Assembly (NCBI GenBank): GCA_014379965.1 | Contig: JACMKU010000094.1 | Coordinates: forward strand, 1-40,305 | DNA: 40,305 bases | From: Chitinophagaceae bacterium | GTDB taxonomy: Bacteria; Bacteroidota; Bacteroidia; Chitinophagales; Chitinophagaceae | Direction of reading: 5' to 3' | Shown here: in pieces, positions 1 to 40,305 of the stretch | Layout of the letters: the number at the start of each line of letters is the position of its first letter | How positions within the stretch are numbered: position 1 is the first letter of the stretch | Notes under the pieces: model-generated | Seen by the model: the letters and a program-made list of their open reading frames with translations, nothing else | Database searches by the model: none | What the model was told of the DNA's origin: nothing | Program-made: the position numbers and the translations under genes

Positions 1-524
1 ACGAAACCGAATGTTCTTCGGGTCAGATCGATACTATGAGAATATGACCGATTTAGTATCTCCCTGTTTTCATTCTCCAATTTTCCAGCAATTGACTTAA
101 ACTCCTCCACGATCAATAGGCCAGGACTACCCTTTCCAGTTCCCTCCACGTACAGATTGGTATTGATGATCATACCGCCAATCAGGTCTACAAGATGACG
201 ATACTTGTCGCCATTGCCTTTGTCCTGGTTACCCAATGCTATCAAATTGGCCGAATCTGCCTTGAGTTTACCAAAAATGGAGGCATGATACGAAGTCATG
301 TTACTATCGGGATAAAGAGAATAGTTGGCCCGAATGGATTCAAACTCCTGCATATTTATGATGGCGGGACCTAATTTTTGCAAGGCATCACGAGATTGTT
401 CAATCTTCACTTGCTCCGCCTCCTGCGAACGCAGCGTGCGAAAAGTATAGAGAACGATCAACAGTGTCACAAGAATGACTACGGTAAAACTGACTAGAAG
501 ATTTCGGAGAGAGTAAACCATCAT
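1..524 (-). CDS. Membrane-anchored sensor protein, N-terminal part (CHASE3-like), truncated by window edge
   Basis: An open frame reads leftwards from ATG at 524 to the window edge with no stop, giving about 174 residues. It starts MMVYSLRNLLVSFTVVILV, so a basic start is followed by one hydrophobic membrane segment (residues about 8-30). A charged, helix-rich segment follows with no further hydrophobic stretch, and the frame ends at RRTFGF. This is the arrangement of a periplasmic four-helix sensor domain such as CHASE3 in Bacteroidota histidine kinases; a second membrane segment and the kinase would lie outside the window. The histidine-kinase call is inference, since no catalytic domain is visible. 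A methyl-accepting or other sensor is also possible. It is divergent from purK. Confidence 0.55.
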   Translation of the reverse strand, partial: MMVYSLRNLLVSFTVVILVTLLIVLYTFRTLRSQEAEQVKIEQSRDALQKLGPAIINMQEFESIRANYSLYPDSNMTSYHASIFGKLKADSANLIALGNQDKGNGDKYRHLVDLIGGMIINTNLYVEGTGKGSPGLLIVEEFKSIAGKLENENREILNRSYSHSIDLTRRTFGF

Positions 525-656
525 AGGACTCTCAGGTTATGTTTCAAAGTTGGCGATTTTAAGCTGCATTAGTGCATTTTATTTTTAATACTACGTCCGA
601 CTAACACGCACGAATTTTTTGGATAAATCGTGCCCTAATTTAGCACACTCATCTCA

Positions 657-664
657 TATCTTTG
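657..664 (+). promoter_or_regulatory. Bacteroidota -7 promoter box (TATCTTTG) of purK
   Basis: TATCTTTG matches the TAnnTTTG -7 consensus of Bacteroidota housekeeping promoters. Only four bases separate it from the purK ATG, so transcription would begin at or next to the start codon. No convincing -33 TTG is seen at normal spacing; the nearest TTTG (618-621) is too far upstream. Confidence 0.45.
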
Positions 665-668
665 CCGC

Positions 669-1820
669 ATGCACTCTTCTTCCCCAGCCAGGATTGGCAT
701 TCTCGGCGGCGGCCAATTAGGTCGCATGTTGTTACAGGCGGCCGCCAATTACCCTGTAGAAACATTCGTAATGGAAAACGACGAAACCTGTCCTGCCGCG
801 CACCTCTGTCATCATTTCACAAAAGGAGATATCCGCAACTTCGATGATGTATATCGGTTTGGCAAAGGTCTGCATGCACTCACGATTGAAATCGAAAATG
901 TGAACGTAGATGCGTTGGCAAAGCTGGAAGAAGAAGGAGTAAAGATCTTCCCCATGCCATCGGTATTGAAGACTATCAAGAACAAAATTCTTCAAAAACA
1001 ATATTACAAGTCTCACGACATACCGACCGCTGCTTTCACCATTACGGAAGCGATCGGGGATGTAGAAAGACAGAAGGACTTTCTACCGGCAGTTCATAAG
1101 TCCGCCGAAGGTGGTTATGATGGGAAGGGTGTAGTAATGTTGCGGACGGCTGACGATATCGGAAAAGGATTTGATGGCCCTGCCGTGCTTGAGAAACTCG
1201 TCCTCGTGCATAAAGAGATCGCACAAATGGTGGTGATAAACGAAAAGGGCGACACTGCACTCTACCCTCCTGTAGAGATGGTGTTTAATCCTCATCTCAA
1301 CCTCCTCGACTACCAGGTGTGTCCTGCAGACCTTGAGAAGCGAGTCCTTTGGAGGGTTGAAGCGATTGCGCTCGCAGTCGTCCGAAACTTCAAGTCACCT
1401 GGTGTATTTGCCGTTGAAATGCTAATCGATAAGAGCGGCGATGTTTTTGTCAATGAAACGGCACCACGGGTGCATAATAGCGGGCATCACACGATCGAGG
1501 CCCACTACAGTTCTCAATTTGATATGCTGTGGAGAGTAATGCTCGGATTTCCTCTTGGCAATCCTTCCTTCGTACTTCCTTCGATCATGGTTAACCTGAT
1601 AGGTGCCGAAGGACATAGTGGAGATGTTCAGTACGATGGACTAGACGAAGTCTTGAAAATTGAGAATGCATTTGTTCATCTCTATGGGAAAAAACAAACC
1701 AAGCCAGGCAGGAAGATGGGTCACGTGACGATCATCAGCAGGGAAAAGCAGGATCTGACGTATAAGGCGAATTTGATAAAGAATACCTTGAAGGTAGTGA
1801 GCGGGGAAAATAGTGAATAG
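669..1820 (+). CDS. purK: N5-carboxyaminoimidazole ribonucleotide synthase PurK
   Basis: This 383-residue ATP-grasp enzyme makes N5-CAIR from AIR, bicarbonate and ATP in de novo purine synthesis. The N-terminus has the signature GILGGGQLGRM (residues about 10-20). The middle has the glycine-rich AEGGYDGKG loop, and the C-terminal half has FAVEMLIDKSGDVFVNETAPR followed by VHNSGHHTIEA, the metal/ATP-site motifs of PurK. Length is normal for the family. ATG at 669 is the only start that keeps the Rossmann-like N-terminus, and a -7 box ends five bases before it. The partner purE lies 5.9 kb downstream on the same strand, with an opposite-strand efflux operon between. The last codons and the stop (1818-1820) lie inside a 7-bp tandem array. 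Confidence 0.96.
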   Translation: MHSSSPARIGILGGGQLGRMLLQAAANYPVETFVMENDETCPAAHLCHHFTKGDIRNFDDVYRFGKGLHALTIEIENVNVDALAKLEEEGVKIFPMPSVLKTIKNKILQKQYYKSHDIPTAAFTITEAIGDVERQKDFLPAVHKSAEGGYDGKGVVMLRTADDIGKGFDGPAVLEKLVLVHKEIAQMVVINEKGDTALYPPVEMVFNPHLNLLDYQVCPADLEKRVLWRVEAIALAVVRNFKSPGVFAVEMLIDKSGDVFVNETAPRVHNSGHHTIEAHYSSQFDMLWRVMLGFPLGNPSFVLPSIMVNLIGAEGHSGDVQYDGLDEVLKIENAFVHLYGKKQTKPGRKMGHVTIISREKQDLTYKANLIKNTLKVVSGENSE

Positions 1821-1921
1821 TGAATGGTGAATAGTCAATGCCCTCCGAATATTGTTGATCAAAAACAAAATGAATCTTCTGAAATCATTCTCCACTCACT
1901 ACTCACCATTCACTATTCACT
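1812..1921. repeat. Heptamer arrays forming a 19-bp inverted repeat between purK and the TolC-like gene
   Basis: From 1813 the sequence reads as heptamers GTGAATA, GTGAATG, GTGAATA, GTCAATG. From about 1894 the other strand's version appears (CACTCAC, TACTCAC, CATTCAC, TATTCAC). Bases 1812-1830 are the exact reverse complement of 1903-1921, with a 72-base spacer. The left arm contains the purK stop codon and the right arm ends ten bases from the stop of the convergent TolC-like gene. It could act as a bidirectional terminator or mRNA 3'-end stabiliser, although no T-tract follows the stem. Confidence 0.85.
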
Positions 1922-1930
1922 ACTGGCCAT

Positions 1931-3223
1931 TCACCGCAACTGATTGATCAACCTATACAATTCAATTTCGGCCGATTTGGTGGCAAAACTTAGGTTAGTG
2001 AGTGTGAATGAGGCATTCTCGAAGCTTTGCTGTGCCTGCCTTACTTCGACAATTGTTGCCTGTCTCAGTTCAAATCTCAACAAGACAAGATCCAATAGTT
2101 TTTGAGCGAGGATGACATTCTCCTGTTGGGTCGCCAACTGTTGGAGTGTAGATGAGTAGGAAAGATAAGTTCGAACGGCGCCGGCGGTAAAGTTTCGAAT
2201 GAGTATGTCCTTCTGTATTGTAGCATTACGCACATTGATCTCTGCCACCTTTTTCTGCCTCTTGAAGATCGATCCATTGTAAATGGGAATGCCGAGGCTA
2301 ATGCCCGCCACGGGTCCAGAACTCTGATTAAATAATACGTTGCCGGCCGAAGTTTGGTTACGATTGAAGTTGTAACCAGCATTTGCCCTTATACTCGGAT
2401 ATCGTTGGGCACCCACTTCCTTCACGATAAATTCATTTATCCTTACCTGGTCCTCTGCTGCCATCACCTCGGCATTCTTACCAATGTCGCTGAGAATAGT
2501 ACCGAGTGTAATGCTTCGATCTACAATAATAGTGTCACTGATTACAATTAGCGAGTCTGGACGCAGGTTAAGAAGCAGGAGAAGGTCGGTATGCGCCTGG
2601 TCTACAATCAGGAGTTGCGACTGTCTTGTCTGCAGCAGTGCGTTAAGGTCGAGTTGTGATTGAAACAGGTCGGCATTATTAGCCATCCCTACATTCTGCT
2701 GCGCCTTGACGATATCCAGTTGTTTCTGCGCTACACCAATGGACTGGTCGATGGTCTTTATGTAGGTTTGCTGACGGATCACATCATAATAGCCTGTCAT
2801 TACTCCGGCCATCAGGTTCTGTACCTGGGCATTCAGAAACTGCTCGCTCTGAGTCTCCAGTTGGTCGAGTCGATTTTTGGTTGCGATGACGCGCGACCCA
2901 TTATATAATAAGATGCTTCCAGTAACGTTTGCCGATAAATTATTCCCCACAGCAGCCTTGCGTTGTATCACTGTGCCCGTATTCAATTTCTGATTCACAC
3001 TCGTCACCTGCTCATTGTCCACGACGTTGGCTGTCACCACCGGTAAGCCACCGGCGACGCCAATATGATTGTTGATCTTTGCAATTTCCAGGTTGTTTTG
3101 CTGCAACTGGAGATCCAGGCTATTCTTCAATGCGATGTTGATAGCCTCCTGCAGGGTCAGCCGTTGTGAAGAAGCGCTAATGCCAGTAGCCAGCATTATT
3201 AATATGATGAAATAGCGTTTCAT
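1931..3223 (-). CDS. TolC-like outer-membrane efflux channel
   Basis: This 430-residue protein is the outer-membrane channel of an RND efflux system. It begins with a Sec signal peptide (MKRYFIILIMLATGISASSQ) that lacks a lipobox cysteine. After it comes the typical TolC-family opening LTLQEAINIALKNSLDLQL. Two similar halves of long amphipathic helices follow, with Gln/Asn/Leu-rich repeats, and the chain ends in EIELYRLINQL, a normal TolC-family terminus. Its start codon overlaps the stop of the RND pump by four bases (ATGA, 3220-3223), so the two are translationally coupled. It is the last gene of the adaptor-pump-channel operon. The substrate cannot be read from sequence. Confidence 0.93.
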   Translation of the reverse strand: MKRYFIILIMLATGISASSQRLTLQEAINIALKNSLDLQLQQNNLEIAKINNHIGVAGGLPVVTANVVDNEQVTSVNQKLNTGTVIQRKAAVGNNLSANVTGSILLYNGSRVIATKNRLDQLETQSEQFLNAQVQNLMAGVMTGYYDVIRQQTYIKTIDQSIGVAQKQLDIVKAQQNVGMANNADLFQSQLDLNALLQTRQSQLLIVDQAHTDLLLLLNLRPDSLIVISDTIIVDRSITLGTILSDIGKNAEVMAAEDQVRINEFIVKEVGAQRYPSIRANAGYNFNRNQTSAGNVLFNQSSGPVAGISLGIPIYNGSIFKRQKKVAEINVRNATIQKDILIRNFTAGAVRTYLSYSSTLQQLATQQENVILAQKLLDLVLLRFELRQATIVEVRQAQQSFENASFTLTNLSFATKSAEIELYRLINQLR

Positions 3224-6200
3224 TTGTTTTCATTATCGGGTTTAACAGGCGCCGGCGGTACCAGTTGCTCATATTTCTCTTCTTCCTGTACTTTGTGTTT
3301 GCCGGATATGTAAGTGTACACAGCGGGGATCACATAAAGCGTCAACACGAGCGAAAATAGAATTCCGAAAACTACAACTATACCAAGCGGAACTCTACTT
3401 GTGGATGATGCCCCGAGGCTCAAGGCAATAGGCAATGCGCCGAGAGAGGTTGCCAGGCTGGTCATCAGGATCGGACGAAGTCGTTGTGTGGCAGCATCTA
3501 CAACCGCGTCAATCTTTTTCAATCCTTGCTCCCTACGCTTGTTGGCGAACTCCACGATCAATATCCCGTTCTTCGTTACCAGCCCGATCAACATGATCAT
3601 ACCAATTTGTGAGAATATATTTAATGTCATACCAAATACCCAGAGGCTTAGCAGTGCACCCGCAAGAGCCAGTGGCACCGTCAACATAATGGTGAGTGGA
3701 TCGCGAAAACTTTCAAACTGTGCCGAGAGAATCAGGTAGATAAGTACCAATGCCAGCATGAACGCAAACATGATGTTGGACGAACTCTCTGAGTAGTCTC
3801 TCGAAGGCCCCGACAATGCTGTCTGGTAGGTCTCATCAAGCAACCTGCCGGATATTTTTTGCATCGCCTCTATACCATCTCCAATTGTATAACCCTCCGC
3901 CAAAGAAGCAGAGATAGTCGCCGCCTTATATCTATTGTAGTGATACAATGTAGAGGGGTTCGTACTTTCCTGTAGATGCACCACGGCATCGAGTGGTATA
4001 TTTTGACCGACATTGTTACGAACATAAAGATTTTCAATATCGCCTGGCTTGTTCCGATCCTGCCGTTCCACCTGTGCAATGACTGAATATTGAAAACCAT
4101 TTTGAATAAAGTATGCCAGTCTTCCACCACTGAATGCAGCCTGTATGGTGGCTATGACATCCTGCGTAGACAGACCGAGATCCTTAATCTTCATCCTGTC
4201 CACAGTGAGCTGAAGCTCCGGGCGATTGAACTTCAGGTTGACGTCTACGTTTGAGAAGGTCTTATCTTTTCTTGCCTCCTCGAGGAATTTAGGGATGGCG
4301 TCCCTCAACTTATCGAGATTTTGATTTTGAAGGATGAACTGTACCGGCAAGCTTCCACGGGAGCCAAGGCCCACGGAAATTGTTTGTTCCTGTACCGCGA
4401 AAATGCGTGCATCATTGAAGCGGCTTAGTTTGCGTTGTAGGTCGGCGGCAATTTGCGCTTGCGAGCGATCGCGTTCTCCTGGTCCCACTAATCCTAGTCG
4501 CGGCTGGGTACTGTTGGTACTTCCACCACCGCCCCCACCCCCTGGAGTACGAACGAAAACAAAATCGCGTTCGGCCACTGAGTCGTACAGGTAATTGGTA
4601 ATGTTATCAGCGAGGCGTTGCATATAACTATAACTCGTTCCTTCTGGTCCAGTGACCGTGAACCGGACGCTGCTCCGATCTTCCATCGGGGCAAGCTCAC
4701 TCTTCAGGTTAGAAGAGGCTAACCACATGATCAGTCCACAGGCTCCTATAATAATCCAGGCAAACCAACGAACTTTCATGAACGCCTTTAGAGAACTCCG
4801 GTATCCGTTCTCCATTCCCCTGAAGAATGGTTCTGTCTTATTATAGAACCAACCGTGTCCGGCCTTCTTTCGATGCATGATCACATTCAACACAGGTGTG
4901 ATGGTGAGGGAAACGAATGCGGAGACAAGCACCGCTGCGGCAAGAGTCACGCCGAACTCGCGGAATAGCCGCCCCACAAAGCCTTCCAGAAAAATGACGG
5001 GTAGGAAAACTATTGCCAGTGTAACAGAGGTGGATATGACCGCGAAGAAAATTTCCTTGCTCCCGGAAAGGGCGGCCTTATGAATAGGCATCCCTTCTTC
5101 CAGTTTCCTGAAGATGTTCTCTGTCACAACAATCCCATCGTCCACGACCAGTCCCGTCGCCAACACGATAGCGAGCAGCGTAAGAATGTTAATCGAAAAA
5201 CCGGCAAGGTACATAATGAAAAATGTAGCTACGAGTGAAATTGGGATGTCGATGAGCGGACGAATTGCAATCAACCAGTCGCGAAAGAACAAGAAGATTA
5301 CAATCACCACGAGAACGAACGAAATAAAAAGCGTCTCCTTTACCTCAGCGAGTGAATGTCGTATGTTTTGCGTATTGTCGATAAGCACCTTCATCTGGAT
5401 GTCAGACTTGGTATCTTTCTCTATGCGTTCTATTCTCTTATAAAATTCATCGGCGATCTCGATGTTATTGGCACCAGGTTGGGGGATGATCGCAAGACCA
5501 ACAGCATTTACGCCGTTGTACTTCCAACTCTGTTCGAGTTGCTCAGGTGCCAGTTCGATCCGGGTTACATCGCCAAGGCGGACGATTCCTGTACTATCCT
5601 CCCGAATGATGAGATCCCTGAATTGCTGCTCCGAAGTGAGACGACCAAGTACCCGGATAGTGAGGTCCGTATTATTTCCATATATCTTACCTGGAGGTAG
5701 TTCAATATTCTCACTGGAAAGTGCAGTGCGGATGTCGGAGAATGCCACGTTATAAGCGCTCATTTTGTCCGGCTTAAGCCAAATCCGCATGGAATATCGC
5801 TTCTGGCCGAAAATATTAATAGCGCTCACCTGGTTGATAGTCTGTAGCTGCTGTTGCAACACATTTTCCGCATAATCGCTTAGTTCAAGAAGACTTTTGG
5901 TCTGGCTTTGTACAGCGAGTATAAGAATGAAATCGCTGTTGGCATCTGATTTACTAACTACTGGAGGCGCATCGATGTCTTGAGGAAGGCTACGAACCGC
6001 CTGGCTTACCTTGTCCCGCACATCACTCGCCGCTGCCTCGAGATCCACTCCGAGGTTGAATTCAACACTTATCTGGCTGTTTCCGAGTGAACTAGATGAA
6101 GTGATAGTGCGTATGCCCGGAATTCCGTTGATTTGTTTCTCCAATGGCTCGGTGATCTGGCTTTCGATGATGTCGGAATTGGCGCCAGTGTAAGATGTGC

Positions 6201-6342
6201 TCACAGAAATCAGTGGCGGATCGATTGCCGGATAATCTCTAACCGCGAGAAATGTTAACCCCACCACCCCAAATAGGATGATTGCAAGGTTCATTACGGT
6301 CGCGAGTACAGGGCGTTTCAGTGATAATTCAGATATATTCAT
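3220..6342 (-). CDS. RND efflux pump inner-membrane subunit (HAE1/AcrB-like)
   Basis: This 1040-residue protein is a proton-driven RND exporter. It begins MNISELSLKRPVLATVMNL, the usual N-terminal amphipathic helix and first membrane segment. A long periplasmic porter loop follows (about 35-330). The TM4 proton-relay motif GLVVDDGIVVTENI carries the two essential aspartates. A second porter loop and a final block of five to six helices complete the duplicated fold. Full length argues for an intact gene. A run of seven glycines (TPGGGGGGGSTNS, encoded near 4516-4550) sits in the second periplasmic loop and is unusual. The adaptor is 57 bp upstream and the TolC-like channel overlaps downstream. 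The HAE1 family exports hydrophobic or amphiphilic compounds; CzcA-type metal motifs are not evident. Confidence 0.95.
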   Translation of the reverse strand: MNISELSLKRPVLATVMNLAIILFGVVGLTFLAVRDYPAIDPPLISVSTSYTGANSDIIESQITEPLEKQINGIPGIRTITSSSSLGNSQISVEFNLGVDLEAAASDVRDKVSQAVRSLPQDIDAPPVVSKSDANSDFILILAVQSQTKSLLELSDYAENVLQQQLQTINQVSAINIFGQKRYSMRIWLKPDKMSAYNVAFSDIRTALSSENIELPPGKIYGNNTDLTIRVLGRLTSEQQFRDLIIREDSTGIVRLGDVTRIELAPEQLEQSWKYNGVNAVGLAIIPQPGANNIEIADEFYKRIERIEKDTKSDIQMKVLIDNTQNIRHSLAEVKETLFISFVLVVIVIFLFFRDWLIAIRPLIDIPISLVATFFIMYLAGFSINILTLLAIVLATGLVVDDGIVVTENIFRKLEEGMPIHKAALSGSKEIFFAVISTSVTLAIVFLPVIFLEGFVGRLFREFGVTLAAAVLVSAFVSLTITPVLNVIMHRKKAGHGWFYNKTEPFFRGMENGYRSSLKAFMKVRWFAWIIIGACGLIMWLASSNLKSELAPMEDRSSVRFTVTGPEGTSYSYMQRLADNITNYLYDSVAERDFVFVRTPGGGGGGGSTNSTQPRLGLVGPGERDRSQAQIAADLQRKLSRFNDARIFAVQEQTISVGLGSRGSLPVQFILQNQNLDKLRDAIPKFLEEARKDKTFSNVDVNLKFNRPELQLTVDRMKIKDLGLSTQDVIATIQAAFSGGRLAYFIQNGFQYSVIAQVERQDRNKPGDIENLYVRNNVGQNIPLDAVVHLQESTNPSTLYHYNRYKAATISASLAEGYTIGDGIEAMQKISGRLLDETYQTALSGPSRDYSESSSNIMFAFMLALVLIYLILSAQFESFRDPLTIMLTVPLALAGALLSLWVFGMTLNIFSQIGMIMLIGLVTKNGILIVEFANKRREQGLKKIDAVVDAATQRLRPILMTSLATSLGALPIALSLGASSTSRVPLGIVVVFGILFSLVLTLYVIPAVYTYISGKHKVQEEEKYEQLVPPAPVKPDNENK

Positions 6343-6399
6343 TCGTCTTACGGGCTAAATAATAAAAACTGCCGCTTTGGTGTAGATAATAGCTGAGGC

Positions 6400-7476
6400 T
6401 TATTTCGGGTCGCCAAGTTGTTCTAATGTCTTTACGTTTCTAACTTTCAATATAGCATTGGGTCTTGCGAAAAGCACGCCGGTTACGACAACCGTATCAC
6501 CAATATTGATCCCCCTCACTATCTCGACATTGCTGGCTGATCGCAAACCTGTCTCAACAGTTACAAAATTCGCTTTGCCATTCTTTACCAGGATCAATTG
6601 GCTGTTTCGGTCATCGGGGATGATTGTATTTGTCGGCACCATGATTGATTTGCGTGCGGTGTCGCTTCCACTCACATATACTTTTACAAAAGCGCCCGGG
6701 TTTGCGGCGCCCGCATTCAGCAACGCTCTCACTACAACATTCCTCGTTTGGGTATTTGCTTGTGGTTCCAGTGCTATGATTGTAGCCTTTCGACGCAATT
6801 CGCTTGCGGCATCGACGTTTACATCCACCAGGTCACCAACCTTTATTAGCTCACTGTATTGTTCGGGTAGCGTGAAATCGATCTTTGGTTTTCCCAGCTG
6901 CTGGATGCTGGCGATGACCGTCGCTGGTGATACATAAGCTCCTGGACTCACCTTGCGCAAACCAATGGTACCGCTGAAAGGAGCTCTTATGACCGTCTTG
7001 TCGATCAGCGTTTGCGTATATGCAATGTCGGCTCTGAGACTATTGACCTGGTTGACCACCGCATCATAATCCGCCTGGTTGATGCCTTGCACATCGAGCA
7101 ATTTTTTCAAACGTTCCTGCGTAGTCATAGCAAGTTGCATCTGAACCCTGCTCTTTTGTACCTGCGCTGCCAGGTCCGCACTATTGATCCTCGCGAGTAC
7201 CGTGCCTTTACTTACCATTTTCCCTTCCGGCACATTCAGATAGGTTAGCCTGCCGCTTACCTCGGGACGAAGTTCAACGGACTCATTTGCGATTACTGTA
7301 CCATTAGCCTCAATAATGTTAGTAAGCTCCTGCGGTGTGGCAACCATCACATCAACTATCGTTGGCGTTGTCTCCCGGGTGGTGGTCGATGTTTTCTTAC
7401 CCTTGCAGGAAGAAAGGAAGAACAGAGTGAAAAGAATACAAGAAATAAAAGTGAAAAGTATTGATATGCGAAACAT
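6400..7476 (-). CDS. RND efflux periplasmic adaptor lipoprotein (HlyD/AcrA family)
   Basis: The 358-residue product starts MFRISILFTFISCILFTL and has a lipobox ending LSSC, so it should be a lipoprotein in the periplasm. The family order is visible: a first beta strand region (IVDVMVATPQELTN), a biotinyl-lipoyl half (ELRPEVSGRLTYLNVPEGKMVSKGTVLARI), a helical hairpin (about 100-155), the second lipoyl half (IRAPFSGTIGLRKVSPGAYV), then the beta-barrel and membrane-proximal domain. It bridges the pump and the channel encoded downstream. A GTG at 7497 would add seven residues, but it lies at or before the predicted transcription start, so ATG at 7476 is preferred. Confidence 0.93.
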   Translation of the reverse strand: MFRISILFTFISCILFTLFFLSSCKGKKTSTTTRETTPTIVDVMVATPQELTNIIEANGTVIANESVELRPEVSGRLTYLNVPEGKMVSKGTVLARINSADLAAQVQKSRVQMQLAMTTQERLKKLLDVQGINQADYDAVVNQVNSLRADIAYTQTLIDKTVIRAPFSGTIGLRKVSPGAYVSPATVIASIQQLGKPKIDFTLPEQYSELIKVGDLVDVNVDAASELRRKATIIALEPQANTQTRNVVVRALLNAGAANPGAFVKVYVSGSDTARKSIMVPTNTIIPDDRNSQLILVKNGKANFVTVETGLRSASNVEIVRGINIGDTVVVTGVLFARPNAILKVRNVKTLEQLGDPK

Positions 7477-7499
7477 GAATTTTTTTTTGATAAACACGT

Positions 7500-7507
7500 C
7501 AAATATA
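7500..7507 (-). promoter_or_regulatory. -7 promoter box (TATATTTG) of the efflux operon
   Basis: Read on the minus strand this is TATATTTG, a perfect TAnnTTTG box. It lies 23 bases upstream of the adaptor ATG at 7476, giving a short leader of roughly 15-20 bases. It decides against the upstream in-frame GTG. No clear -33 element was found. Confidence 0.6.
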
Positions 7508-7720
7508 GAGGTTTTCGCTCGTTGGTATCCGTCGGTGACCGTTTGAAATAGCCCGGGTTGTAGTAAGACGATGAAATCGAAAGAACCTTGCTTCGCTTTG
7601 TATTTTCGTGATGAACGGTGACGCTCTTTTTATGTGCCTCTGGGGGTGCTGGAAGGAGAACGTTATGTAGAATTTTTTACCCCGTTAAAAACCTGTTTCT
7701 TTGTTTTTAAATCCAGAGTA

Positions 7721-8233
7721 ATGACTCCTCTCGTTGGTATTATCATGGGCAGCGACAGTGATTTGCCCGTCATGAAGGCTGCAGCAGAAATTCTGAAGCA
7801 ATTCGATGTTCCTTTCGAGTTGACCGTGGTGTCTGCCCATCGCACACCGCAACGCATGATGGATTATGCCCAAAACGCGGCAGGGCGAGGCCTAAAGGTC
7901 ATTATAGCCGGAGCTGGCGGAGCCGCCCACTTGCCTGGGATGGTGGCTGCAATAACGCCATTGCCTGTAATTGGAGTTCCTATTAAATCCTCCAATTCCA
8001 TCGATGGATGGGATTCCGTTCTATCGATACTCCAAATGCCAAATGGGGTGCCTGTCGCAACGGTAGCACTCGATGGTGCGAAGAATGCCGGCATACTTGC
8101 CGCTTCAATAATAGGTACCGCGGATCCAATCGTACTGAAGAAACTTTCCGACTATAAGGCATCTATGAATAGCGAAGTGATGGACAAAGTAGCAAAGCTT
8201 AACAAAGATGGCTGGGAGAATAAATTTGACTAG
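7721..8233 (+). CDS. purE: N5-carboxyaminoimidazole ribonucleotide mutase PurE (class I)
   Basis: The 170-residue enzyme moves the carboxylate of N5-CAIR to give CAIR, the step after PurK. The N-terminus has the substrate loop [14 protein letters not shown], followed by [11 protein letters not shown] with the catalytic histidine and by [15 protein letters not shown], all class I PurE signatures. The reading frame extends 29 codons further upstream to a GTG at 7634, but that extension has no PurE homology, so ATG at 7721 is chosen. The class I type fits the presence of PurK. A lipoprotein gene starts seven bases after its stop, so the two may be co-transcribed. Confidence 0.96.
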
Positions 8234-8240
8234 GCCACTT

Positions 8241-9167
8241 ATGACCCCATGGTTAGTCACACTCCTGGTGCTTGTATTCGCCTGCAGGCAAAACTCCACG
8301 TCCACGCTGGACCGAATAAAGGTCATTGATAATTTTCCTTCCGGTTCCGCGATCGAATATTACAATGAGCGTTTCTATGTTATCGGCGATGATGCCTCAA
8401 TGATGTTAAGTCTGGATGAAAACTTTGAATTCATCAGCAACGAGCCACTTTATACGACGGGTCCTGGACGCATTCCCAAAAATGTAAAACCAGATCTCGA
8501 GGCGATCACTAGGCTAGATTTGAAGGATACCCCTTATCTCCTTATTCTTGGATCAGGGTCACTCGCGCCATATCGCCAAACCGGCTGGCTACTTAACCCG
8601 AAGAGTCTTGAAAAGAACGAATGGAGACTGGATAGTTTCTATAAAAGGCTGGCGAAGGTAGGAATCGAAGAAGTGAACATCGAAGGTGTTGCAGCATCAA
8701 AGGATGAAATCATACTTGTAAATCGCGGCAATAAGACACATCCCCTGAATCACCTGATATTTACTACAAAAGGTTTCTGGGAGAACCCAACGGCTCCTGT
8801 AAGAACTGTAGTCATTGGAAAGGCCACAGACACTTCCGTATTTAATGGAATTTCCGGATTGGCCTATTCATCGAAGAGCGACGAGTTAATAATGACGGTG
8901 TCAACCGAGAACACTTATACGAGCACGGCCGATGGAACGATTGGAAAAAGTTACCTCTGGATCATGAAGTACCCTTCGGGTAAAAACGACACTTTACTAA
9001 TGCCGGATAAGATTATCGACCTATCCAGGCTCGATTCGAGATTCGAAGGAAACAAGATTGAATCGGTTTGCATCGTGTCTGAAACCGCAACCATGCTTGA
9101 TCTTGCACTTGTTGCTGATAATGATGATGGGAAAAGCAGCCTTTTTCGCCTTCGAGTTAGAAGGTAG
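8241..9167 (+). CDS. Lipoprotein with beta-propeller-like sequence, function unknown (possibly DUF6929 type)
   Basis: The 308-residue protein starts MTPWLVTLLVLVFACRQ, a lipoprotein signal with the lipobox cysteine at about residue 15. The rest is soluble and rich in short beta-strand-like segments such as FYVIGDDASMMLSLDE, YLLILGSGSLAPYRQTGW and ISGLAYSSKSDELIMTVS, which suggests a propeller. It recalls the DUF6929 family by overall pattern, from memory and not verified. An in-frame ATG at 8208 overlaps purE and would hide the signal peptide, so 8241 is preferred. No catalytic motif is evident. Confidence 0.7.
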   Translation: MTPWLVTLLVLVFACRQNSTSTLDRIKVIDNFPSGSAIEYYNERFYVIGDDASMMLSLDENFEFISNEPLYTTGPGRIPKNVKPDLEAITRLDLKDTPYLLILGSGSLAPYRQTGWLLNPKSLEKNEWRLDSFYKRLAKVGIEEVNIEGVAASKDEIILVNRGNKTHPLNHLIFTTKGFWENPTAPVRTVVIGKATDTSVFNGISGLAYSSKSDELIMTVSTENTYTSTADGTIGKSYLWIMKYPSGKNDTLLMPDKIIDLSRLDSRFEGNKIESVCIVSETATMLDLALVADNDDGKSSLFRLRVRR

Positions 9168-9306
9168 TGCCGGAATGGAGATCGAGAAACAGAGCGAAAG
9201 CGAGGCATTTTCCTCTTCGTTGACCATTACAAGTCACACTACGTGTAAAACATCATGCTGAATAGTGGCTTTTTTTCGGTAAATTCAACTGATTAAACAA
9301 CGCAAT

Positions 9307-9735
9307 ATGAGAAGTGTATCCGCTGTTCTTGGAAGGAAAGGCCCAAATATTACTAAAGTTTCCCCAGATACCCTGGTTGCCACTGCCCTGCAGATCATGG
9401 CTGAAAAAAATATTGGTTCTGTAGTAATCATGGATCATGAGCGGTATCTCGGAATCATGACAGAGCGCGATTATTCCAGGAAAGTAATTTTGAAGGGAAA
9501 GCATTCTTCTGAAACGAGGGTTTCCGAGATCATGTCTACAGACCTTCCTATCATAAATCCTTCTGACACGATCGAATACTGCATGGAACTCATGACCACC
9601 AAGAATATCCGTTACATGCCTGTTTTTGAAAATAACCGACTATCCGGAATTATTTCAATGAGTGACGTCGTAAAAGAGACTATCCTTGCTCAAAAGGATA
9701 CCATCAACCATCTGCAAAACTATATTCAGAGTTAA
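9307..9735 (+). CDS. CBS-domain pair protein
   Basis: The 142-residue protein consists almost wholly of one CBS pair (Bateman module). The first CBS motif covers roughly residues 18-70 (DTLVATALQIMAEKNIGSVV, then LGIMTERDYSRKVI). The second covers roughly 77-132 (VSEIMSTDLPIINPSDTIEY, then LSGIISMSDVVKETI). Such stand-alone pairs bind adenine nucleotides and regulate partner proteins; the partner here is unknown. The fold has no signal peptide, so it is cytosolic. Its stop lies one base from the stop of the convergent bshC gene, so the two transcripts probably overlap. Confidence 0.9.
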   Translation: MRSVSAVLGRKGPNITKVSPDTLVATALQIMAEKNIGSVVIMDHERYLGIMTERDYSRKVILKGKHSSETRVSEIMSTDLPIINPSDTIEYCMELMTTKNIRYMPVFENNRLSGIISMSDVVKETILAQKDTINHLQNYIQS

Positions 9736-9736
9736 T

Positions 9737-11338
9737 TTATCTCTCGTAGAGAATTACAAATTCCTGCTCCAATGCAAGTGAATTCTCATAGATCTTGTCT
9801 ATGAAGTCGCTACCCCATTTTGCATAATAGTAGCAACCATTTTCGTATCTCTCCTGTAAATCACTTCCCGGAAATAAGGCTTGGCGTATTGATTGTATCT
9901 GCCGACGCTGATCCTGGAACTTTCTTTTCTCTGCCCGAAACATTTTCTTCTCAAGTTCCTGCAGGCGAAAAACGGCCCGTGTCTTCAATGCATCCACATG
10001 CTTCGTTAGCGAAACATCCACCTGGCCAGCCTGTTCCCTGAATGCATCATATAATTGCTCGACACGCGTTATCGATCCGTTAAACTTCATAGGATTCTTG
10101 GTATCGCGTTCCACTAACTTATTCACGAGTGTTTCATCCGATTGAAAAAAATCTTCCACTGTAAATCCCGTTCGGCTAATCTTTTCCTGCATCCCCTTCT
10201 CAACTATAACGAATGAGTTTCGAAGAATGAGTGCAGGCATCGGCACCTTGTAATGAGAGAACATACCATCGTATTGCAACCAATATGCGATCTCTCCACC
10301 TCCACCGATGAAGGCTACGTTTGGCAATATCGTTTCCTGGAATATTCCGCGCAGGATCACGTTAGGACTAAATCGTTCCGGGTGTTCATCGAGTTCTTTC
10401 AGCATCTGCTCTTGCGAGAAAAGAATGTCGGTGCCTTTTACTTTATATCCCGACGAATTTTTAACGATACGCTCACGGATTCCATCGGTGAGGTAGAACA
10501 GGTTAATCTCGCGTGGATTCGCCTGTACTTTATATCCAGCTTTGTCAATTGATTCTATAGTCTTACCGACAAGCTCGGAGGGGGTTTGATGAAGAAGGTC
10601 GTCTTTGAAAATATCAGCAGCCAGTCGTTTTAGTTCTGCGTTATCAGGAATTAAAACTAATAAACCCTTTTCTGCAAACAACCTGTTCACAAGTTCAAAC
10701 GTTGCGTCCTGTATCATTCTCCCAGGCTGATAGGAATCTTTTAGCATTGAAACGATTTCCCTGCCGAAAGGAAGTACAGCCAACTGGCCTTCTATCACAT
10801 CAATTAATTGAAGAAATGATTTATCCACCTTCATTCGACCGACCGCACCAGTTTGCTTCGTCTCCCAACTTAGCTTTTTACCTTCGAGGTGAATGTGACC
10901 AAGCTCATCAAGGTCAGCATCTTCACTGCCCATATAATACACTGGTACGAAATTAAATCCTGGCAATGAGTCTTTAAGGTGTCCAGCCAGGCGTATGGCG
11001 TGTACGATCTTATAAATAAAATACAGAGGTCCGGTAAAAATATTTGGTTGATGGGCGGTGGTAACCGTAAAGGTGTCTGCCGATGCGAGCAGTTCGATAT
11101 TCTTATTTACTTTCTCATAGTGCGGCTGACCTGCATATTGTTTTCGCAATTGACTTACCAGGACGTGTCGGTCATTGGGAGTAGCTTTACGCGCCTCAAT
11201 GGCTGCCCGTATTCCTGTCAGCGAAGGCTGGTAGGTGAAGAACGGTGCAAGTTTTTGCTCCTGGTCAATATAATCAACTATGAAATTGCTGAAAGCTCCT
11301 GTTTGCCGGTAAGGTAGTCGTGTAGAGGTACAATCCAT
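9737..11338 (-). CDS. bshC: Putative cysteine ligase BshC (bacillithiol biosynthesis)
   Basis: The 533-residue protein is of normal length for BshC, which is thought to join cysteine to glucosaminyl-malate in the last step of bacillithiol synthesis. The recognisable segments are TTAHQPNIFTGPLYFIYK near residue 95, then FVPVYYMGSEDADLDE, VLIPDNAELKRLAADIF, the central EIAYWLQYDGMFSHY, and a long C-terminal coiled coil (about 430-500: ELEKKMFRAEKRKFQDQRRQ). No bshA or bshB gene is in the window. ATG at 11338 is the only plausible start; a weak TACTTTTA box lies about 35 bases upstream. Confidence 0.93.
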   Translation of the reverse strand: MDCTSTRLPYRQTGAFSNFIVDYIDQEQKLAPFFTYQPSLTGIRAAIEARKATPNDRHVLVSQLRKQYAGQPHYEKVNKNIELLASADTFTVTTAHQPNIFTGPLYFIYKIVHAIRLAGHLKDSLPGFNFVPVYYMGSEDADLDELGHIHLEGKKLSWETKQTGAVGRMKVDKSFLQLIDVIEGQLAVLPFGREIVSMLKDSYQPGRMIQDATFELVNRLFAEKGLLVLIPDNAELKRLAADIFKDDLLHQTPSELVGKTIESIDKAGYKVQANPREINLFYLTDGIRERIVKNSSGYKVKGTDILFSQEQMLKELDEHPERFSPNVILRGIFQETILPNVAFIGGGGEIAYWLQYDGMFSHYKVPMPALILRNSFVIVEKGMQEKISRTGFTVEDFFQSDETLVNKLVERDTKNPMKFNGSITRVEQLYDAFREQAGQVDVSLTKHVDALKTRAVFRLQELEKKMFRAEKRKFQDQRRQIQSIRQALFPGSDLQERYENGCYYYAKWGSDFIDKIYENSLALEQEFVILYER

Positions 11339-11420
11339 AATGATAAATCACTTCGCATCACCGAAGGACTAAGTAAAAGTAAGAAGTATGTCCAGATACT
11401 ATTTAGCCATCAACAAATTT

Positions 11421-12671
11421 TTAACGAAATCGTTCAGGGTTAAATGCTGAAATATCGATTGTCGTAGGTTTATGCTGTATTATTTCATTGATGAGCTGTC
11501 CCGTCGCTGCCGCCGCACTAACGCCAAGCATTGCATGACCGCCTGCATAAGAAAGGTTGGAATACCTGGAATGACGGCCGATGTACGGAAGCCCGTCCGG
11601 TGTTACTGGCCGATATCCATACCATGCCTGCTCAGGATCCGGTTCGGGGATATTCATAGTCGGGTAATATTTCCCAAATGCCTTATGTATCGCCATCACT
11701 CTTTTGGGAAGAATATTGTCGCTATGTCCACTCAATTCCATCGTGCCTCCTATCCTAAGCCACCCATTGATTGGCGTTGTCGCCGTTCGATCGTCTACAA
11801 GTATCGAGGGATATTGGAGATTCTTCTCCAGCCCCGAATAAACCATGCTGTAGCCTTTTCCCGGTTGCATGAGCATTCTGATGCCAAGCAATCGGGACAC
11901 ATTCCCTAACCACGATCCGTTGGCGATTACCACCTCATCGCATGCAATATCCTGTTGGCCTGTTTTTACGGCGGTGATTTTATTCCCGGCCCCACTCGCA
12001 AAGCCTTTGACCTCGGTATTGACCCAGAATTTGACACCCGTTTCCTGGAGAAAGCGGTACATCACTTGCATGAATTTACCAGTATCAATATGACAGTCGT
12101 CGAGGTACAGTACTCCACCCGCAACATTCACCTCAACTTCGGTTTCGTAGTCCTGAACCTCGGCTGCCGAACAGCTGATGGTCCTCAAACCAAATTTCTC
12201 CGCCTGTTCGGCCAGGTGTTTTTCGTGCTCACCGGTTTTCGGTTGTTTGTAAAGCATCCAACATCCCTTCTCGATCATGTCGAAGGAATTAGCCGGAAGT
12301 GCTGCTTTCAAATCATTCATTAATTCACGGCTCAGTTGCAGAAGATTGTTGAGATGCGGGGTATTTTGCTCAACCTGGGTTTTACTTGCGGATCGCCAGA
12401 AGGTCATGCCCCAGCGTACGAGGTCGATATCCAGGCGGGGTTTTATATAGAACGGGCTGGAAGAACTCATCATCCACTTCAATCCCTTGCTGATGATACC
12501 GGGCGAAGCTAATGGAGTGAAATGGCTCGGAGAAACATACCCCATATTCCCGAAAGAACAGCCATTGGTGATTGTGTTTCGATCAATGACCGTAACCTCC
12601 AATCCGGTCTTTCGTAAATAATAAGCGGTACAAAGTCCGATGACGCCGCCGCCAATAATTACAACCTTCAT
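11421..12671 (-). CDS. FAD-dependent D-amino-acid/D-hydroxyproline dehydrogenase (DAO/DadA family)
   Basis: The 416-residue flavoprotein begins with the dinucleotide-binding motif VVIIGGGVIGLCTAYYLRK, and the adenine-ribose-binding acid follows in VTVIDRN. The C-terminal part has WYGYRPVTPDGLPYIGRH and a glycine-rich GGHAMLGVSAAAATG, both typical of DadA. DadA-like enzymes oxidise D-amino acids to imines and pass electrons to the respiratory chain. With a 4-hydroxyproline epimerase two genes upstream, the inferred substrate is cis-4-hydroxy-D-proline, giving 1-pyrroline-4-hydroxy-2-carboxylate (the LhpB role). Plain D-proline or D-alanine oxidation is the alternative. An octamer array fills the gap before its start. 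Confidence 0.88.
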   Translation of the reverse strand: MKVVIIGGGVIGLCTAYYLRKTGLEVTVIDRNTITNGCSFGNMGYVSPSHFTPLASPGIISKGLKWMMSSSSPFYIKPRLDIDLVRWGMTFWRSASKTQVEQNTPHLNNLLQLSRELMNDLKAALPANSFDMIEKGCWMLYKQPKTGEHEKHLAEQAEKFGLRTISCSAAEVQDYETEVEVNVAGGVLYLDDCHIDTGKFMQVMYRFLQETGVKFWVNTEVKGFASGAGNKITAVKTGQQDIACDEVVIANGSWLGNVSRLLGIRMLMQPGKGYSMVYSGLEKNLQYPSILVDDRTATTPINGWLRIGGTMELSGHSDNILPKRVMAIHKAFGKYYPTMNIPEPDPEQAWYGYRPVTPDGLPYIGRHSRYSNLSYAGGHAMLGVSAAAATGQLINEIIQHKPTTIDISAFNPERFR

Positions 12672-12692
12672 GTTTAAGCAACTATGTTTAGA

Positions 12693-12809
12693 AGTTTAAG
12701 AGTTTAATGGTTTAATAGTTTAAAGGTTCAACAAACAGACTGGTCAACGAAGCACTAACACTTCAACTTTAAATAACATTTAAACCCTTAAACTATTAAA
12801 CTTTCAAAC
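12693..12809. repeat. Octamer arrays in inverted orientation between the Gfo/Idh gene and the DAO gene
   Basis: Five exact-period octamers run from 12693: AGTTTAAG, AGTTTAAT, GGTTTAAT, AGTTTAAA, GGTTCAAC. An opposite-strand array from 12762 to 12809 uses TTCAACTT, ATTTAAAC, CCTTAAAC, TATTAAAC, TTTCAAAC. The 14 bases 12710-12723 are the exact reverse complement of 12788-12801, and the wider arms match at about 25 of 30 positions. The right array stops five bases from the Gfo/Idh stop codon. Confidence 0.85.
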
Positions 12810-12814
12810 TGTCA

Positions 12815-14146
12815 TCATATCCTCGGCAACTTATACCCATTATGATACTTCGCCGCAAGATATTTTGCATTGATGGCCTCATCGGTAAACCGGCCCGTCG
12901 CCTTATTCCAGGTAAGCTTCTTCCCGGAACGAAAAGCGATATTTCCCATCTGGCTTAAGATCGCTATGTGCGAGGCTGAATCGATAGGACACCTTAACTC
13001 CTCCATCTTCCGCGACTTTATAACGTTGACGAAGTTCTGCATATGCAGATCAAGGCCATTGTCGACACGTGGCTTCCGCTCCACCATAACCTTATTCGCA
13101 CTCCTTCCCTCTTCGATTACCTCCCAGCCTCCACGATCAAGTTGTAGCGTACCATTATCGCCTATAAATGCAATTCCATGTTCTTTCTTGAATAATCCAT
13201 TTTCAATTCCAAGTGCATGATCCCATACAAGATTGAATTTTTCGAACTCGTAAAGCGAACAGAGCGTATCGGGTGTCTCCTGTGGCGATGTCGGATCTGC
13301 GAAATTGCCGCCGACTGCACTGATGGTCTTTGGCACGGTGGCATTCATGCCGAGCAATGCATAATCGAGCAAGTGAACGCCCCAATCGGTCATGAGTCCA
13401 CCGGCGTAATCCCAGAACCAACGGAATGTGAAGTGGAACCTGTTTGCGTTGAATGGTCTCTTAAGAGCCGGTCCTAGCCAACGGTCATAATCTACACCGG
13501 CAGGTACAGGAGTATTTGGTACGACTGGAATCGGTTTCTTCCAACCGAGATAGCACCAGACTTTTACGGTCCTGATATTGCCTAGTTTTCCCGTGCCAAT
13601 AAAATCTACGGCATCCCTGAAATGTTGCTGGCTTCTTTGCCACTGACCTGCCTGCACCACCCGGCCATATTTCTTCTGTGCGGCTATCATGATCCGGCAT
13701 TCTTCGATCGAATTCCCTACCGGTTTCTCCACATACACATCCTTGCCTGCATTACAAGCATCTACCATCTGCAAGCAATGCCAGTGATCCGGTGTTCCAA
13801 TGATCACGGCATCCACATCCTTCATATCGAGCAGTTGTCGATGGTCCCCGAAGATTTTAATTTTCGACGTATCGATTTTCATTGTTTGCAACTCCCCCAT
13901 CCTCTTAGCGATAACGTTCTTATCTACATCGCAGAGCGCTACGAGATTAACCCCGGGAATTTTGAGGATAGATGTTAGGTTTGACCAACCCATGCCATTG
14001 ATACCAATCACACCAACGTTCAATTGATCCGAAGGCGCAATTCTATTCTTGAAAATGGCAAAGACATCATTTCCAAGCGAAGAGGCCAGAACTGTCCCGG
14101 CTGTAAGTGCCGAGGCCTGGTACAAGAATTTTTTTCTAGATGACAT
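12815..14146 (-). CDS. Exported Gfo/Idh/MocA-family oxidoreductase
   Basis: The 443-residue NAD(P)-dependent sugar-type oxidoreductase starts SSRKKFLYQASALTAGT, a Tat-like signal with R-K in place of twin arginines. The Rossmann motif is VGVIGINGMGWSNL. The family motifs GTPDHWHCLQMVDA and VYVEKPVGNSI follow, with the catalytic lysine in EKP. The C-terminal half has the FRWFWDYAGGLMTDWGVHLLD segment of exported Bacteroidota members. The frame continues upstream to 14257, but those 37 codons lack homology and bypass the signal, so ATG at 14146 is chosen. The substrate is unknown. It lies inside the hydroxyproline cluster without an obvious step in that pathway. Confidence 0.92.
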   Translation of the reverse strand: MSSRKKFLYQASALTAGTVLASSLGNDVFAIFKNRIAPSDQLNVGVIGINGMGWSNLTSILKIPGVNLVALCDVDKNVIAKRMGELQTMKIDTSKIKIFGDHRQLLDMKDVDAVIIGTPDHWHCLQMVDACNAGKDVYVEKPVGNSIEECRIMIAAQKKYGRVVQAGQWQRSQQHFRDAVDFIGTGKLGNIRTVKVWCYLGWKKPIPVVPNTPVPAGVDYDRWLGPALKRPFNANRFHFTFRWFWDYAGGLMTDWGVHLLDYALLGMNATVPKTISAVGGNFADPTSPQETPDTLCSLYEFEKFNLVWDHALGIENGLFKKEHGIAFIGDNGTLQLDRGGWEVIEEGRSANKVMVERKPRVDNGLDLHMQNFVNVIKSRKMEELRCPIDSASHIAILSQMGNIAFRSGKKLTWNKATGRFTDEAINAKYLAAKYHNGYKLPRI

Positions 14147-14253
14147 AGCAATTTTTTTAAAAATTATTTTGATCTCACAACTCCACTCCCGCCTTTGCCA
14201 GGTTACAGCAGGCGCAGCCCGATTACCGATTCCCATGCCTACTCTGGGAACAA

Positions 14254-15255
14254 TCAAACTACTTGAAACCCCAATGCATAAGGATCATCCTCTTTATCGA
14301 TGCAAATATTATTATATCCGAATATCTTTGCCCAGCCTTCGATCGAAGGACGAATGGCGGGCTTCCCATCAACTGTCACTTCTTCTTCGATCCTTCCGAT
14401 AAATGTACTCCCGATAATACTCTCGTGGATGAACTCCTCTCCTTTTTTTAATTTTCCCCGGCTATACCATTGTGCCATCCTTGCTGAGGTGCCGGTGCCA
14501 CAGGGTGATCGGTCAATGGCCTTTTCGCCATAGAATACTGCATTTCTCGCAGTTGCCGATTTGTCAATCACCTCACCCGTCCAAAGGATGTGACTGCACC
14601 CATTAATTGTTTCATCAAGTGGATGCACAAAGTTATATGCCGCGTTGATACGCTTTCTCAATTCTCTTCCCCATTCTACTAGGCTACTTGCGGGATACTT
14701 GTCAATACCTTTATAATTCTCCTGCATATCGACGATCGCATAGAAATTCCCTCCATAGGATACATCCACTCGCAGAGGTCCAAGCACCGGACATTCCACC
14801 TCCATATCCACTGAATGAAGAAAGGAAGGCACATTAATGAGACGAACACTGTTAACTTTCGTTCCTTTCATAGCATAGCTGGCTATTACCAGTCCTGCAG
14901 GCGTCTCTAGCCTGACAATTCCTTCGTTCTTCGGAACAATCAGTCCCTCTTCGAGTGCAATGGTCACCGTGCCAATCGTCCCGTGGCCACACATGGGAAG
15001 ACAGCCACTGGTCTCGATGAATAAAACTGCAGCGTCATTGCGATCATCACGTGGAGGATAGAGAATACTCCCACTCATCATATCATGACCGCGCGGTTCA
15101 AACATTAATCCGCGTCTAACCCAGTCGTATTCTTTGAGGAAGTGCTGGCGCTTCTCCCGTATATCCGTACCCACAAGTTGAGGACCTCCCTGTTTTACAA
15201 GCCGAACTGGGTTGCCACAAGTGTGAGCGTCTATGCAATGGAAAGTGTGTCTCAT
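14254..15255 (-). CDS. 4-hydroxyproline 2-epimerase (proline racemase family)
   Basis: The 333-residue enzyme interconverts trans-4-hydroxy-L-proline and cis-4-hydroxy-D-proline. It starts MRHTFHCIDAHTCGNPVRL, a typical family N-terminus. Both catalytic cysteines are present, in LPMCGHGTIGTV and DRSPCGTGTSARMA. The second cysteine separates the epimerase from the related dehydratases, which have threonine there. The frame extends to 15351, but ATG at 15255 matches the family start, and a perfect promoter box lies 36 bases upstream inside the extension. It would feed the DAO-family dehydrogenase downstream. Proline racemase is the less likely alternative given the other pathway genes. Confidence 0.93.
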   Translation of the reverse strand: MRHTFHCIDAHTCGNPVRLVKQGGPQLVGTDIREKRQHFLKEYDWVRRGLMFEPRGHDMMSGSILYPPRDDRNDAAVLFIETSGCLPMCGHGTIGTVTIALEEGLIVPKNEGIVRLETPAGLVIASYAMKGTKVNSVRLINVPSFLHSVDMEVECPVLGPLRVDVSYGGNFYAIVDMQENYKGIDKYPASSLVEWGRELRKRINAAYNFVHPLDETINGCSHILWTGEVIDKSATARNAVFYGEKAIDRSPCGTGTSARMAQWYSRGKLKKGEEFIHESIIGSTFIGRIEEEVTVDGKPAIRPSIEGWAKIFGYNNICIDKEDDPYALGFQVV

Positions 15256-15291
15256 TGATCGTTGACGACAGGTTGTTATTCCCGCTATACT

Positions 15292-15299
15292 CAAAAATA
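15292..15299 (-). promoter_or_regulatory. -7 promoter box (TATTTTTG) of the epimerase gene
   Basis: The minus-strand sequence TATTTTTG is a perfect TAnnTTTG box. It implies a leader of about 30 bases to the ATG at 15255 and supports that start over the longer frame. No -33 TTG is seen at normal spacing. Confidence 0.55.
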
Positions 15300-15412
15300 A
15301 CAGATTAAAGTAGTAGAACGGTTCATCCTCAACCCTTTCAAGAAATATCAAAATATAGCTTCCGGGTGGCTCCCTCCATATAGTTTATTAATTTGCATCA
15401 GATATTGTATAA

Positions 15413-16696
15413 ATGGAAGCCTACGGAAAAATATTACTCATAGCCATGCCGGCATTCCTTCTACTCGTGCTATTTGAAAAATGGTACGGATGGAGAAAGG
15501 GGAAGGATACAGTGCGAACAATGGATATGATCAGCAGCCTTACCAGCGGCGTGACAAATGTGACGAAGGATGTTGTTGGAATTTATCTCCTCGTCCTTGC
15601 CTATCCATTCTTTTTGAGGAATCTGGCGATTACGGAGATTTCCTCCACCATAGCCGTCTATATTATCGCTTTCGTCGCCCTTGATTTCGCTGGCTATTGG
15701 GTACACCGCCTTCAACATGTCACCAACTTCTTTTGGAATGGACACATCGTGCATCATAGCAGCGAGGATTTCAATCTTGCATGTGCGCTTCGACAGAGCA
15801 TTTCGGCGATCGTGAAGACATTTGCCATCTTCCTATTTCCGGCAGCCATCCTTGGCGTACCTGAACAAGTGATCGCTGTGGTCGCACCTTTGCACCTCTT
15901 CGCGCAATTCTGGTATCATACGCAGCATATCGGCCGGATGGGGTTCCTGGAAACAATAATCGTAACTCCTTCCCATCACCGGGTTCACCATGCAATCAAT
16001 CCAGAATATATCGATAAGAACTACGGACAGATTTTTATCTTCTGGGACAAATTGTTTGGCACTTTCCAGGAGGAAAAACCAGATGTGCCTCCGGTCTATG
16101 GCATTACCAGGCCTGTACGTACCTGGAACCCTATACGGATTAACTTTCAGCATGCATGGTTAATGATCAAGGATGCGTGGCGCACCCGCAACTGGAAAGA
16201 TAAATTCCTGCTTTGGTTTAAACCTACTGGCTATCGTCCCGCTGATGTTGCGGAAAAGTATCCCGTCTATAAAATTGAAAATGTGTATCAATTTGAGAAG
16301 TACGATACTCGAAGTTCTACGGCTATGGCGACCTGGTGCTGGATACAGGTTGTGCTGGTATTGTTGTTTGTGAGTTACCTGTTTGGAAATATCGCATTGA
16401 TCAACCAGCTTGATCCCACCTATATTTTATGGTATGGGGCTTTCATTTTCGTTACCATCTATGCCCTGACAGATCTGATGGATCGTAATCCATATGCGAT
16501 TGTATGGGAAATATTGCGATGCAGCATTGGACTCGGCTTCCTGATTCGCCAGGAAGATTGGTTTGGAGCGAGTACTTATCTGGCCGAAGCGAAATATCTT
16601 ATCGGAGCCTATTTTGTTCTTTCAGTAATGATATCCGGCTGGTTCGTCTACCAAAATCGTAGGGAGGATGTTGGTCTGGTGCCTCGTGTGGGGTGA
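15413..16696 (+). CDS. Membrane fatty-acid hydroxylase / sterol desaturase family protein
   Basis: The 427-residue integral membrane di-iron protein has several hydrophobic segments, among them residues about 5-22, 58-80 and 84-100. It carries the histidine boxes of the family: HRLQH, then HIVHHSSEDFNL, and HHRVHHAINP before the DKLFGTF motif. These boxes bind two irons and support oxygen-dependent hydroxylation or desaturation of a lipid. The C-terminal third adds more membrane segments after KFLLWFKPTGYRP, an extended form found in many Bacteroidota. The substrate is unknown. A near-consensus box (TTAATTTG, 15388-15395) lies upstream. The stop codon lies next to a 9-bp tandem array. Confidence 0.9.
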   Translation: MEAYGKILLIAMPAFLLLVLFEKWYGWRKGKDTVRTMDMISSLTSGVTNVTKDVVGIYLLVLAYPFFLRNLAITEISSTIAVYIIAFVALDFAGYWVHRLQHVTNFFWNGHIVHHSSEDFNLACALRQSISAIVKTFAIFLFPAAILGVPEQVIAVVAPLHLFAQFWYHTQHIGRMGFLETIIVTPSHHRVHHAINPEYIDKNYGQIFIFWDKLFGTFQEEKPDVPPVYGITRPVRTWNPIRINFQHAWLMIKDAWRTRNWKDKFLLWFKPTGYRPADVAEKYPVYKIENVYQFEKYDTRSSTAMATWCWIQVVLVLLFVSYLFGNIALINQLDPTYILWYGAFIFVTIYALTDLMDRNPYAIVWEILRCSIGLGFLIRQEDWFGASTYLAEAKYLIGAYFVLSVMISGWFVYQNRREDVGLVPRVG

Positions 16697-16748
16697 TTGG
16701 GTTGATTGAGTTGATTTGGTTGATTAAGTTGATTAGGTTGATTTGGCA
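16695..16748. repeat. Nonamer tandem array at the hydroxylase stop codon
   Basis: Six consecutive 9-bp units run without a gap: GATTGGGTT, GATTGAGTT, GATTTGGTT, GATTAAGTT, GATTAGGTT, GATTTGGCA. The array overlaps the last two bases of the upstream gene's stop codon (TGA, 16694-16696). No complementary array was found close by, unlike most other loci of this kind in the window. Confidence 0.88.
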
Positions 16749-16870
16749 CGCACAGCGCTCTACCCGAAGTCAATCAGCGTTCGGAGCGTATTGCACTTTG
16801 ACAATTGTTCCTTTCCATTCTCAAAAAAAGGGTTAGACTTCGAGGCTCCCCACAATTTAGTGAAGCCATT

Positions 16871-16926
16871 CACTACTCACTACTCACCACTCACCACTCA
16901 CTACTCACCACTGACCACTCACTTCA
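16871..16926. repeat. Heptamer tandem array at the DUF885 stop codon
   Basis: Eight 7-bp units run in phase: CACTACT, CACTACT, CACCACT, CACCACT, CACTACT, CACCACT, GACCACT, CACTTCA. The words are the same family as the right arm of the array between purK and the TolC-like gene 15 kb away. The array overlaps the stop codon of the DUF885 peptidase (16919-16921, minus strand). With the nonamer array it fills most of the 222-bp gap between two convergent genes. Confidence 0.86.
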
Positions 16927-18658
16927 GTTTCTCCTCAATAAATCGCTCCACCATCTCCTCCAATATCTTCAACGTAACACTTCCTTGAGAAAGGACGAGA
17001 TCATGAAAATCGCGGATGTCGAATTTATCTTTCAATTTCGATTCAGCTCTCTGCCTAAACTCGCGAATTTTCAGTTCGCCAATCTTATATGCCAACGCCT
17101 GGCCCGGCCAGGAGATGTACCGATTTATTTCAGTATTTACTTCGTGCAACGATAGGGCAGTGTTTTCGGCCAGGTACGTGACTGCCTGCTCGCGAGTCCA
17201 ACCCTTTGTGTGTAGTGCCACGTCGAGTACCAGGCGGCAGGCTCGCCACATCTCATATGTCAGCTTTCCGAAATGCGAATAAGGGTCTTTGTAAAATCCC
17301 ATTTCCGTACCCAGGAATTCGCAGTACAGTCCCCATCCTTCACCGAACGCATTTACATATAGATTACGCCGGAAGTTGGGCAACTCCGTCATTTCCTTTG
17401 TGAGCGCAATTTGCAGGTGATGACCAGGCACTGCCTCATGAAGTGTTAACGATTCAAGTGCATAAAGTGGTCGGCTTTTTAAATCATAAGTATTAACCCA
17501 ATAACTACCGGAACGCTTGCTACTCAAACCAGCTCCTGAATACCTTCCGGCAGTATATGTGGGTGCCAAATGCGCCGGCACAGGTTCAACACCATACGGT
17601 TGCCTGGGCAGTCTGCCGAAGAAGCGCGGCAGCATGCCATCAGCCTTCTTGGCGATAAACGATGCCTCTTTCAATAATTGAACGGATGTTGTTGCATAGA
17701 ACTTTGGATTCGTACGCAAAGAAGAAATGAACTGCTTAAGTGTTCCTTTGAATTTAACCTCTTTGAGTATTCCCATCATCGCATCCTTTATTCGGGCTAC
17801 CTCTGACAGGCCTATAGCATATACCTCCTCATAGTTCATATTCGTGGAAGTGTAATGCTGAACACGGTCCTGGTAATAAGCGAGGCCATTCGGAAAATGC
17901 GAAACGCCAATAGTAGTCCTCGCCATGGGTAGGTATTCGTTATCGAAGAATGTCTTGATTTGCCTGAACCCCACAACTGCACTATTACGAATAGCCGTCC
18001 TGGCATCGGCCGTCAACTTTGTCCAATCCTCCACCGATAATGAGAAAGGTTTTTGCAGGAATGGTTTCCAGAATACCGACCTCTCAACGTCGTCGACAAT
18101 GTGCTGGTTGTATGTATTCTCATATCCATTGAGTATGGCCCTGGGCTGTGATACGCCTCTCCGCAATCCTTCACGCATATTAGCCAGATGCTGGCCCACA
18201 TATCTAGGGATATCATTGAGACGCTCGATATAATTCTCGAATTCTTTCTTCGTAGATAGCACCTGTGATCCCATCGCTGCCAGGGAAGTATGAAATCCTT
18301 CATCAGACAAGATCGGATTGAGATAAGCTTGAAAATTAAAAGCTGACCTCTCATCCTCGACATCATACTTGATAAGCTCGAGATTAATAAGGTCTGCAAT
18401 AGGAAGCTCGGCGGTATTTAGTTTATTCAGTTCAGTATAGATGGAGTCATAAAAATCAAACCTTCTTTTTGCATCGGCTTCGGTAACCGAACCGAGAGGC
18501 TGTCGCAAAGTGCTATCGCGATTACCCTCCCGTATCTGGAAGTGCGAAATACTCTTCATAATCTTCTCGACCGAAGACTCGGGCTTGGAAGGCTGTTGGG
18601 CGTCGAGCGATACGCAAGCGAAAACAATAAATAAGAAGGAGAACAGGCTGTTTCTCAT
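16919..18658 (-). CDS. Secreted DUF885-family metallopeptidase-like protein
   Basis: The 579-residue protein starts MRNSLFSFLFIVFACVSLDAQ, a Sec signal peptide. The body is mostly helical with the DUF885 signature LTLHEAVPGHHLQIAL near residue 410, an HExxxGHH-type zinc site. LYVNAFGEGWGLYCEFLGTE follows and supplies the downstream acidic ligand. Length is normal for the family, whose members are related to M32/M3-type peptidases and are often annotated as dipeptidases. It should act in the periplasm or outside. Its position within the hydroxyproline cluster suggests it may release collagen-type peptides, which is inference only. Confidence 0.88.
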   Translation of the reverse strand: MRNSLFSFLFIVFACVSLDAQQPSKPESSVEKIMKSISHFQIREGNRDSTLRQPLGSVTEADAKRRFDFYDSIYTELNKLNTAELPIADLINLELIKYDVEDERSAFNFQAYLNPILSDEGFHTSLAAMGSQVLSTKKEFENYIERLNDIPRYVGQHLANMREGLRRGVSQPRAILNGYENTYNQHIVDDVERSVFWKPFLQKPFSLSVEDWTKLTADARTAIRNSAVVGFRQIKTFFDNEYLPMARTTIGVSHFPNGLAYYQDRVQHYTSTNMNYEEVYAIGLSEVARIKDAMMGILKEVKFKGTLKQFISSLRTNPKFYATTSVQLLKEASFIAKKADGMLPRFFGRLPRQPYGVEPVPAHLAPTYTAGRYSGAGLSSKRSGSYWVNTYDLKSRPLYALESLTLHEAVPGHHLQIALTKEMTELPNFRRNLYVNAFGEGWGLYCEFLGTEMGFYKDPYSHFGKLTYEMWRACRLVLDVALHTKGWTREQAVTYLAENTALSLHEVNTEINRYISWPGQALAYKIGELKIREFRQRAESKLKDKFDIRDFHDLVLSQGSVTLKILEEMVERFIEEKLK

Positions 18659-18730
18659 AAAAGCAATTTTCGGGGAAGTTCGTAGAAGTGAAAATAAGTA
18701 AACCAGAGATTACAATCAAGGTTCAATATA

Positions 18731-18820
18731 TCTATGTGAAACCCTATGTACCTATGTGCCTATCCCGTTAACATACGGAATAGCCACATAGTTACATAGG
18801 TACATAGGGTTTCACATAGA
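18731..18820. repeat. 27-bp perfect inverted repeat built of 8-bp words
   Basis: Bases 18731-18757 are the exact reverse complement of 18794-18820. Both arms are made of octamers (CCTATGTA, CCTATGTG; ACATAGTT, ACATAGGT, ACATAGGG). The 36-base spacer pairs further with a few mismatches, so nearly the whole 90 bases could form one long hairpin. The right arm ends exactly where the aldehyde dehydrogenase stop codon begins (18821). There is no T-tract, so it is not a classic intrinsic terminator. Confidence 0.9.
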
Positions 18821-20308
18821 TTACTTTATAGGGTCCTTACTTAGCTTGTCATTTACTGTCCTCCAGATGCCGAGTGTATTCTCATTCTTCAACTCCTGCG
18901 GCAATTGGTCGTTCGACCAGTTTTGATAGGCAACGGGTCGTGCAAATCGTTTGATGCCGTCTGCGCCAACAGAAGTAAACCTCGAATCGGTAGTAGCCGG
19001 ATAAGGCCCTCCATGATGCATGCTCTGGCAAACTTCCACTCCGGTTGGAACACTATTGAGTATGAACCTCCCGCAAATACTCCGGATTGCATCTACTAAT
19101 TCCTCGTGATAACTAATATCCGCCTCCGTAGCCATCAATGTCGCAGTTAGTTGACCTTCGATGTGGTTCGCAATCTGCGTCATTTCAGTCAAGTCTTTGC
19201 ATCGAACTACTAATGAATACGGTCCGAATACTTCCATGTGAAGTACAGGATTATTCAGGAAAGCCTCCCCCGATACCGTAGCTATTGTCGGTGCTCCCTG
19301 GTTTAACTGGAGGTCTCCTTCAGCTACGGCCACTGTCGTGACTTCCTCCTGCGACAAAGCATTTGCACGCCTCTCGACGTAATTTTTGAATATGCCCATA
19401 TGCAACATGTTGCCCGGCGATGTCTGCCTGATCTCCTCTCCGAGTGCAGCGACGAAGGTGTCCAATCCCTCGCTTTCTATTCCGAGCAAGAGGCCCGGAT
19501 TTGTACAGAATTGTCCAACCCCGAGCGTGATAGAAGATGCATACAGCCTGGCAATCTCATCGGCCGACTGTTTCAATTTTTCCGGCAATAAAAACACAGG
19601 ATTGATGCTGCTCATCTCTGCGAATACGGGAATGGGTTCCTTTCTCTGGCTCGCCCAGTCGAATAGCTGCCTTCCACCGGCCAGGGAACCAGTAAAACCG
19701 ACGGCCTTGACGAGCGGATGTTTTACCAACGCCTCGCCCACCTCCGTTCCCGCACCATACACATGAGCGAAGATGCCATCAGGCATATTTGTATCCTTCG
19801 CCGCCTTCAACACTGCCGAGGCAACAAGCTCAGAAGTCTGTGCGTGAGCAGGATGTGCCTTAACAATCACCGAACAGCCCGCGGCAAACGCACACGCAGT
19901 ATCTCCACCCGCAGTCGAATATGCAAAAGGAAAATTGCTCGCACCAAAAACCGCAACGGGTCCGATCGGAACAAGCATTTTACGGATGTCCTGGCGTGGT
20001 GGATTGCGTTCCGGAAGTCCCGTATCAATTTTAATTTCCAACCAGTCACCCCTCTCACATGCTTCCGCATAGGAGATCAACTGGAAAATCGTGCGCCCTC
20101 TTTCATTTCTCAACCTCGGTTCTGTCAAATTAGTTTCCTCTGCGGCCGTCTGCAACAAGATGTCTCCCAACGCTTCTATTTCACGCGCGATCGCACGCAT
20201 GAACTCTGCCCGTTTCTTCAACGGCATCTTGCCATAGGCACGGAAAGCTTTTACCGAATCCAGTAACAGGATTTCAATCTCTTCAGTTGTATGATCTGTG
20301 TAAGTCAT
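18821..20308 (-). CDS. 2,5-dioxovalerate (alpha-ketoglutarate semialdehyde) dehydrogenase
   Basis: The 495-residue NAD(P)-dependent aldehyde dehydrogenase has the cofactor-binding segment GPVAVFGASNFPFAYSTAGG, then VIVKAHPAHAQTSE. Its VGFTGSLAGGR loop, catalytic glutamate in PVFAEMSSINPVF and catalytic cysteine in GVGQFCTNPGLL follow. GASNFPFAYSTAGGDTACA is characteristic of the alpha-ketoglutarate semialdehyde dehydrogenase branch. It would oxidise 2,5-dioxovalerate to 2-oxoglutarate, the final step of hydroxyproline breakdown; the same branch also ends pentose and glucarate pathways. It lies 131 bp downstream of the DapA-family deaminase, on the same strand, and the two likely form an operon. 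A long hairpin sits directly at its stop codon. Confidence 0.93.
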   Translation of the reverse strand: MTYTDHTTEEIEILLLDSVKAFRAYGKMPLKKRAEFMRAIAREIEALGDILLQTAAEETNLTEPRLRNERGRTIFQLISYAEACERGDWLEIKIDTGLPERNPPRQDIRKMLVPIGPVAVFGASNFPFAYSTAGGDTACAFAAGCSVIVKAHPAHAQTSELVASAVLKAAKDTNMPDGIFAHVYGAGTEVGEALVKHPLVKAVGFTGSLAGGRQLFDWASQRKEPIPVFAEMSSINPVFLLPEKLKQSADEIARLYASSITLGVGQFCTNPGLLLGIESEGLDTFVAALGEEIRQTSPGNMLHMGIFKNYVERRANALSQEEVTTVAVAEGDLQLNQGAPTIATVSGEAFLNNPVLHMEVFGPYSLVVRCKDLTEMTQIANHIEGQLTATLMATEADISYHEELVDAIRSICGRFILNSVPTGVEVCQSMHHGGPYPATTDSRFTSVGADGIKRFARPVAYQNWSNDQLPQELKNENTLGIWRTVNDKLSKDPIK

Positions 20309-20439
20309 TTTAAAGTTTGGATTAGAAATTTGATCGTATACAAAGTCATACCCTTAAGTTTTGCTATAAAATTCAGGACTATTTAAAGACAGGAAACTTA
20401 TCCCTACATCAAAATCTTGATGAGCAGCGGACAGCCAAG

Positions 20440-21372
20440 TCATGATAATAATTTGTTACTAGAAAAACTGTAATCAGGCAATCGTGGTCTCGTCGCAATC
20501 CCAGTCCTGATTACCTTCAAAATCTGTTCCCTTTCTTCGCCTTCCAACATTAATCTTGGTGCCCTCACATATTCGCTGCCCAGCCCCACCTCTGCCTCTG
20601 CGAGTTTGATGTACTGAACCAGTTTTGGATGAATATCCAATTCCAGCAAGGGCATGAACCATCTATAGATACCCAGAGCTTCCTTGAGACGTCCTTCTTT
20701 CACCAAACTGAAAATGGCGACCGTTTCTCTTGGGAAGGCACATACCAATCCTGCCACGAGCCCATCGGCACCCAGGCACAATGACTCGAGGGCGAGTGTA
20801 TCTACTCCACACAACAAACTGAAGCGATAGCCAAACCGATTACGCATCCTTGTTATGTTCGTGATATCTCTTGTACTGTCTTTCACTGCAGTAATATTGC
20901 TGCATTCGGCTAGCTCATCAAACATATCGAGCGTCACTTCTATTTTGTAATCGATGGGATTATTATAGATCATTATCGGCAGATCGGTCGATGTGGCAAT
21001 CGTTTTGAAATAGGCCACCGTCTCCCTGTGATCCGATTTGTACCTCATGGGGGGCAGTAGCATTAATCCACTTGCTCCCCATTCCTTCGCCAGCGCAGCT
21101 TGTCGCAATGCTTCCCTGGTAGATCCTTCGGCGATATTAACAATGACAGGAAGGTGATTCCCTACATCGTTTACGGCAAATTTTACCAGCGTTTCCTTTT
21201 CTTCAGTACTCAATACGCTAGCCTCACCAAGGGTTCCCCCGAGAATGATACCAGATACCCCAGCCGAAATTTGCTCTCGCAGGTTAGCAGCAAATAGGCT
21301 CAAATCGAGCTCGTCAGCTGCTGTAAACTTGGTTGTGATCGCGGGAAAAACGCCCTTCCATTCGAAAGCCAT
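20440..21372 (-). CDS. DapA-family lyase, likely 1-pyrroline-4-hydroxy-2-carboxylate deaminase
   Basis: The 310-residue TIM-barrel protein begins MAFEWKGVFPAITTKFTA, a typical DapA-family start. It shows GGTLGEASVLSTEEKETLV for the carboxylate loop, MIYNNPIDYKI with the catalytic tyrosine, and ITAVKDSTRDI with the Schiff-base lysine. The family includes dihydrodipicolinate synthase, N-acetylneuraminate lyase and the deaminase of the hydroxyproline pathway (LhpC). The neighbouring semialdehyde dehydrogenase makes the deaminase role most likely; its product is alpha-ketoglutarate semialdehyde plus ammonia. The frame extends 49 codons upstream, but a perfect promoter box lies within that extension, so ATG at 21372 is chosen. 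Confidence 0.88.
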   Translation of the reverse strand: MAFEWKGVFPAITTKFTAADELDLSLFAANLREQISAGVSGIILGGTLGEASVLSTEEKETLVKFAVNDVGNHLPVIVNIAEGSTREALRQAALAKEWGASGLMLLPPMRYKSDHRETVAYFKTIATSTDLPIMIYNNPIDYKIEVTLDMFDELAECSNITAVKDSTRDITNITRMRNRFGYRFSLLCGVDTLALESLCLGADGLVAGLVCAFPRETVAIFSLVKEGRLKEALGIYRWFMPLLELDIHPKLVQYIKLAEAEVGLGSEYVRAPRLMLEGEEREQILKVIRTGIATRPRLPDYSFSSNKLLS

Positions 21373-21402
21373 GATTTCTGGATTTGGTGAATTTATTCTC
21401 GT

Positions 21403-21410
21403 CAAAGTTA
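21403..21410 (-). promoter_or_regulatory. -7 promoter box (TAACTTTG) of the DapA-family gene
   Basis: On the minus strand this reads TAACTTTG, a perfect TAnnTTTG box about 30 bases before the ATG. A TTTTG lies upstream (21426-21430), but its spacing of 15 is shorter than usual. It would drive the DapA-family and aldehyde dehydrogenase genes and rules out the longer reading frame. Confidence 0.58.
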
Positions 21411-21597
21411 GGTTTCGCCGAACAGCAAAAAGCAGGAGCCTGGAATTGCAGAATAGGCAATAAGGGAGAGACCAAAATGCGACCTTCAGATCCATATTCC
21501 GGATCGCATTCGACCACATAAGTGCCTGATACTAATCCCCGGGGATAAATATTTCCCTAACTGAAGCTGATTTGTAGAAATTTTGGGCCAGGACTTA

Positions 21598-21615
21598 CAC
21601 TAACCGCCGTTAGTG
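21598..21615. promoter_or_regulatory. Palindrome CACTAAC-N4-GTTAGTG in the divergent promoter region
   Basis: A perfect 7-bp inverted repeat with a four-base centre lies in the 550-bp gap between the minus-strand DapA-family gene and the plus-strand outer-membrane gene. A second palindrome, ATCCCCGGGGAT, is at 21535-21546. Size and place suit an operator for a dimeric regulator, but no regulator gene is in the window. It could equally be a chance hairpin. Apart from promoter boxes, no gene was seen in this gap. Confidence 0.35.
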
Positions 21616-21891
21616 CCAGTATTGTGCAATAATTAGAGCGAAGTAATTTTATGGCATAACACAACTAAAATCAATCCATATCACACAAAGTTTTAATACC
21701 GTGACATATTTTCTGTTTCTAACGGAACACTATTTGCAATCTACTAATCGGTTTTTCATAGGATATTGGATTTTTTTAAAACGGGGATGATTTCTATCAA
21801 CCCCTCTTTTTTTTTACCCCTACGAGACCATTCTCTCCTCGGCACCGCCAGCGATTTCTCTCAAACACTTTCGATTTATTGTATATTTATT

Positions 21892-21899
21892 CAGCCGCG
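21892..21899 (+). promoter_or_regulatory. Near-consensus -7 box (TATATTTA) of the outer-membrane receptor gene
   Basis: TATATTTA differs from TAnnTTTG at the last base. It would start transcription about 20 bases before ATG 21925 and after all upstream in-frame Met codons, supporting that start. A T-rich -33 region is present, but no clean TTTG. Confidence 0.4.
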
Positions 21900-21924
21900 C
21901 CCACACACTTGCTCAATTCATTTT

Positions 21925-24363
21925 ATGCCACTAATTGCTACTTTAATTCGCCTAGGTTTCGCGTGCTATCTATTTTTTTTGGCAACCAGCTTCTCGCTGT
22001 CTGCCCAATCGTCTATAAGAGGAACAGTCACGAGTAAGGATAATACACCAGTTGCAGCTGCAAATGTCTTGCTGCTGAAATCAAGTGATTCCACCCTCGT
22101 GAAAGGAACGATAACAAATACTGCTGGAAAGTTTTCCTTAGATGTTATACTTACCGGAGATTATACAATACAGGTGAGTTTTGCAGGCATGGAAACTATT
22201 CTCTCCCCGCTTGTGGTCAATAGGTCCGACGTAGACGCTGGAAACTTCCAATTGAAACCTGGGGGACTGCAACTGGAAAAAGTGACTGTGAGTTCCCGGC
22301 GACCATTGTTCGAACAGAAGATCGACCGTATGGTTGTGAATGTGCGTAACAGTATCACAGCAGCGGGAAGCACGGTACTGGATGTGCTTGAGAGATCTCC
22401 GGGAATAGTAGTCAACCGGCAGAATAATTCTATCGCCATGAATGGAAAAGACGGCGTCTCCGTGATGATCAATGGAAAGTTGACGCGAATGCCGATGTCC
22501 GCACTCGTACAGATGTTGTCAGGAATGAATGCAAGTAATATCGACAAGATAGAATTGATCACAACTCCACCGGCGAACTTCGATGCGGAGGGGAATGCAG
22601 GTTTCATCAACATCGTGATGATCACGAACCCTAACCAGGGATTAAACGGATCTTATACGCTCTCCTTCGGGTACGGTCGCGGCGAAATTCCCGGTGCAGG
22701 CATCAACTTCAACTACCGCAAGAATCGATTCAACCTTTATGGTGATTATTCTTTCTCCAGGCTACATACCCAACAGATCTTTAGCAATTACCGGCGTGTA
22801 CGTTACATGGGCAACGTCACTGAAAATTATGTGGAAAGCGACAGGAACACCTTTCAACGCAATCACAACCTAAATCTTGGTGCGGATTACGAACTCACCA
22901 AGAAAACAGTCGTAGGAGTTCTGGTGGCAACGTATAATAATAGATGGTCGATGGATGCGGAGAACTTATATTCCAAGCGGGTAAATAGCATGCCCGATAC
23001 TTCCACCACCATACTCAATGATGAGGTCAACCACTGGAAACATTATATGGCGGACGTAAATCTGCAGCACAAGTTCAAAGACGGGGAGAACATTTCGTTC
23101 GACGTTAATTATCTGTGGTACAATGACAATAATCCGACTGATTACACCAACCACTATTATAATGGCCAGGGAACTTTTCTCTCAACTGATTTAACAAAAA
23201 GCAGGAAAAAAACACCCATTGAAATTTGGGTAGGAACTACTGATTATAATGTTCGTTTAAGCAAGAAATGGAACCTGCAGACAGGACTGAAGTTTACTTC
23301 ATCGCGGTTCACGAACGATGTTGCCGTGGAACGATATCAACAGAATGTTTGGATGCAGGATCCCGAACTGACATCCCTATCTAATTTGAAAGAAAACATC
23401 GCTGCGGTATATAGCTCTTTCACGGGCGACATTACAGCCCGGACGAGTGTCAAACTGGGTTTAAGGTATGAGTACACCACCTCGAATCTTGGTACGCCTA
23501 TCACCCCGGATATAGTCGACCGTAAATATGGGCGGCTCTTCCCGACTATCTTTATCGGTCACAAACTTAATGATGACAATAGTTTCAATCTGACATTTTC
23601 ACGGCGCATAAACAGGCCAACGTTTAATGACATGGCGCCGTTCATAATATTCATGGATCCAAATACATTCTTCTCGGGCAATGCCGCACTGCAGCCCTCG
23701 ATAACCAATACGATGAAGGGAGATTATATCTTGAAGAATTATGTTTTCTCCCTTACCTACAGCATAGAATCGAATACGATCGCGCGCTTTCAAACCGAGG
23801 TCGACGTGTCGACAAATAAGCAGACACTTAGGGCACAAAACCTTGATGAAACGCGATTGTTAACTGCGAGCCTGGCCCTACCATTTAACTTCAATAAATG
23901 GTGGACGATGCAATTGAATGTTATAGGATCGAGACAAGAGGTGTCGGCTTTCTACAACAAGGAACCCGTAAAACTCTCGCTTGCAAACTTCAATGTATCG
24001 GGGGCACAGACATTTAAGCTTCCGAAAGACTACACGCTAGAATTATCCGGATTCTACCAATCACCGAGCCTGTTTGGAATTTCTCGTTTCCGTGGATTGG
24101 GCCGGATTGATGTTGGGGCGCAAAAGAAACTGGGAAAAAAAGGCGGCACACTCCGGTTCGCGGTGAATGATATTTTTCAGAGCATGCAACTCCAGATCTA
24201 TTCAGACATGCCTGCGCAGGATTTTTACTTCGATACCCGCATTCGCTTTGCTTATCGCACATTCAGGTTGACCTGGACATGCCCATTTGGCAACAAGGAT
24301 CTGAGAAACAAGAGATCGAGGAACACAGGTTCGGAGGAAGAGAGGCGGAGGGTGACGCAATAG
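21925..24363 (+). CDS. TonB-dependent-receptor-like outer-membrane beta-barrel protein
   Basis: The 812-residue protein starts MPLIATLIRLGFACYLFFLA with a Sec signal ending near SLSAQ. A carboxypeptidase-regulatory-like domain follows (SIRGTVTSKDNTPVAAANVL, residues about 30-110). Next is a plug-like region (VLDVLERSPGIVVNRQNN, then DKIELITTPPANFDAEGNAG), and the rest is barrel. The C-terminus FRLTWTCPFGNKDLRNK and a charged, Arg/Glu-rich tail are typical of the OMP_b-brl_3 family rather than of SusC, and no SusD partner is present. The ligand is unknown; such proteins often import peptides or siderophores, or have no proven transport role. The frame runs upstream to 21766, but that extension destroys the signal peptide. 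An octamer array begins within five bases of the stop. Confidence 0.9.
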   Translation: MPLIATLIRLGFACYLFFLATSFSLSAQSSIRGTVTSKDNTPVAAANVLLLKSSDSTLVKGTITNTAGKFSLDVILTGDYTIQVSFAGMETILSPLVVNRSDVDAGNFQLKPGGLQLEKVTVSSRRPLFEQKIDRMVVNVRNSITAAGSTVLDVLERSPGIVVNRQNNSIAMNGKDGVSVMINGKLTRMPMSALVQMLSGMNASNIDKIELITTPPANFDAEGNAGFINIVMITNPNQGLNGSYTLSFGYGRGEIPGAGINFNYRKNRFNLYGDYSFSRLHTQQIFSNYRRVRYMGNVTENYVESDRNTFQRNHNLNLGADYELTKKTVVGVLVATYNNRWSMDAENLYSKRVNSMPDTSTTILNDEVNHWKHYMADVNLQHKFKDGENISFDVNYLWYNDNNPTDYTNHYYNGQGTFLSTDLTKSRKKTPIEIWVGTTDYNVRLSKKWNLQTGLKFTSSRFTNDVAVERYQQNVWMQDPELTSLSNLKENIAAVYSSFTGDITARTSVKLGLRYEYTTSNLGTPITPDIVDRKYGRLFPTIFIGHKLNDDNSFNLTFSRRINRPTFNDMAPFIIFMDPNTFFSGNAALQPSITNTMKGDYILKNYVFSLTYSIESNTIARFQTEVDVSTNKQTLRAQNLDETRLLTASLALPFNFNKWWTMQLNVIGSRQEVSAFYNKEPVKLSLANFNVSGAQTFKLPKDYTLELSGFYQSPSLFGISRFRGLGRIDVGAQKKLGKKGGTLRFAVNDIFQSMQLQIYSDMPAQDFYFDTRIRFAYRTFRLTWTCPFGNKDLRNKRSRNTGSEEERRRVTQ

Positions 24364-24367
24364 TTTC

Positions 24368-24487
24368 GTTGCCTGGTTGACTGGTTGCGGGGTGCCTGGT
24401 TGCTTAGTTGCTTGGTTCCGCCAGACATAAGAGCAGGTAAGGTAGAAGGATCGAAGCAACGAAGAAACCAAGAAACTAGCGAACTAA
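24368..24487. repeat. Octamer arrays between the receptor gene and the MmcQ/YjbR gene
   Basis: Directly after the receptor stop come GTTGCCTG, GTTGACTG, GTTGCGGG, a 7-base GTGCCTG, GTTGCTTA, GTTGCTTG. From 24456 the complementary type appears as GCAACGAA, GAAACCAA, GAAACTAG, CGAACTAA. The two arrays could pair imperfectly (about 16 of 21 positions in the best register). The same vocabulary recurs in inverted orientation on the other side of the MmcQ/YjbR gene at 24894-24925. Confidence 0.82.
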
Positions 24488-24502
24488 CTTAGCAGAAACA
24501 CT

Positions 24503-24826
24503 ATGGTCGACATTGATTCTTTCAGGCAAATAGCGCTCTCGTTTCCTGATGTAGTAGAGCTTCCGGATTTTGAAAAAACTTCTTTCCGTACAAAAGGCAA
24601 GATCTTCGCCACGCTTACAGTCGACAAACACCTTGCATGCCTGAAATTATCTCCATTGGATCAATCCGTATTCTGTGCTTACGATAAATCCATTATTTAT
24701 CCAGTGCCAAACAAATGGGGGATTCAGGGTTGGACATTAGTTGAACTGAAGAAGATTAGAAAAACCATGTTGAAGGATGCCATTTCAGTTGCTTATAATG
24801 AAGCAGCACGAATAAAAAGCCGTTAA
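24503..24826 (+). CDS. MmcQ/YjbR family protein
   Basis: This 107-residue protein fits the MmcQ/YjbR family, small two-layer proteins with a CyaY-like fold that are sometimes called DNA-binding. Visible family features are an opening helix (IDSFRQIALSFPDVVELPDF), then TSFRTKGKIFATL, HLACLKLSPLDQSVF, a NKWGIQGWTLVELKKI segment, and a final helix with KDAISVAYNEAARIK. The cellular role is not established. It is short, has no signal peptide and is cytosolic. It is flanked on both sides by octamer arrays of one vocabulary in opposite orientation, so the gene sits in the loop of a potential large inverted repeat. Confidence 0.88.
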   Translation: MVDIDSFRQIALSFPDVVELPDFEKTSFRTKGKIFATLTVDKHLACLKLSPLDQSVFCAYDKSIIYPVPNKWGIQGWTLVELKKIRKTMLKDAISVAYNEAARIKSR

Positions 24827-24893
24827 CGAGAAGGCTTATTATTGCATCGACCAATAACCTTAGCGACAATTGTCCAGACATCCTCGGGTTTAG

Positions 24894-24925
24894 GAAACCG
24901 AGAAACTAAGTAACCAAGCAACTCG
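24894..24925. repeat. Octamer array next to the stop of the second TonB receptor
   Basis: Four exact-period octamers occur: GAAACCGA, GAAACTAA, GTAACCAA, GCAACTCG. They are reverse-complement relatives of the GTTGCTTG words at 24368-24414; a 17-base stretch matches at 15 positions. The array ends 13 bases from the TonB receptor stop. Confidence 0.8.
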
Positions 24926-24938
24926 ACACCTCGCGAGG

Positions 24939-27095
24939 TCATAATTTCAACTTGACCCCGCCATTCACTACAAACCCATCCACTGGAGCATAGATGTCGC
25001 GAAACACTGGATTGTCGATACTACCGGTATAAATAGTGTCGAACTTCGTCTGCCTGCTATCGGTGAAATTTTCGAAGTTGATGAATACAGAAAATTTTTC
25101 CCATAGCCTCTCAACCATGAACCCAAAAATCCAGTAGGGTTTTCCTCTTGTATTGTCACTGAGCTTTTGTTCGCTGAAATAATACGCTTCTAATCCAAGC
25201 TTCCATTTTTCTTCCACTTCATACATCAATACATTATTCAATCGATGGCGTGAGGTTAGCGGCAACCATGAAAGTATCCCATCAAAATGGGTGTTGACGT
25301 CCGCATAAGTATATCCAACAAACAATTTGAAATTGCTGTACACAAACTTCAGGTTCGTCTCGAGTCCACGAGTGTCGATATGACCGTTGGCATTTTCGAA
25401 ATCGAGATAACCGGTAGAGGTTGACGAAAGTGTGAGAACAAGCGGATCATTTAAACGCGTATAGAAAAACAGTTGGTTGAGTGAAAACGACACCGGCCCG
25501 ATCATTGTCCTATAGTTAACATCAATGTTTCCGCCAATGGATCTTTCATTTTGCGTTGTTGCACTATTTATGGGGCGTACCAATTGAAATTGAATTCGCT
25601 CGGCCTCTTCATTGAAGACAGTCGGCGTTTTGTACCCAATCCCCCCACCTATCCTTGCCGTCAACGAGGGAGTGAATTTGAAAAGCGCAGCAATCCTCGG
25701 TAACCACTCAAATCCGTACTCATTCACCCGGTCTGCACGAAGACCACTCTCCAGCGTGACCATTTCCGAGGGCGACCACGTATGTTGAACGAAGGCTCCA
25801 ATCGTAGTATGTTTATAATCCCTCTTTTGAATTCCGGGTTGATTGTCCTCACGGAACTGGTCGGTCAACAAATTCATCCCAACTATCCATTGAGAGTTTT
25901 CATCATCGTGATTGTGATAAGTAAGTTCAGAGAAATAAGACTGTTGCTTCCCACCGAAACCATACGACGGGATGAATATGCCTCGTTTGTAGCGATTGTA
26001 GCTATTCTTAAATTGAAGCGAAGAACGCTCACTGAGTGTATGAGTTATCTTTGCCTGAGCGTTGAACCTGCGTGTCGTGTTTTCCTCGAAATACCCTGTA
26101 GTTCCGTGACGAATATATTCGATGCTGCCGCCTGTTCTGTCTTCCGACATATAGCTTACCCCGAAATCTGCGTTTGTTTTCTTGCCATAGAGAAATAGCC
26201 TTGGGTTGATACTGTACCTCCTGAATTTAGGAATGGCCGTGAGACCGATGTCTGCAGGATCGTATGGCTGGCCTGCATTAGCTGATGAAAACAGGCTAAG
26301 TCCAACCCCTTTGAATTTTTGACTATAGTATCCACTGAGATCAATTCCTTTGGCAGAGGTTACGTTTGTGAAAAAACTTATTTCTCTTTCTTCACCGGGC
26401 ACCTTGGATACCAGGTTTACAAGGCCGGCGATCGCTCCTCCACCATAGAGAGTAGATGCAGACCCTTTTATCACTTCCACCTGCCGAAGGTCAAGTGGGA
26501 CGACCTGCATGAGACTTAGTCCTCCAGAGAATCCAGCATATAACGGAAATCCGTCCTTCAGTACCTGGGTATACCGGCCATCGAGTCCTTGTATTCGAAT
26601 GCTCGAATTGTACGAGGTGGCGGATGTCTGTTGAGTCTGTACGCCCGTCGTCTCATTCAGCAGCATCCGGATATCCCCGGGTTTCATATTCGCCTTCTCA
26701 TCCAGTTCTTCACCCGAGATGACGACGGTGCGGGTTGGTGTATTCGCAATCGTACGGCTCGTCCTCGTAGCCGTCACTATCACCTCCTCTTCCTCGTCTT
26801 CTACTTCTTCCAGGAAAATCATGATCGAGGAATCAGACGCCAGCGGAAATATATAGCTAACCGCCATGGGTGCCATCCCGGCGAAACTGATCCGGAAATG
26901 TTGCTTGCCAACTGGAATTCCGGTGATCACTATCATTCCCGCCGAATCGGCGACGAACGTCCGGCCGCCTTCCTTCCAGAGAATGGTTGCGGCTGGTAAC
27001 ACATTTTCTCCTGACATCACCACCGCTTTAAAATTGGTCTGGCCGCTTACCGTCAGGAAGCAGTATAGGGCAAAGCCCGTCAATAATAATTTCAT
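24939..27095 (-). CDS. TonB-dependent outer-membrane receptor
   Basis: The 718-residue receptor starts MKLLLTGFALYCFLTVSGQ, a Sec signal. A short carboxypeptidase-regulatory-like domain covers about 20-100 and ends in an acidic run (EEVEDEEEEV). A classic plug follows: VIVTATRTSRTIANTPTRTV, SYNSSIRIQGLDGRYTQVL, LDLRQVEVIKGSASTLYGGG and AIAGLVNLVSK. A 22-strand-type barrel ends NGGVKLKL. The plug pattern is that of the metal, cobalamin or siderophore receptors rather than SusC. A small Cys-rich secreted protein is encoded 36 bp upstream in the same direction, which points to metal uptake or handling; this is inference. No riboswitch-like leader was recognised. Confidence 0.93.
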   Translation of the reverse strand: MKLLLTGFALYCFLTVSGQTNFKAVVMSGENVLPAATILWKEGGRTFVADSAGMIVITGIPVGKQHFRISFAGMAPMAVSYIFPLASDSSIMIFLEEVEDEEEEVIVTATRTSRTIANTPTRTVVISGEELDEKANMKPGDIRMLLNETTGVQTQQTSATSYNSSIRIQGLDGRYTQVLKDGFPLYAGFSGGLSLMQVVPLDLRQVEVIKGSASTLYGGGAIAGLVNLVSKVPGEEREISFFTNVTSAKGIDLSGYYSQKFKGVGLSLFSSANAGQPYDPADIGLTAIPKFRRYSINPRLFLYGKKTNADFGVSYMSEDRTGGSIEYIRHGTTGYFEENTTRRFNAQAKITHTLSERSSLQFKNSYNRYKRGIFIPSYGFGGKQQSYFSELTYHNHDDENSQWIVGMNLLTDQFREDNQPGIQKRDYKHTTIGAFVQHTWSPSEMVTLESGLRADRVNEYGFEWLPRIAALFKFTPSLTARIGGGIGYKTPTVFNEEAERIQFQLVRPINSATTQNERSIGGNIDVNYRTMIGPVSFSLNQLFFYTRLNDPLVLTLSSTSTGYLDFENANGHIDTRGLETNLKFVYSNFKLFVGYTYADVNTHFDGILSWLPLTSRHRLNNVLMYEVEEKWKLGLEAYYFSEQKLSDNTRGKPYWIFGFMVERLWEKFSVFINFENFTDSRQTKFDTIYTGSIDNPVFRDIYAPVDGFVVNGGVKLKL

Positions 27096-27131
27096 TGTTG
27101 AAGATTGGGTTAAGAAATAATTGCTCCGTCC

Positions 27132-27431
27132 TTAACCTAAGCGTGGAGGCTGCCAAAATGAAGAATAGTACACTGCGAGCCCGTTTACCTTACGACTCTC
27201 TATATAAGTAGGTTGGAAGGCTACGGCCCGGTCGACCTGCATAACCCTAGGAACCAGCACTGCACCGGGGCAACCGGAACAGGTGAAGAAAGGCGAACAG
27301 CCAGCTTCACAATCGTCACCGTTTTCCTCATGAGAACCGATTGATTCACTGGCACAACTCTCCTCTATGCAACATGGCGTAGAAGCCGAGGCAAGGATTA
27401 TGGCGAGTAGGAAGGATACCAGGAACCGCAT
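27132..27431 (-). CDS. Small secreted Cys-rich protein (DUF6660-like), first gene of the receptor operon
   Basis: The 99-residue product starts MRFLVSFLLAIILASAS with a Sec signal. It is then rich in Cys, His and acidic residues, including STPCCIEESCASES and GDDCEAGCSPFFTCSGCPG. The CSPFxxCxxC pattern recalls DUF6660, small Bacteroidota proteins often beside metal-related TonB receptors; this recall is unverified. Metal binding in the periplasm is inferred from the cysteines. The frame extends to 27560, but that extension is only translated heptamer repeat and lies beyond the promoter box at 27435-27442. The TonB receptor follows after 36 bp. Confidence 0.72.
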   Translation of the reverse strand: MRFLVSFLLAIILASASTPCCIEESCASESIGSHEENGDDCEAGCSPFFTCSGCPGAVLVPRVMQVDRAVAFQPTYIESRKVNGLAVYYSSFWQPPRLG

Positions 27432-27434
27432 GCG

Positions 27435-27442
27435 CAAAAATA
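27435..27442 (-). promoter_or_regulatory. -7 promoter box (TATTTTTG) of the Cys-rich protein/receptor operon
   Basis: The minus strand reads TATTTTTG, a perfect TAnnTTTG box. Only three bases separate it from the ATG at 27431. Transcription would start on or next to the start codon, so the mRNA may be leaderless. The same geometry is seen at purK. Confidence 0.5.
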
Positions 27443-27492
27443 TGCGTTTACCGTGTCTGTCCGAAATGAAATTGAGGCCGGAGACTTTAGGC

Positions 27493-27555
27493 GGGAGACG
27501 GGAGACGGGAGACAAGAGGCGGGAGACGGGAGACGGGAGACGGGAGACAGAAGAC
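27493..27555. repeat. Heptamer array GGGAGAC, nine units
   Basis: Nine units run in phase: GGGAGAC three times, AAGAGGC, GGGAGAC four times, AGAAGAC. Bases 27490-27504 are the exact reverse complement of 27691-27705 in the second array of this gap. The array lies about 50 bases upstream of the operon promoter box, the only array here at a gene's 5' side rather than a stop codon. Confidence 0.88.
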
Positions 27556-27652
27556 TGCAATACAAAGTAGCAGCATCGATATGTAGTTCCCCATGATTTT
27601 TCAAGCGGCCTTTAAGTAGCCCATTTACTGCTTGTCTATTGACTGCCGCCAT

Positions 27653-27771
27653 TGCCTATTGCCTATTGCTTATTTGTTATTGACTATTGCCTCCCGTCTC
27701 CCGCCTATTATCTCCCGTCTCCCACCTATTGTCTCCTGCCTCTCGCCTATTGCCACCAGCCTCCTACCGCC
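27653..27771. repeat. Heptamer array TGCCTAT/CGTCTCC, seventeen units
   Basis: Seventeen gap-free 7-bp units run from 27653: TGCCTAT twice, TGCTTAT, TTGTTAT, TGACTAT, TGCCTCC, CGTCTCC, CGCCTAT, TATCTCC, CGTCTCC, CACCTAT, TGTCTCC and five more. Two word types, one ending CTAT and one ending CTCC, are interleaved. The CTCC units complement the GGGAGAC array 150 bp to the left. This array fills much of the 428-bp gap before the T9SS cargo gene at 27860. Confidence 0.88.
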
Positions 27772-27859
27772 ACTCATCTATAAATTTCCCGGCCTCCATA
27801 AATAATTTTTTTTAGTCAACGAAAACTGTCGTACATTAATATTATAAAACCAAAATAGC

Positions 27860-29278
27860 ATGAAAAGAAAAACTCTACTCTTATTGGTAATGACATCCTT
27901 CATTATCTCCACCCACGCACAGAAAAAAGAAAAGCAACCTACCACGGGTTACGCTATTACTGCACTTGAGAAAGGCGGCAGGAGTTGGAAAGAAGTTAAA
28001 CTGGTCGATGTCACTACCGGTGAGGAAGTGAGATCTATCTACCAGAGTGCAACCGAAATAGAAGCACTTAATGCGAGGACCAAGAAGCCCGTACTTAAGA
28101 AAGACGGAAACGCTTCGACTACTACGATCACTACAACAACTCCAACCGTAGAAGTGAGGCAAAAAAAAGTAGTTAACCTCGACGATGCGCTGAACCAGGC
28201 ACAGGGAACTACACGCCAGGTGGTAAGCAGAGTGATCGTGATGAAGTCAAAGCCGCAAGTAGACAAGCCCTTTTCGACAAACTCAGCTGCAATGGCGTAT
28301 GACAAGAAACATGAACGTCTTTATTACACCCCGATGGGAATAAATCAACTGAGGTATATTGATCTTAAATCGAATAAGATATACTATTTCGAAGACGAGA
28401 CTTTCGGCCAGGTCAAAAGCAGTGGTGATGCACCAAACCAGATTACAAGAATGGTAATTGCCTCCGATGGTGATGGCTATGCTCTTAGCAACGACGCAAA
28501 ACATCTCATCAAGTTTACGACAGGAAAGAAGCCAGTCATTACTGATCTCGGCGCCCTGATCGATGATACAAAAAATGGCAACTTCTCTGTACACCATGGT
28601 GGAGGCTTCGGTGGTGACATGATTGCCGATGCAAATGAGAATCTCTACCTCATCACTGCCAATCGCAATGTCTACAAGATCTCTATTGAAACACGCGTAG
28701 CGACTCACCAGGGAGTCATCAAAGGATTACCACGTGGCTTCAGCACGAATGGCGCAATGGTAGAAGAAGGAAGCAAAGTGATTGTTGCCAGTTCCGAGTC
28801 TACAGCGGGATATTTCAGGTTTGACCTCGTAACACTTCAGGCTGAAAGGGTTTCAAAAGAAGGCGCTGTATATAATGCGTCCGACCTCGCCAACGGAAAT
28901 CTTGCTTTTGAAAAGAAGAAGAAGGAGAAGAAACAGGAAAATCCTGTTGTCACCGAAGAGGCTAAGAAACCCGTTGTTGATGAAACCGCTCGTAACCAAC
29001 GTCCAGAAGTTGCATACGACAATAATATATCCGTGTACCCCAATCCTGTGACTGCAGGAACCGTTAAAGTTTCATTCACCGATCTTCCTGTTGGAAGATA
29101 CCAGGTTCAATTGCTCGATCTTTCCGGTCGACTGGTTAGTTCTCAGGAGGTAAATGTGAATGCCAAGCTCCAGGTAAATGATTTCAATCTGCCGGATGTT
29201 GCAAAAGGTAGTTACCTTCTCAAGGTCTCCAGCGAGTTGAATAAAGTCTCTGTCACCAATAAATTGGTGGTACAGTAA
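27860..29278 (+). CDS. Secreted T9SS cargo protein with propeller-like body
   Basis: The 472-residue protein starts MKRKTLLLLVMTSFIISTHA, a Sec signal ending near THAQ. The middle has repeated strand-loop segments (RLYYTPMGINQLRYIDLKSN, ITRMVIASDGDGYALSND, NGAMVEEGSKVIVASSES) that suggest a beta-propeller. A Lys/Glu-rich linker (about 350-385) follows. The last ~80 residues form a type A sorting domain of type IX secretion: NISVYPNPVTAGTVKVSF, then YQVQLLDLSGRLVSSQ, and KGSYLLKVSS near the end. It is therefore exported and attached to the cell surface or released. The biological role is unknown. A strong terminator follows. Confidence 0.9.
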   Translation: MKRKTLLLLVMTSFIISTHAQKKEKQPTTGYAITALEKGGRSWKEVKLVDVTTGEEVRSIYQSATEIEALNARTKKPVLKKDGNASTTTITTTTPTVEVRQKKVVNLDDALNQAQGTTRQVVSRVIVMKSKPQVDKPFSTNSAAMAYDKKHERLYYTPMGINQLRYIDLKSNKIYYFEDETFGQVKSSGDAPNQITRMVIASDGDGYALSNDAKHLIKFTTGKKPVITDLGALIDDTKNGNFSVHHGGGFGGDMIADANENLYLITANRNVYKISIETRVATHQGVIKGLPRGFSTNGAMVEEGSKVIVASSESTAGYFRFDLVTLQAERVSKEGAVYNASDLANGNLAFEKKKKEKKQENPVVTEEAKKPVVDETARNQRPEVAYDNNISVYPNPVTAGTVKVSFTDLPVGRYQVQLLDLSGRLVSSQEVNVNAKLQVNDFNLPDVAKGSYLLKVSSELNKVSVTNKLVVQ

Positions 29279-29300
29279 AATAGATGTCCAGAATGTCAAG

Positions 29301-29329
29301 AAAGGTCTCCTGGTGGAGACCTTTTTTTT
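29301..29329 (+). terminator. Rho-independent terminator after the T9SS cargo gene
   Basis: AAAGGTCTCC pairs with GGAGACCTTT across a TGGT loop, followed by an eight-T run starting at 29322. It lies 22 bases after the stop codon. It is a classic intrinsic terminator, so the neighbouring heptamer hairpin is not needed for termination here. Confidence 0.92.
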
Positions 29330-29344
29330 GCGACGTCATTGAAA

Positions 29345-29477
29345 AATGTAGAATGTAAAATCTAGAATGTAAAATGTAAAAGGGGCTCACTCCAATCTTC
29401 GAAGGTCATTGGAACCGCCCCCTACCAGAAGGTTCACCTTTTACATTTTACATTCTAGATTTTACATTTTACATTCA
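29345..29477. repeat. 32-bp perfect inverted repeat built of heptamers
   Basis: From 29345 the heptamers are AATGTAG, AATGTAA, AATCTAG, AATGTAA, AATGTAA. Bases 29352-29383 are the exact reverse complement of 29437-29468, and pairing continues beyond one mismatch. The 53-base loop contains a smaller pairing (CCAAT with ATTGG). The whole element lies between a strong terminator and the acetyltransferase gene starting at 29494. It is the longest perfect inverted repeat seen in the window. Confidence 0.92.
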
Positions 29478-29493
29478 TTCAAATTTGTGGATA

Positions 29494-30057
29494 ATGCTTG
29501 ACGTCAACTTCTCTCCTTTTCCGGTACTAACGACAGAACGGTTAAGCCTGCGGCAAATTGACTTCTCGGATGCAGAGGACCTGTTTCGCCTCCGGTCTGA
29601 TGAAAGAGTCATGCGGTATATCGACCGACCCATCGCAAAGACGGTGGAAGATTCGATGGAATTGATTGGACGGATATCGGGCGACCTCGTGGCCAACAAT
29701 GGCATCACCTGGGTTATCACTCTTCGGGACGACAACAGGTTAATAGGAACGATTGGCCACTGGAAACTGATGAAAGAACATTATCGGGCGGAGGTAGGAT
29801 ACCTCCTCGATCCCCGGCACCAGGGAAAGGGCATCATGCGTGAAGCGCTGGCCAAAATACTTGATTACGGATTTAAGGAATTGAAACTACATTCGGTTGA
29901 GGCCAATGTAAACCCCGCGAACTCGGGCTCGATTCGGTTATTGGAAGGCCTAAGGTTTAGAAAGGAGGCGCACTTTCGGGAGAACTATTACTATAATGGC
30001 AAGTTCATGGACTCGCTTGTATATTCATTACTCCATTCTGAGGTCGGACCACAATAG
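29494..30057 (+). CDS. GNAT-family N-acetyltransferase (RimJ/RimL type)
   Basis: The 187-residue protein begins LTTERLSLRQIDFSDAEDLF, a hallmark of the RimJ/RimL branch. The acetyl-CoA-binding region is GYLLDPRHQGKGIMREAL with the Q-x-x-G-x-G/A-type loop. It is followed by LHSVEANVNPANSGSIRLLE and GLRFRKEAHFRENYYYNGKF, again family-typical. It would acetylate an N-terminal or other amine, substrate unknown. A TTG nine bases upstream is in frame, but ATG at 29494 is the better start. It stands alone, separated from its neighbours by a long inverted repeat and a 484-bp gap. Confidence 0.92.
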   Translation: MLDVNFSPFPVLTTERLSLRQIDFSDAEDLFRLRSDERVMRYIDRPIAKTVEDSMELIGRISGDLVANNGITWVITLRDDNRLIGTIGHWKLMKEHYRAEVGYLLDPRHQGKGIMREALAKILDYGFKELKLHSVEANVNPANSGSIRLLEGLRFRKEAHFRENYYYNGKFMDSLVYSLLHSEVGPQ

Positions 30058-30245
30058 TATATCTACGAATGGGTGATTATATCCATGGATAAAAAACTGC
30101 TGCAAATGGGATATTTATTCTGCTAACAAAGCTAAAAGGGCGGCGATTAAAGGCGAATATTTGTTAAGGTTGAAAATATTTCTTCTCGCGTGTACTGCGT
30201 GACAGGTAGTTATCCTCACCAATCATTTCTAACGTAGTTTTTCTA

Positions 30246-30277
30246 TTGCAAATATGCGACTCTTCCTATTAAATTTA
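30246..30277 (+). promoter_or_regulatory. Candidate promoter within the 484-bp gap before the second T9SS cargo gene
   Basis: A TTG (30246-30248) and TAAATTTA (30270-30277) are separated by 21 bases, close to the Bacteroidota promoter layout, with the last base of the -7 box off consensus. It would give a leader of about 260 bases to the ATG at 30542. The rest of the gap 30058-30541 shows no gene, tandem array or recognisable RNA. Confidence 0.35.
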
Positions 30278-30541
30278 CGTTGAGTTTGATCCGAACCTTA
30301 TGATGAGTTATCCCTATTGTACCCGTAAGAACCCTACAGGATTCTCCATTCATCTGCACGGATCATTTCTCCCAACAAGAGCCAAAAAGCGTTAAGCAAT
30401 CATTTACGAACGCATCCACCAGGACAAGTGTAATGGCACGGTCCGAAACAGAATCATCCAATTCATTAAAAAGCCAGTCGATTGAATGACCAGTTTCCGG
30501 ATATCCGTATGATGATTATTAATCCCAACACTGAAAACAAC

Positions 30542-31198
30542 ATGAAACGATTTTTGGATCTTACAGCTCTCCGGAATTTCAAAGCTTTTCTATTGATCGC
30601 TTTGATGACACTGGCTACCGTGACTAATGCACGTAGTGCTGATGTTACTGAGTTTTACCGCGTTTTCTTCAATACGTTTAAAGCCCAGGTAAAGTCAAAT
30701 AATACTATTGTTTTAAGATGGACGGCGACTGAGTACAACAATAAGTGTTTCGTCGTCCAGCATAGCACCAATGGAGTTGACTGGGTAGATATTGATTCTG
30801 TAAAGAGCAAGAGAAGTCTTGAATCCCTGGAAGGCTATTCATATACACATTATACCAAGCTAACGGGCAAACATTACTACCGCATCATGGATGTGGATAC
30901 TGACGAAGTGAGAGCGGGCTACTCAGAAGTCATCATCGTGAATATGCGGAACGAAAATGAGAAGCAGGTCATAAGCCCTAATCCCGCTACCAACCAACTC
31001 ACTATCGTGAGCCAGGATGCTAATACTCTCTATACCACTGCCAGGATCTACGATCTGATGGGCAAGCAGGTAACGGAGAGAACACTAAGGTCACAGACTA
31101 ATACAATCAGCATTTCGGATCTTCCTTCTGGCATATATATCGTAACAGCATCAGGCGCCAATGGAATCTCGCATACGCAAAAGATCGTAAAACAATAA
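30542..31198 (+). CDS. Small secreted T9SS cargo protein
   Basis: The 218-residue protein starts MKRFLDLTALRNFKAFLLIA, with a Sec signal ending near NARSA. The first half resembles a fibronectin-III-like beta sandwich, from TIVLRWTATEYNNKCFVVQH to HYYRIMDVDTDEVRAGYSEV, common in T9SS cargo. The C-terminal ~75 residues are a type A sorting domain: ISPNPATNQLTIVS, ARIYDLMGKQVTERTL, LPSGIYIVTASG. It is likely a surface or secreted structural protein of unknown role. An in-frame TTG at 30482 would add 20 residues before the signal, so ATG at 30542 is used. A terminator follows 19 bases after the stop. Confidence 0.85.
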   Translation: MKRFLDLTALRNFKAFLLIALMTLATVTNARSADVTEFYRVFFNTFKAQVKSNNTIVLRWTATEYNNKCFVVQHSTNGVDWVDIDSVKSKRSLESLEGYSYTHYTKLTGKHYYRIMDVDTDEVRAGYSEVIIVNMRNENEKQVISPNPATNQLTIVSQDANTLYTTARIYDLMGKQVTERTLRSQTNTISISDLPSGIYIVTASGANGISHTQKIVKQ

Positions 31199-31217
31199 AG
31201 GTTCACTCAAACTCAAG

Positions 31218-31250
31218 AAAGCCCTGTTCCGAATTTCGGGAGGGGCTTTT
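31218..31250 (+). terminator. Rho-independent terminator after the small T9SS cargo gene
   Basis: AAAGCCC pairs with GGGCTTT around an inner CCGAA/TTCGG stem, and the hairpin ends in TTTT. It follows the stop by about 20 bases. The next 240 bases up to the tRNA promoter contain nothing recognisable. Confidence 0.82.
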
Positions 31251-31490
31251 CTATTTTCATGCAAACTGGTTTTCCAAGTTGAAAAGAACTTATGACGAGA
31301 CCCCAGTTGTGGTTCGGAAATCTGCTATGTCAAACTGCGGCGGTAGTGAGAAGCAGGCCTTTCGAAAAGTGTACTCAGGCACAATGTATTAAAACAGGAC
31401 TAGTTCCAGTTTAGGGGATCACAGGTAGCGCTTCGCCTGAAAAAGCCGGATTTAATTGTTTCCAATTACCGGAGGTTCCCCATTCTAACA

Positions 31491-31498
31491 TATATTTG
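31491..31498 (+). promoter_or_regulatory. -7 promoter box (TATATTTG) of tRNA-Lys
   Basis: TATATTTG is a perfect TAnnTTTG box ending eight bases before the tRNA. This spacing puts the transcript start just upstream of the mature 5' end. No -33 TTG at standard spacing is visible. Confidence 0.6.
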
Positions 31499-31506
31499 CA
31501 GCCCCT

Positions 31507-31579
31507 GACTCCGTAGCTCAGTTGGTAGAGCTACTGACTCTTAATCAGTAGGTCCACGGTTCGAGCCCGTGCGGGGTCA
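31507..31579 (+). tRNA. tRNA-Lys (anticodon CTT)
   Basis: The 73-base cloverleaf is complete. The acceptor arms GACTCCG and CGGGGTC pair with one T-G wobble. The D arm has GCTC/GAGC, the anticodon stem is ACTGA/TCAGT around CTCTTAA with CTT at 34-36, and the T arm is CACGG-TTCGAGC-CCGTG. The discriminator is A and CCA is not encoded. The integrase gene begins 97 bases downstream, so the 3' end of this tRNA is the probable phage attachment site. Confidence 0.97.
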
Positions 31580-31582
31580 CTA

Positions 31583-31615
31583 GGCTGGAACTCGTGTCCA
31601 TAGCGGGTTCCAGCC
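31583..31615. terminator. 12-bp hairpin immediately downstream of tRNA-Lys
   Basis: GGCTGGAACTCG pairs with CGGGTTCCAGCC (one T-G pair) over a nine-base loop, followed by ATTTT. It begins four bases after the tRNA. It may terminate the tRNA transcript, or it may form part of the phage attachment or integrase-binding region; the T-run is weak. Confidence 0.5.
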
Positions 31616-31676
31616 ATTTTCACGGCTCCTTAGCCTGAAGCATATTAACGATAAAGTCAACAAAATCGTAAACATT

Positions 31677-32888
31677 ATGCTCAGTCTCCCCCATGGCTGC
31701 ACCTGCAGCTCCCCCTCAGTTTTCCCGAAGAATTGGAAAACCCAGAATGCCTCAGTAAAAAAAGATTGGTACATCCAGTATCGGTTCTACGATCCATGCG
31801 GACCCTCTGGCCAGCCAACAAGCCGACAGGTCTTCGTCAAAGGAATGAATGGGCTCAAATCTATCCAGGAACGAAGAGAAGCCACCCAGATACTTCTCGA
31901 CCACGAACTGCACAAGCTGCGGGTCGAAGGCTACAATCCGATATCTCGCCTGAGCCGGCCGGACACAGGCACAGCTGACGAGATCAGTATATTTATGCCA
32001 TTCCTGGAAGCACTTACAGAAGCACAGAAAAGATTAAAATCCGGTCGCCGAACGAAGGAGTGTTTGCGGACGATCATGAACTACTTGCCGAAAGCCGCGC
32101 AGGTGATTGGTTTGGCGATGGTTCCCATCTCGAGAGTGCGACGTAAAGATCTCGTACTGCTCTTGGAAAAATGTGGCCAAATAAAGAAAACCTGGTCTGC
32201 AAATTCGTTCAACTTTTACCGGGCGCACCTCATGATGCTATACAAGGTCCTGCTGAAATATGAAGCCGTCGAATTGAATCTAGTGGAAGGCATTGATAAG
32301 GAAGTTGTCTCTCGCCGGATCCGGCCGACACTGACCGATGATCAACGGAGTAAGATCGATAATCATCTGCGATCAACAACTTATTCATTCTGGAGGTTCA
32401 TGCATATTTTCTTTCACTCTGGCGCCAGGGAGTCGGAGCTGCTCCGATTGCAGGGAAAGCATGTCGATATCGCTGGCCAGCGTTTCCGCACTGTGATTTT
32501 AAAAGGGAAGGCCGCTACCGAGGTAGACAGGACGATTAAGGACGTGGCGATACCACTATGGAAGGAGATCATGGCAACCTGCGGCCCGGATGATTTTCTA
32601 TTCAGCCGCGGCCTGGTACCAGGAGGATCCTCCATTCGCCCGGATCAGATTACCAGGCGCTGGAGGAAGTACGTAAAGAAGCCCTTGGGCATCAAAGCTG
32701 ACTTCTATAGCCTGAAGCACCTCAACACATCGGAGACAGTTGACCGCCTGAATGAGCATGATGCGGCCGCACAGAACGCCCACACGTCCACGGCCATGGT
32801 GATCAATATCTACGATGTGAAAAGAAAGGAGCGCCAACACGAGCGGCTGAAGAAAGTCGACAATGCCTTTAGCTCGCCTGCAGTTTAG
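31677..32888 (+). CDS. Tyrosine-type site-specific integrase
   Basis: The 403-residue recombinase has the Bacteroidota integrase layout. An N-terminal arm-binding region opens PKNWKTQNASVKKDWYIQYR. A SAM-like core-binding domain covers about 95-200, and the catalytic domain follows. Box I arginine is in HSGARESELLRLQGKHV. The box II region is FYSLKHLNTSETVDRL, and the nucleophilic tyrosine is in VINIYDVKRKERQHE. The second catalytic arginine of HxxR is not in its usual place (HLNT), a variation worth noting. It would insert the element into the tRNA-Lys gene. ATG at 31677 is the only suitable start. Confidence 0.92.
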   Translation: MLSLPHGCTCSSPSVFPKNWKTQNASVKKDWYIQYRFYDPCGPSGQPTSRQVFVKGMNGLKSIQERREATQILLDHELHKLRVEGYNPISRLSRPDTGTADEISIFMPFLEALTEAQKRLKSGRRTKECLRTIMNYLPKAAQVIGLAMVPISRVRRKDLVLLLEKCGQIKKTWSANSFNFYRAHLMMLYKVLLKYEAVELNLVEGIDKEVVSRRIRPTLTDDQRSKIDNHLRSTTYSFWRFMHIFFHSGARESELLRLQGKHVDIAGQRFRTVILKGKAATEVDRTIKDVAIPLWKEIMATCGPDDFLFSRGLVPGGSSIRPDQITRRWRKYVKKPLGIKADFYSLKHLNTSETVDRLNEHDAAAQNAHTSTAMVINIYDVKRKERQHERLKKVDNAFSSPAV

Positions 32889-32905
32889 ATTAAATGCTCC
32901 TGAAT

Positions 32906-32949
32906 CCAATAATAATACTCCCGTTATCGAGGATTGTTACGATTATTGG
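32906..32949. repeat. Inverted repeat CCAATAAT/ATTATTGG after the integrase gene
   Basis: An 8-bp perfect inverted repeat spans a 28-base loop, starting 17 bases after the integrase stop. It may be a weak terminator or a protein site. The rest of the 261-bp gap up to the phage operon holds an A-run and the terminator listed separately, and no further gene was seen. Confidence 0.35.
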
Positions 32950-33090
32950 GACTGCAGTTACTTAATAATAAAAAAAAATTGTAACCGATCAAAGTATTTA
33001 TGAGCCTTACAAATACGTGACGTTTAAGGGAATGCCGCAAACCTTACAATCTTTTCGAAATTCTAAGCCTGATTCATAGTTACATAAGAA

Positions 33091-33116
33091 AAACCCCTCG
33101 TAGAAACGAAGGGTTT
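33091..33116 (-). terminator. Terminator of the phage lysis/tail operon
   Basis: AAACCCCTCG and CGAAGGGTTT pair at nine of ten positions around a six-base loop. Read on the minus strand the stem is followed by TTTTTCTT. It lies 34 bases beyond the stop of the last phage gene and may also work in the opposite direction for the integrase transcript. Confidence 0.85.
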
Positions 33117-33149
33117 ACCAGAACTAACAGATGCTTGAGACTAACGATT

Positions 33150-33455
33150 TTATTCCAGGGCCCTCCGAACCCATCCTTTTAGGAATCTGTCCTGACTAGG
33201 GTTCCTGAGGCAAATGTTTAGGTAATATCGAATCTTCTCTAGTTTGTAATTCGCCAGGAAGAGGGCCGTTTTCAAGCTGTCTACTCTCAGGCTTATCATT
33301 CCGCATGTGTCGGGGCGGCTAACCATGATTACCGAATCAGTCGCCATCCATGTAGGCTCCACGGTTAAGGTTGAATCCCTGATGACAGCAAGGGGCTCTG
33401 GTTTATTCTTACAACCGAAGGCAAGAAAGAAAATAATGATCGCTAGATTTTTCAT
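33150..33455 (-). CDS. Small phage lipoprotein with an endolysin-like C-terminal tail
   Basis: The 101-residue protein starts MKNLAIIIFFLAFGCKNKP, a lipoprotein signal with the lipobox FGC. After a 40-residue polar stretch, the C-terminus LANYKLEKIRYYLNICLRNP, then SQDRFLKGWVRRALE, closely resembles the closing segment of PG_binding_3 domains in GH108 lysozymes. Its ATG overlaps the stop of the GH108 gene by four bases (ATGA, 33452-33455). It may be an outer-membrane-linked lysis factor (o-spanin-like) or the displaced end of the endolysin. Last gene of the phage operon. Confidence 0.7.
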   Translation of the reverse strand: MKNLAIIIFFLAFGCKNKPEPLAVIRDSTLTVEPTWMATDSVIMVSRPDTCGMISLRVDSLKTALFLANYKLEKIRYYLNICLRNPSQDRFLKGWVRRALE

Positions 33456-33859
33456 TTGTTATTTAGTTTGTTGAGTGTTGTTTTGTCCATCCTACCCGTT
33501 GCTGGTATGCCCAACACGCGTTGCGCTAGTTTGATAGCTTGAGATACGCCCATATTCACACCGCTATCATAGATTGACTCTGCTACTCCCTGGTTAAGCA
33601 GTTCATCGCCTCTCATGGCATCCCAAAAATTGGTCTTGTAAAAACTGAGGACATGCTTTTGGAGTTCCGAATCCGTTGATAGATGGCGTGGAAATCCAGA
33701 CCTTTTTTTGTGATCATCGACGATATCCCATCCCTTCCACTTCGGCCACATCTTACGGGCTACCCCGCGCCATGTTTCGCCGCCGCGATCTACCGGGTCG
33801 TTTGCGTATCCACCTTCCATCTTTGCGGTCTTCTTGTATGCCAAAAGGAAATTAGCCAT
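33452..33859 (-). CDS. GH108-family phage endolysin, short form
   Basis: The 135-residue protein carries the GH108 lysozyme signature EGGYANDPVDRGGETWRGV near residue 15 with the catalytic glutamate. The beginning of a PG_binding_3 domain follows (VAESIYDSGVNMGVSQAIKL, then GRMDKTTLNKLNNK). It stops where relatives usually continue for about 40-50 more residues ending FLxGWxxR. That missing ending is found in the overlapping downstream gene. The function is cleavage of peptidoglycan at phage exit. There is no signal peptide, so export depends on a holin, and a holin-like protein is encoded upstream. Confidence 0.9.
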   Translation of the reverse strand: MANFLLAYKKTAKMEGGYANDPVDRGGETWRGVARKMWPKWKGWDIVDDHKKRSGFPRHLSTDSELQKHVLSFYKTNFWDAMRGDELLNQGVAESIYDSGVNMGVSQAIKLAQRVLGIPATGRMDKTTLNKLNNK

Positions 33860-34364
33860 GAGATTTTTTTATTTCAATGGTTAGCTTAACAGGAGCTGGT
33901 TGATTGCCACCAAAGAACAACCCCAGTCTAAAACCCAACTTTTTCTTATGCCGGTAGTCAATGTGGTACATTCCAATTGTTCGCTTTTCCACCTTATCTG
34001 AAACAGTGAATCGGTAATGGCCTGCGTACTTTTCAATCCGCATGATGTACGGCTTATTGGCAACAACTGCGCATAGATCCTTCATGATTCGCAGACCATC
34101 GACATAACAGTAGGCTGAAAGAATGAACCGGTTTCCTAACTGATCATATCGCCACCCAAACCGTGCTGATTCCCGGTGATGGCCCGGGAAGTAACCAATG
34201 CCAAACAGTTTGTTGTGATCGGCATGGTCCTCGCCCTCGAGGTAATACTTCGTAGAGAAAAAGAATTTCACTTCTTTTTCCATCACCTTTTTATTAAACC
34301 AGAGGGCGAGCTGCAGCCACCAGAACGCTGGTCGGTGTTTTCCTTTATGGATGACCCATTTCAT
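33852..34364 (-). CDS. Phage protein of unknown function
   Basis: The 170-residue protein has no signal peptide. It is rich in aromatic and basic residues with alternating strand-like segments such as RFILSAYCYVDGLRIM, YIMRIEKYAGHYRFTV and PVKLTIEIKKSHG, which suggest a beta-sandwich. No motif was recognised. It overlaps the GH108 gene by eight bases and follows the spanin-like gene without a gap, so it is co-expressed with lysis genes. It could be a structural decoration protein or a carbohydrate-binding partner of the endolysin; neither can be supported further. Confidence 0.65.
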   Translation of the reverse strand: MKWVIHKGKHRPAFWWLQLALWFNKKVMEKEVKFFFSTKYYLEGEDHADHNKLFGIGYFPGHHRESARFGWRYDQLGNRFILSAYCYVDGLRIMKDLCAVVANKPYIMRIEKYAGHYRFTVSDKVEKRTIGMYHIDYRHKKKLGFRLGLFFGGNQPAPVKLTIEIKKSHG

Positions 34365-34682
34365 CTATCGGTTCGATGTGACAGCCCAATAGATAACCCA
34401 AGCTGCGATTTGCAGAGCAACAAAGAATCGGAACTGGACCACTTTGTAAATAGGAACGTTTCCCTGGTTATCCAGAACAACATTCCCTTTGTCGTGCGTG
34501 GAGTTACTTCTGCTCGCCCTGTAGGAAACATACAGAAACCAAAGACTGCCAAGAAAAGGAAGCCAAAACACCACCCACAGCCCCTCCGACCAAACGGATT
34601 TGGTCGGATCGTCGTGAAATTTTACGCAGCCCGTTAAGGCCATCGTCATAAACAAGAATAGAAACAGAATAGTCGTTTTCAT
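34365..34682 (-). CDS. Internal in-frame start: small membrane lipoprotein
   Basis: ATG at 34682 lies in the frame of the spanin-like gene and is preceded by AGGAG (34688-34692) at five-base spacing, a rare Shine-Dalgarno for this genome. The 105-residue product would begin MKTTILFLFLFMTMALTGC with a lipobox. Two hydrophobic segments follow, WVVFWLPFLGSLWFLYV and FFVALQIAAWVIYWAV. It is probably made on its own, either in addition to the long form or as the only product of this half. Function is unknown; a lysis or superinfection-exclusion role is a guess. Confidence 0.55.
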   Translation of the reverse strand: MKTTILFLFLFMTMALTGCVKFHDDPTKSVWSEGLWVVFWLPFLGSLWFLYVSYRASRSNSTHDKGNVVLDNQGNVPIYKVVQFRFFVALQIAAWVIYWAVTSNR

Positions 34683-35357
34683 AAAAACTCCTTTTATTAA
34701 TGATAAAATTGGTTTGCGTAATAGAAAGCCCACAACAGCCGATATAATCGCCAGCAGTAACCACCATCGCGTTTTCGCTTTTCCCTTCCAACTGGACACT
34801 TGGCTTTTTAGGGTTTCGTTTTCGGCCATCAGCTTCACGTTAGTATCTGTGCATGATTCCACTTGATTCTCCAGTTGTTTTTCCCGGGCCGGATCCTTTA
34901 TGTACTCAATGGCTGGCGCAATTGCATTTGTAGCGCCTCTCACTTCCCTGAGTTGCTTTTCAGCGGTATTGGCTCGCCTTGTCTCGTTGGCCGTGATTCG
35001 GTATAGTTCATCCTTGATGCTGTCACAGAGGGCCAGGTTATATCCGCGCATGCTGTCAGATCGGAGACGATCAATGGCCTCGACCATGTTAGCTGCAGAG
35101 GCGCTATCGAGAATCCTCTGCTTCTCTACTTCATCGAATAGAGAGTCAATCACCTTCTTGCTTTGGACAAAGGCGCTGCTGTCATGGCGGATTGTCGGAC
35201 ATCCATAATGATCAGCGCAATAGTCTGCAGCAGCCTTAGGATTTCGATTGAAAGTGTCTACCGCCTTCTTTACTGGATTGCAACTCGAAAGACAGCCGAC
35301 CAGAATGCTGAGGGCAGCTACTAGTTGAATGAGCCTTACTGGATGGATTAATTTCAT
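34365..35357 (-). CDS. u-spanin-like lipoprotein fused in frame to a second membrane lipoprotein
   Basis: The 330-residue frame has two parts. Residues 1-225 start with a lipoprotein signal (VGCLSSCN), continue with a long charged helical region (about 65-195, coiled-coil-like) and end in a hydrophobic segment WWLLLAIISAVVGFLL. This order of lipid anchor, periplasmic coil and C-terminal membrane segment is that of unimolecular spanins, which fuse inner and outer membranes at lysis. At residue 226 a new lipoprotein signal begins (MKTTILFLFLFMTMALTGC), followed by two more hydrophobic segments. An AGGAG five bases before this internal ATG suggests it is also a separate start. The gene overlaps the holin-like gene by four bases. 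Confidence 0.75.
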   Translation of the reverse strand: MKLIHPVRLIQLVAALSILVGCLSSCNPVKKAVDTFNRNPKAAADYCADHYGCPTIRHDSSAFVQSKKVIDSLFDEVEKQRILDSASAANMVEAIDRLRSDSMRGYNLALCDSIKDELYRITANETRRANTAEKQLREVRGATNAIAPAIEYIKDPAREKQLENQVESCTDTNVKLMAENETLKSQVSSWKGKAKTRWWLLLAIISAVVGFLLRKPILSLIKGVFMKTTILFLFLFMTMALTGCVKFHDDPTKSVWSEGLWVVFWLPFLGSLWFLYVSYRASRSNSTHDKGNVVLDNQGNVPIYKVVQFRFFVALQIAAWVIYWAVTSNR

Positions 35358-35746
35358 GGCTTATCATTTACAGGTACAGTTGGAACAACCTTTTCCCCGG
35401 TGGCCGCTTCGTATTTGGCGACGGCTTCGGGCAATGGAGTTTCCTTTTTCTTCTTGCCAAACTTCTTCTCAACCCATTCGAACACGCTTTCGGCAATCAA
35501 TTCGTAGAAGGAGGTTACCACCAGGTAGGTGATAAACAGGTTTGCTATTTCGCTTTTTGATATCCCCGCAGTATAGTACTTGATGGCCAAGTAAATCAAA
35601 CCAAAGCCCGAAGCGAAAGCCAAAAAATTCAGGGAGTCTTTTTTACTCAACCTGAAATACTTCTGCCCCCAATAGCGGCCTCCGATCAGGATGATACCTG
35701 CGAAGAGCCAATCAATGCTGTTTAATATCAAATAGAACTTCTCCAT
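35354..35746 (-). CDS. Holin-like small membrane protein
   Basis: The 130-residue protein has three hydrophobic segments (about 8-24, 41-60, 68-85). It ends in a hydrophilic, lysine-rich tail (EKKFGKKKKETPLPEAVAKY). Size, number of segments and charged C-terminus suit a phage holin, as does its place in the lysis module two to three genes before the endolysin. No family motif was recognised, so the call rests on topology and context. Its stop overlaps the start of the spanin-like gene (ATGA), and it follows the next gene upstream after five bases. Confidence 0.6.
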   Translation of the reverse strand: MEKFYLILNSIDWLFAGIILIGGRYWGQKYFRLSKKDSLNFLAFASGFGLIYLAIKYYTAGISKSEIANLFITYLVVTSFYELIAESVFEWVEKKFGKKKKETPLPEAVAKYEAATGEKVVPTVPVNDKP

Positions 35747-35751
35747 GATGG

Positions 35752-36129
35752 TTATTTTATGTGGTTTTTAATATCCTGAACCTGGCGATTGAGCATCCCA
35801 ATCTTTTCATCGTAATCCTGCCTTTGTATTTCCATGCGTATGTCGCAATCAATCCGCTCCTGATCTAATAGTTTTTCGAACCTGGTTCGCTCGTTCTGGA
35901 GCATGAGATTTAAGAATTCTCTCTCTTCAGAATGCACTCGCCTCATGCTATCGATCACCCCTTGCCAGCCGGTACTCCACGAAGTGGATTCGATGGAATG
36001 AGCTTCAGCAAGCGTCTTTTTTTCCCTTGCTTTATCGTTTTTTTTGAATCTAGCCCACTGTATCCCCACTACGATAATAGCACCGATGCTGAGAGCTGAT
36101 AGTATGTCACGTACAGAATCCCAATTCAT
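35752..36129 (-). CDS. Small phage protein with one membrane segment and a coiled coil
   Basis: The 125-residue protein has an N-terminal membrane segment (DILSALSIGAIIVVGIQWA). A basic stretch (RFKKNDKAREKKTLAEA) and a long charged helix to the C-terminus (about 55-125, NERTRFEKLLDQERIDCDIR region) follow. The layout resembles inner-membrane spanins or phage membrane scaffolds, but no lipoprotein partner overlaps it in the usual nested way. Two bases separate it from the pectate-lyase-like gene upstream. Function is not known. Confidence 0.6.
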   Translation of the reverse strand: MNWDSVRDILSALSIGAIIVVGIQWARFKKNDKAREKKTLAEAHSIESTSWSTGWQGVIDSMRRVHSEEREFLNLMLQNERTRFEKLLDQERIDCDIRMEIQRQDYDEKIGMLNRQVQDIKNHIK

Positions 36130-36131
36130 GA

Positions 36132-37727
36132 TTATTTTCCCTTTTGCCTCAGCCGTTGAACGGCATTGTTAAAAAACTGTTCAAGGCTTCGGATTAAAAA
36201 ATCGTCGACAGCATTGGCAACGACCTCGTAAGCGTCGTTTGAAATCTTTCCGCTCAGTTCCTTCATAAACGCTCCCTTTACATGTTCAGAAGGTTGTCCC
36301 TTTGCGTCTAGTAAGTAGTATCCGATGTGTTGCCGAATGAAATTTTGATAGTCGTAGTACGACATAAGAGGAATGGCTGACGTGTCCACCTTTGGTTCCT
36401 CGATCTTTGCTTTTCCTTTACCAGATTTAGTGGGAATGGAATCGTTCCACTGAAGGAAAGATTGCTTTCCCGATACTCGAGCTGCTGGTACTGGTGATGG
36501 TGAGGGGCATCCCCGAAGCGTCACTGCATTGATCAAACTATTGTCAACACTATTCCTAACTGATGGGCCTACGTTCCTAAGCACATCACGAGCCGCATCA
36601 CACGCCGGCTGTGGGGCGATCTTGTATAGCGTTGAAATAACGTACTCTGCATGATTGGACTTACTGTTAGGGTTGACATTCGCATTACCGCTGACGTTTC
36701 CAGCGATATAAGCCGACCCGCTATTACCTCCATAACCATCGTCAGGTTGTGCGGCAGAGCCCGGATTGGTTTGACTATAGAAGTAATTGTTAACGAGATT
36801 GCCTGTCGCGCCATATGCAACACTCGCACCGTAGCCTGATCCTTCCCCATTATTGCGACCCCATTGCCATACAATATTATTCCTGAAATCAATATTTGGA
36901 GAACCTACCGGTGAGTAGTTAGCGTGAACATGAGGATTGCGCTCGCCGACTCCACGATCAGTCAGGGAGCTGAAAAGATTATGATGAACACTAACGTTCC
37001 GTGCTGTCACCAGCATGGCGCCGGACCAATTGGGCTTACCACCACCGATGATGCAATACTGGACGGTGACGTTGGTACCACCGGCTACATCGATATTTCC
37101 ATCCTGGTTATCATAGGAGGTGCAATTGGTGATCAGGATATTACTCGCGCCATTGATTACATTGATACCATCATTGCCCGCATTACGAACATGTACACCT
37201 TTGAGAATATTGTGATGGCAACCGGTCCCATCGAAGCTGATACCATCCCCATTATAATCGTTGTCGATCGTGATGTTTTGGCCACTTGCATCAATGGTCA
37301 AATAAGAAATACCAGCAAGATTAAACCGGCCGATTATGGTGCCGGAAACATTGAAGAGGATGGTGCGATTACTTCCAATACCGTTGGCTAGAGATCCTGG
37401 TCCGCTCTTCTCGAGGTTGGTAACGCGATAGACAGCCGTGCTCTTTGATCCACCAACCGCTTGCGATCCGAAGCCTTGTGCAATAGTGGAAGGTACAGAT
37501 GGCGGAGGAGTGACAACTGTGTCGACAGGTGGAGGAGTGACTACTGGTGCCTTATACTTCTTGACAGTTCGGGAGAAGAATGCAGATGTCCCTGGATCAA
37601 AAGTTGGTGGCTTTCCCGGTACATACTCATAAACAACCGTGTCCTTGTTTAACAAAATCTCAGAGTAAGTCTGTCCGTGGCAGACCAAAGAAAAAAGCAT
37701 CGTGGTTAGTAATAGTAGTCGTTTCAT
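36132..37727 (-). CDS. Pectate-lyase-like parallel beta-helix protein with signal peptide, in the phage module
   Basis: The 531-residue protein starts MKRLLLLTTMLFSLVCHGQ, a Sec signal. A proline-rich linker (about 60-82) leads to a right-handed beta helix. The family-like features are GFGSQAVGGSKSTAVYRVTN, GPGSLANGIGSNRTILFNVS, then ITIDNDYNGDGISFDGTG, and VSVHHNLFSSLTDRGVGERN with the conserved His/Asn and Arg region of PL1-type lyases. A C-terminal domain (about 430-531) is helical and unlike pectate lyases. It may be a tail-associated polysaccharide depolymerase or a cargo gene secreted by the lysogen. Eleven bases separate it from the tail-fibre gene. Confidence 0.8.
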   Translation of the reverse strand: MKRLLLLTTMLFSLVCHGQTYSEILLNKDTVVYEYVPGKPPTFDPGTSAFFSRTVKKYKAPVVTPPPVDTVVTPPPSVPSTIAQGFGSQAVGGSKSTAVYRVTNLEKSGPGSLANGIGSNRTILFNVSGTIIGRFNLAGISYLTIDASGQNITIDNDYNGDGISFDGTGCHHNILKGVHVRNAGNDGINVINGASNILITNCTSYDNQDGNIDVAGGTNVTVQYCIIGGGKPNWSGAMLVTARNVSVHHNLFSSLTDRGVGERNPHVHANYSPVGSPNIDFRNNIVWQWGRNNGEGSGYGASVAYGATGNLVNNYFYSQTNPGSAAQPDDGYGGNSGSAYIAGNVSGNANVNPNSKSNHAEYVISTLYKIAPQPACDAARDVLRNVGPSVRNSVDNSLINAVTLRGCPSPSPVPAARVSGKQSFLQWNDSIPTKSGKGKAKIEEPKVDTSAIPLMSYYDYQNFIRQHIGYYLLDAKGQPSEHVKGAFMKELSGKISNDAYEVVANAVDDFLIRSLEQFFNNAVQRLRQKGK

Positions 37728-37738
37728 TTTTTTAAATA

Positions 37739-40305
37739 TTAATTGACTGTGAAATAGTTTATCGCAGTTAGTGTCTGGACAGCCTCGTTGTCAGCAGAGC
37801 CTTGCCCCGTTCCTTTAAAAGTTATTGCGCCAGATGTCGTTTCTCCTGGAGTGGTATAGAATCCAAGGGGTCCAGAAAATCCAAGCGTATTTCCTGAGAT
37901 GGAAACCTGTGCTAGTTGTGTGGAGGCCCCAGTCCTAATAATTACGCCGGAGAAACAAAGGTTTTCGGTAGCGTTAGTTGTTGCCGTGGCGATCACCGTA
38001 GCGCCGAAATAGATATTGATTGTCTTCCCTGATGATGCTGTGACGTAAGTGGCAAACTCTAGCCGATCGCCATCTTGAGAGAGCGTGCCTGCTGGAATTG
38101 ATACTGTCTGGAGATCATCCTCACCACCTCCGACATTTCCAACCGCTGTAGTTACGGTCTTCAGCGTCCCACCAAGTCCAAACCGGACGTTGTTTGTTTT
38201 TGTCAGGTAAAAACCATGTCGCCTCTCGAATGCACCCGCTTCAGGAGTGGACATTAGTGATCCATCATCAATCTTCATTGAAGCAGATCCCGCTGAAGTT
38301 GTTGTTGCTGGCAAATGCCACCTGGCGCTGATCGATGCCGGTGCAATACCTACACTAAAACTTCCCGCTAGTGTGGTGCCGGTGCCGCTCGCGTCTTTAC
38401 CCATAATTCCGTTGCCGATGTTGACCGTGTTCGAACCCGTTGCGGTTGGCACATCTATATCATGTCCGATAACAATGTTCTTCGTTCCTGTAGTGATATT
38501 ATCTCCGGCCTTGTATCCAATTAAGGTGTTATTGCTACCCGTCGTTACTGTAAACCCTGCCTGATCTCCTATTGCTGTGTTGTTTGAATAACTCTGGCCG
38601 GACGCTCCAAACATCGCCTGGAACCCGATACCTGTATTACCGCTACCGGTCTGGTTATAGTACATTGTTTGTTGGGAGAATCCAGTGTTTTCGGTGCCGG
38701 TAGAATTGCTGAATAGGGCATAATAACCCATGGCATTATTGGAACTGGCCGTTGAATTGTACAACGCGTTATTCCCTACAGCTGTGTTGTATTGAGCCGA
38801 TGTAATTAGTTGCAACGCGCCCCCTCCTACTGCGGTATTATAATTTGCTGTCGTCGCCGCATACATGGACGCCTCACCAACCGATACGTTACCGATACCA
38901 GTAGTCATTCCGCGAGCGGCTCTGCTTCCAACTCCCGTATTAGAGGATCCTGTTGTGTTTGATAGCCCCGCATCCGTTCCCGCATAATAATTATATCCGG
39001 CCCCTGCTGCTAGAGATGCGCCACCATTGCCCACATACATCACGTTGGTATAGCCGGATGGTATGTAAATGACTTGCGTGCCCCTGACCAGGTATTTTCC
39101 TGTCGTATTGATGTCAGAGGAGAATACTTTAGCACCAGATATGGTCTGCGAAGTACTCTTTGTGACCAGGTATGTGGTGTCCGCAATGATGGTTCCAGTG
39201 GAAGTGATAGGACCTCCAGACAACCCTAGTCCAGTGGCCACATTCGTAACGCCTCCGCCCGCTGGCGCTGACCATGCCGGAATACCAGAAGCAAGTGTGA
39301 GCACATGACCATTCGTGCCGGCTGGCAACCGGGTGAACAAGCCGCTTCCGTTTCGATAATATATGTCACCCGTTGCATCGGACCCAACATTGATAACTGG
39401 AGTCGAAAGCGTTGGTGATGTCGAGAAAACAAGGTTGGTTGAAGCAGTCCCGGTAGTGCCTGTCGCAGCATCCAAATATGCTATTTGGGTTGCCGTAGTT
39501 GTTGAGTGCGTCGGTACACCAAAGCCGTCGCTTATTAATGCCCTGCTCGCGGTGATTGCGGCGACCTCCGACAATGTACTACCGTTGCTCGCATAATAGG
39601 CGAGCCTATACTGATTACCCGTATTGACGGAACCAGAAACAGCGTTTTGCCATGCGGGTACGCCCGACACAACGGTTAACACTTGCCCGTTGGTTCCTAT
39701 GGGAAGCCGGGCTGGAGTGCTACCGGAAGAAGAATAAATAACATCTGCTGTTGTTGTCATAGGGTTGATCATACCAGTTGCCCCAATTATATCACCTTGT
39801 GCTCGCAGCCTGTAAATTCCTGAGATGGCGTCTTTTACCCACACGCTGTCGCCAGCGGAAGTAGATTGATAGTAATAACCAGTGCTTACCCTCATGGTGT
39901 CCTGCACATAAAGAGTACCGTTAACATATCCTCGCCCGTTAATAGTGACACTATCGTCACCTACCTCTAAATCTCCAATAAGATCTCCACCTGAATGACC
40001 ACCAAACAACTGGACTTTTGAATTGGCGGTGAAAGTTCTCATCATAAACATATTTCTCGCTGCTCCAATTCCCGCTAGTCTCGCGCCGTAGAATAAGCCA
40101 GCGACTTCCACCCCACGGTCATCAAAATATTGTCCTCCGATATATCCAACAGAGTCGTGATTCTTAAGGCCGTAGAGAACCCCGTTACGAACGAGCTTAG
40201 AGATTTGGAGCGCGTGAGAGCTGAATGCTGTGCCCCCAAGGTTAGTCCCCCCCGCGGGGTGGGGACGGGAGACGTGAAGGGGGCGTGGGGGGGGGGAGGG
40301 AGGGG
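37739..40305 (-). CDS. Phage tail fibre / receptor-binding protein, N-terminus beyond the window
   Basis: The frame is open from its stop at 37739 past a GTG at 40111 and continues to about 40250 (upstream residues include LRNG-type KLVRNGVLYGLKNHDSVG), so the true start lies outside. The protein is rich in Gly, Thr, Ser and Asn. It contains two copies of the tail-fibre motif P-x-GTNGxVLTxxSGxPAW. A long left-handed beta-roll region resembles the YadA head (units like YNTAVGNNAL), and the C-terminal ~170 residues look like a jelly-roll tip. It should be a trimeric host-recognition fibre. The final ~55 bases of the window are unreliable. Confidence 0.85.
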   Translation of the reverse strand, partial: PPSPPPRPLHVSRPHPAGGTNLGGTAFSSHALQISKLVRNGVLYGLKNHDSVGYIGGQYFDDRGVEVAGLFYGARLAGIGAARNMFMMRTFTANSKVQLFGGHSGGDLIGDLEVGDDSVTINGRGYVNGTLYVQDTMRVSTGYYYQSTSAGDSVWVKDAISGIYRLRAQGDIIGATGMINPMTTTADVIYSSSGSTPARLPIGTNGQVLTVVSGVPAWQNAVSGSVNTGNQYRLAYYASNGSTLSEVAAITASRALISDGFGVPTHSTTTATQIAYLDAATGTTGTASTNLVFSTSPTLSTPVINVGSDATGDIYYRNGSGLFTRLPAGTNGHVLTLASGIPAWSAPAGGGVTNVATGLGLSGGPITSTGTIIADTTYLVTKSTSQTISGAKVFSSDINTTGKYLVRGTQVIYIPSGYTNVMYVGNGGASLAAGAGYNYYAGTDAGLSNTTGSSNTGVGSRAARGMTTGIGNVSVGEASMYAATTANYNTAVGGGALQLITSAQYNTAVGNNALYNSTASSNNAMGYYALFSNSTGTENTGFSQQTMYYNQTGSGNTGIGFQAMFGASGQSYSNNTAIGDQAGFTVTTGSNNTLIGYKAGDNITTGTKNIVIGHDIDVPTATGSNTVNIGNGIMGKDASGTGTTLAGSFSVGIAPASISARWHLPATTTSAGSASMKIDDGSLMSTPEAGAFERRHGFYLTKTNNVRFGLGGTLKTVTTAVGNVGGGEDDLQTVSIPAGTLSQDGDRLEFATYVTASSGKTINIYFGATVIATATTNATENLCFSGVIIRTGASTQLAQVSISGNTLGFSGPLGFYTTPGETTSGAITFKGTGQGSADNEAVQTLTAINYFTVN
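38411..38950 (-). repeat. Coding repeat: YadA-like beta-roll units in the tail fibre
   Basis: About eight degenerate units of roughly 20-26 residues share the core NTAxGxxAL/NTxIGxxA, for example SSNTGVGSRAA, YNTAVGGGAL, YNTAVGNNAL, GNTGIGFQAM, NNTAIGDQAG and NNTLIGYKAG. Such units build left-handed beta-rolls in trimeric adhesins and phage fibres. Copy number could change by recombination and alter fibre length. Confidence 0.75.
40250..40305. other. G-rich low-complexity window end, probable sequence artefact
   Basis: The final stretch is almost only C then G with runs of up to ten G, unlike the balanced tail-fibre sequence before it. Translation in the tail-fibre frame becomes poly-Gly/Pro-like. 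A fragment GACGGGAGACG within it resembles the GGGAGAC heptamer at 27493, but a low-quality contig end is the simpler reading. Confidence 0.6.

Follow-up and report, generated by a model that had tools for sequence, protein, structure and literature searches.

What keeps the period of a tandem repeat constant while the repeated word changes from one intergenic array to the next? The question is raised by a window of 40,305 nucleotides, contig JACMKU010000094.1 (positions 1-40,305) of assembly GCA_014379965.1, a metagenome-assembled draft of a Chitinophagaceae bacterium in 221 contigs. Tandem Repeats Finder and direct inspection of the sequence recovered words and periods where a preliminary description had placed them, confirming that the array observation itself is real. 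Self-match in the intergenic DNA of the window exceeded dinucleotide shuffles by 5.1 s.d. at lags 7, 14 and 21, but lags 8 (1.7 s.d.) and 9 (1.9 s.d.) were weak by themselves; the lag-7 excess was absent from the coding DNA of the window. Searched at gathering thresholds, the window held no known RNA family beyond a tRNA.

The main feature, which the preliminary description missed, is that most arrays belong to long inverted repeats, of which they form the arms. Each of those at 1894, 12780, 18786, 27691 and 29439 is for the most part the reverse complement of the preceding array, and hence a hairpin arm; by fold z against shuffles, a strong hairpin is predicted in five of six folded window clusters (Table 1). 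The stretch at 24368-24476 is perhaps a decayed or half bracket. A 717,306-bp sample of the source genome holds 326 intergenic arrays (45 per 100 kb sampled), 279 of them with period 7, 8, 9 or a multiple (108 of period 7, 47 more of 14, 22 more of 21), and 83 further arrays within ORFs; 303 kb of Markov control sequence contained 14 arrays overall. A complementary stretch lies within 300 bp of 223 of 318 arrays. Inverted repeats number 152 in the same sample, and the arms are periodic in 129 of them, mostly with periods of 7, 8 or 9 bp; a third-order Markov control gave a single, non-periodic one. The original tandem-array picture was sound as to the periodic arrays and incomplete as to their inverted pairing.

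Table 1. Arrays, hairpins and a terminator-like site in the window (TRF, Tandem Repeats Finder; z, fold z against shuffles)
Feature	Position	Strand	Arms, arrays and fold	Setting
GTGAATA hairpin, period 7	1809..1924	.	Arms ~1811-1840 / 1893-1922; z -5.3; GTGAATA array 1809-1839 and CACTACT-type array 1894-1924 (TRF)	Occupies whole convergent gap, ORFs 669-1820 (+) / 1931-3223 (-)
GTTTAAGA-family hairpin, period 8	12686..12810	.	Arms 12701-12731 / 12780-12810; z -3.9; AGTTTAAT array 12693-12723	Adjoins stop of ORF 12815-14257 (-)
GTTGATTRG array (listed as GATTNGGTT), period 9, 5'-arm form	16689..16743	+	TRF	Overlaps stop of ORF 15413-16696 (+); left side of two-word bracket
GTGAATA-family array, period 7, 3'-arm form	16866..16923	-	TRF; CACTACT-type array 16866-16922	Overlaps stop of ORF 16919-18658 (-); right side of two-word bracket
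CTATGTA-type hairpin, period 8	18730..18821	.	z -10.6; CCTATGTA array 18743-18763; arm under the periodicity cut-off used in counting (z 2.2)	Between co-directional ORFs
GTTGCCTG array, period 8, and weakly complementary stretch	24368..24476	.	Array 24368-24417, stretch 24452-24476; fold no better than shuffles (z -0.8)	Array begins 4 bp past stop of ORF 21766-24363 (+)
Large imperfect hairpin, period 7	27474..27764	.	GGGAGAC arm ~27474-27553; z -10.4; GGGAGAC array 27492-27548 (TRF); right side 27651-27764 combines units of TATTGCC and TCTCCCG, 7-bp period	Between divergent ORFs (our ORF calls)
Ordinary terminator-like stem and T run	29304..29329	+	Read off sequence	Between stop codon and 29343 hairpin
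AATGTAA hairpin, period 7	29343..29476	.	Arms 29345-29383 / 29437-29475, 97% complementary; z -12.5; AATGTAA array 29343-29381	Downstream of ORF 27860-29278 (+)

Contrary to what had been proposed, the words are not private to their sites. Regular expressions of our own assign 117 of the 129 periodic hairpins to 15 shared families with periods of 6-9, leaving 12 unassigned, and for the stretch 27470-27770 the source genome gives 92 matches, counting the stretch itself and its own inverted copies. Orientation is single within each family for all 117 assigned hairpins. The 5' arm holds more G than C in 112 of the 129 hairpins, more C than G in 10 and equal numbers in 7; it is G-rich in 13 of the 15 families, the exceptions being TCTGTT and GCAAAGAC. 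Order is likewise fixed on either strand: the 5'-arm form comes first and the 3'-arm form last in 70 gaps, the reverse in none, and nine of these 70 gaps combine two different word families. The contention that the word can vary with period and phase preserved holds both between arrays and between genera; the same design with other words recurs in other genera.

Arrays are enriched near stop codons, in agreement with the earlier prediction: 43% of 270 lie within 10 bp of one, compared with 12% under random placement in the same gap, and the median distance of hairpin edges is 10 bp to stops and 42 bp to starts. By crude ORF calls, divergent ORFs flank 22 of 125 placed hairpins. The intergenic space that remains beside hairpins shows no clear shortening when gaps of this genome are compared (convergent gaps, 17 bp against 25 bp in array-free ones; co-directional gaps, 70 against 47 bp). 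Provision of tandem stop codons in all frames was dropped as a purpose upon inspection, as several words contain no stop.

The orthologous gaps compared in sister species lack the hairpins. At 30 sites with a hairpin in the source genome, a periodic hairpin was absent in 63 of 63 sister comparisons, which excluded sister gaps longer than 700 bp. The exception behind this count is a looser scan (arms of at least 15, lower score) that reported hairpins in sister G003 at two such sites, both dropped by stricter scoring: a GTTTAAGA-family hairpin in the gap 1820-1931, where the source genome carries GTGAATA (a possible word swap), and a non-periodic hairpin at L028 8006-8196. The own gap is longer by a median of 76.5 bp at the 30 hairpin sites, the corresponding median at 73 array-free sites being -1 bp. 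Within the window, the gap with the hairpin at 12686 measures 143 bp and its counterparts in two hairpin-free sisters 75 and 77 bp; the gap of the two-word bracket (16689-16923) measures 222 bp, and the orthologous gaps in four sisters 13, 19, 29 and 183 bp. The ORFs flanking the hairpin at 18730 overlap by 4 bp in sisters G001 and G003 (our ORF calls).

As hairpins span a median of 119 bp and gaps grew by 76.5 bp, some 47 bp would have been lost (Wilcoxon p 1e-4). Gaps also grew by as much as the arm length (+3 bp, p 0.30), so that length alone cannot separate replacement from arms added round an old loop, and the regression was unstable. Loops averaged z 0.3 in similarity to the sister gap (25 sites), whereas equivalent stretches in gaps without arrays averaged z 2.4 (14 sites, p 0.015 against loops). 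Outside the hairpins, start-side flanks gave z 3.2 (15 sites), from which loops differed only at p 0.08, and stop-side flanks z 1.6 (6 sites); in an early small run that joined the two flanks, the value was 0.5. Addition of arms round an old intergenic loop fits the gap lengths but not the loop and flank similarity, and was rejected. The comparison supports, without proving, the view that hairpin and loop are new DNA in place of about 47 bp of old gap, approximately the size of a terminator.

Terminator-like sites are fewer where arrays sit. Among 26 hairpin sites, the source genome has such a site at 3 and the majority of sisters at 10, with 7 sister-only and no own-only cases (p 0.016); at -10 kcal/mol the split is 9 to 0 (p 0.004). 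Thirty array-free sites gave 2 sister-only and 1 own-only. Across the sample, 16 of 139 gaps with an array or hairpin hold a terminator-like site; the corresponding figures are 28 of 125 for gaps free of arrays (p 0.02) and 82 of 317 for gaps in sisters (p 0.0005). Taking the first sister only, 22 sites split 7 sister-only to 1 own-only (p 0.07); sisters themselves have terminators at 9 of 22 hairpin sites and 7 of 27 array-free sites, a difference that is not significant (p 0.36). A separate scan found terminators in 10 of 73 gaps with a hairpin and 29 of 155 without. The word hairpins themselves lack the stem-then-U-tract layout of intrinsic terminators: no U-tract follows them, T making up 27% of the next 12 nt and at least 6 T occurring in 12% of 125 flanks. 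The segment 29304-29476, which keeps a terminator and a hairpin together, is a counterexample to strict replacement.

The inverted pairing, the fixed order of the two arm forms, the closeness to stop codons, the absence at orthologous sister gaps and the lower number of terminator-like sites at arrays are direct observations. The reading that we tentatively favor, giving it somewhat less than an even chance, is that these arms of long inverted repeats behind stop codons, absent in sisters, likely spread by copying and replaced native intrinsic terminators. Whichever side it is transcribed from, the element would give a long RNA hairpin lacking a U-tract, which might fix the 3' end of the mRNA, whether by blocking 3' exonucleases, by pausing the polymerase or through Rho acting on the C-rich, G-poor distal arm (30% C, 11% G). 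YC steps number 1.56 per 10 nt in the 3' arm against 0.51 in the 5' arm, although GTTAAAC and TTTACAT units hold none; a Rho site in the C-rich 3' arm is retained as one possibility. The element reads alike from both sides and would therefore serve both genes of a convergent pair. Among arm mismatches, G-U is not in excess over A-C (36 versus 49), so there is no sign of selection on RNA pairing.

The strongest alternative, a less probable but genuine contender, is that the elements are selfish mobile hairpins of the REPIN or MITE kind: non-autonomous, with conserved arms, moved by a transposase and tolerated behind stop codons with no function at 3' ends, terminator loss being insertion damage. 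Dispersed families with similar arms, present here and absent in sisters, agree with it, and so does one word that reaches high copy numbers in some genomes of the order and not in others, even within a genus (109/104 in G328, 0/0 in G435). For the copying that the favored reading invokes, our own count of the matches to one GTTTAAC element in the source genome gives about 23 others that are nearly full-length, at 69-80% identity, whereas those to the arms alone mostly exceed 90%; such highly similar arms at many sites point to probable copying of particular words, besides any process that may make the period rather than the sequence, as the preliminary description inferred. Target-site duplication was not found (longest shared flank word 2.95 versus 2.90 in shuffled pairs; words of at least 6 bases in 2.3% versus 0.7%), as would be the case for elements moved as single strands. 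Loops inside a family are, however, mostly unrelated: 18 of 95 match another loop of their own family (E 0.01), some via residual array, which seems odd for whole-element copying. In the GTTTAAC family, inner ends appear conserved by eye. Nor was a link to spread by RAYT found. The genome has three Y1 transposase loci, two beside other, non-periodic palindromes and one beside none, and no word hairpin lies near any of the three (flanks of about 1.5 kb or up to the contig end); by our tally, 52 of 62 word-bearing genomes of the order have a Y1 transposase, as do 171 of the 236 others (p 0.07). A reverse transcriptase search showed one partial match, with an internal stop. Finally, the two-word brackets and the many single arrays that follow the same order or side rule are not predicted by one two-ended element.

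Growth in place, by replication slippage extending a word and quasipalindrome template switching copying one arm onto its partner, could instead have raised hairpins from small local stem-loops such as old terminators. This we regard as quite unlikely, even though terminators are gone where hairpins sit, long one-sided arrays exist and arms are more similar to their own partner (93%; best match in 56 of 113) than to family mates (83%), a comparison that hairpin detection at 80% identity favors. Local growth would not be expected to yield the same words at many sites and in several genera, and does not predict the fixed order of different words.

A role at the DNA level, with G-rich arrays acting as quadruplexes, i-motifs or tandem protein sites and pairing being secondary, appears more improbable still. 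The 5' arms contain little C (10.8%, against 29.7% G), and in vitro GGGAATC repeats fold into quadruplexes (Rehm et al. 2015, PMC4692102). According to the results drawn on from that study, Xanthomonas transcripts start or stop more often at quadruplex-capable than at incapable repeats; being a comparison of repeats with repeats, this lends no special support to a 3'-end reading. Most families here, including GTTTAAC, GTGAATA, AATGTAA and GTTGATTGG, lack G-tracts, and the words are too different for one binding protein. An artefact of assembly, conceivable for such a fragmented metagenome-derived draft, has a negligible chance of explaining arrays whose design recurs in isolate records of other genera (Terrimonas ginsenosidimutans, Sediminibacterium goheungense), in arrays of 80 named loci and in the Xanthomonas repeats reported in PMC4692102.

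In the open-licence literature searched, six word strings were not found and we recognized no description of multi-word inverted arrays in Bacteroidota or of terminator replacement by such arrays. The STRR of cyanobacteria are short tandem heptamers that use a few fixed words; they share the intergenic tandem heptamer with the source genome, which has 15 families instead, and we know of no description of them as inverted arms at stop codons. A near relative of the class, which had been suggested to be undescribed, exists in the GGGAATC heptads of Xanthomonas, for which PMC4692102 describes arrays beside or overlapping stop codons and convergent inverted pairs with the G-form inward (70 and 75 in two genomes). 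These and the Nostoc heptad GGGGA(C/T)T of the same source resemble our arrays in period 7, heterogeneous units, intergenic location at stops and inverted pairing with the G-form inward, and GGGAATC itself is among the 15 families. As far as the parts of PMC4692102 considered here go, one word family per genome was followed there, with three Calothrix heptanucleotides mentioned, whereas here there are 15 families, periods of 6-9, the present array density, two-word brackets, gain relative to sisters and loss of native terminators; GGGAATC also accounts for only 8 of 129 hairpins, most other words lacking its G-tracts of three. The authors of that study noted the lack of a detailed heptad literature and were unable to assign the repeats a part in gene regulation. 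TAACTGA repeats, known from Beggiatoaceae, cyanobacteria and some Bacteroidetes, are also heptad arrays patchy across phyla, but the portion of PMC4679880 used here presents them as one fixed word, direct rather than inverted, mostly just upstream of starts in the main genome, with the mechanism of spread not known.

REP, BIME and REPIN elements, as covered in the sections consulted of PMC3116915, PMC12306157 and PMC2817692, likewise come in hundreds of intergenic copies as inverted hairpin pairs with a variable spacer, and some of them lie within 15 nt of stop codons. Two inverted conserved ends, a variable spacer and many copies are found here too; copies beside a RAYT (Y1) gene are not, and the arms are C-poor tandem words, whereas the sequence of each REP is itself palindromic. 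REPs are said, in a passage of PMC13289151, to stabilize RNA 3' ends without mediating termination. The hairpins share terminal inverted repeats and the lack of genes with MITEs, one of which, in Porphyromonas, carries a minisatellite according to an excerpt of PMC4596501; unlike MITEs, they show no target-site duplication and mostly no shared family core.

Overall, the preliminary interpretation is partly supported. A broader proposal, which we consider doubtful, is that Bacteroidota possess a fast-turning alternative 3'-end system, in which a process indifferent to the word would write inverted tandem arrays of any 6-9 bp word in fixed order at gap edges, displacing intrinsic terminators, so that related species would end the same genes with different devices built from different words. 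Terminators are usually taken as settled parts of genes. If the replacement reading is true, one lineage exchanged many gene ends for repeat-built devices after its split from the sister species of its genus, and repeats that are usually masked may belong to transcription units. The heptad repeats would gain a testable setting, and the recurrence of the design in other genera with other words would offer a natural experiment on whether 3' ends need structure or sequence.

Word hairpins, i.e., inverted repeats with arms built of short tandem words, pervade the sampled genome. Across 717,306 bases in 41 pieces including the window, a sample later enlarged to 746 kb, we found 152 inverted repeats with arms of at least 18 bases, 80% complementarity, and loops of at most 320 bases. 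Arms were periodic in 129, with lags of 7 (75 hairpins), 8 (31), 9 (16), 6 (4), and 12 (3); in a third-order Markov control built from these pieces, a single inverted repeat appeared, and it was not periodic. Extrapolation puts the whole-genome number at about 850. The sample also held 326 intergenic arrays (45 per 100 kb), of which 279 have a period of 7, 8, 9, or a multiple; another 83 arrays lie within ORFs, and the Markov control for arrays returned 14 in 303 kb. A non-periodic inverted repeat (GACCGCAGATTATCATGATTATTATGATCAA and similar) that recurs in the sample resembles ordinary MITE- or REP-like elements.

Within the draft genome (4.73 Mb, 221 contigs), the window corresponds to contig C149. 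Tandem Repeats Finder recovered all the arrays named in its preliminary description, which had overlooked that most pair as near reverse complements, as revealed by an inverted-repeat search (arms of up to 76 bases, intervals of 19 to 165 bases). Single-strand folding of five of the six clusters was better than that of every dinucleotide shuffle (z -3.9 to -12.5). All ten proteins scanned represent ordinary families, whether metabolic, efflux, or unknown, and one carries a Por secretion tail. The close relatives of one window protein are for the most part Chitinophagaceae records.

Coordinates of arrays, hairpins, and other features in the window and in other stretches of the genome (L numbers)
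Location	Coordinates	Feature
Window	16689-16743 and 16866-16923	Two-word bracket: facing arrays of different words in a single convergent gap, each running over the stop of the adjoining gene
Window	24360-24490	Cluster whose fold is no better than shuffles (z -0.8; 41 of 200 equally good)
Window	29304-29329	Terminator-like stem plus T run between a gene end (29278) and a hairpin
Window	31507-31579	tRNA gene; Rfam at gathering thresholds matches nothing else in the window
L018	15269-15374	Recurrent non-periodic inverted repeat
L160	8863-8944	Recurrent non-periodic inverted repeat
L018	7060-7272	CCCGGG-rich non-periodic 46-base inverted repeat, 121-base loop, convergent ORFs on either side
L157	14743-14886	One-sided array beginning at a stop codon
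L146	3512-3622	One-sided array beginning at a stop codon
L027	444-579	One-sided array beginning at a stop codon
L145	17740-17905	GTTTAAC element (166 bp)
L140	1089-1217	Palindrome adjoining a Y1-like gene
L141	2020-2209	Palindrome adjoining a Y1-like gene

Regular expressions assigned 117 of the 129 periodic hairpins to 15 word families, of which four have a single member; 12 hairpins were left over. Each family has one polarity without exception; since common descent accounts for this within a family, only the comparison across families is independent evidence. The 5' arm is G-rich in 13 of the 15 families, the exceptions being TCTGTT and GCAAAGAC, and by hairpin G exceeds C in 112, C exceeds G in 10, and 7 are ties. 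Where a gap carries both array forms, the inward form, i.e., that seen in 5' arms, leads in 70 gaps and follows in none, with a single family in 61 of them and two combined in the other 9. A further 95 array-bearing gaps lack such an ordered pair, and unpaired arrays mostly obey the side rule (29 versus 5 on the left, 22 versus 5 on the right). Arms match their own partner at 93% identity, a figure inflated by the 80% detection rule, versus 83% for family mates at best offset, and the partner is the top match for 56 of 113 arms.

Hairpins lie close to gene ends, at median edge distances of 10 bp to stop and 42 bp to start codons. On the stop side, 66% are within 20 bp versus 43% under random placement in the same gap, and 43% of the 270 arrays with a stop-side neighbor are within 10 bp of the stop versus 12% at random. 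Because genes were called simply as longest ORFs, miscalls may account for some of the hairpins placed between divergent ORFs (22) or inside ORFs (6). Some long arrays of about 10 to 21 units are one-sided: they begin at stop codons, with no complementary partner within 300 bp.

Synteny with five same-genus sisters (gene DNA match of about 63 to 82%) yielded an orthologous gap in one or more of them for 30 hairpin sites, of which 22 are co-directional, 6 convergent, and 2 divergent. Under a strict rule that dropped sister gaps over 700 bp, a periodic hairpin was absent in 63 of 63 comparisons; a looser rule detected sister hairpins at two of the sites, in one case made of a different word. Sisters carry 0 to 5 periodic hairpins and 3 to 14 intergenic arrays per 100 kb, versus 18 and 45 here. 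Given this absence, the hairpins were most simply gained in this lineage, loss elsewhere being formally possible.

The gaps exceed their sister counterparts by a median of 76.5 bp (quartiles 43, 101), versus -1 at 73 array-free sites. Set against a median hairpin span of 119 bp, this growth suggests that about 47 bp of old gap DNA was lost (Wilcoxon P = 1e-4). Growth likewise agrees with the combined length of the arms (difference +3, P = 0.30), and a gap-length regression was unstable; thus, length alone is not decisive on replacement. Compared within this genome, space outside hairpins was not clearly shortened (convergent, 17 bp versus 25 array-free; co-directional, 70 versus 47). Similarity to the sister gap is more informative: it was high in start-side flanks (mean z 3.2, 15 sites; control flanks 3.0, 14 sites), 1.6 in stop-side flanks (6 sites), and 0.5 in a first small run pooling both. 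Loops, drawn from co-directional and convergent gaps, scored 0.3 (25 sites) versus 2.4 for array-free matching stretches (14 sites; P = 0.015), controls and flanks being co-directional only; loop versus start-side flank gave P = 0.08. Since loops, unlike start-side flanks and controls, do not resemble the sister gap, they are probably new DNA, barring faster loop evolution.

Terminator-like sites occurred at 10 of 26 hairpin sites in sisters and 3 here (sister-only 7, own-only 0, P = 0.016; 9 to 0 at a -10 kcal/mol cutoff, P = 0.004); for 30 array-free sites, the corresponding counts were 2 and 1. When the first sister alone was compared, they were 7 and 1 at hairpin sites (P = 0.07). In that comparison, sister terminators were not demonstrably commoner beforehand at hairpin sites (9 of 22 versus 7 of 27 array-free, P = 0.36). 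In the sample, 16 of 139 gaps with an array or hairpin contain such a site, as do 28 of 125 that are array-free; in sisters the count is 82 of 317. In a slightly different scan, the numbers were 10 of 73 hairpin gaps versus 29 of 155 others. One scan found two of four own terminators at hairpin sites built by the word arm itself, and the terminator-like stem and T run upstream of a window hairpin is a counterexample to strict replacement.

The GTTTAAC element has about 23 other matches across most of its length (69 to 80% identity) and arm-only matches of 83 to 100%, most above 90%. Loops are mostly unrelated within families (18 of 95 match an own-family loop), and the inner ends of GTTTAAC members appear conserved by eye, which partly accounts for TCGA enrichment in loops (61 of 121 versus 18 of 121 matched background pieces). 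No target-site duplication was found at hairpins. Two of the genome's three Y1 transposase loci adjoin different, non-periodic palindromes, as expected for RAYT genes, and one has none. GTGAATA occurs, very unevenly, in 62 of 298 genomes of the order; Y1 transposases, tallied by hand, are present in 52 of these 62 versus 171 of the other 236 (P = 0.07), an association too weak to name the mover. GTTTAAC was found only here among 296 phylum genomes drawn without other genus members (104 plus 99 copies), and one hairpin of genome G003 carries a similar word. Genome G548 holds 101 and 115 copies of the backwards GTGAATA pattern, intended as a null, and none of the real one; this is perhaps a further word family.

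Convergent heptad pairs are known from Xanthomonas, where Rehm et al. (2015) reported 186 and 183 GGGAATC arrays in two species, 70 and 75 inverted convergent pairs, and a strong bias to adjoin or overlap stop codons (PMC4692102). In one transcriptome, transcript starts and stops were commoner at quadruplex-capable than at incapable repeats, and the authors identified no regulatory role (PMC4692102). This result compares repeats with repeats and therefore does not test a 3'-end role here. GGGAATC is also a word family of our genome; the present analysis adds to that work the many words per genome, two-word brackets, order rule, gain against sisters, and, likely, the loss of native terminators.

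Eight periodic hairpins per 200 kb sampled in G009, of a different genus, are built from different words (AATTTGATG, GTGTAAAT, AAGTAATA), show the same skew (G>C 7, C>G 0), and lie at a median of 9 bp from stops; G328 has three in 60 kb and G365 none in 40 kb. Across 80 named loci, a period of 7, 8, 9, or a multiple is seen in 89 of 112 intergenic arrays; of the 89 arrays with a stop-side neighbor, 36 come within 10 bp of it; by genome, arrays near stops are few in G003 to G005 (7 of 46) and number 9 of 21 in G006 and 17 of 56 in G009. Thus, the design recurs while words change, which bears out the earlier idea of a conserved period with a changing word: period, order, and place recur across genera. 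REP elements reportedly stabilize RNA 3' ends but do not themselves bring about termination (PMC13289151). For these hairpins, a comparable role, either alone or together with Rho, would be the most likely function.
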